Assembly (NCBI RefSeq): GCF_007991655.1
Contig: NZ_BJYT01000005.1
Coordinates: 62,001-126,000, forward strand
Source: Segetibacter aerophilus
Lineage (GTDB): Bacteria; Bacteroidota; Bacteroidia; Chitinophagales; Chitinophagaceae
Reading direction: 5' to 3'
Length of the DNA stretch: 64,000 bases
In this document: in pieces, positions 1 through 64,000 of the stretch
How positions within the stretch are numbered: position 1 is the first letter of the stretch
How the letters are laid out: each line of letters starts with the position of its first letter
Position numbers and translations under genes: made by a program
Notes under the pieces: model-generated
What the model saw: the letters and a program-made list of their open reading frames with translations, nothing else
Databases searched by the model: none
What the model was told of the DNA's origin: nothing

Positions 1-1
1 G

Positions 2-64
2 CATCGAAAATTTGGTATGGAACGTTTACTGTCGGTTGACCAGGTATTCAATGATGAATGTTAG
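2..64 (+). CDS. possible C-terminal tail of an upstream gene (partial)
   Basis: An open frame enters from the left edge and ends at TAG 62-64, giving about 20 residues ending FGMERLLSVDQVFNDEC. It does not look like the membrane-embedded end of NuoH, which would be the expected neighbour of nuoI. I cannot identify it, and it may be chance. Confidence 0.2.
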   Translation, partial: HRKFGMERLLSVDQVFNDEC

Positions 65-100
65 GCAGATTATTGTTCACCGAAGAATAAAGAACAGAAA

Positions 101-128
101 GTACAAGTGAGTGACACAACGATGTTGA
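101..128 (+). repeat. dispersed intergenic element, copy 1 (GTG/CAC class)
   Basis: GTACAAGTGAGTGACACAAC followed by GATGTTGA. It contains the palindrome GTG-A-CAC and then the small inverted repeat CAAC-GAT-GTTG. The same core recurs at ten other intergenic places in this window. It lies between the partial upstream frame and nuoI. Confidence 0.8.
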
Positions 129-195
129 TAAAAGATAAAGTGACCACCAACAAAAAGATTTAAAAAAGTCCTCTCAAAGGTGTAGGTAAATAAAG

Positions 196-226
196 TTGGT
201 AGGTTAGAGGTAGAAAAATATTTTTG
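196..226 (+). promoter_or_regulatory. putative Bacteroidota promoter for nuoI
   Basis: TTG at 196-198, a 20-nt spacer, then TATTTTTG at 219-226, which matches the Bacteroidota primary sigma pattern TTG-N19/20-TAnnTTTG. Transcription would begin about 50 nt before the nuoI ATG. This suggests nuoI-N can be transcribed separately from whatever lies upstream. Confidence 0.5.
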
Positions 227-281
227 CAAACCTTTTTAAAAAAGCCGGAAGCTGGCAGCAATTGCTAAAAGCTTTCTTTAT

Positions 282-830
282 ATGCAACCGTTAACAAAAA
301 AAGTAAAACAAGTAGAACGCAAGCCAATGACCTTTCTCGAAAGGTTATACCTTCCCGAGATTTTTAAGGGAATGGCAATTACGTTTAGTCATATTTTCAA
401 AAAAGTTCCGACGGTTAGTTACCCGGAACAAACACGTCCTTTTGCTAAAGTGTTTCGTGGCTTACACGTCTTAAATCGGGATGAAGAAGGACGAGAGAAG
501 TGTACTGCATGTGGTCTTTGTGCATTAGCCTGTCCTGCAGAAGCCATCACTATGGAAGCTGCTGAACGTGTGCGAGGAGAAGAGAATTTATATCGTGAGG
601 AGAGATATGCAGCAAAATATGAGATCAACATGCTGCGCTGTATTTTTTGTGGCCTTTGTGAAGAAGCATGCCCAAAAGATGCAATCTATTTAAGTGAAAC
701 ATTTGCTCCGGCCAACTACCAGCGTAAAGGATTTATATATGGTAAAGAAGATTTGCTGATACCTAATCCGCTTACCCAACCTGAAGAGTATGAAAAGGCT
801 AAAGGGGAAAGGGCACCGGCAACACAATAA
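282..830 (+). CDS. nuoI: NADH-quinone oxidoreductase subunit I (NuoI)
   Basis: Peripheral-arm subunit of complex I carrying two [4Fe-4S] clusters (N6a/N6b) that pass electrons from NADH toward quinone. Two typical CxxCxxCxxxCP motifs are visible: C74, C77, C80, C84 and C120, C123, C126, C130. The 182-residue length fits the family, which lacks a transmembrane part. It starts at ATG 282 and is followed after 21 bp by nuoJ, in the standard I-J-K-L-M-N order. Upstream lie a dispersed repeat and a candidate promoter rather than nuoH in immediate contact, so the preceding nuo genes are either further left or elsewhere. Confidence 0.96.
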   Translation: MQPLTKKVKQVERKPMTFLERLYLPEIFKGMAITFSHIFKKVPTVSYPEQTRPFAKVFRGLHVLNRDEEGREKCTACGLCALACPAEAITMEAAERVRGEENLYREERYAAKYEINMLRCIFCGLCEEACPKDAIYLSETFAPANYQRKGFIYGKEDLLIPNPLTQPEEYEKAKGERAPATQ

Positions 831-851
831 CAACTTTACTAACCGCCACTA

Positions 852-1355
852 ATGAGTACAACTGAAATTTTATTCTGGTTTCTTTCCGCTCTTGCACTGG
901 TCAGTGCTACAATGGTCTTAATAAGCAAAAATCCTGTTCACAGTATCTTGTGGCTGATCATTGTTTTCTTTGCAATTTCAGGTCATTACATTTTATTGAA
1001 CGCACAATTCTTGGCAATCGTTAACCTCATTGTATATGCGGGTGCTATAATGGTATTGTTCCTGTTTGTGGTGATGTTAATGAATTTGAATAGCGACTCG
1101 GAGCCACAGAAAAATAACCGGTTTAAAATTGCAGGTGCTATATCAGGGGGATGTTTAATGTTGATAATGATTGATGTAATTAGGGATGCGGGCGAGGTTC
1201 AGAACGCGAAAGCTTTGGTTAAAGAAGGCAATATAGGGTTGATAAAAAACCTTGGGATGGTGTTGTTTAAAGACTACGTAATTCCATTCGAAATAAGCAG
1301 TGTGCTGTTTTTAGCAGCAATGGTGGGTGCAGTAGTAATAGGTAAGAGGAATTAA
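852..1355 (+). CDS. nuoJ: NADH-quinone oxidoreductase subunit J (NuoJ)
   Basis: Membrane-arm subunit of complex I. The 167 residues form about five hydrophobic helices. The third helix contains NLIVYAGAIMVLFLFVVML, the hallmark of NuoJ/ND6, whose pi-bulge helix links quinone reduction to proton pumping. The C-terminal helix (FLAAMVGAVVIGKRN) ends in a basic tail. It follows nuoI by 21 bp. The 110-bp gap to nuoK is unusual for this operon and holds a CCCCTTTAGGGG palindrome. Confidence 0.95.
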   Translation: MSTTEILFWFLSALALVSATMVLISKNPVHSILWLIIVFFAISGHYILLNAQFLAIVNLIVYAGAIMVLFLFVVMLMNLNSDSEPQKNNRFKIAGAISGGCLMLIMIDVIRDAGEVQNAKALVKEGNIGLIKNLGMVLFKDYVIPFEISSVLFLAAMVGAVVIGKRN

Positions 1356-1441
1356 CAGCCTAGCCCGTAAGGGGAATAACGGAGCGAATATTTTGTGGTA
1401 ATTATTTAATAACAACTTAATTTCTAAAAAGAATTAAGGCA

Positions 1442-1465
1442 AAAGCCCCTTTAGGGGTTTGGGGT
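1442..1465 (+). repeat. CCCCTTTAGGGG palindromic element before nuoK
   Basis: AAGCCCCTTTAGGGGTTTGG followed by GGT, directly abutting the nuoK ATG at 1466. It is a 12-bp perfect palindrome followed by a second G-run. Three related copies precede nuoL and a partial one (CCCTAAAGGG, 1808-1817) follows nuoK, so this is a repeated unit inside the operon. Confidence 0.75.
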
Positions 1466-1801
1466 ATGCCAATAACATATTATATAGTCTTATCGATTGT
1501 TCTGTTTTGCATTGGGGTTGTTGGAGTATTGACGCGGAGAAATGCAATTATCATTTTTATGTGTATTGAATTAATGTTGAATGCGGTAAACCTTTTACTT
1601 GTTGCTTTTTCAAAAATGCATAATGGAAAGGCAATAGTATCAAACCCAACTTCAACTGTAGGAATAGACGGCCAGTTGTTTGTATTTTTTATAATGGTAG
1701 TTGCGGCAGCAGAGGTTTGCGTGGGTTTGTCGATTATTGTTATGATGTATCGGAATACGCATTCTGTAGATGTAAATTTCTTAAACAGGTTAAAGAATTA
1801 G
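1466..1801 (+). CDS. nuoK: NADH-quinone oxidoreductase subunit K (NuoK)
   Basis: Small proton-channel subunit of complex I, 111 residues with three transmembrane helices. The conserved membrane glutamates are visible in [18 protein letters not shown] (helix 2) and [15 protein letters not shown] (helix 3). The ATG at 1466 is immediately preceded by the G-rich palindromic repeat, so no ordinary ribosome-binding site is seen. Gaps of 110 bp upstream and 182 bp downstream, both carrying repeat elements, separate it from nuoJ and nuoL. Confidence 0.96.
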
Positions 1802-1806
1802 CCCCG

Positions 1807-1980
1807 GCCCTAAAGGGAGAAGAGAGTAAAGCAGGCTTATAAATAATTGGAGTTGGGCAAGGAGGATTAATTCAAAAACGTTTTTAAAATATATTTTCTT
1901 AAATCCCTTTAGGGATTTAGGGTTCACTTTCTTAAGCCCCTTTAGGGGTTTGGGGGCAAATTTCCTTTAGGGGTTGGGGT
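1807..1980 (+). repeat. nuoK-nuoL spacer with repeated CCCTTTAGGG palindromes
   Basis: The 182-bp spacer holds a partial unit GCCCTAAAGGGAG (1807-1819). Three units then follow in series: AAATCCCTTTAGGGATTTAG (from 1901), TAAGCCCCTTTAGGGGTTTG (from 1934) and AAATTTCCTTTAGGGGTTGG (1958-1977). The last ends four bases before the nuoL ATG. Each could fold as a short hairpin in the nuo mRNA. The origin may be a REP-like or other miniature dispersed repeat; this is inference. Confidence 0.75.
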
Positions 1981-1983
1981 AAT

Positions 1984-3906
1984 ATGGCAAAACTCGCTTA
2001 TCTGGTACCATTGTTTCCTTTGATAGGATTTCTTATCAACGGTTTAGGTCGTAAAACTTTGTCTAAATCATTGATTGGTTTGCTAGGATGTGGTGTTATC
2101 CTTGCTTCATTTGTGGTAAGTGTTGGCATCTTTTTACAGGTAAAGCAAGACGGATTTCAGCCGCAGATCGTTCACCTATTTGACTTTATAAAAGTTCAAT
2201 CCTTTAATATCCCTTTTTCCTTTCAGGTTGACCAGTTGTCTTCTTTATTTCTGCTAATCATTACAGGCGTCGGTTTTCTTATTCATTTGTATTCGACCTC
2301 ATACATGCACAATGAAGAGACGCAACACTATGGGCGGTACTTCGCTTACTTAAATCTCTTTGTGTTCTCAATGTTGCTGTTGGTTTTGGGAGCGAACTAT
2401 GTCATTATGTTTATTGGTTGGGAAGGTGTAGGACTTTGTTCATATTTATTGATTGGTTATTGGTTCAAAAACAACAACTATAACTACGCAGCCCGCAAAG
2501 CCTTTGTAATGAACCGTATTGGCGATGTCGGGTTTTTATTGGCCGTTTTTTGGATATTGGCAAAATTAGGAACAGTCTCCTACGGAGATGTTTTTGCAAA
2601 AGCTTCGACCTTCAGCACCTTTGATGTAACAGCTATCACCATGTTGTTGTTTGTTGGGGCTATGGGAAAAAGCGCTCAAATTCCTTTATACACTTGGCTA
2701 CCAGATGCAATGGCCGGCCCCACTCCAGTGTCCGCTCTCATACATGCTGCCACTATGGTTACGGCTGGTATTTACATGATTGTTCGCAGCAATGTTTTAT
2801 ATACTATGGCTCCGACAACGCAGGCGGTTGTAGCGATTGTTGGTCTGGCTACTGCATTCCTTGCAGCCACTATTGCACTTAAGCAAAACGATATTAAAAA
2901 GGTGCTGGCTTACTCAACAGTGAGCCAGCTAGGATATATGTTTTTAGGATTGGGTGTTGGTGCTTATACCGGTGCAGTTTTTCACGTAATGACTCACGCT
3001 TTTTTTAAAGCCTTATTGTTCCTTGGTGCCGGTAGCGTCATTCATGCAATGGGCAATGAGCAGGATATCCGTGTGATGGGAGGGTTGAAGAAATACATGC
3101 CTATTACTCATATCACTTTTCTGCTGGCTTGCCTCGCGATTTCAGGTATTCCACCTTTTAGCGGCTTTTTTAGTAAAGACGAAATATTGGCGGCGGCTTA
3201 TGAGCATAATAAAGTTCTCTGGTTAATCGGCGCGATTACTGCCGGTCTTACAGCTTTCTATATGTTCCGGTTGTATGTGATGACTTTTTTAGGTGGATTT
3301 AGAGGTACTCATGACCAGGAGCATCACTTGCATGAAAGTCCGTCCGCAATGACTATCCCTTTGATCGTTCTTGCGATATTAAGTGTTATTGGAGGATTCG
3401 TTGGTATTCCTGAAGCGTTTGCTCACAATGCCCATGCGTTAGAACACTTTCTTTCTCCTGTTATAGTAAAGTCTGCCGACGCCGCGCATGGTTTAGACAC
3501 CAGTACGGAATATATGCTTATGGCTATCTCCGTTGCCTTGGCTGTGATCGCTATCATTTACGCATGGACAAGGTTTAGCAAAAAACCTGAGATAGCAGAA
3601 GCAGAAGGCGCAGGAAAGCTTCTAGCAAACAGGTGGTATGTAGATGAACTGTATGATAAAATTATTGCTAACCCACTCATAGCTCTTGGAGGTTTTCTGA
3701 AAAACGTGGTTGAAAAAAGTGGAATAGATGGCTTGGTGAACGGTGTTGGAAGAGGCGTCAATTATGCAGGTCGACAGATCAGGTTGATGCAAAGTGGCCA
3801 GGTAGGAAACTATATCCTTCTGATGGTCTTAAGTATGGTTCTGATGATTATCCTTGTTTTTTATGGTAATAATTTGAATCCTGTTCTTAAATATTTTTCA
3901 AAGTAA
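1984..3906 (+). CDS. nuoL: NADH-quinone oxidoreductase subunit L (NuoL)
   Basis: Distal antiporter-like proton-pumping subunit of complex I (ND5 family). The 640 residues match the family length of about 610-650. Visible hallmarks are GWEGVGLCSYLLIGYW (glutamate of the proton channel), GKSAQIPLYTWLPDAMAGPT with the central lysine, SALIHAATMVTAGIYMIVR, and KKVLAYSTVSQLGYM. A C-terminal extension with an amphipathic lateral helix and a final transmembrane anchor (MVLSMVLMIILVFYGN) is present. It starts at ATG 1984 and nuoM follows after 19 bp. Confidence 0.97.
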   Translation: MAKLAYLVPLFPLIGFLINGLGRKTLSKSLIGLLGCGVILASFVVSVGIFLQVKQDGFQPQIVHLFDFIKVQSFNIPFSFQVDQLSSLFLLIITGVGFLIHLYSTSYMHNEETQHYGRYFAYLNLFVFSMLLLVLGANYVIMFIGWEGVGLCSYLLIGYWFKNNNYNYAARKAFVMNRIGDVGFLLAVFWILAKLGTVSYGDVFAKASTFSTFDVTAITMLLFVGAMGKSAQIPLYTWLPDAMAGPTPVSALIHAATMVTAGIYMIVRSNVLYTMAPTTQAVVAIVGLATAFLAATIALKQNDIKKVLAYSTVSQLGYMFLGLGVGAYTGAVFHVMTHAFFKALLFLGAGSVIHAMGNEQDIRVMGGLKKYMPITHITFLLACLAISGIPPFSGFFSKDEILAAAYEHNKVLWLIGAITAGLTAFYMFRLYVMTFLGGFRGTHDQEHHLHESPSAMTIPLIVLAILSVIGGFVGIPEAFAHNAHALEHFLSPVIVKSADAAHGLDTSTEYMLMAISVALAVIAIIYAWTRFSKKPEIAEAEGAGKLLANRWYVDELYDKIIANPLIALGGFLKNVVEKSGIDGLVNGVGRGVNYAGRQIRLMQSGQVGNYILLMVLSMVLMIILVFYGNNLNPVLKYFSK

Positions 3907-3925
3907 CTGCAGGTAAAAATAAAGT

Positions 3926-5359
3926 ATGATCCCAGTTTTATTAATTGTAATTCCTCTGGTAACGGGCCTGATTTCTTTCTTTCTAAAAGAGGAAAGAAGT
4001 GCAAAAGCTTTCGCTCTGCTCAGTTCGGTTGCCACACTTGCAGTTTCCCTGATTAGTCTTTTTCAATCCGGCGACTCTCTTTCTACGGACGCCTCGTGGT
4101 TGCCCATGTTAGGCAGTCGTTTTTTAGTTTCCCTGGATGGGATGGGAAAAATTCTTACCCTGCTAACCGCTGTTTCTTTTCCAATCATATTTGCTGCGAC
4201 CTATAATAATAAGTACAAAAATCCTAACTCGTTTTATGGCTTCATGCTACTAACACAGGCAGGATTAATGGGTGTCTTTTGTGCCATGGATCTTTTCTTA
4301 TTTTATTTTTTCTGGGAGCTTGCTCTTATCCCTGCTTACTTTCTTTGCTCCAAGTGGGGTGGAGAAAAAAGGATTGCAGTTACTTTTAAGTTTTTCGTGT
4401 ACACTTTCCTTGGTTCGCTATTAATGCTCGTAGGTATTTTATTCGTTTACTTTAAAACGCCCGATCATTCTTTCGCAATTAGTTCATTGCATAATCTTGC
4501 ACTTACTGCTGGAGAGGAAAACTTTATATTTTGGTTATTTTTTATAGCCTTTGCCATTAAGATGCCTGTTTTCCCTTTTCATACATGGCAGCCCGATACA
4601 TACGAGCAAGCTCCTACAGCTGTAACTATGGTACTGAGTGGTATTATGGTTAAAATGGGTGTCTTCGCAGTGATCAGGTGGTTACTACCGATGTTCCCAG
4701 CTGCTTCTGTAAGGATGGCGGACTTTATAATGATCTTTGCGGTTGTAGGAATGATCTACGCAAGTTTGATTGCCATCAGGCAAGATGATATGAAGAGATT
4801 GGTTGCTTACTCGTCAATAGCCCACATTGGTTTGATGGCTGCAACTATGTTTACCGGTAGTGCATTTGGTATGCAGGGTGTGATATTTCAGATGTTTGCG
4901 CACGGCGTTAATATAATCGGCCTGTGGATAGTTATAGATGTAATTGAGCAGCAACTAGGAACCCGTAAATTTAGTGAGTTAGGTGGACTTGCTCAAAAAG
5001 CGCCCGTTCTTGCCATCATGTTTGTAATCATGTCTTTTGCTAATATAGCCTTGCCTCTCACTAATTCCTTTGTTGGAGAATTTTTGATGTTCAATAGCGT
5101 TTTCAATCATAGTGTTGTGCTGGGTGCTGTGGCATGCATCAGTATTATACTTGCAGCTGTTTACACTTTATGGATGGTGCAGAAAGTGTTCTATGGCGAG
5201 GTGACGAATGAAGAGCGGATTACATTGAACGTTCCAATCAATACCCAATTAATGTTGGCTATATTAGTCGCAGTTGTTTTGTTCTTTGGTGTGTATCCTC
5301 AACCTATGATTAATTTATGCGCCGAAACTGTAACAAAAATTATAGCTCAAATAAAATAG
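3926..5359 (+). CDS. nuoM: NADH-quinone oxidoreductase subunit M (NuoM)
   Basis: Second antiporter-like subunit of complex I (ND4 family), 477 residues with about 14 transmembrane helices. Family motifs are FFWELALIPAYFLCSKWGG (channel glutamate), KMPVFPFHTWQPDTYEQAPT (helix-7 lysine and loop), and MKRLVAYSSIAHIGLM. It lies 19 bp after nuoL and 18 bp before nuoN, so the three are almost certainly cotranscribed. No key residue is missing. Confidence 0.97.
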   Translation: MIPVLLIVIPLVTGLISFFLKEERSAKAFALLSSVATLAVSLISLFQSGDSLSTDASWLPMLGSRFLVSLDGMGKILTLLTAVSFPIIFAATYNNKYKNPNSFYGFMLLTQAGLMGVFCAMDLFLFYFFWELALIPAYFLCSKWGGEKRIAVTFKFFVYTFLGSLLMLVGILFVYFKTPDHSFAISSLHNLALTAGEENFIFWLFFIAFAIKMPVFPFHTWQPDTYEQAPTAVTMVLSGIMVKMGVFAVIRWLLPMFPAASVRMADFIMIFAVVGMIYASLIAIRQDDMKRLVAYSSIAHIGLMAATMFTGSAFGMQGVIFQMFAHGVNIIGLWIVIDVIEQQLGTRKFSELGGLAQKAPVLAIMFVIMSFANIALPLTNSFVGEFLMFNSVFNHSVVLGAVACISIILAAVYTLWMVQKVFYGEVTNEERITLNVPINTQLMLAILVAVVLFFGVYPQPMINLCAETVTKIIAQIK

Positions 5360-5377
5360 CGCCTCATTAGTTTACTT

Positions 5378-6748
5378 ATGAATACGATTATACTTTCGGC
5401 AATTTTTGGTGTGGTGATGATGTTTAGTGGCATTTTCATTCATAATCGTTCTGCTTACAAAAGCATTTCATCAGTTGCTTTATTACTACTGCTCGTATTA
5501 AATATCACTGAAAGCCAAGGTTCTCCTTTATTTCACATCGATACTACCAACTTTCTTCATTTCGATAAATTTGGTTTGCTTTTCAATAGTATCTGCATTT
5601 TCTCCACCTTGATTTATGTCATGCTCAGTGGAAGAGATATTGAGAAGGCAGGAAATAATACGGCTGAAGCCCACGCACTAATATTTTTTGTTTTGTGTGG
5701 TATCGGCATAGTTACTTCTTACACCAACCTGTTGATGTTATTTATTGGAATTGAAATCCTTTCCATTCCCTTATATATTTTGACCGGAAGCGATAAAAAA
5801 AATCTCAAAGGAAACGAGGCTGCGCTGAAGTACTTTTTAATGGGATCTTTTTCAACCGGAATAATGCTGATGGGTATTGCGATGCTATATGGATCAGGCG
5901 GAACGTTCATGGTTGAAAACGTAGTTAAAAACGGCATTGTCTCTTATTTATCAGCTTTAGGCATGGTTCTCATTTTTATTGCATTATGTTTCAAAGTATC
6001 AGCCGCACCTTTTCATTTTTGGACGCCTGATGTGTATGACGGTGCTCCCGCAGTCATCACTTCTTTTATGGCTACTGTTGTAAAAGTCGCTGGTTTTGCT
6101 GCCTTTATTCGCCTGATTGAAGGGCGCTTGGGAAGCATGGGAAGCCAAACAGATCGCCTCATCGCCATTGTCATTATACTTACCCTTGCTTTTGGAAACC
6201 TCACTGCTGTGTTTCAGCAAAGCGTGAAACGAATGTTGGCTTATTCTAGTATCGCCCAAGCTGGTTTCATGCTTTTCTCATTGTTTGCTGTCAATGATGC
6301 AGCCAAGGAAGGGTTGCTTTTATATGCCGCCGCCTACTCGCTTGCTACTATTGGCATTTTTGCTGTGCTGGCCAAGATGGACGATATGACTCTTGAAGGC
6401 TTCAATGGACTCTCTAAATCACAACCTTTAATTGCTGCTTTGCTGGCGATCTTCCTGCTGTCGCTTGCGGGCATTCCACTTACTGCTGGTTTCTTTGCCA
6501 AATTCTATATGTTGTCCGCCGTCGTCAAAACAGGTAAATACCTTGGGTTGGTGATAATAGGAGTTTTGTTTGCGGCTGTAAGCGCCTACTATTACTTTAA
6601 AGTAATTCAGGCAATGTATTTCAAAGATGGAAATATTGTACTCGCGCCTGTTACCGCGCGCTTCAAATACTTGCTGCTTTTTGTTGCTGTCCTTATTGTT
6701 GTGTTGGGTGTATTCCCCAACGCACTTCTAAGCTTTCTTTATTTTTAA
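5378..6748 (+). CDS. nuoN: NADH-quinone oxidoreductase subunit N (NuoN)
   Basis: Third antiporter-like subunit of complex I (ND2 family), 456 residues. Motifs are LLMLFIGIEILSIPLYIL (glutamate helix), KVSAAPFHFWTPDVYDGAPA (central lysine and loop), VKRMLAYSSIAQAGFM, and LAGIPLTAGFFAKFYM. It is the last gene of the nuo operon here. No convincing terminator follows; the next 230 bp contain a dispersed repeat copy and the promoter of the next gene. Confidence 0.96.
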   Translation: MNTIILSAIFGVVMMFSGIFIHNRSAYKSISSVALLLLLVLNITESQGSPLFHIDTTNFLHFDKFGLLFNSICIFSTLIYVMLSGRDIEKAGNNTAEAHALIFFVLCGIGIVTSYTNLLMLFIGIEILSIPLYILTGSDKKNLKGNEAALKYFLMGSFSTGIMLMGIAMLYGSGGTFMVENVVKNGIVSYLSALGMVLIFIALCFKVSAAPFHFWTPDVYDGAPAVITSFMATVVKVAGFAAFIRLIEGRLGSMGSQTDRLIAIVIILTLAFGNLTAVFQQSVKRMLAYSSIAQAGFMLFSLFAVNDAAKEGLLLYAAAYSLATIGIFAVLAKMDDMTLEGFNGLSKSQPLIAALLAIFLLSLAGIPLTAGFFAKFYMLSAVVKTGKYLGLVIIGVLFAAVSAYYYFKVIQAMYFKDGNIVLAPVTARFKYLLLFVAVLIVVLGVFPNALLSFLYF

Positions 6749-6813
6749 GAGAGATTTTAAAAAAGGCAAATATTCGCCGTGATAGTTTTGTAGCCAGCTT
6801 TACAACAATGCTC

Positions 6814-6837
6814 AATATCGTTGTGTCACTCACTTTT
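6814..6837 (-). repeat. dispersed intergenic element, copy 2 (GTG/CAC class)
   Basis: On the minus strand it reads AAAAGTGAGTGACACAACGA followed by TATT. It shares GTGAGTGACACAACGAT with copies 1 and 3 and lies in the 239-bp gap between nuoN and the FtsX-type permease. Confidence 0.75.
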
Positions 6838-6976
6838 GCTGTAAATTCATTACTCTGCATTTTCACTTGCTGTGCTGTCTCGCTCTTGTTAATTCTATCT
6901 CTCACCTACCGCTTATAGTCAAGCCTTCCGCCTCTATTCATCTCTCTTAAGGGCTTTTCGACTTCTAAGTTTACCT

Positions 6977-6984
6977 TATATTTG
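6977..6984 (+). promoter_or_regulatory. putative -7 box (TATATTTG) touching the permease start codon
   Basis: TATATTTG fits TAnnTTTG exactly and lies 3 nt before ATG 6988. A -33-like TTT is about 19 nt upstream but is weak. If used, the transcript would start at or next to the ATG and so be nearly leaderless. Confidence 0.4.
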
Positions 6985-6987
6985 GCT

Positions 6988-8259
6988 ATGAAGACTGCAG
7001 ATATTCTGGCGCTTTCTTACAAGACTGTCACAAGTAATAAACTCCGCACTGGAATTACAGTTGCCATTATTGCTTTTGGAATAATGGCTTTAATAGGTAT
7101 TATCACGGCCATCCAGGCAATGAACCAAAGTATTAAAGAAAGCTTTTCAACTTTAGGTGCTAATGCTTTTGCAATCAGGTATAAAGACAGGAATATAAAT
7201 ATTGGAGGACGGCGAAGTATTTCGGCTGTTAAGAAAGGTGCAAGGCCCGATAAGACCTCTAACGTAGGAAAGAAAATAGATTACTTGCAAGCCAAGATGT
7301 TCAAGGAAAATTTCAAGTTTCCTTCTTTAATCGGTCTCCAGCTTAATGGTCCCGGAAATGTGATTGTGAAATATGGAAATAAGGAAACAACACCCGAAGT
7401 GCAGATTCGGGGGGGAGACGAGAATTTTTTATTGATCAATGGGTATACGCTGCAGGCAGGGAGAAACTTTAGCCGTATGGATGTAGAAACAGGCAGGAAT
7501 GTTTGCTTTTTAGGAAGTGAAATAGCAGAGAAACTATTTCCTAATAAGCCTGAAGCTGCCCTTGAAAAGATAATAAGGATTGCAAATCTTCCATATCGTG
7601 TCATTGGGCTATTAAAGCCAAAAGGAAGCAGTGCTTTTTTACAAATGGATAAGGTAATAGTAACCAGCTATAACAATGTACGCCGGTTGCCCAACGCAGG
7701 AACTTCCTATACCATCAATGTAATGGTTGACAATCTAACACAGCTAGAGCCGGCAATAGGGGAGGCAACCGGAACCTTGAGAGCAATTCGTCGGCTGGAC
7801 ATAAAGGACAACGAAAATTTTTTTATTGACAAAAGCGATAGCCTCGCTGAAACCTTTATTAGCTTACTATCAAGTATTTCAGGTTCCGCGGGCGCTATTG
7901 GTCTTATAACTTTAATTGGAGCCGCTATTGGTCTTATGAATATTATGCTTGTCGCAGTTACGGAGCGAACCAAAGAAGTCGGTCTCATAAAGGCGTTAGG
8001 AGGAACAAGGAAAAGTATCAGGAATCAATTCTTGTTCGAGTCGATTATTATTAGCTTATTAGGTGCACTGTTTGGAATTGTGCTTGGAGTACTTGTTGGA
8101 AATGCCTTCGCAATGGTGGTAGGTACAGGCTTTGTGGTTCCATGGGGATGGGTGATAACAGGTATTATCATTTGTAGTGTTGTCGGCTTAGCGGCAGGTC
8201 TATGGCCTGCAATCAAAGCTTCAAAACTAGACCCGATAGTCGCATTAAGATATGAGTAA
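6988..8259 (+). CDS. FtsX/MacB-type ABC transporter permease
   Basis: Inner membrane permease of the MacB/FtsX class, 423 residues. One N-terminal helix (ITVAIIAFGIMALIGIITAI) is followed by a MacB-like periplasmic domain of about 230 residues. Three C-terminal helices carry the FtsX core, including NIMLVAVTERTKEVGLIKALGGTRKSIRNQF. Such proteins work mechanically with an ABC ATPase to move lipoproteins, peptides or drugs. No ATPase or membrane-fusion gene is adjacent, so the partner must be encoded elsewhere. An in-frame TTG lies two codons earlier (6982), inside the -7 box, so the ATG at 6988 is preferred. Confidence 0.9.
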   Translation: MKTADILALSYKTVTSNKLRTGITVAIIAFGIMALIGIITAIQAMNQSIKESFSTLGANAFAIRYKDRNINIGGRRSISAVKKGARPDKTSNVGKKIDYLQAKMFKENFKFPSLIGLQLNGPGNVIVKYGNKETTPEVQIRGGDENFLLINGYTLQAGRNFSRMDVETGRNVCFLGSEIAEKLFPNKPEAALEKIIRIANLPYRVIGLLKPKGSSAFLQMDKVIVTSYNNVRRLPNAGTSYTINVMVDNLTQLEPAIGEATGTLRAIRRLDIKDNENFFIDKSDSLAETFISLLSSISGSAGAIGLITLIGAAIGLMNIMLVAVTERTKEVGLIKALGGTRKSIRNQFLFESIIISLLGALFGIVLGVLVGNAFAMVVGTGFVVPWGWVITGIIICSVVGLAAGLWPAIKASKLDPIVALRYE

Positions 8260-8325
8260 AATGTACTCCCCTTTGGATTTATGAAACGTCAGCTCTGCAC
8301 TATAAGAGTTGAATAATGAGTTGCG

Positions 8326-8353
8326 GTACAAGTGAGTGACACAACGATCTGGA
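8326..8353 (+). repeat. dispersed intergenic element, copy 3 (GTG/CAC class)
   Basis: GTACAAGTGAGTGACACAAC followed by GATCTGGA. It is identical to copy 1 for the first 23 bases and then diverges, losing the GTTG half of the small inverted repeat. It lies between the permease and a terminator. Confidence 0.8.
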
Positions 8354-8387
8354 TTAAACTTATTTTGCCCGAAAACAAAAACGATAT

Positions 8388-8421
8388 AAAAAAGCCCGAT
8401 AGTAAACTACCGGGCTTTTTT
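8388..8421 (-). terminator. intrinsic terminator, bidirectional
   Basis: A 16-base arm AAAAAAGCCCGATAGT is matched by ACTACCGGGCTTTTTT with a 2-nt gap and one mismatch, which becomes a G-U pair in the minus-strand RNA. It lies 17 bp beyond the end of the minus-strand metalloprotease gene and can also stop plus-strand readthrough from the permease. Confidence 0.85.
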
Positions 8422-8438
8422 ACATTTAATGCTTTGTT

Positions 8439-11036
8439 TTATTTCTTTGGATCAAGGGCATCTTTGATCCTTTCTTTAAGATCCATCAAATGGATCTTAC
8501 TCATCTTGTCAGTGGTTCCCGCGATTGCTGCTGTAACCTCTGTTTTTAATTGCATCATCTGAGCACGCGCGATAGAAGGAATATCGGTACGGCTAATATC
8601 AGCGGATGACAAGGCACTAGCGCCTCCAAAAGAAATGACAATACCTGAGGCGGAAGAGCCGGGGTTAATCATATTGTTCAGTTTATCAACGTAGCTCTTC
8701 TGTAGACGACGACGATAACTGTCTATTGGTTTTTTTGTTTTTAATTCAGCGAATAATCCTTTTTGTAAATCGCCGAACAATTCAACTGCACTATACGCTT
8801 TTACCGCACCAAATCTTTCAGTAGACTCTTGTAGCCTGGCTAAACGTGGGGTACTTAAAAGATTATTGAGTACACTTTCCTGTGCAGTCGCAATAGGATC
8901 AGTTTCTCCTGGATTCTTAACCCTGTCCCAAATGCTTTTAGACATTAGCCAACGTGGCGTTGTAAGAATTTGGGTTTGAAGAAATGTCATCGCCTCTTTT
9001 TGCTTTGCCTTTGGCGTTACTTCGAACACCGGCTCATCTTGTACAGATGTTTTTATGGTCTCAGAAACTCCACCAATGTTTGCTGTTACATGACCAAGGT
9101 ATCGACGAAATTGACCAACTAATTGGGTATACATTTCATCAATATTCTCATTTTGATCGACCTCGTCTTTTGTCCAGTCTGGCAGGTTCTTTAGGATAAA
9201 CTTCAAGTTCTTAATACCATAAGTACTCGCTTTCATTGCGTTGTCGCCAAGATCTTCGCTTTGGTTTCTTGGATCATTTGGATTTCCTAGCTCATAAGTT
9301 CCAAAGTAAGTTCTTGGATTTTCAGCAAGTGCTTTCATAACAAGCTTATTACTGGTCGCTTTCTGCTCTTCCTTTGTATTACCCGGAATGTAGCCATAAC
9401 CCCAACGAATAGCCCATTTATCATAGTCACCAATACGCGGAAACAATCCTGTTTCTGAAATATGATCTTCTGGTTGAGCAACATAATTAAAACGTGCGTA
9501 GTCCATAATCGAAGCCGTGTGTCCGTTTGCTTCAACCCAAGCTTTGTCTCTTAATTTTTCAACGGGCGTCTGGCTGCTATTACCCATGTTGTGCATTAAA
9601 CCTAACGTATGTCCAACCTCGTGAGACGATACAAAACGAATCAATTGAGCCATTAAATCGTCATCAAATTTCATCTTGCGAGCCCTTGGGTTTATTGCTG
9701 CAGTTTGTATCATAAACCAATCGTGTACTAGCTTCATCACGTTATGATACCATCCGATATGGCTCTCTAATATTTCTCCACTTCTGGGATCGTGAATGTT
9801 TGGACCGTAGGCGTTTTCAACGTCAGAAGCAAAGTACCTGATAACTGAATAACGGGCATCTTCCATACTCATGGCAGATGCAGTATCTGGCCATTCTTTA
9901 CCCATGATCGCATTTTTAAAACCTGCTTTTTCAAATGCAACCTGCCAATCGTTTATACCTTGTATAAGCGCAGTTCTCCATTTTTTTGGCGTGGCAGGAT
10001 CGATATAATAGATGATAGGTTTTTTAGGTTCAACCAACTGACCTTGCTTCCATTTTTCAATGTCTTCATCTTTAGGTTCCATTCTCCAGCGCACAGCAAA
10101 CTTGTTGTTTTCAACCCTTTGCTGTATATCGCTAAAACTGGTGAAGTCTTCTGAGAAGAAACCAACACGACGATCTGAATACCGAACTGACATTGGAATT
10201 CTTGGCAACAAGATCATCGAGGTATTAAGTTCGATAGTAACTGCGCCTGCAGCGTTTGCAGCAGGGATAGTTGAAGATGGAAAAGGGGAAAATCCACCCG
10301 GTAAAGAAGGGGAAGAATTGAAAGTTTTTACAGTCCTTACCTCGGTATTAATAGGAAAAGAACTAATGTTTTGAATGTAAGATCTGTCTGAAGCAATAGA
10401 AGAAAGACTGAAGCTTCTTTTAGCTGAAGGGCTAATGCTTACCACCTGGTTGTCACCTTTAAAAAACTCGGTTACATCAATGACAACACTCGCAGAGTCT
10501 TTTGTATAAGCTGCAACCGGGAACGCCGCAGCAATGGCGTTTAAGTTCGAATTCGAAACCGCTTTATAGATGGCGTTTCCGCTATCAGCCACGTTCACCA
10601 AAGTAACAACGCGCATAAAAACATTGTTACTTGGACCTCTCTCGAAAGTAACTGTTTGTTGGTTTGTTAACTCGCCGCCGTAAGTTGCTCTTCCCACGCC
10701 TTTGTTTGCAGGAACCCTAACAAACCTGGTAACGGCCATGATCTCTCTGTTCATAACGGTATCGGATATTTCGAAGAAATATTTGTCGTCAACTCTATGA
10801 ACTGTAAACAAACCTTTTTGTGAAACTGCCTTATCAGTGATGACATCTTTGTAAGGCTTTGGTCCGGTTCTCGGACCTCCAAATAATCCTGCCGGTGCTT
10901 GTGTTGTAGCTAATGGCGGAGGTGTGGAAGTGGGAGGTGTAGTGGGTGTAGGAGTTGGGGTTGGAGTTCTTCTCCTTTGGCCAAAAACTCCCAATGTTAA
11001 ACCTGGAAAAAGTAACAATAATACAAGTTTCTTCAT
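8439..11036 (-). CDS. secreted zinc metalloprotease, DUF5117/DUF5118 type
   Basis: Large exported zinc-dependent metalloprotease, 865 residues. A signal peptide (MKKLVLLLLFPGLTLGVFG) is followed by a Pro/Thr-rich linker at residues 22-48. The metzincin-like zinc site HEVGHTLGLMH gives H472, H476 and H482 as ligands and E473 as catalytic base. The layout (N-terminal domain about 60-310, catalytic domain about 330-560, helical C-terminal part) matches the large Bacteroidota family annotated zinc-dependent metalloprotease, with DUF5117/DUF5118 flanking regions. Substrate is unknown. It is a single gene, divergent from exbB. Confidence 0.88.
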   Translation of the reverse strand: MKKLVLLLLFPGLTLGVFGQRRRTPTPTPTPTTPPTSTPPPLATTQAPAGLFGGPRTGPKPYKDVITDKAVSQKGLFTVHRVDDKYFFEISDTVMNREIMAVTRFVRVPANKGVGRATYGGELTNQQTVTFERGPSNNVFMRVVTLVNVADSGNAIYKAVSNSNLNAIAAAFPVAAYTKDSASVVIDVTEFFKGDNQVVSISPSAKRSFSLSSIASDRSYIQNISSFPINTEVRTVKTFNSSPSLPGGFSPFPSSTIPAANAAGAVTIELNTSMILLPRIPMSVRYSDRRVGFFSEDFTSFSDIQQRVENNKFAVRWRMEPKDEDIEKWKQGQLVEPKKPIIYYIDPATPKKWRTALIQGINDWQVAFEKAGFKNAIMGKEWPDTASAMSMEDARYSVIRYFASDVENAYGPNIHDPRSGEILESHIGWYHNVMKLVHDWFMIQTAAINPRARKMKFDDDLMAQLIRFVSSHEVGHTLGLMHNMGNSSQTPVEKLRDKAWVEANGHTASIMDYARFNYVAQPEDHISETGLFPRIGDYDKWAIRWGYGYIPGNTKEEQKATSNKLVMKALAENPRTYFGTYELGNPNDPRNQSEDLGDNAMKASTYGIKNLKFILKNLPDWTKDEVDQNENIDEMYTQLVGQFRRYLGHVTANIGGVSETIKTSVQDEPVFEVTPKAKQKEAMTFLQTQILTTPRWLMSKSIWDRVKNPGETDPIATAQESVLNNLLSTPRLARLQESTERFGAVKAYSAVELFGDLQKGLFAELKTKKPIDSYRRRLQKSYVDKLNNMINPGSSASGIVISFGGASALSSADISRTDIPSIARAQMMQLKTEVTAAIAGTTDKMSKIHLMDLKERIKDALDPKK

Positions 11037-11377
11037 ATAACTATTTCTGTTTTAAACGCATGAAGATAAAGTATGCAGCAATTGGGAAATAGTTAAAATG
11101 CCTTGCTTGAAAAAATAAATAATAAGATGGATTTTTTTGGTCTGATTTCTTTTTCAATTTGATGCAAATAAAATAAACCTAGTGGCCTGAAACTTGCTGT
11201 AGAGTTGTATTGTAGTCTCTTATAAAGATGGGAAACAATGCATATTTTTATTTTTTGGCCGATTGATAAAAATATTTGCACTATCCTTTTATCTTTAGAT
11301 TATTATTTTCACTAGAATTGTGGAACAAATCTTTATTTAATTTTTCAAACAAATTCTTAAACACAAAAAATTGTATC

Positions 11378-12235
11378 ATGGCGGAAACTAAACCAACTGC
11401 AACAGTAAAAAGCGCAACATCAGTTCAACCAAGAAAGTCGGGAAATTCTATATCATGGATTGCCCCTTTAGCTTGTATTATTTTAGGTTACGTTCTATGG
11501 CGTTTTGTGATCGGCGCTGATGCGAATTTTACAGCACCTGATAAAGCTGGTGGATTTTGGCCTGATCATCAGGGACCAAAGGGAAACATTTCAAGGATGT
11601 ATGAAGGGGGAATCATTGTTCCTATATTAATCGGTTGCATGCTAATAGTAATAACATTTTGTATTGAAAGATTTTTGACAGTTACAAGAGCAACAGGAAA
11701 AGGTAACATTGCTGAATTTATCAGGAAGGTTCAATTTAATCTTGCTAATAAAGATGTTGATAAAGCTATAGCAGAATGCGACAGACAAAAAGGTTCTGTA
11801 GGAAATGTAATGAAAGCTGGTCTTCGTAAGTACAAAGAAATGATTGCAAACACTGAACTGGACACTGATCAGAAAGTACTAAATATTCAGAAAGAAGTTG
11901 AAGAAGCTACAGCGCTTGAGCTGCCAATGCTGGAGAAAAACCTTGTGTTTTTGTCAACCATTGCTTCTGTTGCAACATTGTTAGGTTTGTTAGGTACGGT
12001 GGTAGGTATGATCAAGTCTTTCTCTGCGTTGGGCGAAAGTGGTGGAGGTGAAGCTGCACAAAAACTTTCTCAAGGTATATCTGAGGCTTTGTATAATACC
12101 GCTTTGGGTATTGGTACTTCGGCTTTGGCTATCATCATGTACAACGTGTTTACTACAAGAATTGATGGTATTACTTATGGTATTGACGAGTCTGGTTTCA
12201 CACTTACACAGAGCTTTGCTGCCAACTACAAATAG
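11378..12235 (+). CDS. exbB: ExbB/TolQ/MotA family proton channel
   Basis: Inner membrane proton-channel subunit that energises TonB-dependent outer membrane transport, 285 residues. Helices are near residues 25-45 (APLACIILGYVLWRFVI), 77-99 (GIIVPILIGCMLIVITFCIE), and two C-terminal helices, LVFLSTIASVATLLGLLGTV and ALYNTALGIGTSALAIIMYN, which form the conserved ExbB core. The frame stays open upstream to 11276, but that stretch is not protein-like. ATG 11378 (MAETKPT) is preferred because it precedes a normal soluble N-terminus. It is the first gene of exbB-exbD-exbD-tonB. Confidence 0.92.
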   Translation: MAETKPTATVKSATSVQPRKSGNSISWIAPLACIILGYVLWRFVIGADANFTAPDKAGGFWPDHQGPKGNISRMYEGGIIVPILIGCMLIVITFCIERFLTVTRATGKGNIAEFIRKVQFNLANKDVDKAIAECDRQKGSVGNVMKAGLRKYKEMIANTELDTDQKVLNIQKEVEEATALELPMLEKNLVFLSTIASVATLLGLLGTVVGMIKSFSALGESGGGEAAQKLSQGISEALYNTALGIGTSALAIIMYNVFTTRIDGITYGIDESGFTLTQSFAANYK

Positions 12236-12300
12236 TCGAAATTTTTTTGTGGAAATTTCCGAATCAGGCATCTCAATATAATTGAACTAAAATTTAAATA

Positions 12301-12966
12301 ATGTCAAGACCCAAAATAGCCCGAAAGAGTACGTCTGTAGATATGACGGCGATGTGTGATGTGGCTTTCCTCTTGCTATCTTTTTTCATTCTTACAACCA
12401 AGTTTAAAGCTGCGGAGGCGGTAGAAGTTGCTACTCCAAGCTCGGTTTCTTCTAAAATAGCACCGGAAAAAGATGTAACCTTGGTTTCTGTAACAAAGGA
12501 TGGCAAAGTGTTCGTCTCACTAGATAACGAGGAGGTTAAAGCCGAGTTGGCTAACCAGCTTAATTCAACTGCTGGTGCCGGTCTTTCGCCTTCCGATATT
12601 GCAGCATTTAAGAAGGCGAGTTTTTACGGAACGCCAATTTCTCAAATTAAATCTGCTTTACAAATCCCGTCAGATAAATTAACCGGTGCTTCGTTGCCTG
12701 GTATACCAGTTAAGGATACCACACACAACGAGTTAACGACTTGGATGAACGCTATTGTTGCAGCGCATTCAAGTACTAACACCAAGATGAACCTTATAGT
12801 TAAGGGAGACAACGTGGTGAAATATCCGATTTTCAAAAACGTTGTCACAGCTTTTAAGAAGAGTGACCAATTTAAATTTCAAATGATTACCAATCCTGAG
12901 AGTGTACCTAATGGAACGGATCTTTGGAGAAAGTATATGAAAGGTGAAGTTGCTACTACCGAGTAA
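12301..12966 (+). CDS. exbD: ExbD/TolR family protein (first copy)
   Basis: Biopolymer transport protein with one N-terminal membrane helix, 221 residues. The ExbD signature is SVDMTAMCDVAFLLLSFFILTT, with the conserved membrane aspartate in MCDVAF (usual motif TPMVDV). The periplasmic domain is longer than in E. coli ExbD and has an insertion around residues 90-160, as is common in Bacteroidota. It starts 65 bp after exbB and 32 bp before the second exbD. The two paralogues may form mixed dimers inside the ExbB pentamer; this is inference. Confidence 0.9.
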   Translation: MSRPKIARKSTSVDMTAMCDVAFLLLSFFILTTKFKAAEAVEVATPSSVSSKIAPEKDVTLVSVTKDGKVFVSLDNEEVKAELANQLNSTAGAGLSPSDIAAFKKASFYGTPISQIKSALQIPSDKLTGASLPGIPVKDTTHNELTTWMNAIVAAHSSTNTKMNLIVKGDNVVKYPIFKNVVTAFKKSDQFKFQMITNPESVPNGTDLWRKYMKGEVATTE

Positions 12967-12998
12967 ATAATAATTTTTAAAAACAAAAACTTTTCGCA

Positions 12999-13535
12999 AT
13001 GGCAGAAATGGATACATCGGGCGGTGGCGGCCATAAGAAAGGCCCCGGCGTCAAGAAAGCTAAGAAAGCATCCACAAGAGTAGACTTAACACCTATGGTG
13101 GATCTTGGGTTTTTGCTTATCACGTTTTTCATATTTACTACAACGATGAGTCAACCTACGGCAATGAAGTTGAATTTGCCTAAAGACACTGACAAGCCGG
13201 AAGAGCAAAATAAGCTAAAAGAGAGCGGTGCATTTACAATGCTTTTAGGAAAAAATAATAGTGTTTACTATTATGAAGGCCAGCTTGCAGAACAGGCTGC
13301 CAATCTTAAAAGCAGTACAATGAAGAAAATAAGGGAAGAGATTATCCGTAAAAAGAGAAGCACTCCTGAGGAGGATTTAATGGTTGTAATTAAGGCTTCA
13401 AGTGAGTCGACTTACAAAGACGTTGTCGATGCATTAGATGAGATGACTATTAATGATATTAAGCGATACGCACTTGTAGACATCTCTGATGTCGAAGAAA
13501 AAGTGGTAAGCATGTCTGATGCTACTGGTAAATAA
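12999..13535 (+). CDS. exbD: ExbD/TolR family protein (second copy)
   Basis: Second ExbD paralogue, 178 residues. The Gly/Lys-rich N-terminus (GGGGHKKGPGVKKAKKA) is followed by RVDLTPMVDLGFLLITFFIF, with the canonical membrane aspartate in TPMVDL. The periplasmic domain ends in the usual VVIKASSESTYKDVVDALDEM segment. It lies between the first exbD and tonB, with 37 bp to tonB. Two exbD genes next to exbB are normal in this phylum. Confidence 0.93.
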   Translation: MAEMDTSGGGGHKKGPGVKKAKKASTRVDLTPMVDLGFLLITFFIFTTTMSQPTAMKLNLPKDTDKPEEQNKLKESGAFTMLLGKNNSVYYYEGQLAEQAANLKSSTMKKIREEIIRKKRSTPEEDLMVVIKASSESTYKDVVDALDEMTINDIKRYALVDISDVEEKVVSMSDATGK

Positions 13536-13572
13536 TGGGTGATATAAATTTTTACTTTTAAAGAAACAAAAA

Positions 13573-14409
13573 ATGGAAGTCAACAAAATTCTTAACGCCG
13601 ACATTCTGGACATCATCTTCGAGGGGAAGAATAAGGATTATGGTGCTTATGAATTACGGAAAACATATAATAGGAGAATAACAACCGCGATGATTGTTAT
13701 GGCTGCTGTATGTTTACTCGTTTTTCTTACCCAGTTATTCGGAAGCGATGGTGACAAGGACAAAAATAAAATAATCGTACAGGATGTGCAGTTAGAGGAT
13801 ATCAAAAAGGAGGAGAAAAAACCTGAACCTCCCCCTCCGCCTCCTCCGCCTAAACCTGAGCCACCAAAAGTGGAGATTACAAAATTTACTCCTCCTAAAA
13901 TTGTAAAGGATGAGGAAGTTAAAGAACCGCCTCCACCACAGGAAAAATTGGAGGAAACAAAAATTGGTACCATCAACCAGGAAGGTAAAAAAGACGAAGG
14001 TTTTGTAGCTCCTCCGGTTGAAGAAAAAGGTACTGGTGTGGTGGAAGCTCCAAAGAAGGTGGAAGAGGATTACGACAAGGTTTTTACAAAGGTGGAAAAA
14101 GAAGCTAAGTTCCCGGGTGGAATGGATGGCTGGAAAAGATATCTTGAGAGAAACTTAAATGCAAACGTCGCTGCTGATGACGGTGCACCTGCGGGTAACT
14201 ACACCGTGAAGGTTCAGTTCATCGTGGATAAAGAAGGCGGAATTAGCAACGTACAAGCAATTGAAGTTCCTAAAGCTTGTCCAAGTTGTGGACCTGAAGC
14301 TGTAAAGGTTATTAAAAAGGGTCCTAAATGGGAGCCTGCAGTTCAAAATGGAAGAAACGTCATTTACCAAGCTATTCAGTATGTGACTTTCCAGGTTGCA
14401 GAAGAATAA
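13573..14409 (+). CDS. tonB: TonB energy transducer
   Basis: TonB protein linking the ExbBD proton channel to outer membrane receptors, 278 residues. It has a cytoplasmic N-terminus, a membrane helix near residues 36-56 (TTAMIVMAAVCLLVFLTQLF) and a Pro/Lys/Glu-rich periplasm-spanning region (about 75-150, including EPPPPPPPPKPEPPK). The C-terminal TonB domain, from about residue 175, begins KEAKFPGGMDGWKRYLERNL and carries a CPSC pair. The start FEGKNKDYGAYELRKTYNRR is typical of Bacteroidota TonB. It is last in the operon and followed by a strong terminator. Confidence 0.94.
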   Translation: MEVNKILNADILDIIFEGKNKDYGAYELRKTYNRRITTAMIVMAAVCLLVFLTQLFGSDGDKDKNKIIVQDVQLEDIKKEEKKPEPPPPPPPPKPEPPKVEITKFTPPKIVKDEEVKEPPPPQEKLEETKIGTINQEGKKDEGFVAPPVEEKGTGVVEAPKKVEEDYDKVFTKVEKEAKFPGGMDGWKRYLERNLNANVAADDGAPAGNYTVKVQFIVDKEGGISNVQAIEVPKACPSCGPEAVKVIKKGPKWEPAVQNGRNVIYQAIQYVTFQVAEE

Positions 14410-14435
14410 AGGTTTATCGCACAGATTTTATATTT

Positions 14436-14470
14436 AACGAAAAGCCCTCTTAATGAGGGCTTTTTTCGTT
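14436..14470 (+). terminator. intrinsic terminator after tonB
   Basis: AACGAAAAGCCCTC, then TTAAT, then GAGGGCTTTTTTCGTT: a GC-rich stem extended by an A/T stem, 26 bp after tonB. It ends the exbB-exbD-exbD-tonB transcript. The following 177 bp up to the MFS gene hold nothing else that I recognise. Confidence 0.88.
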
Positions 14471-14647
14471 AAAGCTACTTCTCTGATTAGCCTATAGATT
14501 TGTGGTGGCGCATTAGTGGAGTCTAGACTAGCTTTTCAAATTGTACTCTGAGCCTCTTTTATGTAGAGCTTTGCTGAAGAAAAATTGCTCGGGAACCGCA
14601 CATCAAAGTGTTATATGCTGCTTGTTGTAAAGCTCCTAAAGCATCTA

Positions 14648-15883
14648 CTACTCTTCTACATAATCTAAGTCTTTCTTAAACGTTTCCTCGAGGAAGAAAA
14701 GCGCTATTAAGGAAAGTGTGTAGGTTAGCGCTGCTACTATCAATACACTTTTAATTGTTCCCCCGGAAGTTTTGAGGTATACGAAAAGAGCTGTCAAAGG
14801 AATGACAGTTGCCCTTACAAAATTAGGTACGGTAGTTGCGACCGTAGCCCGAAGATTAGAGCCAAATAGTTCTGCTGCGACAGTAATGAAAAGTGTCCAG
14901 TAGCCGCAAGTAAAACCAAGGCAAGCACACAAAATGTAAAGCATTATAATACTTGTAACGGGCACAAGGAAAAAGATAAGGACAAATACACAAGACGATA
15001 ACATAAATAAAAGCATTACTTTTTTTCTGTTATTAAAGTACTGGCTGAGGGAACCGCTGACAATGTTGCCAAGCACTTGACCCATGAAGGCAAATAAAAC
15101 CGCTTTACCAGCATCCACAGGCGTTTCCAAACCTATTGCTCTTCCAAACTCGGGAGAGAAGGTAATAATTACTCCCATAACTAGCCATATAGGCATACCG
15201 ATAACTATACTGGTAAGGTATTTAATGAAACGTTTCTTATTATTAAAAAGCATCAATATATCACCTCGGCGGACATTCTTTTCCTTTAACTCGGTAAAAA
15301 TACCAGACTCAAAAACCTTCATTCTTAATACCAATAGTATTAATCCAAGTCCACCGCCAATAAAGTATGATGCTCTCCACGCAAAAAAGTATGAAACAGT
15401 ATAAGCAAGCAGGGCTCCAAATACTCCCATTGTCGCAACTAGAGTAGTTCCATAACCCCGAATGCGCTTAGGTAGAACTTCTGTTACCAGGGTGATCCCG
15501 GCACCCAGTTCACCTGCTAAGCCAAATCCGGCAATAAAACGCAACACAGCGTAAGCACCTACAGAATTGACAAATCCGTTGCTAATATTCGCCAGGGAAT
15601 AAATTAGGATTGAACCAAACAAAACGGACAGACGCCCCTTTTTATCTCCTAATATTCCCCAAACAATTCCGCCTATTAGTAAACCGGCCATTTGAAGATT
15701 GAGCAACATAATGCCATCCTTCAAAATGTTATCTCCCGCTACATTTAAAGATTTTAAGCTCGGAACCCTTACAATGCTAAAGAGAAACAGGTCATACATA
15801 TCAACCAGGTATCCAAGGGCCGCTACAATTACCGGGATACGTAAGAGTTCCTGGGAAATAGTTTTGGGAGGTGGGTTTGTCAT
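14648..15883 (-). CDS. MFS transporter, sugar/organic acid type
   Basis: Twelve-helix major facilitator, 411 residues. Visible features are the N-terminal helix with VDMYDLFLFSIVRVP, the inter-helix loop GILGDKKGRLSVLFGS (MFS motif A) and RFIAGFGLAGELGAGITLVTEVLPKRIRGYG, as in metabolite:H+ symporters and sugar porters. The second half has the equivalent FTCGYWTLFITVAAELFGSNLRAT. It is encoded downstream, on the same strand, of the PQQ dehydrogenase and sugar-oxidation genes, so a sugar or sugar-acid substrate is likely but not proven. A 122-bp gap carrying a dispersed repeat separates it from that gene. Confidence 0.85.
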   Translation of the reverse strand: MTNPPPKTISQELLRIPVIVAALGYLVDMYDLFLFSIVRVPSLKSLNVAGDNILKDGIMLLNLQMAGLLIGGIVWGILGDKKGRLSVLFGSILIYSLANISNGFVNSVGAYAVLRFIAGFGLAGELGAGITLVTEVLPKRIRGYGTTLVATMGVFGALLAYTVSYFFAWRASYFIGGGLGLILLVLRMKVFESGIFTELKEKNVRRGDILMLFNNKKRFIKYLTSIVIGMPIWLVMGVIITFSPEFGRAIGLETPVDAGKAVLFAFMGQVLGNIVSGSLSQYFNNRKKVMLLFMLSSCVFVLIFFLVPVTSIIMLYILCACLGFTCGYWTLFITVAAELFGSNLRATVATTVPNFVRATVIPLTALFVYLKTSGGTIKSVLIVAALTYTLSLIALFFLEETFKKDLDYVEE

Positions 15884-15924
15884 TTATGTTACTTGTAGGT
15901 TTATGTGATGAAATACTGGTTTTA

Positions 15925-15953
15925 GTACGAGTGTGCGCCGCAACAATGATTCA
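15925..15953 (+). repeat. dispersed intergenic element, copy 4 (GCG/CGC class)
   Basis: GTACGAGTGTGCGCCGCAAC followed by AATGATTCA. The palindrome here is GCG-C-CGC. The centre base differs from other copies but both arms remain complementary. It lies between the MFS and PQQ dehydrogenase genes. Confidence 0.65.
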
Positions 15954-16005
15954 AGAAGCAGTGAAGTACGATACACAAAATTTTTCATTGGGCCAAAGTC
16001 GCCTC

Positions 16006-17727
16006 TTACTTTTTAATTTCAGCACCTGTTAGTTTGTATACTTTTCCATCTGCTTTCGTTAAAAGATATAATTCATCTTTGGAATCCTTTCCAAAATGGA
16101 GGTCGACACGATTGCTTCCGCAAACCTCTCTGAACGTTTTTGCAGCACCATTAATCGTCATCTTCCATTCTTTGATTGTGGCCTGTTTGCCTTGCTTTAT
16201 ATCGGCAACATCGAAATAAAAGAGCCTTCCTGAAGGAATATCACCGAATAAAAATTTCCCTTTTAACTGTGGTACTGCCGACCCTGTATATTCAAATCCC
16301 CCTGAAATCGCATTTCCTTCATCATGGTCAAACTGAGCAACAGGATAGGTAACATTGACCGCATTGTCATTTAGAGGAAGTGGAAAAACTTTATTTAAAT
16401 TACCATAAGGGTCTATCAAAAAAGTACCTTCTCTTATGGGCCATCCGTAATCATGTCCTGGTTCGACAAGGTTAACTGACTCAACATTTGCATGCCCTAC
16501 ATTACTCACCAACATTTTACCGCTATGGGTCCAGGTAATGCGATGCGGGTTTCTAAAACCATAGGCATAGATTTCTTTTAGGACTGACTGGTTCTGGCTC
16601 TGGGCAAAAGGATTTTGTTTAGGTATTCCGTACTGTTTGTTAGCACTGTTAGTACCCGCCGGATCGATACGAAGAACGGTGCCCCATACAGTTTGTTTGT
16701 TATGAGCAAGAAAGGGAAAGCCATTTTCAACGCAACCGCCTTCGCCCACTCCGATGTACAACAAACCGTAGTCTTCGCTTCCCGCCTTCGCAAGCGGATT
16801 GAAAGTTATTTCCTGTACGCCGTGAATTACACTTACCATGTTTACTCTTAAAAGTTCCCTGCCTTTGCCTGTAAAAGTTGGATCGGCAGGATTATCTGCT
16901 TTCCATTCCGTAAGTACCCATTGCAGTGCCACTTTAATTGAATCAGCATAAGCAAAATCAGCTTTTGCAGTACGGGCCGGTTCGCTATGAGTAGTATATA
17001 AGAGACCGTTTTTGTTGAAATCAGGATGAAAAGCAAAACTTCCAAACCCAGTGGCTAAGCCAGGTTTATGGATGAAGTTTGGACGCAGTTGCTCCATGTT
17101 TATATAAACCTCTGGCTGGCCATTTCTTAGTTGGTATAATTTTCCCCTTAAATCAAGAATAAACAAATTTTCATTTGCAGGCTGCAGACCAATCTTGGTA
17201 ATTCTTGTTAGGGGTAGTTGACCACCGGTGCTTGATGGAGGAATCGTAGTAATAGCTTCAATTGTACCTACAAGGTTTGACACTTTAATAGGTTCCGGAA
17301 TAGGGTTGGTCAATGCGTTGCCGTTTCCTTTTGTTACCGGTTCTGAGACCAACTTTTTTGTACTTAAGAATGCAAGAACGCTTTTCATTTCATCTTCTTT
17401 CAGCGCAAAAGAAGGCATAACTACCTTGTACTTTTTCAATAGCTGCTGCCCACGCTTATCCCCTGCTTTAATTGTTTTTTGAGGGTTTTTTATAAAACGC
17501 TCAATCCATGAAGGAGAAACTTTAGCGGTTAGTCCACCAAGGTTAGGGCCGATACCGTCCTGACGAAAACTATGGCAACCGGTACAGTTTTGATTAAACA
17601 GAGATTCGCCCTTTGCAACTCTTGTGGAGTCTTCAGCGTCCCAATTGTCTAAAGAATCTGGAACACCGGCAATCAACAACAGCCGGAACAAAAAAGCAGC
17701 TAGTACAATCAGGATTGTGTTTTTCAT
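16006..17727 (-). CDS. cytochrome c-PQQ-dependent sugar dehydrogenase fusion
   Basis: Exported two-domain oxidoreductase, 573 residues. After an N-terminal hydrophobic segment comes a class I cytochrome c domain (about 35-120) with heme site CTGCH (C48, C51, H52) and a probable Met104 ligand in VVMPSFAL. A six-bladed propeller of the soluble glucose/aldose dehydrogenase (Asd/GSDH) type covers about 160-565, with PGHDYGWPIREGTF and YGFRNPHRITW segments. It would oxidise an aldose with PQQ and pass electrons to the attached heme in the periplasm. The exact sugar cannot be told. It sits 24 bp after the SDR gene. Confidence 0.88.
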   Translation of the reverse strand: MKNTILIVLAAFLFRLLLIAGVPDSLDNWDAEDSTRVAKGESLFNQNCTGCHSFRQDGIGPNLGGLTAKVSPSWIERFIKNPQKTIKAGDKRGQQLLKKYKVVMPSFALKEDEMKSVLAFLSTKKLVSEPVTKGNGNALTNPIPEPIKVSNLVGTIEAITTIPPSSTGGQLPLTRITKIGLQPANENLFILDLRGKLYQLRNGQPEVYINMEQLRPNFIHKPGLATGFGSFAFHPDFNKNGLLYTTHSEPARTAKADFAYADSIKVALQWVLTEWKADNPADPTFTGKGRELLRVNMVSVIHGVQEITFNPLAKAGSEDYGLLYIGVGEGGCVENGFPFLAHNKQTVWGTVLRIDPAGTNSANKQYGIPKQNPFAQSQNQSVLKEIYAYGFRNPHRITWTHSGKMLVSNVGHANVESVNLVEPGHDYGWPIREGTFLIDPYGNLNKVFPLPLNDNAVNVTYPVAQFDHDEGNAISGGFEYTGSAVPQLKGKFLFGDIPSGRLFYFDVADIKQGKQATIKEWKMTINGAAKTFREVCGSNRVDLHFGKDSKDELYLLTKADGKVYKLTGAEIKK

Positions 17728-17751
17728 TGATCCGTAGTTTCCTATATTTTA

Positions 17752-18522
17752 TTATAACCTTGGAATTGTCAAACCGCCATCTACCATAATCACCTGGCCG
17801 GTTGAGTACATAAAGTTTCCGATAGCCAACGATGCCACCACCTTTCCAACATCTTCAGGTTCTCCCCAACGTTTTTGTACACACAAACCATCTTCGATCA
17901 GTTTATCATATTTCGCCTGTACTCCGGCTGTCATATCGGTTCTAATAATTCCTGGTCTTACTTCAAAGACAGGGATGCCAAACTCTCCAAGCCTCACTGA
18001 AAACAACTGCGTTGCCATGCTGACGCCTGCTTTTGAGATACAATATTCACCCCGGTTGACCGATGCTACCGTTGCAGAAATGGAAGAAATGTTAATGATA
18101 GTACTGATGAAATCAGGCCCTTTTTTCTTTTGTTCTATAAACCAGTTGGCAACCTTCTGTGTAAGAAAATAAGGACCTTTTAAATTGGTGAAAACAACAT
18201 CATCAAAACTTTCTTCTGTTGCCTCCAGAATGTCCCTGCGTTCCTTTGGCGCAACTCCTGCATTGTTGACCAGCACATGAAGCCTTCCGTAATGATCCTC
18301 TATTTGTTGAAGCATCTTATCTCTGTCACCAGCAGAAGAAATATTGCCCTGGCAATAAATGACATCATTTCCAAATTCCTTTAATTTATTGACCACGTCT
18401 TCAACATCTGTTGCAGGACGCATCCCATTTATTGCAAGGTCAAAGCCATTCTTTGCAAGCTCGGTTGCTACACCAAAACCTATTCCCCTGCTGCCACCGG
18501 TTATTAATGCTACTCTGTTCAT
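17752..18522 (-). CDS. short-chain dehydrogenase/reductase
   Basis: NAD(P)-dependent SDR, 256 residues. Cofactor motif TGGSRGIGFG is at the N-terminus and the structural NNAG follows in VLVNNAGVAP. The catalytic triad is visible as ISSIS...YCISK. The C-terminus STGQVIMVDGGLTIPRL is typical of classical SDRs similar to 3-ketoacyl-ACP reductases and sugar dehydrogenases. An in-frame GTG lies one codon upstream (18525), but ATG 18522 is preferred. It starts only 12 bp after the Gfo/Idh/MocA gene, so a shared transcript and a sugar or polyol substrate are likely. Confidence 0.88.
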   Translation of the reverse strand: MNRVALITGGSRGIGFGVATELAKNGFDLAINGMRPATDVEDVVNKLKEFGNDVIYCQGNISSAGDRDKMLQQIEDHYGRLHVLVNNAGVAPKERRDILEATEESFDDVVFTNLKGPYFLTQKVANWFIEQKKKGPDFISTIINISSISATVASVNRGEYCISKAGVSMATQLFSVRLGEFGIPVFEVRPGIIRTDMTAGVQAKYDKLIEDGLCVQKRWGEPEDVGKVVASLAIGNFMYSTGQVIMVDGGLTIPRL

Positions 18523-18534
18523 CACAAAAGAAAA

Positions 18535-19680
18535 TTAAATTTCGGGAACATCTACCCAACACCTTTTACTCCAGCTTTCCAGTCCTTTTTCTGCAAGCTG
18601 CACGCCTTTTACGCCTGCAAGCAAATCCCATGGAAAAGGTTCATTGTTGACAACATGTTTTAAAAACAATTCCCACTGTACTTTAAAAGCATTATCATAA
18701 TTCTCCTGGTCAGGAACCTTTGCCCAGCCTTCATAAAAGTTAATGGGTTGATCAATATCAGGGTTCCAAACAGGTTTCGGTGTGTTACCATAATGCTGAA
18801 TGTAACAGCCGCGAAGCCCGGCAACTGCCGAGCCTTTTGTACCATCAACTTGAAGCGTTAACAGGTCATCACGTCTTACTCTGACTGTCCAGGACGAATT
18901 GAAATGAGCAATAATATCTCCTTCCAATTCAAACGTTGCATATGCAGAGTCGTCTGCTGTTGCTTTGTATGTTTTTCCCTGTTCGTCAACTCTTTCAGGT
19001 ATGTGCGTTGCACCAAGGCACGATACAGCCTTTACTTTTCCAAACACATTATCAAGGAGGTAACGCCAATGACAAAGCATGTCTACTATAATTCCGCCGT
19101 CATCTTCTTTTCTATAATTCCATGAAGGTCTTTGTGCCGGTATAGAATCACCTTCAAAGACCCAGTATCCAAACTCGCCGCGTACAGAAAGTATTTTACC
19201 AAAAAATCCCTGCTGAATAAGTCTTTTTAATTTCAAGATTCCCGGAAGCCAAAGTTTATCCTGCACCACACCGTTCTTTACTCCCGCGTCTTTACAAAGC
19301 AGGTATAATTCCATTGCTTCTTTCGTATCAACCGCAATCGGTTTTTCGCAGTAGATATGCTTGCCCGCTTTTACTGCTTTTCTAACACCTTCAGCACGCC
19401 GTCCAGTAGTTTGTGCATCGAAGTAAATAGTGTTATAAGGATCAGCAAGGACCTCGTCAAGGTTAGTGCTCATCTTATCTATTCCGGTTATCGAACAAAG
19501 TCTTTGTAGTTTATTTTCGTCCCGCCCAACAAGTACCGGGTCAGGCATAATCGTTTCGCCTGCATTGATTTTTACGCCCCCTTGTTTTATTATTTCTGCA
19601 ATAGATCTTAATAAATGTTGGTTCGTCCCCATCCGACCCGTAACCCCATTCATGATGATCCCTATCTTATGTTCTTTCAT
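18535..19680 (-). CDS. Gfo/Idh/MocA family oxidoreductase
   Basis: NAD(P)-dependent sugar oxidoreductase, 381 residues. The N-terminal Rossmann fold begins IGIIMNGVTGRMGTNQHLLR, and the family signature YCEKPIA (E-K-P) follows DAQTTGRRAEGVRKAVKAGK. The C-terminal alpha/beta domain contains GGIIVDMLCHWRYLLDNVFG with the catalytic-type histidine. Members oxidise or reduce ring hydroxyls of sugars and inositols; together with the neighbouring isomerase-like and DUF1080 genes this suggests 3-keto-sugar chemistry (inference). There is no obvious signal peptide, so it is cytoplasmic. Confidence 0.87.
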   Translation of the reverse strand: MKEHKIGIIMNGVTGRMGTNQHLLRSIAEIIKQGGVKINAGETIMPDPVLVGRDENKLQRLCSITGIDKMSTNLDEVLADPYNTIYFDAQTTGRRAEGVRKAVKAGKHIYCEKPIAVDTKEAMELYLLCKDAGVKNGVVQDKLWLPGILKLKRLIQQGFFGKILSVRGEFGYWVFEGDSIPAQRPSWNYRKEDDGGIIVDMLCHWRYLLDNVFGKVKAVSCLGATHIPERVDEQGKTYKATADDSAYATFELEGDIIAHFNSSWTVRVRRDDLLTLQVDGTKGSAVAGLRGCYIQHYGNTPKPVWNPDIDQPINFYEGWAKVPDQENYDNAFKVQWELFLKHVVNNEPFPWDLLAGVKGVQLAEKGLESWSKRCWVDVPEI

Positions 19681-19747
19681 TTGTATGATTTTATTTTATA
19701 GCAGTTCTTTTTTATGAGCCTGGCAGTTGAACAAATTATTAAGCCTT

Positions 19748-19768
19748 CGTTGCGTCGCACTCTTGTAC
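19748..19768 (-). repeat. dispersed intergenic element, copy 5 (GCG/CGC class)
   Basis: The minus strand reads GTACAAGAGTGCGACGCAAC followed by G. The palindrome is GCG-A-CGC. It lies in the 203-bp gap between the Gfo/Idh/MocA gene and the sugar phosphate isomerase-like gene, the only sizeable break in this otherwise compact minus-strand run. Confidence 0.75.
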
Positions 19769-19883
19769 TTGTAGAAATTCTATTCGTCGCTGAGATGCAT
19801 CGTTATCGTTGATCCCTGGTTTAGATGGTTAGTCACCAGCTTTTAAACTCATAACTGATAACTCATAATTCATAACTCTAAAC

Positions 19884-20717
19884 TCACGAACACTCCTTAT
19901 ATGCCTTTACAATCTTCCCAAGAAACTCATGCTGATCTTCTTTCCAATAGCTAGTAGAAAAAATTTCAACTTCATTAAAACCGGTAAAGCCTGTAGCTTC
20001 CACCCATGACCTGATTTCCTTTACAGGAATACATCCTTCGCCCATTAATCCACGATCATTTAAAAAATCGGTTGTTGGTACTTTCCAATCACAAATATGA
20101 AATGCGGACAAGTTGCCATTTGCGCCGCATCGTTTAATCTCTTTCTCAAGCGATGGATCCCACCACAGATGATATACATCCACAGCAACACCTACAAAAG
20201 GTGAATTGATGTTTTCAGCCATATCATTTGCTTGTGCAAGCGTATTGATTGCTGATCGCGTGTCAGCATACATAGGATGCAATGGCTCTATTGCCAACTT
20301 TACTCCGGCAGCCGCTGCTTCCGGAAGAACAGCCTGGATTCCATCACGAATTTGTTTTCTCGATTCTTCCAGTGGTTGCGACGGATCTGCGCCGCAAACT
20401 AAAACTATCATCGAAGTGCCTAACTCGTGTGCTTCTCCAATTGCTTTCCGGTTATCGTCGATTGCCGCCGCCCATTTATTACTGTCGATTGAGGGAAAAA
20501 ATCCACCTCGGCAAAGAGACACTATTGACAAATCATAATCTCTCAACATCTGCCCCGTTTGCCTGATATTTCTTCCTGCCAATGTATCGCGCCAAACCGT
20601 AATGCCCTTAACGCCTGCAGCGGAAAAGTTTTTTGCAGCCTCTTCTATATTCCATGGCTTAGTAGTGATCGTATGGACACACAATTTAGAAGTATCTGTA
20701 AGATTGGCTGGATTCAT
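19884..20717 (-). CDS. sugar phosphate isomerase/epimerase-like TIM barrel
   Basis: Xylose isomerase-like TIM barrel (AP endonuclease 2 superfamily), 277 residues. Metal-site segments in order are KLAIEPLHPMYADTRSA (first glutamate), VGVAVDVYHLWWDPSL (aspartate and histidine), AFHICDWKVPTTDFLNDRG and FNEVEIFSTSYW (final glutamate). Such proteins isomerise, epimerise or cleave keto-sugars. The ATG shares one base with the TGA of the upstream GH88 gene (TGATG), which implies translational coupling. An in-frame TTG at 20720 is less likely. Confidence 0.85.
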   Translation of the reverse strand: MNPANLTDTSKLCVHTITTKPWNIEEAAKNFSAAGVKGITVWRDTLAGRNIRQTGQMLRDYDLSIVSLCRGGFFPSIDSNKWAAAIDDNRKAIGEAHELGTSMIVLVCGADPSQPLEESRKQIRDGIQAVLPEAAAAGVKLAIEPLHPMYADTRSAINTLAQANDMAENINSPFVGVAVDVYHLWWDPSLEKEIKRCGANGNLSAFHICDWKVPTTDFLNDRGLMGEGCIPVKEIRSWVEATGFTGFNEVEIFSTSYWKEDQHEFLGKIVKAYKECS

Positions 20718-22081
20718 CAAATATTAAAAAAGGTATAGTAAGTGTCGTTATTAATAATTCGCTGTATGTAAAGCGCAACCTCTCGTGCATGATAGTCACC
20801 CCACATACTTGATTCTCCATTCGGCACTTTACTGCCTTCTGGTATATGATCCCATCCGTTTGGATGATGGTAAACAGAATGCAGCAACAAGCCCTGGTGG
20901 TTTGGATCAGTACTTAAATAAGGTTCATCGAAAATGGTATTTAGTACGGTAAGTCCGGCCTGCCAATAACGCTTGCCGTCTTCTGCCTCATTATGTTTTT
21001 GAAGATAGTTGCCCAACCTCAATAATCCTTGTGCTGCAATGGCTGCAGCAGAACTGTCAACAGGTTCAAAGTCATTATAGGGATTGGCAGTTTGATTTAA
21101 ATAATCGCCGATCTTATATAAGTTCGGTGCACCAGTATCCCAGTAAGGAATGCCATCAATAGGAGTGTGGTTGATATAAAAATCACAGGTTGCTCTTGCT
21201 GCCTTGATCATCACCGGTAACAGGGTTTCTTTTCCTGGGTAATCGTTCCCTTTTGCATCAAACCATTCCAGTTCTTCTGCGAAACCACACATCGCCCATG
21301 CAAGTCCTCTTGTCCATGTGCTAAAGCCTGTATATCCCTGTTGTGAATTAGGACTGCGATAATTGCCGTCTTTCACATTGAAAATACATTCATGCGCAGT
21401 GCGGCCCCAAAGGTCATACACATCCCGTCCTTCACCATAAAACACAGAATATTTTGCAGTCGATTGCATGTGTTGAACTGCGCGTTCTAATAAACTGATT
21501 CGCTGATCTCCTTCAGCCTGAAAAACATGACCTAATTGGTGACTAACCATAAGTGCACGGCATGAACGAATGGTATCAACAAAGAGTGAATGCGGGCCAT
21601 TAAATGAATGAATAAAGCCACTATCTTTTATTGTGGTCCACCTGCTGGTTTGAACAGCTCCGGAAATTTTAAGTGCCAGTTCGTAAAAGTTTTTTTCCCA
21701 TTCATTAAATGAGGTCTTGCCTTCCTTCATTAGGCGAAGCAGATTGCCATAAGTACTCACGTTATTAAAACCATGATCATGTACACCTATGTGGCTAATA
21801 TGAGGCGCCATTACTTCGACAACTTTTTGCCTCGTAGAGTCTAATAATGATTGGTCTCCCGTAATATCATATTGTAAAATCCCTGAACCGTATTGAAAAC
21901 CCTGCGTCCATTCTGTCCAGCCGCGCGTGGTATACTGGCCGTTTATTGTAAAGACCGGTGAGCCTTTTGAAACGTCGTAATTGTTTTCGATCAAGCGGAT
22001 CTTTTCACCCGACAGTTCCCAGAATCTTTTGAGCTTATTAGTAAGATCAGATGGTTGTAAGTCTGTATTAATCTTAATCAT
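20717..22081 (-). CDS. GH88-like unsaturated glucuronyl hydrolase family protein
   Basis: (alpha/alpha)6-barrel protein of the GH88/UGL type, 454 residues, with no signal peptide. Two aspartates sit where the family has its catalytic pair: D102 in GVHDHGFNNVSTYGNL and D169 in GPHSLFVDTIRSC. Further family landmarks are YWDTGAPNL, EPVDSSAAAIAAQGLLRLG and GESSMWGDYHAREVALYI. It would remove an unsaturated uronic acid from oligosaccharides made by polysaccharide lyases. It is directly coupled to the downstream isomerase-like gene. The alternative is a related GH105-type enzyme. Confidence 0.82.
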   Translation of the reverse strand: MIKINTDLQPSDLTNKLKRFWELSGEKIRLIENNYDVSKGSPVFTINGQYTTRGWTEWTQGFQYGSGILQYDITGDQSLLDSTRQKVVEVMAPHISHIGVHDHGFNNVSTYGNLLRLMKEGKTSFNEWEKNFYELALKISGAVQTSRWTTIKDSGFIHSFNGPHSLFVDTIRSCRALMVSHQLGHVFQAEGDQRISLLERAVQHMQSTAKYSVFYGEGRDVYDLWGRTAHECIFNVKDGNYRSPNSQQGYTGFSTWTRGLAWAMCGFAEELEWFDAKGNDYPGKETLLPVMIKAARATCDFYINHTPIDGIPYWDTGAPNLYKIGDYLNQTANPYNDFEPVDSSAAAIAAQGLLRLGNYLQKHNEAEDGKRYWQAGLTVLNTIFDEPYLSTDPNHQGLLLHSVYHHPNGWDHIPEGSKVPNGESSMWGDYHAREVALYIQRIINNDTYYTFFNI

Positions 22082-22296
22082 TCGAATTCATATTGGCAGC
22101 TAATTCAAAATCTCAGCTTGTTGCTTAATTATTTGAACCTGATAAATATATCAACAAATGTTTGAACAAATAGTATGGAAGACGGGTGATTTAATTTGAG
22201 AAAGACAAGTGTAGTAAACCGTAAGTTCAAGGTATACTGGTTGTAGAAGAGTAACAGCCCCACCACTCGTTGCAAATAGAAAGAAATTCTAAAGCC

Positions 22297-22989
22297 TTAT
22301 AGCCTTTTTACTTTGATATTTTTAAACCACACCTTTTGTCCATGATGTTGTAGCATAATGAGACCATCGGGAGACTTGCCGTAATCCGGGTTTTTGCTAA
22401 ACTTACTTTTCGCGAGCAAAGTGGTCATCGCCGGTGAATTCATTTCATACTGAACAACTTTTTTCCCATTAATCCAATGTTCAACGTGGTTGCCTTTTAC
22501 AATCAACTTTGCAGTGTTGTAGTCTCCTACAGGTTTTAATGTTTTATTGGTAGGAATGATTAAATCGTATAAAGAGCCGGCAGACCGGATGGCTGCAGTG
22601 TCATTGAAATTAATATCATCCAATAATTGAAATTCAAAATTGTCTAACCAGTTTGGGCTATTGCCATTGCCAGACTGGTGAGCAAGTGTTTCTTTCATGT
22701 GAAAAAATACACCGCTGTTGCCTGCCTTCGATACCTTCCAATCAAAGTCTAGTTCAAAATTTTTATAAGCTTCTTTTGTCACTAGGTCAATATTTGGAAC
22801 ACCTGTTTGTGTGGCTAACGCTCCGTCTTCTACTTTCCATGCATCTTGTGGAAATGTTTGCATGTTGTATCCCCTGAACTTGTCGGTAGAGCTACCATCA
22901 AACAAAATAGTCCACTTGCCTTTTTGCGCACTGATGGAGCCAACATAGAAAACCGATGAAAGTAAGAGGTAGAAAATTTTCCTTTTCAT
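22297..22989 (-). CDS. secreted DUF1080 (3-keto-disaccharide hydrolase-like) protein
   Basis: Exported concanavalin A-like fold protein of the DUF1080 family, 230 residues. The signal peptide ends SISAQ (residues 1-21). Typical motifs are WTILFDGSSTDKFRGYN, NFELDFDWKVSKAGNSGVFFHM, NHVEHWINGKKVVQYE and GLIMLQHHGQKVWFKNIKV. Several DUF1080 proteins cleave 3-keto-glycosides, which would fit the oxidoreductase genes downstream. The 215-bp spacer to the GH88 gene shows no clear signal, so it may be a separate transcript. Confidence 0.87.
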   Translation of the reverse strand: MKRKIFYLLLSSVFYVGSISAQKGKWTILFDGSSTDKFRGYNMQTFPQDAWKVEDGALATQTGVPNIDLVTKEAYKNFELDFDWKVSKAGNSGVFFHMKETLAHQSGNGNSPNWLDNFEFQLLDDINFNDTAAIRSAGSLYDLIIPTNKTLKPVGDYNTAKLIVKGNHVEHWINGKKVVQYEMNSPAMTTLLAKSKFSKNPDYGKSPDGLIMLQHHGQKVWFKNIKVKRL

Positions 22990-23166
22990 ATAAGCAATTG
23001 AGGTATTAATAATAATGTTCGAGAAAACAGTAAAACCTACATCGCTAAGTTCATTAATATTTTTAATAGTTAGTTGATTGTTTCTGCGGCCCTAACAATT
23101 ATAGAGCACTAAGCTTTTCGTCCACGAATACATTTTCTCAGGTACGGTTTTTACCAGATTTATCGC

Positions 23167-24081
23167 ATGAAGTATGGCTATGCAGCAATCAATTTAACGC
23201 TGGCGGCGGAAAAAATCCAGGTTAACCGGTCAATGGTTAAAAGAACTTTTATTGAAAAAGGAATAGAGTATGCTTCTGCACTCGCTCTGGCAAATGTTAT
23301 CGATTTGGAAAAAGTGATAGACTGGAACATCGAAAATAACTTGCTTTTTTACCGGATGAGTTCTGATATGTTTCCGTGGATGAGTGAATATGAAATTGCA
23401 GACTTGCCGGATTATGAAGCTATTTCAGCTGTTCTCGACAGGTGCGGACAAAAGGCCAATGAGAGTGGGCTTCGACTTACATTTCATCCGGGACCCTTTA
23501 ATGTTTTAGCAACAAATACAGAGACTGTTTTAACTAACACGATCAAGGAGTTAAGACAACATGCAGAAATTATCGATCTTTTAAAACTTCCACAAACTTG
23601 TTTTGCAAAAATTAATATTCATGTAGGCGGTGCTTTTGGAGACAAAGTTTCAGCCCTTTCACGCTTTGCTGAAAGCTATATGAAGTTGCCTGACAATACA
23701 AGAAAGAGGCTTACTGTCGAGAACGACGACAAGGCAAATATGTTTAATGTAAAAGACCTTTTATGGTTGAATGAACAAACCAATATTCCCGTTGTTTTTG
23801 ACTACTTCCATCACCAGTTTTGTACCGGCGAATTAAGCGAGGAGGAAGCATTACTAGCGGCAGTAAGTACGTGGCCCGAAGAGGTAATACCGGTGGTTCA
23901 TTTTTCAAGTTCAAAGAAGAAGTATGAAGATCCTGCTTCACCACCTACAGCTCACGCCGACTACGTTTACGACGAAGTAAAGACATACGGCCAGGCGGTA
24001 GATGTTATGCTCGAAGCGAAAGCCAAAGAAGCAGCAGTAATGGAATACCAGCAAATTTTAAAATACGTCTATGAAAAATAA
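23167..24081 (+). CDS. uvsE: UV damage endonuclease UvsE/UvdE
   Basis: UV DNA damage endonuclease, a TIM-barrel metalloenzyme that nicks DNA 5' of pyrimidine dimers and other lesions, 304 residues. Landmarks are GYAAINLTL at the start, NLLFYRMSSDMFPW (about 58-71), H107 in RLTFHPGPF, H152 in NIHVGG, E185 in TVENDD, D212/H215 in VVFDYFHH, H245 in PVVHFSS and H263/D265 in TAHADYV. These correspond to the family's metal-binding residues. Its last 11 bp overlap the start of polA, so repair incision and gap filling appear translationally linked. Confidence 0.93.
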   Translation: MKYGYAAINLTLAAEKIQVNRSMVKRTFIEKGIEYASALALANVIDLEKVIDWNIENNLLFYRMSSDMFPWMSEYEIADLPDYEAISAVLDRCGQKANESGLRLTFHPGPFNVLATNTETVLTNTIKELRQHAEIIDLLKLPQTCFAKINIHVGGAFGDKVSALSRFAESYMKLPDNTRKRLTVENDDKANMFNVKDLLWLNEQTNIPVVFDYFHHQFCTGELSEEEALLAAVSTWPEEVIPVVHFSSSKKKYEDPASPPTAHADYVYDEVKTYGQAVDVMLEAKAKEAAVMEYQQILKYVYEK

Positions 24082-26689
24082 AAAGCTTTTCCTGTTCGAT
24101 GTAATGCCTCTACTATACAGGGCGCACTTTGCAACTATGGGAAAGCAATTTGGTACGACCACCGGTATCGATACCAGGACAACTTTGGTTTTCTACAATT
24201 ATATCTTCCAGGTATTGACGGAAGCAAAACCTGATGCTGTGGCGGCTGCACTTGACTCAAAGCCAAAAGGTAGAGTAGCTGTGTCATCTACTTATAAAGC
24301 AAACCGTGAGAAAATGCCTTCAGAGATTTCTCATGCATTTCCTTATGCAATGAGGTTATTAGACTCCTTGAAAATACCTGTTTTAAAAGAAGAAGGTTAT
24401 GAAGCCGACGATGTGATTGCGTCACTTGCTAAGAAAGGCGAAGCCGCGGGTTACGATGTTTTTATTGTAAGTCCGGATAAAGATTTTGCCCAACTTGTTT
24501 CGGAAAATATTTTTCTTTTCAGACCTGCTTATAAAGGTGCAGTAATGGAAACACTGGATATCGAACGCGTGAAAAACAAATATGGAGTGCCACCAAATCA
24601 GATTGCTGATTACCTCGCTTTACGTGGGGATAGTGTCGACAACATTATTGGCGTTAAAGGCATAGGAGATAAAACTGCTGCTCAACTTTTGGCAGAATTT
24701 CAAAGCGTTGAAAAGCTGATCGAAGACGTGGAATTAATTAAACAGCCTAAAGTAAGAGAGTCAATTATAGCATCGAAGGATCAACTAACAGAGAATAAAC
24801 AGCTGGCCATTTTAACAGGTGATCTGGAGGTAACATTTGAATGGGACAGAATTCAAATGCAAACACCCGATGAAAGTCAACTCCTTCCCTTGCTGGATGA
24901 ATTGCAGTTTGTAAAAATTAGGGAGCGATTAGAAAAGCAGGGTTTTATTAAGATTGAAGATTTTACTAAGAATAACATTCAAACTGCGAACGTAAGAGTG
25001 ATTGAAATCACTGTACAAGAAGCCATAGCAAAATTGGAGGGAATAAATACCATTGCTGTTGGTTTTTTAGAGAAGCTTCCTGACCATCTATTCATCATGG
25101 GTACTGGCGCCGCCGAAATATTTAAAGTGCCTATTGCTGATAATAATCATTGGAAGGCGTTGATCAGTTTTCTTGATCATGCCGACATAACAAAAGTGGG
25201 CTGGCAATTAAAACCTTTATTGAAAAGAATAACAATTGGAAATATCCGTCTTGAAAGTAATTGGATTGATTTGTCTCTTGCCGCTTATTTACTTGAGCCG
25301 GATTCAAAAATTGAGCTGCCGTACATAAAAGAGAAGTACCAGTTGGCAGAGTATCAGCTGGCAGAGTTTGAGGGTGAGTTGAACTATTTGCCATCTATGG
25401 TTTTGGCCCATAAAAACATGCTTACTAAGATTGAAGAGATGGGGCTATCAAAGTTGTTTTTCGAAATCGAGTTACCCTTGCAATCGGCTATAGCAGCAAT
25501 AGAGCTGCATGGTCTAAAAATAGACCAGCCAACCTTAAGCGAGATTGATAAAGTTTTAACGCAACAACTCAACAGCCTTGAAAAAAAACTATACGAGGCA
25601 GCAGGTGCAAAGTTCAATATCAACTCTCCTGCAAAGACAGCAGAAATTCTTCAACAGGTGTGCGAAATATCTGAACTTAAAAAAACTAAGACAGGACAGA
25701 TCTCAACTGCCGAACCTCATCTCGCAGAACTTGCTAATAAGTATCCCTTCATCGCTGACTTGCTTTTATATAGAAAGCTTAATAAGATCATTACCACTTA
25801 TGTTTATTCGTTGCCAAAATACGTCAGGCCCTCAACCAATAAAATTCACCCAACCTTTTCGCAAATTGTTGCGGGTACAGGCAGGCTAAGTTGTACTGAA
25901 CCAAATCTTCAAAATCTTCCCATACGAAGTGAGGCAGGACGGGAAGTAAGAAAAGCAATTGTTCCTTCAGTGCCAGGTTTTAGTATACTCAGTATAGATT
26001 ATAACCAGGTTGAACTTCGGCTGCTTGCTGCTTTAAGCGGGGATAAGGTGATGATAGAAACTTTTAGGTCAGGAAAAGACATCCACACAACAACAGCGAG
26101 CCGGGTATTTAAGGTGGATGAAAAGGAGGTAACTAAAGACATGCGTGGCAAAGCAAAAGGGATAAATTTTGGTATTGCTTATGGTATCACCCCATGGGGT
26201 TTGGCAACGCGGCTAAAAATATCGCAAAAAGAAGCAAAGCAAATTATTGAAGCATATTTCGAAGAATTTTCTTCAGTAAAAGAATATCTCGAAAAATCGG
26301 TTATAGAGAGTCGTGAAAGGGGTTACTCAAAAACCAGGTACGGTCGGATAAGGTATATTGAAGGGATCAACTCGGGCAATGGTACGACACGAAAGATAGC
26401 TGAACGGATGGCTGTAAATGCTCCAATACAAGGGTTGGCAGCTGACATTATTAAGGAAGCCATGGTCTCCATTCACAAATTTATACTTGAAAATAGATTA
26501 AGAACCCGTTTGATTTTGCAGGTGCATGATGAATTGGTTTTTGATGCAGCAGATGATGAGCTACAAATGTTGGTTCCAGAAGTTGTGCGAATAATGGAGA
26601 CGAAGGCTGACTTTATGGTTCCGTTAAAAGTGAATGTGACAGTAGGAAAAAATTGGCTTGACCAGGAGGAATATGCGGTAGGTAAATAG
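24071..26689 (+). CDS. polA: DNA polymerase I, proofreading domain degenerate
   Basis: Family A DNA polymerase, 872 residues. The N-terminal 5'-3' exonuclease (about 1-290) carries YEADDVIASLAKK, SPDKDFAQLV and LRGDSVDNIIGVKGIG. The C-terminal polymerase has motif A around D643 (SIDYNQVELRLLA), motif B RGKAKGINFGIAYGI and motif C QVHDELVFD (H819, D820, E821). The middle region (about 310-470) lacks the DxE of exonuclease motif I and other acidic residues, so 3'-5' proofreading is probably lost. It overlaps uvsE by 11 bp and converges on the Fpg/Nei gene 9 bp away. It may be the sole PolI or a repair-specific second copy. Confidence 0.94.
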   Translation: MKNKKLFLFDVMPLLYRAHFATMGKQFGTTTGIDTRTTLVFYNYIFQVLTEAKPDAVAAALDSKPKGRVAVSSTYKANREKMPSEISHAFPYAMRLLDSLKIPVLKEEGYEADDVIASLAKKGEAAGYDVFIVSPDKDFAQLVSENIFLFRPAYKGAVMETLDIERVKNKYGVPPNQIADYLALRGDSVDNIIGVKGIGDKTAAQLLAEFQSVEKLIEDVELIKQPKVRESIIASKDQLTENKQLAILTGDLEVTFEWDRIQMQTPDESQLLPLLDELQFVKIRERLEKQGFIKIEDFTKNNIQTANVRVIEITVQEAIAKLEGINTIAVGFLEKLPDHLFIMGTGAAEIFKVPIADNNHWKALISFLDHADITKVGWQLKPLLKRITIGNIRLESNWIDLSLAAYLLEPDSKIELPYIKEKYQLAEYQLAEFEGELNYLPSMVLAHKNMLTKIEEMGLSKLFFEIELPLQSAIAAIELHGLKIDQPTLSEIDKVLTQQLNSLEKKLYEAAGAKFNINSPAKTAEILQQVCEISELKKTKTGQISTAEPHLAELANKYPFIADLLLYRKLNKIITTYVYSLPKYVRPSTNKIHPTFSQIVAGTGRLSCTEPNLQNLPIRSEAGREVRKAIVPSVPGFSILSIDYNQVELRLLAALSGDKVMIETFRSGKDIHTTTASRVFKVDEKEVTKDMRGKAKGINFGIAYGITPWGLATRLKISQKEAKQIIEAYFEEFSSVKEYLEKSVIESRERGYSKTRYGRIRYIEGINSGNGTTRKIAERMAVNAPIQGLAADIIKEAMVSIHKFILENRLRTRLILQVHDELVFDAADDELQMLVPEVVRIMETKADFMVPLKVNVTVGKNWLDQEEYAVGK

Positions 26690-26698
26690 TGAAAGTTG

Positions 26699-27445
26699 CT
26701 AAAGGTTATCAGGAAGATATAGCTGCTGGCACTTGTCACAGAAATAACAACTCCTCGCCGACTTTCCTATTTTCTCTTTCAGCAGTGGCACATGGTCTCG
26801 CGGGCATTCTTTCTTTTTATACACCTTCCAATGGTCGTTGTCAGTGCCCTCGCGTTTCCATTCAAGGTACTCCGAGCTCAGTGTCACGCATTCTTCAATC
26901 AACGCTTCTAATTTATCTACAGGTATTTCACCAACTAAACTTTCAGGGTGTATTTGTCTTCTAAATAAAACCTCGTTTTTGATTTTGTTTCCTACTCCTG
27001 CAACAATGTTTTGATCAAGTAGCGCTTCGCAAATTAGTTGCGTAGGTTTCGACACCATTTTTTCAACAGCCCTCTTTGCTTCAAAAGACTTATGCAACAC
27101 GTCGATGCTCCAGTCATACATGTTATCTAATGGCTCTTCTATAAACCGACAGTTGCAGGCATAAAAGTTCACTTCTCCATTTTCAAAAGCAAGTCCCAAC
27201 TGAAGGGCACGGTTTAAAGTTGAGTCAATAGCATACTTACCAAACAACACCAGGTGAATACGAATGGTAAATTGAGGAAAACAGAATAAAAGTTCTTTTC
27301 CAAAAGTCTTAATATCAACTAACGCCTGTCCCTCTACCAGCTCATAAGGAATTCCTTTTTCGCGGCCCTTTGCTTCTACAACTGTCTCTCCAACAAAATG
27401 ACTCAATTGATCCTTAAGGAAAACCATCTGCGGTCCTTCTGGCAT
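26699..27445 (-). CDS. Fpg/Nei family DNA glycosylase
   Basis: Base excision repair glycosylase/AP lyase, 248 residues. It starts MPEGPQ, so after Met removal Pro2 is the catalytic nucleophile and Glu3 the acid. K50 in TFGKELLF matches the conserved beta-lysine, and the H2TH segment DQNIVAGVGNKIKNEVLFR is intact. The C-terminal finger is unusual: C214-x3-H218 replaces the first CxxC, paired with C236-x2-C239. The MPEGP start with CxxxH spacing points to an Nei-like branch more than Fpg. It is convergent with polA and forms a small repair cluster with uvsE. Confidence 0.88.
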   Translation of the reverse strand: MPEGPQMVFLKDQLSHFVGETVVEAKGREKGIPYELVEGQALVDIKTFGKELLFCFPQFTIRIHLVLFGKYAIDSTLNRALQLGLAFENGEVNFYACNCRFIEEPLDNMYDWSIDVLHKSFEAKRAVEKMVSKPTQLICEALLDQNIVAGVGNKIKNEVLFRRQIHPESLVGEIPVDKLEALIEECVTLSSEYLEWKREGTDNDHWKVYKKKECPRDHVPLLKEKIGKSARSCYFCDKCQQLYLPDNL

Positions 27446-27523
27446 ACAGCGAGGTTTGAATGTTTTTGTTGTTATTATTCATCCAGCAAAAAAGCCTTTG
27501 AAAAGATCAGATCTATCAAAAAC

Positions 27524-27556
27524 AAAAAAGGAGCACAAACTTGTTATGCTCCTTTT
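27524..27556 (-). terminator. intrinsic terminator of the glycine-zipper gene
   Basis: AAAAGGAGCA (27526-27535) pairs with TGCTCCTTTT (27547-27556), with partial inner pairing around CAAAC/TTGTT. It lies 19 bp beyond the minus-strand lipoprotein gene and ends in a T-run on that strand. Confidence 0.75.
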
Positions 27557-27575
27557 CATTATAGATGATCAACAA

Positions 27576-28274
27576 TTATTGCTTTTCAACTTTTTTGTCT
27601 TGTTTCTTCCCAAAAATATAACCTCCGGCTGCTCCAACGATACCGCCTATGACGGCTCCTTTGGTTTTGTTCTTGCTAATGACAGCTCCAATAACAGCAC
27701 CGGATGCACCGCCAATTGCGCCACCTTTCGCTGCTTTGCTCCAGCCACCTTCTTTTTTCGCAGGTACCTCGGCAGGAGTAGAAGAAGTTCCGGCAACATC
27801 ACCACTGCCTTCGTCTGATGAAGCTGTTCCACTACCTGCTGTTCCCTCTGTTCCGGTTGTTCCTGTTCCTCTGCCGTAAGGTTCTCTCTTTGTACCTGTA
27901 CTTACAGGTTTTGGCGTCTTAGCCACTTCTGCATTTTCTGATTCTTCAGGTGCTTTATAGACCGGACGACTTGCCGGTCTTGATGCTTTTGCAACCCGCG
28001 GTTTTGCAGGAGCATCTCTATAAATAATTACTGTTTTTGGTTTTTCTACTTCTAGTGCCGGTGTCGGCTCTGCTTCGGCAGGCATCTCTTCTACACCAGG
28101 ACTTGTGTATGTCTGCTGAGACGCTACTTCCTGCTTTTGTTTCCATTCCTTGTAATCGCTTAAACCAATTGTATCGGTTGAAGAAACGGTTTTAGTAGTG
28201 GTTGTTTCTCCCGCTTTGTCGCTACATGAAGCAAATATTGCAGCTATAGCAATTGATAGTATAGTTTTTTTCAT
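27576..28274 (-). CDS. glycine-zipper lipoprotein, YMGG/OmpA-like
   Basis: Probable lipoprotein, 232 residues. A short signal with lipobox (AAIFASC) places the acylated Cys at about residue 17. A low-complexity, Thr/Pro/Ala-rich and Gly/Thr-rich region follows (about 60-165). The C-terminal glycine zipper is KGGAIGGASGAVIGAVISKN and GAVIGGIVGAAGGYIFGKKQD. Glycine-zipper domains pack into membranes or the outer envelope. The frame stays open for eleven more codons upstream, but ATG 28274 gives the proper lipoprotein signal. Function is unknown. Confidence 0.8.
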   Translation of the reverse strand: MKKTILSIAIAAIFASCSDKAGETTTTKTVSSTDTIGLSDYKEWKQKQEVASQQTYTSPGVEEMPAEAEPTPALEVEKPKTVIIYRDAPAKPRVAKASRPASRPVYKAPEESENAEVAKTPKPVSTGTKREPYGRGTGTTGTEGTAGSGTASSDEGSGDVAGTSSTPAEVPAKKEGGWSKAAKGGAIGGASGAVIGAVISKNKTKGAVIGGIVGAAGGYIFGKKQDKKVEKQ

Positions 28275-28511
28275 TGTAAAAGTCTTTATTGAAAGATTGT
28301 TTTTCATTGTTGCACTAAATACAAACTAAGCGCCAATTTTAATCAGTTAAGAAAGGTTTAACAAGTCGATTGCGTCTAACGGTTTATGTAAAAGAAGAAC
28401 GGAGCGAAGGCTCAAAGTAGCAAGCAGAAATCGTCAAAGAAGATGTATGAATTTTGTTGTTTTCTGAAGCACATGATCGAGCGGTTCATAAGTTTACCTC
28501 CTGTAATGTTG

Positions 28512-28519
28512 TAAGTTTG
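28512..28519 (+). promoter_or_regulatory. putative -7 box (TAAGTTTG) before the GH53 gene
   Basis: TAAGTTTG matches TAnnTTTG and lies 22 nt before ATG 28542. No good -33 TTG is found at the right distance. The rest of the 267-bp gap from 28275 shows nothing else recognisable. Confidence 0.35.
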
Positions 28520-28541
28520 AAGCCAAAGAAAAATTTTTTAT

Positions 28542-29612
28542 ATGATTAGAAATTTTGCGGGTGCGGCACATAATAAGTCTGGAATTCTTGCTTTTTTAAT
28601 ACTAGCTATTACCGCGTTTTCTGCCTGCTCATCGACCAAACCAGCGCAGGGAAAACAAAGCAAAGAATTTGCAAAAGGCGGCGACGTTAGCTGGTTACCG
28701 CAAATGGAAGCGTCTGGTTTTAAATTTTATAATGACCAGGGAGTAGAAGAGGATTGCTTGAAAATTTTGAAAGATCATGGCATAAATACAATCAGGCTCA
28801 GAACGTTTGTCAATCCTTCGAATGATGCAAGAAGCGGTCACTGCAGTAAGGATGAAACGGTAGCTATGGCTGTACGGGCGAAAAAAATGGGAATGAGAAT
28901 TATGATTGATTTTCATTACAGCGATAGCTGGGCAGACCCCGGAAAGCAAAAAAAACCGGCAGCTTGGGAAGGACATTCTTTTCCACAATTGTTGGATGAT
29001 GTATACAATTATACTGCAGATGTAATGACTGCTTTAAAGACAAGTGGAGTCTATCCTGAATGGGTGCAGGTTGGAAATGAAACGCCAGGTGGAATGATTT
29101 ATCCCGAAGGCAAAACTTCTAACTGGAAACAATTGACGCAGCTAATTAATAAAGGTTATGATGCGATAAAGGCTACCAGTCCACGCTCAAAAGTTATTCT
29201 TCACGTTGACCAGGGAAACAACATTCCTCGCTTCAGAAGCTGGTTTGATAGCGCTACCGCTCATAAAGCTAAGTACGACGTAATTGGCTTGTCATATTAT
29301 CCATATTGGTTAGATGGTAAGCCAGACTACACCCTTTCCATTAATGACCTCAGTACAAATTTGAATGACCTGGTTACCCGTTATGGTAAAGAAGTAATGG
29401 TAGTAGAAGTAGGAGGCGAAGACACAAAAGTTCAAAATACTTATGATATGCTGGTTGCAGTTCAACAAAAGGTGAGGGCTGTGCCAAATGGGAAAGGTCT
29501 GGGAGTAATTTATTGGGAACCTGAAGGTGCAAAAAGCTGGAGTGGCTATGGCTTAAGTGCCTGGGGAAGTGACGGAAAACCGACTAAGGCACTGGACGCT
29601 TTTTTGAAATAG
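28542..29612 (+). CDS. GH53 arabinogalactan endo-beta-1,4-galactanase, lipoprotein
   Basis: Endo-galactanase acting on beta-1,4-galactan of pectin side chains, 356 residues. A lipoprotein signal with lipobox FSAC places Cys29 as the lipid anchor, so it is surface- or periplasm-attached. The GH53 barrel begins GGDVSWLPQMEASGFKF. The acid/base is E180 in WVQVGNETPGGMIYPEG and the probable nucleophile E289 in EVMVVEVGGED, in place of the commoner VVETG. It is flanked by unrelated genes rather than a SusCD pair and is followed by a strong terminator. Confidence 0.9.
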   Translation: MIRNFAGAAHNKSGILAFLILAITAFSACSSTKPAQGKQSKEFAKGGDVSWLPQMEASGFKFYNDQGVEEDCLKILKDHGINTIRLRTFVNPSNDARSGHCSKDETVAMAVRAKKMGMRIMIDFHYSDSWADPGKQKKPAAWEGHSFPQLLDDVYNYTADVMTALKTSGVYPEWVQVGNETPGGMIYPEGKTSNWKQLTQLINKGYDAIKATSPRSKVILHVDQGNNIPRFRSWFDSATAHKAKYDVIGLSYYPYWLDGKPDYTLSINDLSTNLNDLVTRYGKEVMVVEVGGEDTKVQNTYDMLVAVQQKVRAVPNGKGLGVIYWEPEGAKSWSGYGLSAWGSDGKPTKALDAFLK

Positions 29613-29668
29613 GAAGGCGGTAGTAAACGTCTTGTCTAAAAGTTGGTTCTTTTTTCTATGGCGCCAAA

Positions 29669-29698
29669 CAAAAAGCCACCGAAATCGGTGGCTTTTTG
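29669..29698 (+). terminator. bidirectional intrinsic terminator
   Basis: CAAAAAGCCACCGA, AA, TCGGTGGCTTTTTG: a perfect 14-bp stem between the convergent GH53 and DUF892 genes, with T-runs on both strands. Confidence 0.9.
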
Positions 29699-29714
29699 TC
29701 TAAGAACAAGTTCC

Positions 29715-30257
29715 TTATGCCTTCTCTTCTGACGCTTCATAGTTCACGTTGTTCTCTGCAATCTTCGTCAACAATACATCTGTTTGTTTTTCCTCTTCCA
29801 AGGTTGTGTGCAGTAGTTGAGCGACTTCAGAAAGTCCTAGAGTTTCTGCAAGTTGCGCTAGTCCACCGTAAGTAGCGATTTCATAATGCTCTACTTTTTG
29901 AGCAGCGAAAATCAAACCTACGTCACGGGTAGCTGTGTTTGACTCTGTGTCAGCAATAATTCCCTCGCCTTCTTTGATTATTCCTTCGATTGCCTCGCAA
30001 GTTTTACCTTTTGCTTTTTCGCCTAATAGTTCAAAAACCTTTTCAAGTCTATCCACTTGCTCCTCTGTCATCGTCTTGTGACTTTCAAAAGCTGTTTTTA
30101 GCTCTTCTGAAGTTGCTGCCTTTTTCATTTTAGGTAGCGTCTTTGCAATTTGCTTTTCAGCGTAATAGATGTCTTTCAATTCATCTACAAAAAATTCTTT
30201 AAGTAGTGAGTTCGCAGCGCCCGCACCGACGTGCTTTCCAATAACTGACTTTGCCAT
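29715..30257 (-). CDS. DUF892 (YciE/YciF) ferritin-like protein
   Basis: Ferritin-like four-helix protein of the YciE/YciF family, 180 residues. Landmarks are LLKEFFVDELKDIYYAEKQIAKTLPKM at the N-terminus, HKTMTEEQVDRLEKVFELLG and QKVEHYEIATYGGLAQLAETLG, with Glu/His residues at the ferritin metal positions. The family is linked to stress response. The frame runs 13 codons further upstream, but ATG 30257 (MAKSVIGK) gives the typical start. It is encoded alone, convergent with the GH53 gene. Confidence 0.85.
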   Translation of the reverse strand: MAKSVIGKHVGAGAANSLLKEFFVDELKDIYYAEKQIAKTLPKMKKAATSEELKTAFESHKTMTEEQVDRLEKVFELLGEKAKGKTCEAIEGIIKEGEGIIADTESNTATRDVGLIFAAQKVEHYEIATYGGLAQLAETLGLSEVAQLLHTTLEEEKQTDVLLTKIAENNVNYEASEEKA

Positions 30258-30935
30258 AAAATATGTTTTTACTACTGATATAAATTTTTGTACCACAACA
30301 ATTGCTACAGAAAAGACTGGGGCATGAGGGTAGCTCCATTACCCCTAATTATTTTGTCGCTTTAATCTAAATTAGAAAATTGTATAACGACAGTTTGCCA
30401 ATGGTTTAAAAAGGATAAACAAAACTTTTTTAGGTGTCTCGCTCCAAGTGTTTTTCTGCTCCTAATTCAACAGACCGTCTAGCACCACTTGTTTCTAAGG
30501 TTTGAAACATTTGGGGCAGAAACAGTGCAAATCGAAAAATCCGTTTATCTAGTCATTAAAAAGAAATTTGAAAACTACTTCTAAGCATTGATAAAAAAGC
30601 TTTATCGCTACATTTGATTAGTCGGGTTCTTTATGATATTTTCGGAAGTAAGTTCTCTGATGATTATTTCCTTGTTGGGAAAAAAGAATACGTGCTGCCT
30701 GGCTTTATTTAAAAACAATTAACGATGCTATATGAGGTTTAATCAATTTAAATCGCCTTCTCTTTTTTGTTTAAAACCAACTTTTTTATTTCATTTATAT
30801 AATTATCAACCGTATCAAAGCTTTGGTACATGTTCCTTCGAATTAGGAAGATCATCTTTTACAGGATCCGCCGTTAACAAGAAAACTCTTTTACTAACTA
30901 TAAAACGTAAAAATCAATTCAGTAAATTCTACATT
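30258..30935. promoter_or_regulatory. 678-bp gene-free stretch with a distant promoter candidate
   Basis: No gene-like frame is convincing here. At 30588-30616 there is TTG, 18 nt, then TACATTTG, a good TTG-N19-TAnnTTTG promoter for the plus strand. If real, the first RraA-like gene has a leader of about 310 nt. An in-frame extension from 30732 (68 codons) has no signal-peptide or domain character. A weak inverted similarity (TTTTTCTGCTCC near 30450 against GGGGCAGAAACA near 30513) is also present. Confidence 0.35.
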
Positions 30936-31868
30936 ATGAAGACAAGAATATTTCTTACCGCCTTTGTTCTCTCATCATTTTTTGTAAAAGCCCAGCACGT
31001 TGGTTCAACCCCCGAATATGTGAAGATGTTGACTTCCAAGTGGGAGGGAGAACGCAGCGCTGACGGACGCCCGAAGGTATCTGATGGTCTACTCGAACGC
31101 TTACAAAATTGCACGCTGGAGCAAATCTGGGGTTACCTCGGCAACAAAGGTTTCCGCAACCAGGTGGAGAAAAATTGGGTAATTCTAAAACCGGGCGAAA
31201 CTATGGTAGGCCGAGTGGTGACTGCCCAGTTTATGCCCATGAGACCTGACCTTGATACGTTTGTAAGAGTTCAGGGTAAAGCTGAAGGTCGCTCGCAGCA
31301 CGGCGGCATCAACATCTGGCCGATAGACATTTTGACCAAAAATGATATTTATGTAGCTGATGGATTTGGTAAGATTAAAGATGGTACCCTCATAGGCTCA
31401 AGCCTGGGCAATGCGATCTATGGCAAAACAGGGAAGGGCGTTATTTTCTATGGTTCCATCCGCGATATGCAGGAGTTGAAAGAAACTAAAGGTTTCAACG
31501 CCTGGATTAAAGGAAGCGATCCGTCATACATTAAGGACATGACTCCCACTTCTATCAACGCGCCAATTCGGGTGGGCGATGTAAGTGTGCTACCGGGTGA
31601 TGTGGTTTTTGCGAATGAATATGGAGTTGTGTTTATACCCGCCTACCTGATGGAAGGCCTTGTGACTGCCTCTGAAATGACCGGGCTTCGGGATGAATTT
31701 GAGCGGGCAATGCTGCAATCAGGCAAATATCCGTCTGGCGAAGTGCATGGGGATTGGGCAGAGAATATTAAAGAGGAATTTCGGGCATGGTTTAAAAAGT
31801 ATCCAAAGAAAACTGCCATTACATCAAAAGAGGTAGAGGCTTACTTGAAGAAAGAAGGACGCAATTAG
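30936..31868 (+). CDS. exported RraA-like family protein (first copy)
   Basis: RraA/HMG-aldolase-fold protein with a signal peptide (MKTRIFLTAFVLSSFFVKAQ), 310 residues. The core shows MVGRVVTAQFMPMRPD, DIYVADGFGKIKDGTLIGSS, LGNAIYGKTGKGVIFYGSIRD (the Gly-rich loop with Arg-Asp of the substrate/metal site) and GDVSVLPGDVVFANEYGVVFIP. Family members cleave pyruvate-derived 4-carboxy-4-hydroxy acids or inhibit RNase E, normally in the cytoplasm; export is unusual. A closely similar second copy and an MFS transporter follow. ATG 30936 is chosen because it gives the signal peptide. Confidence 0.82.
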   Translation: MKTRIFLTAFVLSSFFVKAQHVGSTPEYVKMLTSKWEGERSADGRPKVSDGLLERLQNCTLEQIWGYLGNKGFRNQVEKNWVILKPGETMVGRVVTAQFMPMRPDLDTFVRVQGKAEGRSQHGGINIWPIDILTKNDIYVADGFGKIKDGTLIGSSLGNAIYGKTGKGVIFYGSIRDMQELKETKGFNAWIKGSDPSYIKDMTPTSINAPIRVGDVSVLPGDVVFANEYGVVFIPAYLMEGLVTASEMTGLRDEFERAMLQSGKYPSGEVHGDWAENIKEEFRAWFKKYPKKTAITSKEVEAYLKKEGRN

Positions 31869-31922
31869 TAAAAACCATTGCTGCTACTTTTATTCTTTTT
31901 GGCAAGCATTTGTAGTTTGACC

Positions 31923-31950
31923 AAACATCGTTGCGACGCTCCGTTCAAAA
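31923..31950 (-). repeat. dispersed intergenic element, copy 6 (GCG/CGC class)
   Basis: The minus strand reads TTTTGAACGGAGCGTCGCAA followed by CGATGTTT. The right part (TCGCAACGATGTTT) matches the family and the left part diverges. The palindrome is GCG-T-CGC, so the arms are kept while the centre changes. It lies between the two RraA-like genes. Confidence 0.6.
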
Positions 31951-32034
31951 GTAGTTTTTCAAAGGATCTTGTTGGAAGCGACTCTTGGGCGAGTTTGTGG
32001 GATCAGATCAATATTGTTGCTTGAAGAAAAAAAA

Positions 32035-32062
32035 GTACAAGTGTGCGACGCAACGATGTTTA
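32035..32062 (+). repeat. dispersed intergenic element, copy 7 (GCG/CGC class)
   Basis: GTACAAGTGTGCGACGCAAC followed by GATGTTTA. Compared with copy 1, three bases differ, and two of these are the paired T-to-C and A-to-G changes that keep the palindrome (GTG-A-CAC to GCG-A-CGC). It shares a 275-bp spacer with copy 6 in opposite orientation. Confidence 0.8.
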
Positions 32063-32143
32063 ATAGTAGTTGTTTGTTGGGTTAATGAAAAACCTCAAGC
32101 CTTCCTTTGAAGGAAAATAACATAAAAAATCAGAGTTAGAATA

Positions 32144-33073
32144 ATGAAAATTACCGCTGTTGTTTTGTTGGCTTTTGTTTGTAGCCTTTTCTGTGCCGGT
32201 CCCCTGGTAGCGCAAACTATTTCTAAAGACGAATTGATTTTTCTTACTTCCGAATGGAAAGGGGAGCGCTTTGCTGATGGCCGCCCAAAGATTTCGGATG
32301 ATCTGTTAAAAAGGGCGAAAAACATTGGGATTGACGATGCCTGGACCGTCTTGAAAAATGAAGGCTATACAAACCAGTTCGAAGGCAACTGGAAGATGGT
32401 AGAGAACAATGTGGCTGTTGTGGGGCGTGCGGTTACTGCTATGTTTATGCCGACAAGACCCGACATCGAAAAGAACATTAAGGCTCGCGGGGTAACTCAA
32501 GGCAGGAAAGGCAATACGAATTCGTGGCCGATAGAAACGCTGACGAAAGGAGACGTATATGTGGCAGATGGTTTTGGAAAAATTGCAGGAGGAACGTTGA
32601 TGGGCTCGACGCTTGGCAACGCCATTTTTAGCAAAACAGGAAATGGGGTAGTGTTTAACGGTGCGGCAAGAGACATCGAAGGACTGCAGGAAATAAAAGG
32701 TTTTAATGCTTTTGTGAGAGATTTTCATCCTTCGTTTTTAGAAGATATGGTATTGATGGGTTTGAACACGCCCATAAGAATTGGAACCGTAATGGTTTTG
32801 CCGGGCGACCTTGTAATCGCTCAAAGAGAAGGAGTACTTTTTGTTCCGGCACATCTTGCGGAGCAGGTCGTTAGCACAGCCGAATTTGTAGTGCGTAAGG
32901 ACCAGTTCGGTTTCGAGATGGTGAAGTCGGGCAAATACACCACAGGGCAAATAGATAGTCAATGGACCGATGACATTAAAACGGGGTTCCTTAAATGGTT
33001 GGAGCAACACCCCGAGTTGGGAAAGATGACCCGGGCAGAACTCGATAAGGTGATGAGTAAAAGAACCTGGTAA
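32144..33073 (+). CDS. exported RraA-like family protein (second copy)
   Basis: Paralogue of the preceding RraA-like gene, 309 residues, with a signal peptide ending GPLVAQ. The same order of motifs is kept: TSEWKGERFADGRPKISDDLL, VVGRAVTAMFMPTRPD, DVYVADGFGKIAGGTLMGST, NGVVFNGAARDIEGL (Arg-Asp of the active site) and GDLVIAQREGVLFVPA. Similarity along the whole length points to tandem duplication followed by divergence. It is 61 bp upstream of the MFS gene and probably cotranscribed. The paralogues may form hetero-oligomers or use different substrates. Confidence 0.83.
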   Translation: MKITAVVLLAFVCSLFCAGPLVAQTISKDELIFLTSEWKGERFADGRPKISDDLLKRAKNIGIDDAWTVLKNEGYTNQFEGNWKMVENNVAVVGRAVTAMFMPTRPDIEKNIKARGVTQGRKGNTNSWPIETLTKGDVYVADGFGKIAGGTLMGSTLGNAIFSKTGNGVVFNGAARDIEGLQEIKGFNAFVRDFHPSFLEDMVLMGLNTPIRIGTVMVLPGDLVIAQREGVLFVPAHLAEQVVSTAEFVVRKDQFGFEMVKSGKYTTGQIDSQWTDDIKTGFLKWLEQHPELGKMTRAELDKVMSKRTW

Positions 33074-33134
33074 TCGCGCTCTCTACATCATATTTAAAAT
33101 TGGTCAGTTCTACACAAATAAACTTTTAAGTTCC

Positions 33135-34445
33135 ATGTCAACTACGATTGCGATGAAGCGTTGGTACCGGTTAATACCTATCGCTTTTATAACGTATAGT
33201 CTTGCCTACCTCGACCGTGCAAATTTTGGTTTCGCCGCCGCCGGGGGAATGGCCAAAGACCTAAATATTACCCCGTCCATTTCTTCACTATTAGGGTCAC
33301 TATTTTTTCTTGGCTATTTCTTTTTTCAAATTCCTGGGGCATTATATGCTGCTAATAAAAGCGCGAAAAAATTGATCTTCTGGTCACTTATTCTTTGGGG
33401 CGGGTTGGCAATGGCGACGGGTATGATTAGTAATGTGAATATGCTGATTGTTATTCGTTTCATGCTCGGCGTAGTAGAGAGTGCAGTGATGCCGGCTATG
33501 CTGATTTTTTTAAGCAAATGGTTCACCAAGACAGAACGCTCTCGCGCAAATACTTTCTTGATTCTAGGTAATCCGGCTACCATCTTGTGGATGTCTATCT
33601 TATCCGGTTACCTGATAAGATCTGTAGGTTGGCGATGGATGTTTATTTGGGAAGGATTGCCAGCCATTATATGGGCTTTCCTGTGGTGGCGTTTGGTTGA
33701 CGAAGTTCCGAAAAACGCAAAGTGGCTCACTGAACCTGAAAAGCAGGCTCTTGAGGACAAGCTACAGCAAGAACAAGCAGGTATAAAACCGGTTAAGAAT
33801 TATGCAGAAGCATTCAAGTCAAAGACCGTCATTCTCCTGTGCCTTCAATATGCTTTATGGAGTATTGGCGTGTATGGGTTTGTGATGTGGCTGCCTTCTA
33901 TCATTAATGCAGCCCCTAACATGGACATTGTAAAAACGGGCTGGCTTTCATCTGTTCCGTATGTTTTTGCCATTATTGGAATGTTGTCCGCTTCGTATTT
34001 TTCTGACAAAACTTTACACCGTAAAGTGTTCGTTTGGCCTTTCTTGTTAATCGGCGCCATTGCTTTTTATGGTTCTTACTTAACAGGCACCACTAACTTC
34101 TGGTTATCCTTTGTGTTGCTAGTTATTGCTGGTGCTGCGATGTATGCACCCTACGGACCTTTCTTCGCAATAATTACTGAGATACTACCACGTAACGTCG
34201 CCGGTGGAGCGATAGCCCTGATCAACAGTTTTGGTGCGCTAGGATCATTTGCCGGCTCTTATTTAGTTGGCTATTTGAATGGAAGTACCGGCGGCTTTGG
34301 AGCATCTTACATATTTATGTCGGGCGCCCTCCTTTTGTCCGCAATAATAACCTTGATTGCGGTAAAGGGATCAAAGGAAACAGCCCGGGAAAGCATGGAA
34401 GAAAAAAAGCAGGCTGGTGGTTTCCAGGTGTCACCAACTTCTTAA
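33135..34445 (+). CDS. MFS transporter, anion:cation symporter type
   Basis: Major facilitator of the anion:cation symporter (hexuronate/phthalate/tartrate) type, 436 residues. Features are LAYLDRANFGFAAAGGMAKDL in the first helix and loop, FFLGYFFFQIPGALYAAN, RFMLGVVESAVMPAMLIFLSKWF and YAPYGPFFAIITEILPRNVAGGAIAL. With two RraA-like proteins upstream, a carboxylated sugar or aromatic-derived acid is a plausible substrate (inference). It ends before a perfect bidirectional terminator. Confidence 0.86.
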   Translation: MSTTIAMKRWYRLIPIAFITYSLAYLDRANFGFAAAGGMAKDLNITPSISSLLGSLFFLGYFFFQIPGALYAANKSAKKLIFWSLILWGGLAMATGMISNVNMLIVIRFMLGVVESAVMPAMLIFLSKWFTKTERSRANTFLILGNPATILWMSILSGYLIRSVGWRWMFIWEGLPAIIWAFLWWRLVDEVPKNAKWLTEPEKQALEDKLQQEQAGIKPVKNYAEAFKSKTVILLCLQYALWSIGVYGFVMWLPSIINAAPNMDIVKTGWLSSVPYVFAIIGMLSASYFSDKTLHRKVFVWPFLLIGAIAFYGSYLTGTTNFWLSFVLLVIAGAAMYAPYGPFFAIITEILPRNVAGGAIALINSFGALGSFAGSYLVGYLNGSTGGFGASYIFMSGALLLSAIITLIAVKGSKETARESMEEKKQAGGFQVSPTS

Positions 34446-34491
34446 TTCATCATTTAGTTATCGCAGTTTTAATCTTTTTACTGGCATTTTG

Positions 34492-34535
34492 TTTAAATGA
34501 GAAAGTCGGGCAAGTGCCCGACTTTCTCATTTAAA
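34492..34535 (+). terminator. perfect long hairpin between convergent genes
   Basis: TTTAAATGAGAAAGTCGGGC plus A forms a 21-bp arm, matched without error by its reverse complement after a 2-nt loop (AG). It lies between the plus-strand MFS and the minus-strand hydrolase-epimerase gene. It is longer and more perfect than a usual terminator, but the position fits a bidirectional one. Confidence 0.85.
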
Positions 34536-34554
34536 GCTTTGTGTTGCTGATGGT

Positions 34555-36720
34555 TTACTTTGTTGAAATGAACTTAAACACGGTAGAGGTTTTGTAAGCT
34601 TTTCCCGGCGTTACTACCGTTGAAGGAAATGCAGGCTGATTTGGAGAATCAGGAAAATGCTGTGTTTCGAGGCAAAATGCTGAGCGGTAGTCGTCTTTGC
34701 CTCCACCCTTTAACGTGTACATACCTTTATTGAAGTTGCTTGTATATAACTGCACTCCCGGTTCAGTCGTAAACACCTGCATCTCGATTCCTGTTTTATC
34801 TCCCGTAACAATTGCTGCAAGTTGTAGTTTATCGGGTCCTGCCTTATTAAGAACAAAATTGTGGTCGTATCCGTTCCCGATTTTTATTTGCTCGTGAGTG
34901 TCATTGATTCTTGAACCAATGGTAGCCGGTGTAGTGAAATCAAGAGGAGTGCCTGCAACAGGTTCAACTTTGCCAATCGGAATTAAAGTGGCATCGACAG
35001 GAGTGTAGCTGCTTGCATTGATCTGGATTGTATGATCAGTAATTGGGCCGCTACCCTCACCATTTAAATTGAAATAGGAATGGTTGGTTAAGTTCACTAC
35101 CGTTTTTTTATCTGTTGTCGCCTCGTAATCTATCTTAAGTTCGTTGTTATCGTTTAACGTATAAGTCACCTTCACCAGCAAATTCCCCGGAAAGCCTTCT
35201 TCCATGTCTTTCGACAGATACGTTAGTTCAAGTGTTTTGTCGCTTGTTTGTCTTGCATCCCAAACTACTTTTTGAAAACCTTTTACGCCCCCGTGTATTG
35301 AATTTTGACCGTTGTTGGCTGCAAGAGAATACACTTTTCCATCCAATGAAAATTTGGCTTTTGCTATCCTATTTCCATAGCGACCAATTAATGCACCAAA
35401 GGCTCCGCCTGATGGTTGCTGGTATTCACGTATAGAAGCAAGTCCTAGTACAACATCCGTTAGTTTCCCTTTTTTATCAGGCACCCAAAGGCCTACCACC
35501 CGTCCGCCATAATTTGTAATGGCAGCAGTATAGTTGTTCCTGTTTCTTAATAAATACAAATTGGTATTTTTTCCATCAATGGTTGATTGAAACGCCTTTT
35601 TATCCAATGAAATGTCAGGGGAAATTTGTGAAGTAAATTTTTTGATCAGCTCGGTTTCGTCTTTTTTATAAGGTGTTCCGTCTTTACGAAAAACGTCATG
35701 AAACCATTCTTTCGGTTCATCACCTGTTGGGATAGGATCGTCCCAAGCATACATCGTATTTGTTTTGCCGGCAACAAGTCCCCAATTGATGGCTCCTACA
35801 TTGTATTTCTTCAAAAGAGGAAAAATGTCTTTAAAAGTGCTTTTCCTCGTACGAGCCATGTACTCGGTACAGATGAGTGGTTTACCTGTTGTTTTTAAAA
35901 GGTCCATCACGCGGCTGTGCAAAGGCACGTCCTCGTAGTTGTGGTAAGTAATCACATCTGAATTGGCTGATTGAAAAGCATTCAATTCGTAAAAATCCCA
36001 AGCCCAGAGACCTACGCTAACAGGCTGCTCTGGGTTAATATCTCTTGCCCATGAAAAAACTTTTCTAAGCAAGGGCATAGATGAATCTCTCTTGTTGTTA
36101 TTGCCCGGCTCATTGTACAGGTCCCACAACAAAATTCTTTTGTCGGTACGAAAACCCCTTAAGATACTTTTTACATACTTTTCCAAACTGGGGTAAACGG
36201 TAGTGTCTTTTGAATAAGGATCGCCAGGATCCTGCATCCAACCTGAATTATGAATGCCTGGTTTTACCGGAGGTTGTACGCCCGGCTTTGGTTCCTTATT
36301 CCAGCAATCGTCAAAAAATACAAAGATCGTTTTGATGTTATGCTTATTCGAAATGTCGAGGTACTTATTTATCCTGTTTTTAAATCCTACAGAGTCTTGT
36401 TGCCAAACAAGGCTGTGAAGAAAAACTCTCATTGTATTAAACCCGATCCCCTCCGCATATCCTAATTCCCTGTCTATCGTTTCCGGATCGAAAGAGGACT
36501 CCTGCCACATCTCGAGTTGGTTAATCGCATTACTGGGAATAAAATTTGCCCCTGTAATCCAGTTGTGTTCATTGTACCAAACGTTTGCTTTTTCCGCAGA
36601 CCAGACTTTAGAGGTTGGTTGCGGAGGCGGAGTTGGACGAACCTTTTTTGTGGCTTGAGAACTGGCTTGATAAGTAAAAAAAAGAAATAAATAAGAGACC
36701 AGGCAATGTTTGATTTTCAT
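34555..36720 (-). CDS. secreted fusion: GH5-like glycosidase and aldose 1-epimerase
   Basis: Two-enzyme exported protein, 721 residues. After a signal peptide (to about 22) and a Pro-rich linker comes a (beta/alpha)8 glycosidase domain (about 40-365) with acid/base E204 in WDLYNEPGN and nucleophile E286 in ICTEYMAR. The second half (about 375-721) is a complete galactose mutarotase: R447 and R451 in GRYGNRIAKAKF, H476 in NSIHGG, H547 in NLTNHSYFNL and base E685 in FCLETQHFPDSPNQP. The glycosidase would release beta-sugars and the epimerase convert their anomers. Sugar identity is unknown. It stands alone between terminator and TIR gene. Confidence 0.88.
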   Translation of the reverse strand: MKIKHCLVSYLFLFFTYQASSQATKKVRPTPPPQPTSKVWSAEKANVWYNEHNWITGANFIPSNAINQLEMWQESSFDPETIDRELGYAEGIGFNTMRVFLHSLVWQQDSVGFKNRINKYLDISNKHNIKTIFVFFDDCWNKEPKPGVQPPVKPGIHNSGWMQDPGDPYSKDTTVYPSLEKYVKSILRGFRTDKRILLWDLYNEPGNNNKRDSSMPLLRKVFSWARDINPEQPVSVGLWAWDFYELNAFQSANSDVITYHNYEDVPLHSRVMDLLKTTGKPLICTEYMARTRKSTFKDIFPLLKKYNVGAINWGLVAGKTNTMYAWDDPIPTGDEPKEWFHDVFRKDGTPYKKDETELIKKFTSQISPDISLDKKAFQSTIDGKNTNLYLLRNRNNYTAAITNYGGRVVGLWVPDKKGKLTDVVLGLASIREYQQPSGGAFGALIGRYGNRIAKAKFSLDGKVYSLAANNGQNSIHGGVKGFQKVVWDARQTSDKTLELTYLSKDMEEGFPGNLLVKVTYTLNDNNELKIDYEATTDKKTVVNLTNHSYFNLNGEGSGPITDHTIQINASSYTPVDATLIPIGKVEPVAGTPLDFTTPATIGSRINDTHEQIKIGNGYDHNFVLNKAGPDKLQLAAIVTGDKTGIEMQVFTTEPGVQLYTSNFNKGMYTLKGGGKDDYRSAFCLETQHFPDSPNQPAFPSTVVTPGKAYKTSTVFKFISTK

Positions 36721-36998
36721 ATTGGCAGGTAGATTTTTTTTTGGAAGTAAGTGTTTCAGGTTAGAACTGATAAATAACTCCGGATTTAATTAGTAGGTAT
36801 GAATTAACTTGATTGAACAGTCAAAAGTGATTTTAAAGAAATTCAATAAGTGAGCATAAAAGTACTGTTATAAGCAAACAGATAAAAATGATAGTTCGAA
36901 GGGTAAGTTGATAATCCTGTAGTCTTCACACCTTGTTTTTCAAACACAACGTTGTCCGGCTACTAAGGTTCGAGCTTCTTACCCTTAATATCATAAAC

Positions 36999-37688
36999 CT
37001 AATCTTCAAACTTTTCTCCACACCACTCGCAATACGAAGCACACGCTAAACTGTAATGTTTGCATTTTTCACAAGGCATCATTGTAGCACTGCCACCAAC
37101 GAAAGGGCGAATTGATTTGCATTCTTTGCATTTATAATCATTGTATTCCTCTTCGCAGCGCCAGCCACAAAAGATACAATGCCATATTTTTGGACGAGAG
37201 TATATATCATCCGCAACGGTATCGGAGACTGAGTACTTGTTTTTACTAGCGAAATCAGGCGGAAAATTCTCATCGATCTCAGAACGATAATTGAGATCGA
37301 GGTTATTAATCGCAGGAGTCAAATGAGGTAGCAACTCCTTCATTTTTTCTTCGCCTACTTCGTTCCGCTCATCCCAAGTAATACAATGGCAGCCGCGAAA
37401 TCCGTAAGGAGGGCGAATTGAACCAATTAGAATCGGAACAAGTTTGCCTGTTTCCATCGCGGCAGAAGCTTCATCTATAACGAAATCCGAGGTTATCGAG
37501 TTTTTTGTCCAAAGTACAATTACATGTTTAGCAGCGTCTAAATTTTGTGAAATTACTTTTCGATAATTACTACCTGCTTTAATTTGCCTGTCCCACCAAA
37601 CGCTCCAGCCGTTAGAGGTGAAAGAATCTGCTAACACTTTAGCTAGAGCAAAATCCTCCCGGGCATAGCTTATAAATATATCTGGCAT
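36999..37688 (-). CDS. TIR domain protein with C-terminal zinc ribbons
   Basis: A TIR domain (about 1-125) begins DIFISYAREDFALAKVLADS, followed by WSVWWDRQI and a WTKNSITSDFVIDEASAAM segment in which E73 sits at the catalytic glutamate position of NAD-cleaving TIR proteins. The C-terminal third (about 168-227) is Cys-rich: C171, C174, C178, C187, C190 and C206, C209, C216, C220, C223, consistent with two zinc ribbons. TIR proteins often act in antiphage or stress signalling; the ribbons could bind nucleic acid or protein (inference). No partner gene such as a STING, Thoeris or Argonaute is adjacent. It is 229 residues long. Confidence 0.85.
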   Translation of the reverse strand: MPDIFISYAREDFALAKVLADSFTSNGWSVWWDRQIKAGSNYRKVISQNLDAAKHVIVLWTKNSITSDFVIDEASAAMETGKLVPILIGSIRPPYGFRGCHCITWDERNEVGEEKMKELLPHLTPAINNLDLNYRSEIDENFPPDFASKNKYSVSDTVADDIYSRPKIWHCIFCGWRCEEEYNDYKCKECKSIRPFVGGSATMMPCEKCKHYSLACASYCEWCGEKFED

Positions 37689-37710
37689 AGTTGATTAGTA
37701 GTGAAAAATT

Positions 37711-37736
37711 ACAGAAAGATCACCAGATCTTTCTGT
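37711..37736 (-). terminator. 11-bp inverted repeat between response regulator and TIR genes
   Basis: ACAGAAAGATC, ACCA, GATCTTTCTGT: perfect arms, 23 bp upstream of the TIR gene start. On the minus strand it is followed by TAATTTTT, so it may terminate the response-regulator transcript. An operator for the TIR gene is also possible. Confidence 0.5.
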
Positions 37737-37913
37737 AGGAAAACTGCATTAATAAAAATTAAATGCTACTATACTTCAACCTGCATTCGTACATCAATGA
37801 AATGGAAACTAAACGGGTGAGTTGTGTGAGGCATGCTGTTGCTTTTTAATTTATGAGTTAAGATATTACTGCATAAAACAACATCTGAAGTGAAACGAAA
37901 AGTTCCTGCTTTC

Positions 37914-38342
37914 TTATTTCGAGGATAAGCTTTGCTGTGCAAGGTTTATTAAAACCTCAGCTACTTTTTTATATTCGTCAAATGCATTTGGCTTGAGGAT
38001 CACTTGTGCTACGCCCTCGTTAGAGAAAAGCTTTTTATTTATTGCAGACATAGAAGTGGTAAGAACGACCACGGGGATCTTTGAAAGTTTTTCGTTGCCT
38101 TTTAAAAATTTTACAAATTCGAATCCATCGACTGCGGGAAGATTAAAGTCTGTGACAATGATTGTAGGGAGAAATTCTTCTTCAATTGAATTGAGATAAT
38201 CGGAGGCCGTTGCAGCACTTGTATAAAAAGTGATGCTCTTAAAATCGATATCATCGAAGCCTTCTTTTAAAATGAAAATATCGTCTTCATCATCTTCTAC
38301 AATTAATATCGAAGGAGATGGTTGTTTAATGATTGTTTGCAA
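37914..38342 (-). CDS. single-domain response regulator
   Basis: CheY-like receiver with no output domain, 142 residues, similar to Rcp1-type regulators. Acidic pocket E16, D17, D18 in LIVEDDEDD, phospho-acceptor D65 in IIVTDFNLPAVDGFEF, switch Thr in VVVLTTS, and K117 in ILKPN are all present, so it should be phosphorylatable. No histidine kinase is adjacent. The only start available at the right place is TTG 38342; no ATG or GTG precedes the domain. Its role is unknown. Confidence 0.88.
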   Translation of the reverse strand: MQTIIKQPSPSILIVEDDEDDIFILKEGFDDIDFKSITFYTSAATASDYLNSIEEEFLPTIIVTDFNLPAVDGFEFVKFLKGNEKLSKIPVVVLTTSMSAINKKLFSNEGVAQVILKPNAFDEYKKVAEVLINLAQQSLSSK

Positions 38343-38482
38343 AATGTGTTTTTTGTTGCCCGACTATATCCATACAAGTATGGTAAACCCAATCAATCAT
38401 TGTGCCGCTACAGTTTTTATTTCTTTCGCAACGACAGTAGTAATGTCCTATTGGAAATGGCATTTTAGTTATGATTACAACA

Positions 38483-41167
<2,685 letters not shown>

Positions 41168-41311
41168 GTGATAATAAGTTTTAGAAGTAGAAGTGCGTTA
41201 TGAAAACAGCACGTGCAAGTCGAGCTGTTTTTATTTCTACGAAATATAGACAATTCGTAAAAAGACTGCATTTTTATTAAAACCTCTATTGCGTAATAAT
41301 GTTTAGGGAAT

Positions 41312-41337
41312 AAAAAAAGCCGGGGCAAAAGCCCGGC
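41312..41337 (-). terminator. intrinsic terminator of the VOC gene
   Basis: On the minus strand GCCGGGC, TTTTG, CCCCGGC is followed by seven T residues. It lies 38 bp beyond the end of the VOC gene at 41376. Confidence 0.85.
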
Positions 41338-41375
41338 AGTTATGTATTATAGCATCAAGAACGTTCAGACGTACC

Positions 41376-41783
41376 TTAATTCTGACTTCCTGAACTTTGA
41401 TCCATCCACATGATTTCCCAAAGGTGTCCGTCAAGATCCTGGTAGCCATGACCGTACATGAAGCCATGGTCTTGCGCTTCTTTATAAGTTGATCCACCCG
41501 CATCTATCGCTTTTCTTACCATCTCATCTACTTGTTCCCGGTTTTCGGCAGAGAGGCAAATAATAGATTCGGTACTTTTCGTGGCATCAGCGATCTCACC
41601 CGGAACGAAGGTTTTAAAGAATGGCTCCACCAGCAGCATTACAAAAATGTCTTCAGCAATGATCATGCATGTAGCTTTCTCATCAGTGAATTGTGGGTTG
41701 AATGAATACCCGAGTTTGGTAAAGAACTCAATCGATTTGTTAAGGTTTTTTACGGGCAAATTCACGAAAATTTTAGTTGCCAT
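41376..41783 (-). CDS. VOC family (glyoxalase/bleomycin-resistance fold) protein
   Basis: Single glyoxalase-fold protein, 135 residues, beginning MATKIFVNLPVKNLNKSIEFFTKLGYSFN and ending DLDGHLWEIMWMDQS, both typical of VOC proteins. Likely metal ligands are in the GHLWEIMW strand (Glu) and in HGFMYGHGY. Its enzymatic role cannot be deduced. It is the distal member of a minus-strand run of small proteins (SRPBCC, HMA-like, DinB, second VOC, effector-binding domain) that leads back to a divergent AraC-type regulator. Confidence 0.85.
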   Translation of the reverse strand: MATKIFVNLPVKNLNKSIEFFTKLGYSFNPQFTDEKATCMIIAEDIFVMLLVEPFFKTFVPGEIADATKSTESIICLSAENREQVDEMVRKAIDAGGSTYKEAQDHGFMYGHGYQDLDGHLWEIMWMDQSSGSQN

Positions 41784-41863
41784 GATCTTTGTTTTTAGTT
41801 GTAATGAATAATGTTTTTCTTGTTCTTTAGTCGCTGATGAACCAATCCCGGTAATAACATCTA

Positions 41864-42400
41864 CTAAGATTTCTCGAGGATCCCTTTTAAATTGGTAAGA
41901 CTTGCTTCAATATCTTTCCCCATCATTTTGTCCATAAAAAGGTTCATTATATTTCTTGGATACGGGTTCTCACCGGTCATACCCCACGTTACTTTTGTTT
42001 GGTTTTCAGAGACTGCTTCCGTAGCAAAAGGAGTGTGAGCAACTCCGGCAAAAGGCTTCTCAAACCTTACTTCAACGTCTAGTTTTTCGCCTTCTTTTAT
42101 ATTCACAATTTCCTGCTCGCCTTTGCCGGCGTTCTTATCCTGGCTATCCCAGGCATACACAAATCCTATCGTGCCATCTGTTCCTTTAAAATCTTTTTTC
42201 ATCCCCGGGTCCTGCATCACCCACTTGCTGAAGTTGTCCTGGTTTTTAAGGTGTTTGATGTAATTAAAAACTTCCTGTTTTGGTTTGTTTACCGTGATCT
42301 CGCGTTGAATAGTGTAATGTTTGTTTACAAACAATGCCATAATCAAAACGACTCCTACGATGATTACAATTACGACTAGAATTTTTACTAGCATTTTCAT
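41864..42400 (-). CDS. SRPBCC family protein, membrane-anchored
   Basis: START/Bet v1-like (SRPBCC) protein, 178 residues, with an N-terminal membrane helix (KILVVIVIIVGVVLIMALFV). The fold begins HYTIQREITVNKPKQEVFNYIKHLKNQ and ends in the long C-terminal helix IMNLFMDKMMGKDIEASLTNLKGILE. It would bind a hydrophobic ligand in its cavity. It is 60 bp downstream of the small HMA-like gene. Confidence 0.85.
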   Translation of the reverse strand: MKMLVKILVVIVIIVGVVLIMALFVNKHYTIQREITVNKPKQEVFNYIKHLKNQDNFSKWVMQDPGMKKDFKGTDGTIGFVYAWDSQDKNAGKGEQEIVNIKEGEKLDVEVRFEKPFAGVAHTPFATEAVSENQTKVTWGMTGENPYPRNIMNLFMDKMMGKDIEASLTNLKGILEKS

Positions 42401-42460
42401 GGTTGTTTAATTTTTGAGGTTATTTTTTAGTTGAAAAAAGTCGCTGATTATTTTTGGTGA

Positions 42461-42682
42461 TTATTCGTCAGGTAAAACTTCAGCATCGAATCCCAGTTCC
42501 TTCAAAAGGTCAATCAACACAGTAGCTTCCACTTGTCCTGTCGAACTTTTCACCCGCAATATGTTATCGCAATCATCCAGGTCGAAGTTGGCTTTGTATT
42601 CGCAAAAATTTTGGTGAATATGATGTACCAGCAACTTCGCGTGATGATGTTCTCTAACATTGGTTTTAAAAACTTCTACCAT
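42461..42682 (-). CDS. small His-rich HMA-like protein
   Basis: 73 residues whose pattern (strand MVEVFKTNV, helix, two strands, helix QVEATVLIDLLKELGF, strand DAEVLP) resembles a heavy-metal-associated ferredoxin-like fold. The usual metal-binding CxxC is absent. Instead the first helix region is histidine-rich (REHHHAK...HHIHQNF). Metal binding by these histidines is inference. It sits in the run of small genes between the DinB and SRPBCC genes. Confidence 0.6.
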   Translation of the reverse strand: MVEVFKTNVREHHHAKLLVHHIHQNFCEYKANFDLDDCDNILRVKSSTGQVEATVLIDLLKELGFDAEVLPDE

Positions 42683-42774
42683 ATTTAATCATTTTCAAAA
42701 ACTTCGTTTTGTAAGATCTTGTTTTCTTTCGAAATCTAAAAACGAATACTTTGTGGTTGCCGTTGGTAAGGCTG

Positions 42775-43296
42775 TTAATGCTTACTAACAACCTTTTCAA
42801 CCACTTTTTTTAATTGCTGAATATGTCGCTGGGTATGGAAGATGATAAAGTATAATAGCTCTAGCTTGGTTAGTTCGCCAAAGCCGGGTACGTTGATCGC
42901 TTCAAATTCGTTCACTGCCTTACTTAATTCTTTTGCATCTTCCGTTGTCTTCTTTAGCTCGTAAACAAACGTTTCTTTTTTATAGCTTAATTGTGTTGGT
43001 ACTACCGGTGCAGGTGATTGAAATTTATTGGTAAAATCAAGAAACAGACTTTTTAGTTCAGGTATTCGTTGGTCAGCGTTCCTGGCAACTAATTTACCTT
43101 CTGCCTTCAGTGCATTCACTATAGACTTGTTTGACTTTATGATGTGCTCGCAAACCTGCGCCGCGGTCCAGCTTCCTTCAAAAGGGATGGCGGTAAATTC
43201 TTCTTCGGTCATCTTTTCGGCCAGCCGAAGTAATTGTGACGAGATCTCCTCGTAGCTCTTGACCAGTTCATCAATGTATAATTTCTCTGCTATCAT
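42775..43296 (-). CDS. DinB family protein
   Basis: DinB/YfiT-like four-helix bundle, 173 residues. The N-terminal helix YEEISSQLLRLAEKMTEEEF is followed by SWTAAQVCEHIIKSN (first metal histidine) and the C-terminal LYFIIFHTQRHIQQLKK (two further histidines), the typical metal triad. DinB-fold enzymes are often thiol-dependent S-transferases or isomerases; the role here is unknown. Confidence 0.85.
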   Translation of the reverse strand: MIAEKLYIDELVKSYEEISSQLLRLAEKMTEEEFTAIPFEGSWTAAQVCEHIIKSNKSIVNALKAEGKLVARNADQRIPELKSLFLDFTNKFQSPAPVVPTQLSYKKETFVYELKKTTEDAKELSKAVNEFEAINVPGFGELTKLELLYFIIFHTQRHIQQLKKVVEKVVSKH

Positions 43297-43328
43297 AAAC
43301 TTTGTTTTACGGACTTTTGTACAAGTAG

Positions 43329-43355
43329 CAACATCGTTGTGTCACTCACTTTTAC
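43329..43355 (-). repeat. dispersed intergenic element, copy 8 (GTG/CAC class)
   Basis: The minus strand reads GTAAAAGTGAGTGACACAAC followed by GATGTTG. It retains both the GTG-A-CAC palindrome and the CAAC-GAT-GTTG inverted repeat, as in copy 1. It lies between the DinB gene and the second VOC gene. Confidence 0.8.
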
Positions 43356-43418
43356 ATTATTGCTTCTTTCAACATTGAACTAACTCGTACTACGTTTTAA
43401 GGAAGCGAAGGAGTTTTC

Positions 43419-43799
43419 TTACTTCTCCTGCAGCACCGATAAAATGTTTCCCGCAGGATCTTTAAACCAGGCAATCTGAGGACCTACAGGACTACGGCAA
43501 ATTCCTTTTGCGTCGGTCTTAATTTGTCCTTCATATTGTTCAAACGTCACACCTTTTTCAATCAGCAGATCTACCGCTTTTTCAATGTCATCAACAGGAA
43601 AATTGAGCACAGTGAAAGTGGCTGGAATGTGGTTCGGCTTTGGATAAATAATGATCTTGTTTCCTCCATTTATCTTCAACTCCAACAGGCCCATTGGGCT
43701 GTCGATTACCTCGAGACCAAGTACTTCACCATAAAACGTTCTTGCCTTATTAAGGTCATTTACGGAGAAGCCGCTAAACGCTTTTGTGTTCTTAAACAT
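43419..43799 (-). CDS. VOC family protein (second)
   Basis: Glyoxalase-fold protein, 126 residues: [23 protein letters not shown] at the start, [31 protein letters not shown] in the middle and [20 protein letters not shown] at the end. It lacks the His/Glu metal ligands of true glyoxalase I at several positions, so it may bind a small molecule without metal. It is 41 bp upstream of the effector-binding-like gene's end on the same strand. Confidence 0.84.
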
Positions 43800-43840
43800 G
43801 TTTGTGTTATTAAGAAATGGAGCAATAAATTATTTAAACC

Positions 43841-44257
43841 TTAGTCTCTCGCCTCAAGCGTTTTTACCAAACAAACCATTTCATCATCACTCTTATATAT
43901 TTCCACACATGGTTTCGAGCGATCAGCCCGGGCGTCTGTAAACATCTCTACAAAAACGTCTTTTATACTATCGGTTTTACAAAGCCAGTCGAGAACTGTT
44001 ACTGCGAGGTATTCACCTTTTTCGATCAAAAAATGTTGATAGCCATATTGATCTCCTTCGCCTTCGAACTTTTCTGCGGCGGCCGCTATGTAGACAATGC
44101 CGTCTTTAGTACACTCACTAATTCCATAGTAAAAACGGCCGTCTTCAGCAGAAATCCTTGTTGTTAACTCATCAAAAGCTTCTTTAATTCCCATTGGAAA
44201 AGTTTTGACCTGGAAGCCAAAAACCGGTAGAACATTTTCAAGTACCTCAGTTTCCAT
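43841..44257 (-). CDS. GyrI-like/effector-binding domain protein
   Basis: 138 residues starting METEVLENVLPVFGFQVKTFPMGIKEAFDELTTRI. The pattern YGISECTKDGIVYIAAAAEKF, GYQHFLIEKGEYLAVTVLDW and KPCVEIYKSDDEMVCLV resembles the small-molecule-binding GyrI-like or bacterial transcription activator effector-binding fold, without a DNA-binding domain. The frame is open 19 codons further upstream, but ATG 44257 gives a normal start. It is encoded next to, and divergently from, an AraC-type regulator. Family assignment is tentative. Confidence 0.55.
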   Translation of the reverse strand: METEVLENVLPVFGFQVKTFPMGIKEAFDELTTRISAEDGRFYYGISECTKDGIVYIAAAAEKFEGEGDQYGYQHFLIEKGEYLAVTVLDWLCKTDSIKDVFVEMFTDARADRSKPCVEIYKSDDEMVCLVKTLEARD

Positions 44258-44293
44258 AATGCGCAGCTGTTTTAAGTTGATTACACATTTGCT

Positions 44294-44321
44294 GTACAAG
44301 TGAGTACACAACAATGTTCAG
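44294..44321 (+). repeat. dispersed intergenic element, copy 9 (degenerate)
   Basis: GTACAAGTGAGTACACAACA followed by ATGTTCAG. One G is missing, so GTGACAC has become GTACAC, and CAACGATG has become CAACAATG. It is the only copy in which the small palindrome is broken. It lies in the 187-bp divergent region before the AraC-type gene. Confidence 0.65.
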
Positions 44322-44409
44322 TATTGCTGTTTCCTGACAACCACATTGCCATACAAACCTACTGTCTTTATTCATGTTTGAAAAGGTGTAACTACGGCAA
44401 TGTAAGGGG

Positions 44410-44440
44410 TTGATTGCGACAAAGAGTTTTCCTACATTTG
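44410..44440 (+). promoter_or_regulatory. putative promoter of the AraC-type gene
   Basis: TTG 44410-44412, 20-nt spacer, TACATTTG 44433-44440: an exact TTG-N19/20-TAnnTTTG match. The ATG at 44445 begins four bases after the box, so the mRNA would be leaderless or nearly so. Confidence 0.5.
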
Positions 44441-44444
44441 AAAC

Positions 44445-45425
44445 ATGAAGCATATATCTATCCTCGTTCCAAAGGGCGCTATATTGGGAAGCCTTGAAGG
44501 CTCGCGCCAACTATTTACCCAGGTAAATCAGTTCTTCAAAGCTAAAGGTGCTCCGCCTATTTTTGAGGTACAATTGGTTGGACTTACAAAGGAGACGCCC
44601 CTGAGCGGGGGATTGTTTACGGCTAACACAGATGTATTGTTAGATGATGTAAAAAAGACGGACCTGATCATTATACCTGCCCTTGATGGCGAGCTAACGG
44701 GAGCAATAGAAAATAACAAGGATTTTATTCCGTGGATCATACAACAATACAAGGGTGGGGCAGAGGTTGCCAGCCTTTGTTTGGGTGCTTTCCTGCTTGC
44801 ATCTACGGGATTACTAAAGGGAAGAAAATGTGCCACTCACTGGATGGCTGAAGCAGGGTTTAGACAACTATTCCCTGACGTGAATTTAGTGACCGAAAAG
44901 ATCATTACCGACGAGCAGGGGATTTATTCAAGCGGTGGTGCTTTCTCTTATCTCAACCTGATTCTATACCTTATTGAAAAGCACGCGGGTCGGGAGATTG
45001 CTGTGTTGACTGCCAAAGTGTTTGCCATAGAAATAGAACGCAAAGACCAATTGTCGTTCGTGATTTTTGAGGGCCAGAAAAACCATGAAGATGAGCCGAT
45101 AAAACAAGCGCAGGCGTTTATCGAAAAAAACTACCAGGACAAAATAAGTATAGAGCGACTGACTTCCATGTTTGCTTTAAGTCGTAGAAATTTTGAGCGC
45201 AGGTTTAAAAAAGCTACTGCTAATACAGTGGCAGAATACATACAGCGGGTAAAAATTGAGGCGGCTAAAATTAGCCTGGAGTCTACACGCGATAATGTAA
45301 ACGATGCAATGTATAAAGTGGGCTATACCGACCCGAAAGCATTTAGGGTTAGCTTTAAAAAGATCACCGGCCTGTCTCCTTTAGAGTACCGAAATAAATA
45401 CAACAGGGAAATGTTGGTGGCGTAG
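44445..45425 (+). CDS. GlxA-type AraC family transcriptional regulator
   Basis: Regulator with an N-terminal DJ-1/PfpI-like domain (about 1-190) and a C-terminal AraC helix-turn-helix pair (about 220-320), 326 residues. The nucleophile-elbow cysteine is kept (C112 in VASLCLGAFLLASTGLL). The DNA-binding part shows ISIERLTSMFALSRRNFERRFKKAT and the second-helix signature DAMYKVGYTDPKAFRVSFKKITGLSPLEYR. It probably controls genes in the adjacent divergent run of small proteins (inference from position). Confidence 0.9.
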   Translation: MKHISILVPKGAILGSLEGSRQLFTQVNQFFKAKGAPPIFEVQLVGLTKETPLSGGLFTANTDVLLDDVKKTDLIIIPALDGELTGAIENNKDFIPWIIQQYKGGAEVASLCLGAFLLASTGLLKGRKCATHWMAEAGFRQLFPDVNLVTEKIITDEQGIYSSGGAFSYLNLILYLIEKHAGREIAVLTAKVFAIEIERKDQLSFVIFEGQKNHEDEPIKQAQAFIEKNYQDKISIERLTSMFALSRRNFERRFKKATANTVAEYIQRVKIEAAKISLESTRDNVNDAMYKVGYTDPKAFRVSFKKITGLSPLEYRNKYNREMLVA

Positions 45426-45434
45426 CTGTAATAA

Positions 45435-45475
45435 TAAAAACGGGGCTTACTTTTTAAAGAGTAAGCCCCGTTTTT
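45435..45475 (+). terminator. bidirectional intrinsic terminator
   Basis: AAAAACGGGGCTTACT pairs with AGTAAGCCCCGTTTTT across an 8-nt loop. It lies between the AraC-type gene and the convergent DUF6807 gene. Confidence 0.9.
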
Positions 45476-45498
45476 TATGGAGGAAAATGAACCGTCTT

Positions 45499-46545
45499 TT
45501 ATCTTTTGCCAAAATCAGCAGCGACCTTGTTTAGTTGATCGGCAGTGGTTGATTGCTTTCCTTCTTCAATTAAAACGCGGTATTTGAAAGTTACCGAGTC
45601 TCCCGGTTTTAAGGTTAAGTTTTTTGCTGATTTGTCATTGGTGAAAATTTTCTCTCCCAAAGGATTTGCCGCAAAAAGACCGTAACCTCTGGCGTGCCAG
45701 AACGTAGGGTAATTTGGATTGGAAGGATGATCGATAATGCTGATGCTAACAGAGTCATTACCCATCTTACCATATACTTTACACCAGGCAGCTCTTGTGC
45801 TCCAGGCATCGTTGCCTTGTTTGCCTTCACTGGTTATGTAGTTTCCGTTCGGTATCTTATCTGTTCCTGCTTTTACGACGGTTACATTGCCTTTATCGTC
45901 TGTAAATTTTTGATCTTCTTTAGCGGGGATTTCCAATGCGTGTGCAACTCTCAACCCTAATAGGCCATCTTTGGCGTCTTTGAAAACAACTTGTGTAACT
46001 GCTTTTAGCGTAGTAGTTCTGTCTATAATTCGTTGGTTGCCTTTGCCTGAAAATTCGTAGTTGGTTGTTTCTTCTAACAACACTTCGTTCTTTTGATTGG
46101 TCCAGTTTGCATGGTAGGCAATTACCCCTTTATCACCGCTGGAGGTTTTAAGGATTTTATCTGTTTTTATCCATCCGTACAAATTCTTTTTTTCTGCGGG
46201 GATAGCATATGAATTATTCCAAAAGTCTAAACCGTTTACATTTTCAAAGTTGAACCAAAGTCCAAGATGATGAGGATGATCGGTCGGGTCCCCCGCTTTT
46301 GTCCGCAAGGGAAAGCCCCGTGTTACTTCTGTTCCGTTGGAAGAATGAATTGGATATAAGACAGGCTTTTCTATAGAGCCGGGATATAAAAAACTAGTGA
46401 AAAATCTTCCACCAATAGTCACATCAAACTTATTTTCTTTTGGATCTTTTACAATTTTAACCGCGTCACTTTTTTGTGCAAATGATTTGGAAATGGAAGT
46501 TTGTAAGAGCAAACAGCTGGCAAAAGCATACAAATATCTTTTCAT
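45499..46545 (-). CDS. secreted DUF6807 (PmoA-like) protein
   Basis: Exported beta-rich protein, 348 residues, signal peptide ending SKSFAQ. It matches the Bacteroidota/Planctomycetota family formerly called methane oxygenase PmoA-like and now DUF6807: FTSFLYPGSIEKPVLYPIHSS, GDPTDHPHHLGLWFNFENVNGLDFWNN, and HPSNPNYPTFWHARGYGLFAANPLG near the end. It has no relation to methane oxidation. It is often found with Gfo/Idh/MocA and DUF1080 genes in sugar-use regions. Function is unknown. Confidence 0.8.
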   Translation of the reverse strand: MKRYLYAFASCLLLQTSISKSFAQKSDAVKIVKDPKENKFDVTIGGRFFTSFLYPGSIEKPVLYPIHSSNGTEVTRGFPLRTKAGDPTDHPHHLGLWFNFENVNGLDFWNNSYAIPAEKKNLYGWIKTDKILKTSSGDKGVIAYHANWTNQKNEVLLEETTNYEFSGKGNQRIIDRTTTLKAVTQVVFKDAKDGLLGLRVAHALEIPAKEDQKFTDDKGNVTVVKAGTDKIPNGNYITSEGKQGNDAWSTRAAWCKVYGKMGNDSVSISIIDHPSNPNYPTFWHARGYGLFAANPLGEKIFTNDKSAKNLTLKPGDSVTFKYRVLIEEGKQSTTADQLNKVAADFGKR

Positions 46546-46758
46546 CTAAATCTTGATTTTTATCTCCCCCTAAACGGGAGCAGATGAGTTTACAATGAGG
46601 AACAAATTAAATATAAAATCGAATACAGGAATTTGTTTTTAAAACGAGGGACATCTATACAGTTTTTTTCGTTGATCAATAAATCTTCATCCCGATAAAG
46701 ACGTCGTTTGTTTCTTTTTTAAATAACTAACCTTTAAGTCATTTAGTAATTTTACCTT

Positions 46759-47754
46759 ATGAAAATCACATTCTTTTCCACTCAACCTTACGACAAAGAA
46801 TTCTTCAACAAGCACAACGGTGCATTCAACTTTACGTTCGAATTTTTAGAGGCCGCTTTAAATGAAAAAACCGTAGCGCTCGCTAAGAAAAGCGCAGCGG
46901 TTTGCGTTTTTGTAAATGACAAAGTGAACAGGGAGGTAATTGAGTGCCTGGCTGAAATGGGGGTAAAGATTATAGCGCTAAGATGTGCGGGATTTAACAA
47001 CGTTGACCTTGCGGCAGCGAAAGAAAATAATATAAAGGTCTGCCGAGTACCGGCGTACTCGCCCGAAGCTGTTGCTGAACATGCTGTTGCTATGATTTTG
47101 ACTCTTAACCGCAAAACTCATAAAGCTTACAATCGCGTTCGCGAACAAAATTTTTCTTTGAATGGTTTGCTTGGATTTGACTTGCATGGTAAAACTGTGG
47201 GGGTGGTTGGCACCGGCAATATTGGTCGCGCTTTTTGTAAAATCATGGTAGGGTTTGGATGTAAAGTGCTTGCTTTTGATCTTATAGCAAATAGAGAAGT
47301 GGAGGCTTTGGGGGTTGAGTACCTGCCCCTTATCGACGTAATAGCTGCAAGTGATATTATTTCCCTTCACTCGCCGCTGAATGACCAAACACATAACATG
47401 GTGAACAGCGAAACGATTGCTATGATGAAAACAGGAGCTATGCTGATCAATACAAGCCGGGGAGGACTGGTAGATACAAAGGCGGTAATCGAGGGACTGA
47501 AATCGGGCAAGCTTGGATATGTAGGAATTGACGTGTATGAACAGGAAGAGAAGTTGTTTTTCAAAGATCTTTCCGGTGGCATTATACAAGACGATGTTAT
47601 TTCACGGCTCATCAGTTTTCCCAACGTGTTGATTACTGCTCACCAGGGATTTTTTACCAATGAAGCCCTTACTCAAATCGCTGTGGTAACCTTGTCAAAC
47701 GTTGATTCAATTTTAAAAAATAATACAATCGCACCCGCTAATACTGTTGCCTAA
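46759..47754 (+). CDS. ldhA: D-lactate dehydrogenase-type 2-hydroxyacid dehydrogenase
   Basis: NAD-dependent D-2-hydroxyacid dehydrogenase, 331 residues, of the fermentative D-lactate dehydrogenase class. It starts MKITFFSTQPYDKEFF, typical of LdhA. Visible features are LRCAGFNNVDL (substrate Arg-Cys-Ala-Gly), the dinucleotide site VGVVGTGNIGRAF followed by an acidic residue in LAFD, INTSRGGLVD with the catalytic Arg, VGIDVYEQEEKLFF (Glu) and ITAHQGFFTNEAL (His). It reduces pyruvate to D-lactate or the reverse and is cytoplasmic. It is a single-gene unit. Confidence 0.9.
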   Translation: MKITFFSTQPYDKEFFNKHNGAFNFTFEFLEAALNEKTVALAKKSAAVCVFVNDKVNREVIECLAEMGVKIIALRCAGFNNVDLAAAKENNIKVCRVPAYSPEAVAEHAVAMILTLNRKTHKAYNRVREQNFSLNGLLGFDLHGKTVGVVGTGNIGRAFCKIMVGFGCKVLAFDLIANREVEALGVEYLPLIDVIAASDIISLHSPLNDQTHNMVNSETIAMMKTGAMLINTSRGGLVDTKAVIEGLKSGKLGYVGIDVYEQEEKLFFKDLSGGIIQDDVISRLISFPNVLITAHQGFFTNEALTQIAVVTLSNVDSILKNNTIAPANTVA

Positions 47755-47961
47755 ACTGGTACATACATATTGATGGTACATTGAAACCAGGTAAGGATTG
47801 TATTGTCTCAATATTTATTGTATGTTAAAATGTATGAAAAAAGTTAAAATAGCTCCCAACCATATCTTTTAAACTACCATCTTCGTAAGAGGCAATTCCA
47901 TCGAGGCCTAAAAACTTGCGGAGTAAAAAAATCTTTCAGTAAAAAACTTTTTCTTTGTTCC

Positions 47962-49155
47962 ATGAAAACATTAAAGTATTTGTCGATTGTATTGACAGGC
48001 CTTGTTTTTTTTATCGCCTGTCAAAAGGAGTTGAGCTTGGACAGTGGATTTGCAGGCAAGACTGCGACAGGGTCGTTACTTGACTCGGCAAATAACTGTC
48101 GGAATATTGCTGTTAGTGGTCCTTTCATTGTCGATAGTACGCTCAATGATAATAGCTACGTATCAGTCCAGGTGAATTTTGCTACAGGTGGAGCCTACCG
48201 GATTTTTACAGATACTCAAAATGGTTTTTCTTTCCAGGACTCAGGTTATGCGCCTGCTGGAACTCAAACAATAAAATTGAAAGCAACAGGTAGACCGGTA
48301 GCAGCGAGAGCAACCACGTTTACTGTCGCCTTCGATACTACTTTCTGCTCTTTTACTGTAACCGTTATTAGCAAAACACCCGCTACTTACTCACTTGCAG
48401 GTACGCCGGGAAGTTGTACTACCGCTGGCGTGCAGGGTACATACACGACCGGGATCGCTCTTAATTCTGCCAACAAGGTTTCATTACAAGTAAACGTAAC
48501 TGCTCTAGGCAGCTACTCAGTAAGTACAATATCAACAGGAGGTATGAGCTTCAGCGGAACAGGAACCTTTACTACCCTGGGACCTCAAACAATCGTCTTG
48601 CAAGGAAGTGGAACACCTACTACAGCTGGTGCAAATTCTATCCCGGTTACTGCGGGTAGCAGTACATGTAGCTTTACTGTAAACGTAACTGCCGGAACAA
48701 CAGGCAATGTAATTCCTGAAAACGACCGGGATTCAGCATGGAGCTTTAACGGAGGAACTAACTTCTTCCATGGTCCTTTTTACGATGTATTTGACACTAC
48801 CATAAATAATATCTACGGCTTCATTTTCCTGGGCTATACTCCTACCACCGGTGATACAACTATCCAGTTTGGTGTATTTTCTCAGACGGGAAAAATTGCA
48901 TCCGGAAGTACTTACAATAGTGCAAATTCTCTTGCTGCATTTTATTATACTGATTACAAGGATACTTCGAAGGTTAATAAGATATATACAGCCGATTTCA
49001 ATACTCCGTCTGCCAGTACAACGATAACCATTTCGGCATATGATTCAACCACGAGGATAGTAACCGGAACATTTGGAGGGTCAGCAGTAAACGCCACTGG
49101 TACAGTAGCACCAATTACCAATGGCAAATTCAGGGCAAAAGTGAGGAAAACTTAA
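47962..49155 (+). CDS. repeat-containing lipoprotein, adhesin-like
   Basis: Probable surface lipoprotein, 397 residues. The lipobox FIAC puts the lipidated Cys at about residue 20. Two similar beta-rich repeats of about 90 residues follow (roughly 46-135 and 148-242). Each begins with a Cys, contains VSVQVNF/VSLQVNV and a GTQTIKL/GPQTIVL strand, and ends CSFTVTV/CSFTVNV, so each probably has an internal disulfide. The C-terminal 150 residues (from NVIPENDRDSAWSFNG) form a separate domain of a type common in Bacteroidota lipoproteins. No enzymatic motif is seen. Confidence 0.75.
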   Translation: MKTLKYLSIVLTGLVFFIACQKELSLDSGFAGKTATGSLLDSANNCRNIAVSGPFIVDSTLNDNSYVSVQVNFATGGAYRIFTDTQNGFSFQDSGYAPAGTQTIKLKATGRPVAARATTFTVAFDTTFCSFTVTVISKTPATYSLAGTPGSCTTAGVQGTYTTGIALNSANKVSLQVNVTALGSYSVSTISTGGMSFSGTGTFTTLGPQTIVLQGSGTPTTAGANSIPVTAGSSTCSFTVNVTAGTTGNVIPENDRDSAWSFNGGTNFFHGPFYDVFDTTINNIYGFIFLGYTPTTGDTTIQFGVFSQTGKIASGSTYNSANSLAAFYYTDYKDTSKVNKIYTADFNTPSASTTITISAYDSTTRIVTGTFGGSAVNATGTVAPITNGKFRAKVRKT

Positions 49156-49177
49156 AATAGGTTTTTTTATTATAGCG

Positions 49178-49206
49178 AAGGGTTGTCTTAAAAAAAGATG
49201 ACCCTT
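49178..49206 (+). terminator. likely terminator after the lipoprotein gene
   Basis: AAGGGTTGTCTT pairs with AAGATGACCCTT, with two G-U pairs, 22 bp after the stop codon. The T-run is short (TTGTT). Confidence 0.55.
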
Positions 49207-49210
49207 TGTT

Positions 49211-49294
49211 ATGTTAGGAATAGCCGCTACTGTATTAGAAGGGATTATGAAGGGAATAACGGAATGGGGCATAAAGAGTCTTCAACGCGTATAG
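49211..49294 (+). CDS. possible small peptide, 27 residues
   Basis: ATG 49211 to TAG 49292-49294 encodes MLGIAATVLEGIMKGITEWG plus IKSLQRV, which would form a continuous amphipathic helix. It lies between two terminator-like hairpins and has no clear ribosome-binding site or promoter. It may be chance. Confidence 0.2.
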   Translation: MLGIAATVLEGIMKGITEWGIKSLQRV

Positions 49295-49327
49295 AAGGAG
49301 CAGCGGGATGCTGATTTATTGTTTTAA

Positions 49328-49364
49328 ATGAAAAGAGTGGAGATTCAATCTCCACTCTTTTCAT
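49328..49364 (-). terminator. intrinsic terminator, bidirectional
   Basis: ATGAAAAGAGTGGAGA pairs perfectly with TCTCCACTCTTTTCAT. It lies 29 bp beyond the end of lspA on the minus strand. Confidence 0.85.
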
Positions 49365-49393
49365 GTTTTAAATAAGTATTTTTAAATTAGGCA

Positions 49394-50074
49394 TTATTCT
49401 ACCACCTGCACTTTGTCATCTATTTTAATTTCTGAAGTAGTAGTGTGCAATTGCTCATCGTGCTTCTTAAAGAATTTGTTTTGAAAAATCAGGATAGCAA
49501 TTACTCCTATTGAAATTGAGGCGTCAGCGATGTTAAACACAGGTCTGAAAAACTCAAATTCTTCCCCGCCCCAAAACGGAAACCAGCTAGGATAATGTGT
49601 ATTTGTAATAATTGGAAAGTAAAGCATGTCAACTACTTTACCATGTAAGAAGCTCGCGTATCCTCCCCCTTTTGGCATAAACTGCGCTATGTTTTGCATG
49701 TAAGGATCACTGTCATTGAAAATAAGACCATAGAACATACTGTCTATCAGGTTGCCTAGAGCGCCCGCAAAAATTAAAGCACTGCAGTAAATAAAACCTG
49801 CGTGGTATTTTTTTCTTATAAAATCGCGGATGATAAAGACACCGGCTATCACGGCAACAAGGCGAAACAATGTCAAAGCAACTTTCCCCCAATCGCCACC
49901 CATCTTCCAGCCCCATGCCATTCCCTCGTTTTCTACGAAATGCAACCTGAACCAGTTCATCCCCAGTACTTTCACTTCGTGACCGATAAAAAAATGCGTT
50001 TTTATGTAGAACTTAAAAGCCTGATCGATGAAAAGAATAAACAGAATTAGGAGGATAACGTTCCGGGACTTCAC
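49394..50074 (-). CDS. lspA: lipoprotein signal peptidase (signal peptidase II)
   Basis: Inner membrane aspartyl protease that removes the signal peptide from lipoproteins after lipidation, 226 residues. Four helices are visible. The catalytic aspartates lie in GALGNLIDSMFYG and FNIADASISIGV, and the conserved Asn of the family is in VENEGMAWG. The region between them is enlarged, as in other Bacteroidota. The frame stays open to a TTG at 50092, but that codon lies in a TATATTTG promoter box. GTG 50074 gives MKSRNVILLILFILFIDQAF, a typical LspA start. Confidence 0.9.
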   Translation of the reverse strand: MKSRNVILLILFILFIDQAFKFYIKTHFFIGHEVKVLGMNWFRLHFVENEGMAWGWKMGGDWGKVALTLFRLVAVIAGVFIIRDFIRKKYHAGFIYCSALIFAGALGNLIDSMFYGLIFNDSDPYMQNIAQFMPKGGGYASFLHGKVVDMLYFPIITNTHYPSWFPFWGGEEFEFFRPVFNIADASISIGVIAILIFQNKFFKKHDEQLHTTTSEIKIDDKVQVVE

Positions 50075-50089
50075 TTTAAAAAATTTGGG

Positions 50090-50097
50090 CAAATATA
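50090..50097 (-). promoter_or_regulatory. putative -7 box (TATATTTG) for lspA
   Basis: On the minus strand TATATTTG matches TAnnTTTG and lies 15 nt before the chosen GTG start. The -33 element is weak. Its presence argues against the upstream TTG as start codon. Confidence 0.35.
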
Positions 50098-50267
50098 AGG
50101 AAACGGGTATGATGAAGGAATGAATTATAACGGTTATAACAGTTTCTACTTATGAAAGAAAAGACAGGATAATTGATGGAATTTCAATTACAAATTGAGA
50201 ACTCTCGAAGTGGTTTCAGGCAAAAATGCCTATTTATTCCTGCTTTTCATTTCTTGCCATAATTGCT

Positions 50268-51599
50268 TTAAACCTTCGGCAACTTGTAACCATTGTGGTA
50301 CTGCTTTGTCAGGTACTTGCTGTTAATGTCTTTATCTGTGAACTTGCTTTTTGCCGAATCCCATACTAGTTTTTGTCCGCTGCGATACGCCGTATTTCCC
50401 ATTTGGGCGACCGTGGCTATATGTGCTCCTGCCTGTATTGAGCAGTGCAAGTCTTCCATCTTGCGCGACTTAATTACATCGATAAAGTTGACGAGGTGCT
50501 TATCAAGGCCGTTATCAGAAGGCTTAACCAGGGGTTTACTTACCTTGTTTTTGCCTTGCCTTTCTTCTATCACTTCCCAGCCTTCCCGGTTTAAAATAAG
50601 TGTTCCGTTGTTGCCTATGTATGCAATACCATGCTCACGATTATAAGGGCCGTTATTTATGCCGAGAGCGGAGTCCCAAATCATATTAAAGTCTTCAAAC
50701 TCGTAAGTGGTAGTCAAAGTATCTGGAGTTTCTTCGAACAAGTCAGGGTAAGCAAAACGACCGCCCAAAGCAGAAACAGAATGGGGCAAAGAAGCTTTCA
50801 TTCCAAGCAAGCCATAGTCTAATAAATGCACTCCCCAATCAGTCATTAAGCCTCCTGCATAATCCCAAAACCAACGGAAATTAAAATGAAAACGATTGGC
50901 ATTGAACGGACGGATAGGAGCCGGCCCGAGCCATTTAGTGTAATCGACGCCAGCCGGAGGTGCAGAGTCAGGAATGACAGGTGCAGGTCTTGCCCAATCA
51001 AGGTAACACCACACTTTCACGGTTCTAATATTGCCCAGCTGCCCGCTGTGCACAAAGTCTACCGCGTCTTTAAAATGTTGTTGGCTACGCTGCCATTGCC
51101 CGGCCTGAACTACTTTATTATATCGTTGTTGTGCAGCTACCATCGCCTGGCATTCTCCAATCGAATTTCCTACAGGCTTTTCAACATACACATCTTTCCC
51201 AGCTTCACAAGCATGCATCATAATCAGCGCATGCCAGTGGTCAGGGGTTCCAATAATTACGGCATCGATATCTTTTTGATCTAATAAGCTTCTATAGTCG
51301 CTGTAAACCTTCACTTTCGAAGCGTCTACTTTCATCTTGGCCAGGTCGGCCATTCTTTTGTCGATCACATTCTTGTCTACATCACAGACTGCTACCAGGT
51401 TTACCCCCGGTACTTTTAGTGCAGCTGATACGTCTGCCCAACCCATTCCATTAATGCCAATGGCGCCGATATTTATTTGATCAGAGGGCATTACACGATT
51501 TTTAAAAATGGCAAATGCCTGGTTATTAATGGCCGACACCAATAAAGACGCGCCCACCATTGTGGCTGATTTTTGCAAAAAGTTTCTTCGGTTTGTCAT
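50268..51599 (-). CDS. TAT-exported Gfo/Idh/MocA family oxidoreductase
   Basis: Sugar oxidoreductase-like protein, 443 residues, with a twin-arginine signal (TNRRNFLQKSATMVGASLLV), so it would be exported folded with its NAD(P) cofactor. The Rossmann part shows INIGAIGINGMGWADV and VYVEKPVGNSIGEC (E-K-P). The C-terminal part contains FHFNFRWFWDYAGGLMTDWGVHLLDYGLLGMK, typical of the secreted Bacteroidota subfamily. Exported members can act on glycosides with tightly bound cofactor. It is flanked by lspA (end-on) and an ABC exporter on the same strand, with no obvious functional link. Confidence 0.88.
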   Translation of the reverse strand: MTNRRNFLQKSATMVGASLLVSAINNQAFAIFKNRVMPSDQINIGAIGINGMGWADVSAALKVPGVNLVAVCDVDKNVIDKRMADLAKMKVDASKVKVYSDYRSLLDQKDIDAVIIGTPDHWHALIMMHACEAGKDVYVEKPVGNSIGECQAMVAAQQRYNKVVQAGQWQRSQQHFKDAVDFVHSGQLGNIRTVKVWCYLDWARPAPVIPDSAPPAGVDYTKWLGPAPIRPFNANRFHFNFRWFWDYAGGLMTDWGVHLLDYGLLGMKASLPHSVSALGGRFAYPDLFEETPDTLTTTYEFEDFNMIWDSALGINNGPYNREHGIAYIGNNGTLILNREGWEVIEERQGKNKVSKPLVKPSDNGLDKHLVNFIDVIKSRKMEDLHCSIQAGAHIATVAQMGNTAYRSGQKLVWDSAKSKFTDKDINSKYLTKQYHNGYKLPKV

Positions 51600-51722
51600 T
51601 CCTCAAATTTTGATTGTGCAAGCAGAAAAGGAAGTTACGGTAATCTTTGATTGTATTTTTTTTTGAACTTATGTGCTTGTTTTGTTTCGTTTGTACCGGC
51701 TTTAGCACTACTATAAAACTTT

Positions 51723-51743
51723 TGTTGCGTCGCACTCGTGTAC
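51723..51743 (-). repeat. dispersed intergenic element, copy 10 (GCG/CGC class)
   Basis: The minus strand reads GTACACGAGTGCGACGCAAC followed by A. The palindrome is GCG-A-CGC; the right flank has lost the CGATG match. It lies between the Gfo/Idh/MocA and ABC exporter genes. Confidence 0.7.
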
Positions 51744-51796
51744 TATCTGCCCCCGCCGCCGCACTGAGAAAACAACTAGTTTGAATGATGTATGCA

Positions 51797-53656
51797 TTAT
51801 TGGTAGCCCATGGCCTGCAGTCTAAATAGCTCTGCATATCTACCCCCTTTTTGCAGTAATTCTTCGTGGCTGCCTATTTCTACCAGCTGGCCTTTTTCCA
51901 ACACAACTATTCTGTCAGCCATTCTCACGGTCGAAAAGCGATGGGATATCAGTACGGCTGTCTTCCCTTTTGTCAATTCAGCAAATCGTTGAAACACTTC
52001 ATACTCCGCCCTTGCATCTAAGGCTGCAGTTGGCTCATCAAGTATCAGCAACTGAGCGTCTTTCATATATGCTCTGGCAAGGGCTATTTTTTGCCATTCT
52101 CCGCCGGACAAATCAATTCCGTTATTGAAACGTCTACCTAACATCTGCTCGTATTTATTCGGCAACCTCTCAATCAAAGGATGCGCCATGCTTTGCTCTG
52201 ATGAGCTCTTAATAAGCGGATGATTGCTGACCTCTGAAATATTTCCAACCGCAATATTCTGGTTCACGCTCATTTGGTAACGAATAAAATCCTGGAAGAT
52301 CACACCTATTTGTATTCTCAATTCATCGAGGTCGTATTCACGCAGGTTAATTCCGTCAAGCAGAATTTGTCCTTCTGTAGGATCGTACAAACGGGCCAGC
52401 AACTTTACAAGTGTAGTTTTGCCTGCGCCATTTTCTCCTACCAAAGCAATCTTTTCTCCCGGACGAAGTGTAAAGCTGAGGTGACGATTGGCCCATCGTT
52501 CGGAATTGGAATACCTGAAGCCAACATTGTCGAAAGTAAATCCGTACTTAATTGGTTTTGGAAAGGGCACGGGATTGGTAGCTAGAACAATTTTAGGCTG
52601 TATTTCGAAAAACTCAAAAAAGTCTTGCAAGTAAACTGCGCCTTGAGAAACGCTGGTAAAACGAATTAATATTCCTTCCAACAAACTTCTTAGTTGTCTG
52701 AAAGAACCGGCGAGAAAAGTTAGGGAGCCAATTGTTATTTTCCCCTGTGTTGCTTGTGCGATCATAAAAACATAAGCTCCGTAATACCCCGCACTTCCTA
52801 ACATGGTAAACAGTGTTCCCCATACCGTTCGCCTCATTGCCAACAACTTATTGTCTTTATAAAACTGGCCCGACAACTCTTTAAACCGATTAATAATAAA
52901 CCCGGACAAATTAAAAATTTTAACCTCTTTAGCCGTTTCATCACTTGCACCTAAAAAACGTACATAGTCTAGTTCTCTTCTTTCAGGTGTCTGTCGCCTG
53001 CTTAGCGCGTATGTCTTATCATTAAAATAAGCCTCGCCAAGAAAAGCCGGTATAATCGCAACAAGCAACAGAATAATCAGCCACGGATTAAATGCAAGTA
53101 ATCCGGCTGCAAGAAAAGCCATGGTGATTAAGTCCTGCACCTGGCTTAACACCTGTGATAGCAGGATAGTGCGTCCAATCGTTTGTTGCCTTGCCCGCTC
53201 CAGTTTATCGTAAAAGGCAGAGTTTTCGAACTGATCAAGATCGAGCGTGGCAGCATGGCTCATTATCTTAACCGAAGTATGGTTAGAAAACTTGTCTCCC
53301 AGCAAACTATCCATCAAAGTGATACTCCTGCTTAAACTGTCGGAAAGAATGGCGAGTCCAAATTCAATAGCAACAAGGGTCCAGAGATGATAAGAAGAAA
53401 AGGTAGTCTTATGTTGACTTATCAGGATAACCTGGTCAATAATCAGTTTGCCAACGTACAGAATAGCAAGAGGTGTAGCAGACTTAATAATGCGTAGAAG
53501 CGCATTAATAATGGTCATCCATTTGCTGGTTTCCCAAACAAGCTTAAAAAACCTTGGAAGGTTACGAAGCGCAGAAAGTCTTTCTTTTAGGGTTAATTGA
53601 TTTGTAGGTGTTTTACCGGGTTTCTCTTTGCTAAACAAGCTCTTCCAAAAAGTCAT
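51797..53656 (-). CDS. ABC exporter, fused membrane and ATPase domains
   Basis: Half-size ABC exporter, 619 residues, likely working as a homodimer in the inner membrane. The six-helix membrane domain covers about 40-340. The ATPase has Walker A GENGAGKTTLVKLLARLYDP, Q-loop VIFQDFIRYQMSVNQN, signature LSGGEWQKIALARAYMKD, Walker B LLILDEPTAALD and switch histidine in AVLISHRFSTV. All catalytic residues are intact. Substrate is unknown. It ends 198 bp before the Gfo/Idh/MocA start and is probably its own transcript. Confidence 0.9.
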   Translation of the reverse strand: MTFWKSLFSKEKPGKTPTNQLTLKERLSALRNLPRFFKLVWETSKWMTIINALLRIIKSATPLAILYVGKLIIDQVILISQHKTTFSSYHLWTLVAIEFGLAILSDSLSRSITLMDSLLGDKFSNHTSVKIMSHAATLDLDQFENSAFYDKLERARQQTIGRTILLSQVLSQVQDLITMAFLAAGLLAFNPWLIILLLVAIIPAFLGEAYFNDKTYALSRRQTPERRELDYVRFLGASDETAKEVKIFNLSGFIINRFKELSGQFYKDNKLLAMRRTVWGTLFTMLGSAGYYGAYVFMIAQATQGKITIGSLTFLAGSFRQLRSLLEGILIRFTSVSQGAVYLQDFFEFFEIQPKIVLATNPVPFPKPIKYGFTFDNVGFRYSNSERWANRHLSFTLRPGEKIALVGENGAGKTTLVKLLARLYDPTEGQILLDGINLREYDLDELRIQIGVIFQDFIRYQMSVNQNIAVGNISEVSNHPLIKSSSEQSMAHPLIERLPNKYEQMLGRRFNNGIDLSGGEWQKIALARAYMKDAQLLILDEPTAALDARAEYEVFQRFAELTKGKTAVLISHRFSTVRMADRIVVLEKGQLVEIGSHEELLQKGGRYAELFRLQAMGYQ

Positions 53657-53772
53657 TTGTAAAAGTAAGGGAGTTGCGGCTTTTGCTTAGGACTTAAAGA
53701 GGAAGAAAAGTAAAAACTGATATTGTCTTAAAAAGTAAAAACGTTATAAAAACATTCAAACTTACATGTGCC

Positions 53773-53976
53773 TTAACTCATTTTTTTAATTCTTAGTTTA
53801 CGTTTATCCAAGACTGCGAAAGCATTTAATAATTCTTCTACAATTATAGCTAAATCGTCTATCCCTGGCATTAATTGTTGAACAGAAAGAACGTTATAGC
53901 CTTCCTTCTGCAATGCAGCTGTTATTCTTGCATCAGTACTTTCATCTATAATTATTAGTGGGAAGCTATTCGACAT
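53773..53976 (-). pseudogene. truncated DUF5615 (PIN-like toxin) remnant
   Basis: 67 residues beginning MSNSFPLIIIDESTDARITAAL and continuing KEGYNVLSVQQLMPGIDDLAIIVEELL, which resembles the first half of DUF5615 PIN-like nuclease toxins. It then ends in an unrelated basic tail (NAFAVLDKRKLRIKKMS) where family members carry ILITEDKDF-type motifs. Usual length is about 110-120 residues, so it looks decayed. Its ATG overlaps the end of the upstream DUF433 gene by 11 bp (ATGTCGAATAG), the usual toxin-antitoxin arrangement. Confidence 0.55.
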
Positions 53977-54190
53977 CCAATAATATTTCATTCCTTACCA
54001 ATGCAGCACCGTAAGAAATGCAAGCTAAAATAGCTTCTCGGGTAAGAAAAGGGTAGGCTACCAAAAGTTCTTCAATTGTCTCCCCTGCGCCTATCTTTTC
54101 CAGGATTAAGTCTACACCTATCCTGGTACCGTTTATCACGGCTTTTCCTCTTAAAATACCTGGTCTATACTCTACAAATTCGTTTGCCAT
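53966..54190 (-). CDS. DUF433 family antitoxin-like protein
   Basis: 74-residue protein of the DUF433 family: EYRPGILRGKAVINGTRIGVDLILEKIGAGETIEELLVAYPFLTREAILACISYGA, with the characteristic RPGILRGKAVINGTRI segment. These small winged-helix proteins act as antitoxins to DUF5615 PIN-like nucleases. The open frame extends 23 codons upstream, but ATG 54190 gives the family start. Its partner gene immediately downstream seems truncated, so this may be an orphan antitoxin. Confidence 0.85.
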   Translation of the reverse strand: MANEFVEYRPGILRGKAVINGTRIGVDLILEKIGAGETIEELLVAYPFLTREAILACISYGAALVRNEILLDVE

Positions 54191-54264
54191 AAAAATACTT
54201 TGTCTAAAATTACGAAGATATTTTTTGCTTCTTTGCCTTCTTAAGCTTGTCGCAAACATGCATA

Positions 54265-54298
54265 AAAAAAGCCGCTAGTTCATTACTAACAGCTTTTA
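54265..54298 (-). terminator. intrinsic terminator of the NIPSNAP gene
   Basis: On the minus strand AAAAGCTGTTAGT, AATGA, ACTAGCGGCTTTTTT forms a stem with a few G-U pairs and a T-run, 19 bp beyond the gene end. Confidence 0.75.
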
Positions 54299-54316
54299 TA
54301 AATAACTAATTCTTTT

Positions 54317-55117
54317 TTACACCTGCGAGAAACTGGTAGGAACCAAAAACGTGCGGGTTATCCTGCTTACTATATTGGCATCTTCATACCCCGGGATTGC
54401 TTTTATTCTTGCCCACTCAGGATCTGATCCAAATGCCTTCCAGTTTTTGTCGTGCTCAGCCATATCGTCGAACGTAAGCATATAAGTTAAGTTGGGTCTC
54501 ATCTCACCGATAATCGTTTCACCAAAAAACACGGGAGTTAGTCCAACTCGTTTGAATATAGCTATTTCACCTACGTTATCAAACATGTCAATTTTCTTCT
54601 TGCCCGCAGCTTCACTTGCGCTTTCATAGCGACGTAATTCAAATATTCTGCTCTTGTTTTCTGGTACTTGAATTTTAGGCATTCCTGAAAAAGCCTTTAA
54701 AAAAGAGCTTTGTATTCTATCATAGGCAGGCTCTTTTGCAGGGGCATTTAGGTAGGCAGCTCCGGCTTGCTGATAAGTTGTATCCTTTGCAAGCTTATCT
54801 GTTATATCCATAAAGTCCTTTGCAGAGTTAAATGGAATGACGGCGTATAACTTTGATTGTCCCTCTGGCTTTTGTTCGGTAAAGACGCCAATGTTTTTAC
54901 TTCCCAACCGGTTTAAAGCTGGAATGGCCGCGTTCTGAAAATAATCTTCCACCAGTTTTTGCTGCGCAGAATTCTTCAAAGTATATACCCTCAGTTCATA
55001 AAATTCAGGAGAGCTTTTGGCAAAAAAATCTTTTTCAGAAGCTTTGGCTACCATAGCTGATAAACCTGTTAAAGATCCTGTGAGCATTGATGCCTTTACA
55101 AACGATCGTCTTTTCAT
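54317..55117 (-). CDS. exported NIPSNAP family protein
   Basis: Two NIPSNAP-type (dimeric alpha/beta barrel) domains, 266 residues: FYELRVYTLKNSAQQKLVEDYFQNAAIPALNRLG in the first half and RIFELRRYESASEAAGKKKIDMF in the second. The N-terminus (MKRRSFVKASMLTGSLTGLS) is a twin-arginine-type signal, so the protein is exported. Function of these proteins in Bacteroidota is unknown. It is followed by a terminator and preceded by a repeat-rich spacer. Confidence 0.85.
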   Translation of the reverse strand: MKRRSFVKASMLTGSLTGLSAMVAKASEKDFFAKSSPEFYELRVYTLKNSAQQKLVEDYFQNAAIPALNRLGSKNIGVFTEQKPEGQSKLYAVIPFNSAKDFMDITDKLAKDTTYQQAGAAYLNAPAKEPAYDRIQSSFLKAFSGMPKIQVPENKSRIFELRRYESASEAAGKKKIDMFDNVGEIAIFKRVGLTPVFFGETIIGEMRPNLTYMLTFDDMAEHDKNWKAFGSDPEWARIKAIPGYEDANIVSRITRTFLVPTSFSQV

Positions 55118-55196
55118 TATCTAATTTTGTGGCTAAATTATTAAAAATGTGCAAGTGTTAGTGAAAGTGGTTGTTTTTCGATGGTCGTTAGTTTTT

Positions 55197-55394
55197 ATCG
55201 TTAATCGGGAGTTTCTTTGAATCGTTAGTCGCAAGTTTTTGGATCGTAAATCGCAAGCTCGCGGGAGGTAAATCTAGCTCACTAGCGATTAACGATTACT
55301 AGCGATCAACGTACCTCACTAGCCATTAACGAGTACTAGCGAGCGATCAACGTACCTCGCTAGCGATTAACGTTTACTAGCGATCAACGTACTT
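55197..55394. repeat. tandem and inverted minisatellite
   Basis: Three adjacent units of 37, 41 and 37 bp at 55280-55316, 55317-55357 and 55358-55394 share the pattern CACTAGCGATTAACG then TACTAGCGATCAACGTACCT. The middle unit has a 4-bp GAGC-type insertion. Just before, at 55197-55257, three shorter units of about 23 bp carry the reverse-complement core (ATCGTTAATCG, ATCGTTAGTCG, ATCGTAAATCG). The block lies between the NIPSNAP and TonB-dependent receptor genes. It has no unique spacers and no cas genes, so it is not CRISPR. Confidence 0.85.
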
Positions 55395-55416
55395 GGCAAT
55401 TGACGCTACCAAAAAC

Positions 55417-57903
55417 CTACTCCACCGGCGCAGTTACATCCTCACTTCTCTCTCTATCTCTCTTAAACTCAAGGTGGCCGAACTTGAGGGTAAAGTTGAG
55501 ACCAAATGATCTGAAAGGTATACTCCGCACGTTGGTAACTACGAAATTAGGACCGTACAATTCTGTTCTCTGCTCGACAGCATCTTTGAAAGGATTGGTG
55601 GTAGTAAATGCAATGCTGGCATTTTTCTTCCAAAATTGTTTTCTCAAAGCAAAGCTGTAGTTGGTGAATGAAGGATATTTTCCCTGCGCTTCGTTGCGGG
55701 GTGAATTGAAGTTTCCAAAAAACTCACCAGCAAGCGTATTACTAAACTGGTAGCTTGTGTTCAGGTTAAACCTGTAATTGAAGCTCGAAGTATTATAGCC
55801 TTTATCAATCGCATTGATAATATCACGATGAAAAAAAGACAGGTTTGTACGAATACTCATCTTTTCGATAACCCTCAGATCACTGAAAACATTTATACCC
55901 ACATTTTTCTCAGTACCTATATTTTGCCTGCTCGAAACGGTTACATGAGTGTAGGTACTATCTCCGACCCGGTACTCAGGATAATAAGTTACAAAAGGCT
56001 GGATATCCTCAAAATTAAGCCGGTAGAATAAATTGACCATAAAAGATCCAGACTTCCCAAGGTCGCGGTTGTAAGCGAGCTCGGTACGATGACTTTCTTC
56101 GGGAACGAGATTGCTGTTTCCAGTTGTAATGTTTTTAGGATCACTGGTATTAATAAAAGGATTTAATTCCTGGTACTCGGGACGGCCAATCCTTTTTGAA
56201 TAGCTAAGCTTCAATGTGCCACCTTCTTCACCGAGCTTTTTAGACAAGTAAATAGTAGGAACAAACGTGTTGTATCCGGGTATCTTCCGTTGAGTTTGAG
56301 CGTTTGAATAAAAAGCATCAATTTCTGTTCGTTCGTATCGTCCGCCTGCCTTTGCGTCAAACAATTTGCCTACCGGAAAGGTCAGTTCAGAATAAAGTGC
56401 GTATACCTTTTGATGATAGTTTAGGTTGTTGGTTAGATAAGGATCAGGCAGGTAAGTATTCGCGCTGCTCTTGTATTTAAGCACATCAGAACTCGTCACA
56501 ATATCCATCAATTGAACTTTACTTCCGAAGCCAAGTATTACGTCCTTCTGCAGCGGCTGCGTATAGTCGATCATCAACTCATGTTCGTTATTGGTACCCG
56601 GATTAGTACTGTTAGTGCCATAATACAATTGGTGAGCGGGCTGTAAAAACTGCATGTTTGCCGCAGTATTATAATTGTTTCCAAAAGTGGAATTAAGCTC
56701 AACATTTAACTCCTGGTCTTCTTTTGCAAAAGTTCGCTTATAGTTAAGGCTTGCATCAATATCATGAATATGAAAAGCATTGTCGATGTTGTTAACAGAC
56801 GCTATGCTTGAAACACCCTGAGACCCGATGCCACCTTTTATGTTTTGAGTTTGATTCGTTAGTCCAGTTCCGTTGTTTCCAAAACTGTTATAGGAAAACG
56901 AACCTGTAAAACTATTCTTATCGTTCATGGTGTAATCAAAACCTCCCCCCGTTTGAAAACCATGACGAGCTATTCTGCTTAATCCGTCCTGGTGCAAAAA
57001 AATAGTAGTGCTTGCCGCAGTGTCGGTTGTTATGCGGTCAGAATAAGAAGGTGTGCCGGTACGCAAGCGCGTATTGCCACTAACAAAAGCATTCACAGCA
57101 AGCTTGCCTTTTCGCGCATTAAAGTTGAATGAACCATTTTCTGTTCTTGTTCCGCCGGTAAGCGAAATATTTCCGTTAACGCCCTGCGCATTGCTTTTTT
57201 TCAAAATGATATTGATAATGCCACCCATGCCTTGTGCATCGTACTTGGCGCCGGGATTTGTAATCACCTCTATACTCTTAATCTGGTTGGCGGGTATCGA
57301 TTGCAACACGTCTGCGATGCTACTTCCAAAAGCGGATGATGGTTTCCCATTTATTAAAAACCTGATGCCTGCGCTGCCGGCCAGTTCAACATTTCCATCG
57401 ATACCCACTGTTACCTGCGGCACTTTCCTAAGTATATCAGTCGCTACACCGGTTTGAGAGGTTATGTCTTTTTCAGCATTAAAAACCAGTTTATCAATTT
57501 TATTCTCAATCAACCTTCCTTGCGTGGTAACGGTTACGTTTTGCAGGGTAGTCGCTGTTGCAAGCAGCGCAATGTTTTTAAGATCGATAACGTCGTTCTT
57601 TTTTGCAATAGACACCTCGTTAATCATTCTTGCTTTGTACCCGATAAAGTCAGCTTCAACAGTATAGGTACCCAGTGGAATGTTCGTAATAGCAAAGGTT
57701 CCGGTAGCACTAGAGGTCGTACCGTTCACCACTTTCTTTGTAGCCGGATCAATGATGCTAATGGTTGCATATTCGATGGCTTTCTTAGATACAGAATCGA
57801 TGATCGTTCCCACAATCTTTCCATTTCCCGCCGCTTTTTCCTGGGCGTTTACTACTATAGCAAAGAAACAAACGAGGAGGGAAAATGTAAATTTCTTCAA
57901 CAT
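55417..57903 (-). CDS. TonB-dependent receptor-like outer membrane protein
   Basis: Outer membrane beta-barrel protein, 828 residues. Signal peptide (to about 20) is followed by a CarboxypepD_reg-like domain (GKIVGTIIDSVSKKAIEYATISIID, to about 110), a plug domain (TLQNVTVTTQGRLIENKIDKLVFN and IPANQIKSIEVITNPGAKYDAQGMGGIINIILKK) and a long barrel of the OMP_b-brl_3 type. It would bind a ligand and import or signal using ExbBD-TonB. No SusD partner is adjacent, so a polysaccharide uptake role is not indicated; the ligand is unknown. Confidence 0.9.
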   Translation of the reverse strand: MLKKFTFSLLVCFFAIVVNAQEKAAGNGKIVGTIIDSVSKKAIEYATISIIDPATKKVVNGTTSSATGTFAITNIPLGTYTVEADFIGYKARMINEVSIAKKNDVIDLKNIALLATATTLQNVTVTTQGRLIENKIDKLVFNAEKDITSQTGVATDILRKVPQVTVGIDGNVELAGSAGIRFLINGKPSSAFGSSIADVLQSIPANQIKSIEVITNPGAKYDAQGMGGIINIILKKSNAQGVNGNISLTGGTRTENGSFNFNARKGKLAVNAFVSGNTRLRTGTPSYSDRITTDTAASTTIFLHQDGLSRIARHGFQTGGGFDYTMNDKNSFTGSFSYNSFGNNGTGLTNQTQNIKGGIGSQGVSSIASVNNIDNAFHIHDIDASLNYKRTFAKEDQELNVELNSTFGNNYNTAANMQFLQPAHQLYYGTNSTNPGTNNEHELMIDYTQPLQKDVILGFGSKVQLMDIVTSSDVLKYKSSANTYLPDPYLTNNLNYHQKVYALYSELTFPVGKLFDAKAGGRYERTEIDAFYSNAQTQRKIPGYNTFVPTIYLSKKLGEEGGTLKLSYSKRIGRPEYQELNPFINTSDPKNITTGNSNLVPEESHRTELAYNRDLGKSGSFMVNLFYRLNFEDIQPFVTYYPEYRVGDSTYTHVTVSSRQNIGTEKNVGINVFSDLRVIEKMSIRTNLSFFHRDIINAIDKGYNTSSFNYRFNLNTSYQFSNTLAGEFFGNFNSPRNEAQGKYPSFTNYSFALRKQFWKKNASIAFTTTNPFKDAVEQRTELYGPNFVVTNVRSIPFRSFGLNFTLKFGHLEFKRDRERSEDVTAPVE

Positions 57904-57931
57904 GATAAAACTTTTACTTTCTAAGAGGGTG

Positions 57932-57939
57932 CAAAAGTA
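57932..57939 (-). promoter_or_regulatory. putative -7 box (TACTTTTG) for the receptor gene
   Basis: On the minus strand TACTTTTG matches TAnnTTTG, 28 nt before the ATG at 57903. No clear -33 TTG is present. Confidence 0.35.
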
Positions 57940-58033
57940 TTGATGAAAATTGGCGCATTTTTCACTTTAGCACTTATTTCCATTTCTCTCGTTGCGTTTC
58001 TTTTGGGGCAAGCAGAAGTGCTTTTATGTTGCT

Positions 58034-58055
58034 CCGGTTGTGTCACTCTCTTGTA
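58034..58055 (-). repeat. dispersed intergenic element, copy 11 (GTG/CAC class)
   Basis: The minus strand reads GTACAAGAGAGTGACACAAC followed by CGG. The GTG-A-CAC palindrome is intact while the CGATG flank has changed to CCGGA. It lies in the 270-bp divergent spacer between the receptor gene and lepB. Confidence 0.7.
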
Positions 58056-58173
58056 CTTGTATACCGTCATTCAACATCTATCATTTGAATGCAATCTGTT
58101 GTCTACCAACTCACACTCGTGAACTTGCCACTGATCAAACTTTGCAAAAGTTTCACAGGCGTCAATTGCAATA

Positions 58174-59757
58174 GTGTCGGCTTTTGCCAAGCTTTATAGA
58201 AAAATATCGAGACCTATGCCTGTACAACATTTACTTACTATTTGTCTTATTCCTTTACTTCTGTTCTTACTGCCCTCGTTCGGGATCTCAAAAATGTTTC
58301 AGAAAGCTGGCATTCCCGCCTGGAAAGCTTACGTTCCTTTTTATAATACCTGGGTGATGGTGACACTGGGCAAACGCTCGCGTCATTGGGTTTTTTGGCA
58401 GGTTATTCCTGTCGTCGGTTGGTTTATTACCATTAGTATTTATATAGAGTTTGTAAAACTTTTTGGCAAATTCAACTTAACCCAACACATCCTTACTGCT
58501 CTTGCCTCTCCCATTTATTTTCTTTACGTTGGCTACTCGCCTGCCACGACTTACAGAGGGGTAGCTGATGTACAACGGTATCAAAAACCGGCGTGGAGAG
58601 AATGGGTAGATGCAGCAGCCTTTGCTACGATTGCCGCAACTCTAATCAGGGCTTTTGTATTCGAAGCATATGCGATCCCCTCAGGGTCTATGGAAAAAAC
58701 ACTACTAATCAACGACTATCTTTTTGTAAATAAAATCAGTTACGGCCCTCGTGTTCCCAATTCACCCCTGGCCATTCCTTTCGTACATAATTATATTCCG
58801 GGAACTCCTCTTAAATCGTACAGCGATCTTGTTCAACTTGGTTATATCAGGTGGTTTGCATCTCCGGTAAAAAGAGGTGATGTTGTAGTCTTTAATATGC
58901 CTGCAGGAGATACTGTAATTAATAGAGAGGACTTTCAAACCGTTAGACCCTATTATGATATTAAGAGAGAAGCAGCCCGGGGCGAGGAAAGCGCACAAAG
59001 CATTTTGGCAAATCAAGATGACTATCCGATAGCCGTGCATGCTTTCGATAAAACAGACAATTACGTTAAGCGTTGTACCGGCGTTGCAGGAGATAATTTA
59101 TCGATCCGGGGAGGCGTTGTTTACATAAACGGAGTTCCACAGCAAATGCCACCCACGTCACTGATGCTTTACCAGGTTGTAACAAATGGACAGCAACTTG
59201 ATGAAAGTCTTATGAAGGATGAATATGACGTTGACCTTTCAGATCCCGGCCAGGCGACAATGACCGGCGATAATACTTTTGCCATGACTTTAACTGCAGA
59301 AGCAGCGGAAAAGATGAAACACAATGGCTTCGCTAAAGAAGTAAAACTGTTGACAGATACACCGGGGGATTTGCGTTACCAGGGTATCTTGTTTCCATAC
59401 GACTCCCATCATTCCTGGACGTTGGACGATTATGGTCCGGTGTGGATCCCGAAAAAAGGAGCAACCCTAACACTTACGCAAGAAAATTATCCTATCTATG
59501 AGCGCGCTATAAACGTTTACGAGCATCATTTACTGGAGAACAAAAACAACCGTTTTTATATCGATGGAAAAGAAACCACCACTTATACTTTTAAGATGGA
59601 TTATTATTGGATGATGGGGGATAACCGTCACAATTCGCAAGACTCTCGTTTTTGGGGATTTGTGCCAGAGGATCGAATTGTAGGCAAACCCTCTCTCATC
59701 TGGTTCAGCACAGACAAGGGCCCAAGGTGGAACCGGATATTCAAAACAATTAAATAA
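58174..59757 (+). CDS. lepB: signal peptidase I
   Basis: Membrane serine protease that cleaves Sec and TAT signal peptides, 527 residues. Three N-terminal helices are followed by AYAIPSGSMEKTLLINDYLFVNK with nucleophile S172 and by NYVKRCTGVAGDNLSIRGG with the general base K299. MMGDNRHNSQDSRFWGFVPEDRIVGK is near the end. A large insertion (about 310-450) between the catalytic boxes is usual for Bacteroidota LepB. The start is uncertain: GTG 58174 is the longest, and ATG 58216 (MPVQHLL) would begin just before the first helix. Confidence 0.92.
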   Translation: MSAFAKLYRKISRPMPVQHLLTICLIPLLLFLLPSFGISKMFQKAGIPAWKAYVPFYNTWVMVTLGKRSRHWVFWQVIPVVGWFITISIYIEFVKLFGKFNLTQHILTALASPIYFLYVGYSPATTYRGVADVQRYQKPAWREWVDAAAFATIAATLIRAFVFEAYAIPSGSMEKTLLINDYLFVNKISYGPRVPNSPLAIPFVHNYIPGTPLKSYSDLVQLGYIRWFASPVKRGDVVVFNMPAGDTVINREDFQTVRPYYDIKREAARGEESAQSILANQDDYPIAVHAFDKTDNYVKRCTGVAGDNLSIRGGVVYINGVPQQMPPTSLMLYQVVTNGQQLDESLMKDEYDVDLSDPGQATMTGDNTFAMTLTAEAAEKMKHNGFAKEVKLLTDTPGDLRYQGILFPYDSHHSWTLDDYGPVWIPKKGATLTLTQENYPIYERAINVYEHHLLENKNNRFYIDGKETTTYTFKMDYYWMMGDNRHNSQDSRFWGFVPEDRIVGKPSLIWFSTDKGPRWNRIFKTIK

Positions 59758-59880
59758 CTGCTAACCACTTTTCATCTACACTTAGGTCACCTCGGAGTAA
59801 GCAAAGACAATTTAAGTACCTTGTTATTTCTTTATAAATCAACCAATGCGGATTTGATAAATTAACAGGGAGACTACATC

Positions 59881-60702
59881 ATGAAAAACACTTTGCTGAC
59901 TTCGTTGTTTTTAATAGTTAGTTCCGTGGTATTTAGCCAGGATAATAGAACTGCTAATTTCCCAACGGCAATTGAGCGCGTTGAAAAAGTTCCCGAAAAA
60001 AGTAAAGTATGGGTTTTTATAATGGCCGGTCAATCGAATATGGCTGGTCGTGGTTTGGTGGAACCACAAGACACGATCTCCAACAAACGGATATTAACCA
60101 TAAATGCAGAAGGGCAACTTATTTATGCAAAGGAGCCCCTGCATTTTTATGAACCCACCCTAACCGGTTTAGACGCTGGTCTATCATTCGGTAAAACACT
60201 ACTTAAAAGTATTCCATCAAACATTTCAGTATTGCTTATACCTACAGCAGTTGGTGGAAGTTCTATTCAACAATGGATAGGGGATTCAGTTTATAGAAAA
60301 GTAAAACTGCTGACTAATTTCAAAGAAAAGGTTCACGTTGCAAAACAGTATGGAACTATAAAAGCAATCTTATGGCACCAGGGAGAAAGCGACGCCAACA
60401 CGGTATCCATACCATTATACGATCAGAGGCTTTCAACATTATTTGGCACTTTTCGGGAAATAATCAAAAACGATGCTTTGCCAATTATAGCAGGTGAATT
60501 AGGTTCGTATTCAGACAACAAGCAGGATTGGGCAGCTATCAATCAAATTATTCGAACTCATGCTACGGTTGATAAAAAGATGGCCGTGGTGTCAACAGAA
60601 GATTTAAAAAATAAAGGAGACAAAATTCATTTCGATTCAGAAGGCCAAAGGACTTTAGGCGAACGATATGCACAGGCCTATTTAAAACTTGTTGCGAAGT
60701 AG
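59881..60702 (+). CDS. secreted SASA-domain carbohydrate esterase
   Basis: SGNH-hydrolase-fold esterase of the sialate O-acetylesterase (SASA)/CE6-like family, 273 residues, with a signal peptide ending VVFSQ. The nucleophile is S52 in IMAGQSNMAGRG. The following blocks PTAVGGSSIQQW and ILWHQGESDAN are typical, and the catalytic His is probably in KIHFDSEGQRTLGERYA. It would remove acetyl groups from plant polysaccharides or glycans. It is a single gene downstream of lepB. Confidence 0.87.
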   Translation: MKNTLLTSLFLIVSSVVFSQDNRTANFPTAIERVEKVPEKSKVWVFIMAGQSNMAGRGLVEPQDTISNKRILTINAEGQLIYAKEPLHFYEPTLTGLDAGLSFGKTLLKSIPSNISVLLIPTAVGGSSIQQWIGDSVYRKVKLLTNFKEKVHVAKQYGTIKAILWHQGESDANTVSIPLYDQRLSTLFGTFREIIKNDALPIIAGELGSYSDNKQDWAAINQIIRTHATVDKKMAVVSTEDLKNKGDKIHFDSEGQRTLGERYAQAYLKLVAK

Positions 60703-60986
60703 ATAACAGCCAAACTTCTGTCAACCGTCATCCAACAACTGTCAGCGCTACCCGTTGCAGTTTTCCTGGCTTGCAATATCGTTGTCCTGAATTTTATTTT
60801 ACCTACTTGATCTGCCATCGATTCTTCGTTTGTTGGCTTTAAACTTTTAAGTGCATTTCCAATCATAGTTCCCTAAAATCCAAATTACACCATGTCATAG
60901 AAACCCTTGCAGCGGGATTAATAAAACAAAAGTTGTAAGTTGTTTGTATAGGTATCACAATATATTTTTCAATTCAAATTCAAAGT

Positions 60987-61742
60987 ATGAGACTTAAAAT
61001 TGCAATCGCTTTCTGTTTTTCACTTGCTACTGTGTTTGCGCAATCGCAGCTACCACAGGCAGATGTAGAAAAGGTACGGGGAGGTGACTTGACTTTTCAA
61101 CCTGTTACCCACGCTACCATGGTGTTGAGCTATCACAAAAAGAACATTTATATCGACCCTACCGGCGGTGCTGAAGCTTTCAAAGGTCTTGCCGCTCCTG
61201 ATATGATTTTGGTCACTGATATTCATGGCGACCACTTTGACCTTAAGACCATTCAAGCCATTAATACCAATAAAGCTACACTGGTCGTTCCCCAGGCTGT
61301 TGCCGATAAACTTCCTGCGGAAATGGATAAACAAAAACTTGTGATTTTAAAAAATGGAGATAGCAAAAACCTCGAGGGAGTTTCAATTACTGCTGTTCCA
61401 ATGTATAATCTTCCTGAGGCCGCAGACGCCTTTCACACAAAGGGAAGAGGCAACGGTTATGTCTTGAACATTGGTGACAAGAATATTTATATTTCAGGTG
61501 ATACCGAAGACATTCCAGAGATGCGCGCTTTAAAAAATATTGACTTTGCTTTTGTTTGTATGAACCTCCCATACACCATGGATGTAACGCAGGCGGCGCA
61601 AGGTGTGCTGGCTTTTAAACCAAAAGTAATTTACCCTTACCACTACCGTGGGCAAGACGTAAACACTTTCAAATCCCTGGTTAATACAGGAGATAAAAAC
61701 ATTGATGTGCGATTAAGGAACTGGTATCCCGCTGCTAAATAG
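60987..61742 (+). CDS. exported MBL-fold hydrolase, UlaG-like
   Basis: Metallo-beta-lactamase-fold protein, 251 residues, with a signal peptide ending TVFAQS. The metal motif reads VTDIHGDHFD: D78 takes the place of the usual first His, followed by H80, D82 and H83. Further ligands are in YISGDTED and YPYHYRG. This matches UlaG/RomA-like exported proteins common in Bacteroidota, with unknown substrate. The 284-bp gap before it shows no gene; TATATTTT about 25 nt upstream could be its -7 box. Confidence 0.82.
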   Translation: MRLKIAIAFCFSLATVFAQSQLPQADVEKVRGGDLTFQPVTHATMVLSYHKKNIYIDPTGGAEAFKGLAAPDMILVTDIHGDHFDLKTIQAINTNKATLVVPQAVADKLPAEMDKQKLVILKNGDSKNLEGVSITAVPMYNLPEAADAFHTKGRGNGYVLNIGDKNIYISGDTEDIPEMRALKNIDFAFVCMNLPYTMDVTQAAQGVLAFKPKVIYPYHYRGQDVNTFKSLVNTGDKNIDVRLRNWYPAAK

Positions 61743-61770
61743 AATTCAAACATTCATCCATCATATTTTT

Positions 61771-61797
61771 AGAAAAGAGCTTTAAAAAGCTCTTTTC
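61771..61797 (+). terminator. intrinsic terminator after the MBL-fold gene
   Basis: AGAAAAGAGCTTT and AAAGCTCTTTTCT form a perfect 13-bp stem followed by TTTTTT, 28 bp after the stop codon. Confidence 0.85.
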
Positions 61798-61902
61798 TTT
61801 TTTATCCAATATTGGTTTGTCGGGGCAGCCTCGTATCAATTTGAAAAACTTTGTAACGGCCGCAGTTACCTGTGCTTTGAAGGTTTTTCAAGTCCTTTTT
61901 AG

Positions 61903-63222
61903 CTACACTCCAAAAGGATAGGTCTCAGGAACTGTAATGGCGTTGGGATGTATATGTAGTGGATGAAGTGCTTGTGTTTTATCGATATAGGTAAAAGCGT
62001 CGTAACGGTCTGGCAATACACTTGGAACATAATTTCCGTAGCGCTCATACTCCGGCCGATATACTACGCCAATAGCACGATGACCAATCCTCTTTTCGCC
62101 AAAAAAACTGTCTTTAAGTTGATCCATTAGCAAAAGTTTGTTTTGAGGGCTCGCCTTGTGCAAAAAATACTCCCAGCTTCCTTGTCTTGCATCTGGCACG
62201 AGTATAGACTGCATTTTTGCACCCCAACTATCGCCGGCAATCACACTGCCGTTGTACGAGCCAAAGCCAACTAAAAACGTTTCACCTGGAAACGCCTTTC
62301 TGGCCAATTCGCCTATATTATAAGTGCCCTCGTCTGCCATGTCGGTTGCACTCGAGTCTCCAACGTGGGTATTGTGTGCCCATACGATAGCTTTCGAGTC
62401 CTTGCCGTGGAAGTCTAACAATCTTTCTAAAGTCTCCTGCATATGGCTGTCCCTGATATTCCAGGAATCTTCGTTGCTCTTGATCATCGCTCTATAATAT
62501 TTTTCTGCATTTACGGCTATTACCGCGTTTTGCTCTGTACTAAAAATCTGTTCGTCTTTCAGCTGGTATTGCGGAAGCCGGTTTTGGATCTCCTGCAACA
62601 GCTCTAACACTTTATCCTCACATAACTCTGGAACAATGCGGCTAGCATAGGCATAAGAGGTCTCGTCTCCTTTATAGGGTTCAAAGCAGCGAAAAATTTC
62701 AGTCGCTTTCGTCAGCGCCTCGGGTTCATTTTTTTCTAAGTACTTCCGAATAGATTCCAAAGACTCCCAAAGGCTGTAGACGTCCAGACCGTAAAAGCCT
62801 ATTTTCTTTTGCTGATTGTTATTGTATTGATGCAGCCAATTCGATAGTGCTGCTACTTCCCAGTTTGCCCACATCCAGGTTGGCCACCGGTCAAAGCTTC
62901 CTAGTACCTGCTGTATTTGGGTTCCCGGGTCACCCTGTCCTTTTATAAACTTGTTGATATTATAGCAATCGGGCCAGTCACCCTCGACAGCAATAAATTC
63001 GAAGTTCTTTTCGGTGATCAGTCTTTTGGTGATGTGACTCCTCCAGGTATAATATTCGTGGGTACCGTGCGAGGCTTCGCCCAACATTACAATGCGTGCA
63101 TCACCAATTTTATCAAACAAAGCATCTAGTCCACCCGTGTCATCAAGAAGTATCGAATTTTCTTTTATCACTTCGATCGCTTCCTTTTCGTTTACCTTAC
63201 TATTTGCATTAAAAAGTCTCAT
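61903..63222 (-). CDS. erythromycin esterase family protein
   Basis: Ere-like protein, 439 residues. The conserved blocks are RIVMLGEASHGTHEYYTWR (catalytic-type His and Glu), FIAVEGDWPDCYNINKFIKG, and AIVWAHNTHVGDSSATDMADEG. Many such proteins in environmental bacteria are not macrolide resistance enzymes and may have other hydrolase roles, so resistance should not be assumed. The frame is open for 11 codons upstream, but ATG 63222 (MRLFNANSK) is preferred. It is a single gene, divergent from the following lipoprotein. Confidence 0.86.
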   Translation of the reverse strand: MRLFNANSKVNEKEAIEVIKENSILLDDTGGLDALFDKIGDARIVMLGEASHGTHEYYTWRSHITKRLITEKNFEFIAVEGDWPDCYNINKFIKGQGDPGTQIQQVLGSFDRWPTWMWANWEVAALSNWLHQYNNNQQKKIGFYGLDVYSLWESLESIRKYLEKNEPEALTKATEIFRCFEPYKGDETSYAYASRIVPELCEDKVLELLQEIQNRLPQYQLKDEQIFSTEQNAVIAVNAEKYYRAMIKSNEDSWNIRDSHMQETLERLLDFHGKDSKAIVWAHNTHVGDSSATDMADEGTYNIGELARKAFPGETFLVGFGSYNGSVIAGDSWGAKMQSILVPDARQGSWEYFLHKASPQNKLLLMDQLKDSFFGEKRIGHRAIGVVYRPEYERYGNYVPSVLPDRYDAFTYIDKTQALHPLHIHPNAITVPETYPFGV

Positions 63223-63485
63223 TCTGTAATTTTTTAAAAAATTATTTACACACAAATTGTGCTATTGTACAAAAGATATTTATTGGGTAATACGTAAAAG
63301 CTTTTAATTATTATCTTTTTATGCAGTAGGGGAAAATATTATATAAATTGTTTTTTCAACTGGTGCTCCACACCCTCGTAATTTTTTGGCCAACTTGAAC
63401 ACTTTGCTTTTATTTTCGCAGCGCTTTGATAAAAAACGAAACAATTACCCACAATTTTTAAATATTACTGTTTACCCAGGAACCT

Positions 63486-64000
63486 ATGAAAAAGTTATTT
63501 CTTCCATTGATCGTGTTTCTTTCTGTATGCTCGAGTGCTTGTAATGAATCTCCTGCTAAAGACTCAGAAACTAAAAAAGACAGTACTGTTGTTAACGACG
63601 CCCCTGCTAAGTCTACCGGACCGAAAGTGATGGCGGATGCAGCTACGATTATTGCAAGAAAAGAGGTTCCTATTTTATGTTATCACCAAATCAGGGATTG
63701 GGCGGGAAGCGACTCCAAAGGAGCCAGGGATTATATCAGACCCGTTGACGCATTTAAGGCTGATTTAAAACTGTTGGCTGACAGCGGTTACCATACTGTT
63801 TTGCCGGACCAGTTGTACGATTATCTTGCTTATGGTTCGCCTTTACCTGCCAAGCCAGTCATGCTTACTTATGATGATACGGATGATGACCAATTTAATA
63901 TTGCCGGCCCCGAGATGAAGAAGTATGGCTTTAAGGGTGTCTTTTTCATTATGACTGTTTCGATCAATCGTCCTAAGTATATGACCAAGGATCAGATAAA
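63486..64000 (+). CDS. polysaccharide deacetylase lipoprotein (partial, runs off window)
   Basis: The frame is open from ATG 63486 to the window end (171 residues seen). The N-terminus MKKLFLPLIVFLSVCSSACN is a lipoprotein signal with lipobox SSAC. The NodB-homology domain begins EVPILCYHQIRDW, and LTYDDTDDDQFNIAGPEM supplies the metal-binding Asp-Asp, followed by YGFKGVFFIMTVSI. It would deacetylate a cell wall or extracellular polysaccharide in the periplasm or at the surface. The C-terminal half lies outside the window. Confidence 0.85.
   Translation, partial: MKKLFLPLIVFLSVCSSACNESPAKDSETKKDSTVVNDAPAKSTGPKVMADAATIIARKEVPILCYHQIRDWAGSDSKGARDYIRPVDAFKADLKLLADSGYHTVLPDQLYDYLAYGSPLPAKPVMLTYDDTDDDQFNIAGPEMKKYGFKGVFFIMTVSINRPKYMTKDQI

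What the first reader, a model, noticed from the sequence alone, without database searches (positions are those of the whole stretch)
101..58055. Dispersed intergenic element with compensatory arm changes, eleven copies in 64 kb
A short element with core GTGAGTGACACAACGATG or GTGTGCGACGCAACGATG occurs at 101, 6814(-), 8326, 15925, 19748(-), 31923(-), 32035, 43329(-), 44294, 51723(-) and 58034(-). All copies are between genes and occur on both strands. Five have GTG-n-CAC and five have GCG-n-CGC; the centre base varies (A, C or T) while the arms change together. Only one copy (44294) breaks the symmetry. Several copies also carry CAAC-GAT-GTTG. Paired changes imply selection on a symmetric protein site or on paired RNA/DNA, rather than simple decay of a junk repeat. 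I do not recognise a named family.
Basis: seen in the sequence. Interest (0 to 1): 0.75.

Follow-up and report, generated by a model that had tools for sequence, protein, structure and literature searches.

The report
Orientation-policed intergenic repeat of Segetibacter
A short DNA element sits in hundreds of gaps between genes in a group of soil bacteria; its symmetric core is kept intact where it lies, and neighbouring copies seldom point the same way, so something seems to act on them in pairs.

Summary
The window has ten intact core copies (five GTG-n-CAC, five GCG-n-CGC) and one broken copy. The genome, by inference a Segetibacter, has 624 strict matches against 16 for the reversed pattern. 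Copies are about 80 nt long; 123 of 128 lie between genes, on no preferred strand. Arms change together: 282 of 286 are paired. But both arm types recur across genera, so most of that count is inherited.

Copies behave like insertions: gaps without one are about 120 bp shorter. Shared copies keep the core at 91% identity, flanks at 59-66%. The single strand does not fold, so a protein-bound dyad fits better than a hairpin.

New: same-strand copies are scarce within 3 kb (49, against 247 inverted), none below 330 bp, while inverted pairs occur at chance density. REP elements share the short-range part; in them the kilobase part is untested (4 pairs). I read it as a REP-like, non-autonomous element acted on pairwise by an unidentified protein. 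Its abundance does not track RAYT transposases.

The parts
79..170 (+). copy 1, type A, core GAGTGACACAAC 109-120
   Evidence: extent by the consensus; type A in G006, G009, G002 and type B in G003, G004 at the orthologous place
6770..6861 (-). copy 2, type A, core 6820-6831, after nuoN
   Evidence: also present in G009 and G005, absent in G006, G008, G003, G004; G001 has one on the other strand
8304..8395 (+). copy 3, type A, core 8334-8345
   Evidence: present in G006, G005, G009, G001, absent in G008 where the gap is 71 against 179 bp
15903..15994 (+). copy 4, GCG-C-CGC, core 15933-15944
19699..19790 (-). copy 5, type B, core 19749-19760
31880..31971 (-). copy 6, type C (GCG-T-CGC), core 31930-31941; forms a '-+' pair with copy 7, 113 bp apart
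32013..32104 (+). copy 7, type B, core 32043-32054
43286..43377 (-). copy 8, type A, core 43336-43347
44272..44362 (+). copy 9, broken core GAGTACACAAC 44302-44312
51674..51765 (-). copy 10, type B, core 51724-51735
57987..58078 (-). copy 11, type A, core 58037-58048

Best explanation
A REP-like, non-autonomous insertion element of about 80-115 bp with a protein-binding dyad at its heart. Shown: hundreds of intergenic copies; insertion or loss as a unit; vertical inheritance between close species; a 12-nt core kept while flanks decay; arms coupled; same-strand copies scarce within about 3 kb. Inferred: a protein binds GNGYGNCRCAAC, probably one subunit per half-site, which is why both arms change together; the same or a partner protein can act on two copies at once. 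Two copies on the same strand up to 2-3 kb apart are substrates for removal of the DNA between them (or are barred at insertion), while inverted copies are not, so what survives is single copies and inverted pairs. The protein is not identified.
For: Copy number from 8 to 1089 among ten genomes of the genus and 1 against 88 in two genomes of genus g92. Orthologous gaps: median own-minus-relative length +124 bp when only own has the copy (14 comparisons, 6 distinct gaps), -117 when only the relative has it (12 of 12 distinct), -9 when both do (25), -4 when neither does (113). Shared copies are on the same strand in 24 of 25. Core identity in length-matched orthologous gaps 131 of 144 against 234 of 396 and 192 of 290 in flanks (12 comparisons). 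Pairs within 3 kb: 247 inverted, 49 same strand; 3-20 kb: 516 inverted, 542 same. With strands shuffled within each stretch, 111.9 (sd 7.2, lowest 84 of 2000) same-strand pairs are expected against 49 of 296 seen. In own contig C1, within 3 kb, 34 inverted and 6 same against 34.0 expected of each: same-strand pairs are missing, inverted ones not in excess. Seen separately in own, G001, G049 (another genus) and the X loci, and in a single-contig genome, G013 (11 inverted, 1 same within 3 kb, part of its list). Equal for like arms (135 inverted, 24 same) and unlike arms (92, 15), which speaks against plain homology. Distance predicts strand better than the number of genes between (log-likelihood -248.0 against -259.5).
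Against: No enzyme or binding protein was identified. No excision or transposition was seen and no exact empty site could be aligned; relatives are too far apart. Core constraint in place is not explained by a selfish element alone. No local inversion was found between own and relatives (no positive control), so a recombinase that also acts on inverted copies is unlikely. The same-strand pairs that do exist at 330-2500 bp are not weaker copies (27 against 138 inverted, P 0.43). Plain deletion between direct repeats over long times is not excluded. '+-' pairs are also rare below 330 bp (9 against 66 '-+'), which deletion between direct copies does not explain.
Confidence: 0.42

Rival explanations
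1. An atypical REP family moved by the group-5 (subclass 2.6) RAYT found in Bacteroidetes.
For: The genome encodes a RAYT over NCBI's cut-off (NF047646, 95 bits), with one copy about 390 bp from it. [quoted passage not shown] Inverted close pairs are the rule in REP dimers (E. coli adjacent REPs 55 inverted, 1 same).
Against: Of 10 genomes with 20 or more strict copies among 147, 6 have a RAYT over the cut-off; of the other 137, 56 do (P 0.32). G049 (339 copies) and G003 (148) have none over it. The RAYT loci L088, L089, L091 and L101 have no convincing copy within about 1.5 kb or the contig end. The single strand does not fold. Doublets are not in excess: 8 pairs below 330 bp in C1 against 22.8 expected. 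Both ++ and -- are depleted on a contig that looks like one replichore, not expected of a strictly lagging-strand enzyme.
Confidence: 0.22
2. A host site: binding site of a chromosome-organising protein, or a DNA uptake sequence, spread by insertion or drive and kept for the host.
For: Core kept in place while flanks decay; equal numbers on both strands; no bias relative to gene direction.
Against: Absent or rare in sister genomes (G008: 8 copies). Almost only intergenic, unlike uptake sequences (recalled). Does not explain why same-strand pairs are missing.
Confidence: 0.2
3. Ordinary direct-repeat deletion: copies are inert, and slippage or recombination removes same-strand neighbours over time.
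For: Depletion falls with distance, the known behaviour of such deletion (recalled).
Against: No difference between like and unlike arms; distance rather than gene number matters; 3 of 37 pairs are same-strand with one gene between at 1-2 kb, which would need most genes to be dispensable; the core is under constraint.
Confidence: 0.13
4. A transcribed RNA element or terminator.
For: Copies lie near 3' ends of genes (median 89 bp).
Against: No strand preference relative to genes, no fold, no Rfam hit.
Confidence: 0.03

Closest known systems
REP sequences (GTAG- and CGTC-tagged families)
   Same: Short, extragenic, hundreds of copies, patchy between related species, subfamilies with alternative complementary stem bases, close pairs inverted (passages of PMC3733652).
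   Different: Stem of 3 bp around one base instead of 5-13 bp; left tag GTAC/GTTG-AAG, not GTAG or CGTC; strand exclusion seen out to about 3 kb.
REPINs of Pseudomonas fluorescens SBW25
   Same: Inverted pairs in intergenic space.
   Different: There doublets are in excess, singlets more diverse and next-neighbour distances random above 200-400 bp (passages of PMC3116915); here singlets are the norm, doublets are not in excess, and the strand rule runs on to about 3 kb. Singlets here are also somewhat more diverged than paired copies (mean 2.55 against 1.70 mismatches in own).
RAYT group 5 / TnpA-REP subclass 2.6 repeats
   Same: Same phylum; atypical structure; gene present in this genome.
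   Different: No consistent linkage or co-occurrence.
pdif modules of Acinetobacter plasmids (Xer sites)
   Same: Genes bracketed by inversely oriented short sites (search listing only; detail recalled).
   Different: Chromosomal, hundreds of copies, diverse genes between with no recurring cargo; no Xer arm similarity tested.

Membership tests
REP | dispersed, extragenic, high copy number | tested here: met
   624 strict matches; 123 of 128 intergenic
REP | palindrome able to form a hairpin (5-13 bp stem) | tested here: not met
   z +1.57, minimum energy -1.5 kcal/mol, one consensus tested
REP | terminal GTAG or CGTC tag | tested here: not met
   conserved left flank is GTACAAG, or GTTGAAG in G049
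REP | flanks a RAYT gene | tested here: not met
   one copy about 390 bp from the own RAYT; none convincing at four other group-5 loci
REPIN | inverted doublet is the replicating unit (doublets in excess) | tested here: not met
   8 pairs below 330 bp against 22.8 expected in C1; G049 has more close pairs (20) but no random expectation was computed for it
REPIN | close pairs inverted | tested here: met
   75 of 75 pairs below 330 bp
MITE | terminal inverted repeats and target duplication | tested here: inconclusive
   the two ends of the consensus are not inverted repeats (read); target duplication could not be aligned
DNA uptake sequence | drives uptake of own DNA | not testable with these tools
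   needs a transformation assay
Xer/dif site | XerC and XerD binding arms | not tested
   no dif of this genus was located

The most novel reading that the evidence does not exclude
The element is the site of an unknown, orientation-selective DNA-processing system: an enzyme that recognises both arm types, pairs copies lying on the same strand within about 3 kb and removes what lies between, so that it shapes gene order and loss across these chromosomes while sparing inverted pairs. It would be a chromosome-wide, resolvase-like or single-strand-excision system with hundreds of native sites, tolerated because its core also serves the host.
Probability: 0.25. Interest if true: 0.82.

Novelty: new variant of a known kind. 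Interest (0 to 1): 0.58.

Why it matters
If a repeat can police the orientation of its own copies over kilobases, bacterial intergenic repeats are not inert: they would be active sites that delete or forbid certain arrangements, and could steer gene loss. The element gives hundreds of natural replicates per genome and sister species with and without it (8 against up to 1089 copies), so the mechanism can be tested. It also gives a symmetric binding site with two coupled alleles, a handle for finding the protein.

Tried and rejected
RNA or DNA hairpin of the unit: folds worse than shuffles. Rfam at gathering thresholds: nothing in the window. Promoter, terminator or 3' UTR element: no strand bias against genes. 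Cargo transposon with the copies as ends: 185 proteins lying between neighbouring copies show no dominant family; the largest cluster, 5 proteins, includes orthologues of one locus. Phage element: one stretch in viral contigs. Subclass 1.2 Y1 transposases as movers: no match to PF01797 at all in G007, which has 136 copies. Site-specific inversion: no strand switch between own and relatives. Weakness of the surviving same-strand copies: not seen. E. coli REP control: my first all-pairs table (101 inverted, 64 same below 330 bp) is confounded by alternating arrays; the adjacent-only count is 55 to 1, so the short-range rule is shared with REPs, and at 330-3000 bp there are only 4 pairs (3 inverted, 1 same), which decides nothing. 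Copy distribution: 18 of 69 divergent, 54 of 131 co-directional and 9 of 21 convergent gaps of 200 bp or more hold a copy (summed; my notebook entry of 18 of 75 was a miscount). Literature: searches gave no description of this element in the held library; papers outside it were not searched.

Full report
What was checked. The window is G000:C5:62001-126000 of a 5.89 Mb genome in 79 contigs. Its name is not given. I infer Segetibacter, because same-genus genomes have contigs whose lengths equal those of named Segetibacter records (for example 1,235,065, 38,162 and 62,866 bases). The strict core occurs 624 times in the genome against 16 for the reversed pattern.

Anatomy. In 109 copies from 864 kb and 292 type A and B copies from own and related DNA, conservation runs from about -30 to +50 around the core: an A-rich left part, GTACAAG, one base, GNGYGNCRCAAC, RATG, a looser middle, then GCYGG and an A-rich tail. 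Types: A GAGTGACACAAC, B GTGCGACGCAAC, D GTGTGACACAAC, with GTACAAG on the left in the consensus; C GAGCGTCGCAAC and E ATGCGACGCAAC, mostly with GAACG on the left. The consensus does not fold as single-stranded DNA.

Coupled arms. In a set anchored on the flanks with no condition on the arms, 282 of 286 copies with standard arms are paired (203 + 79 against 3 + 1). The list printed was cut and did not show the single GTG/CGC case. A further 18 of the 404 hits have one standard arm only; the other hits have neither and many of these are probably chance. Position 1 (A or T) occurs with both arm pairs (types A, D, B, C), so the pair at positions 3 and 7 is coupled beyond linkage to it. At one orthologous gap own has type B and G007 type A, with the 3' side 32 of 38 identical. 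At another, own, G006, G009 and G002 have type A, and G003 and G004 type B. Gene conversion or a second insertion is not excluded.

Insertion and constraint. In 164 comparisons of orthologous gaps, presence of a copy on one side only goes with about 120 bp more DNA (medians +124 in 14 comparisons over 6 distinct own gaps, -117 in 12 over 12), against -9 (25) and -4 (113) otherwise. Between own and G006, 13 gaps have a copy in both, 1 in own only, 2 in G006 only; overall 24 of 25 shared cases have a copy on the same strand. In one search both copies had to look like the element, which favours conservation. In one search only the own copy was chosen, in 12 length-matched comparisons: the core is 131 of 144 identical, flanks 234 of 396 and 192 of 290; 9 of 12 keep the core with at most 2 mismatches. 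The other three are two gaps without a copy (G003, G004) and the A/B switch (G007).

Orientation. All pairs of copies, with repeated contexts removed (inverted / same strand): below 330 bp 75 / 0; 330-700 7 / 1; 700-1200 26 / 3; 1.2-2 kb 69 / 13; 2-3 kb 70 / 32; 3-4.5 kb 89 / 87; 4.5-7 kb 100 / 101; 7-10 kb 106 / 113; 10-20 kb 221 / 241. Strand shuffling within stretches gives 111.9 (sd 7.2) same-strand pairs within 3 kb against 49 seen. The binomial P of 6e-33 is nominal, as pairs are not independent. In own contig C1, random placement in gaps predicts 34.0 of each kind within 3 kb; 34 inverted and 6 same-strand were seen. So same-strand pairs are missing and inverted pairs are not in excess. 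The rule appears in own, G001, G049 (another genus) and the X loci. In G013, a single contig, so not an assembly artefact, the listed part gives 11 inverted and 1 same within 3 kb. Like and unlike arms behave alike. Within inverted pairs below 330 bp, '-+' (5' sides facing) is 66 and '+-' 9. Adjacent REPs of E. coli are also inverted below 330 bp (55 to 1), and REP dimers in print are rarely head-to-tail, so this part is REP-like. At 330-3000 bp E. coli gave only 4 pairs, so I cannot say whether the kilobase effect is special.

Mechanism. Distance explains the effect better than the number of genes between, so loss of dispensable genes alone is a poor account. Unlike arms being excluded as strongly as like arms argues against pure sequence homology. 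Both ++ and -- are depleted (3 and 3 in own), although C1 has a mainly positive GC skew (14 of 16 bins), which argues against an enzyme limited to the lagging strand. No local inversion was found. A protein that recognises both types and acts on same-strand pairs in double-stranded DNA fits best; no protein was found. The own genome has three PF01797 genes, one of them a RAYT, but copy number and RAYT presence are not associated in 147 family genomes (6 of 10 against 56 of 137, P 0.32).

Verdict. A real, abundant, constrained, REP-like element that fails the hairpin, tag and RAYT tests of REPs and the doublet test of REPINs, with a strand exclusion reaching about 3 kb. New variant of a known kind; the mechanism is open.

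Noticed in passing
window 1443-1464, 1901-1922, 1934-1955, 1959-1980: Four copies of a short palindromic repeat (AAGCCCCTTTAGGGGTTTGGGG and variants) in two gaps between genes, terminator-like; a second intergenic repeat family.
   Followed up: no
window 55258-55392: Three imperfect 37-41 bp direct repeats (CTAGCGATTAACG...) beyond the 3' end of the 828-aa ORF at 55417-57903 (-).
   Followed up: no
L240/L241 (G005:C175), orthologue of window copy 1: The core is replaced by a GC-rich palindromic stretch (CACCCCCGCCGTGGCGGG) between an intact left flank and right flank, as if another repeat had landed in or swapped the core.
   Followed up: no
L337 3762 and L342 18197 (G049): Two '-+' pairs only 26 bp apart whose left flanks fuse into a near-perfect palindrome around CTTCAGCTGAAG.
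   Followed up: partly
L031 1367 (-) (G000:C2): A type C copy lies about 70 bp before the open frame of an IS200-like Y1 transposase.
   Followed up: partly
G006:C42, G008:C122, G009:C237 near nuo-like paralogues: Y1 transposase genes sit close to a second nuo-like cluster in three species and no PF01797 match was found on C1 of the own genome, where that cluster also lies.
   Followed up: no
window 30732-31868 and 32144-33073: Two neighbouring RraA-like / aldolase-like genes flank the '-+' pair at 31930 and 32043.
   Followed up: no
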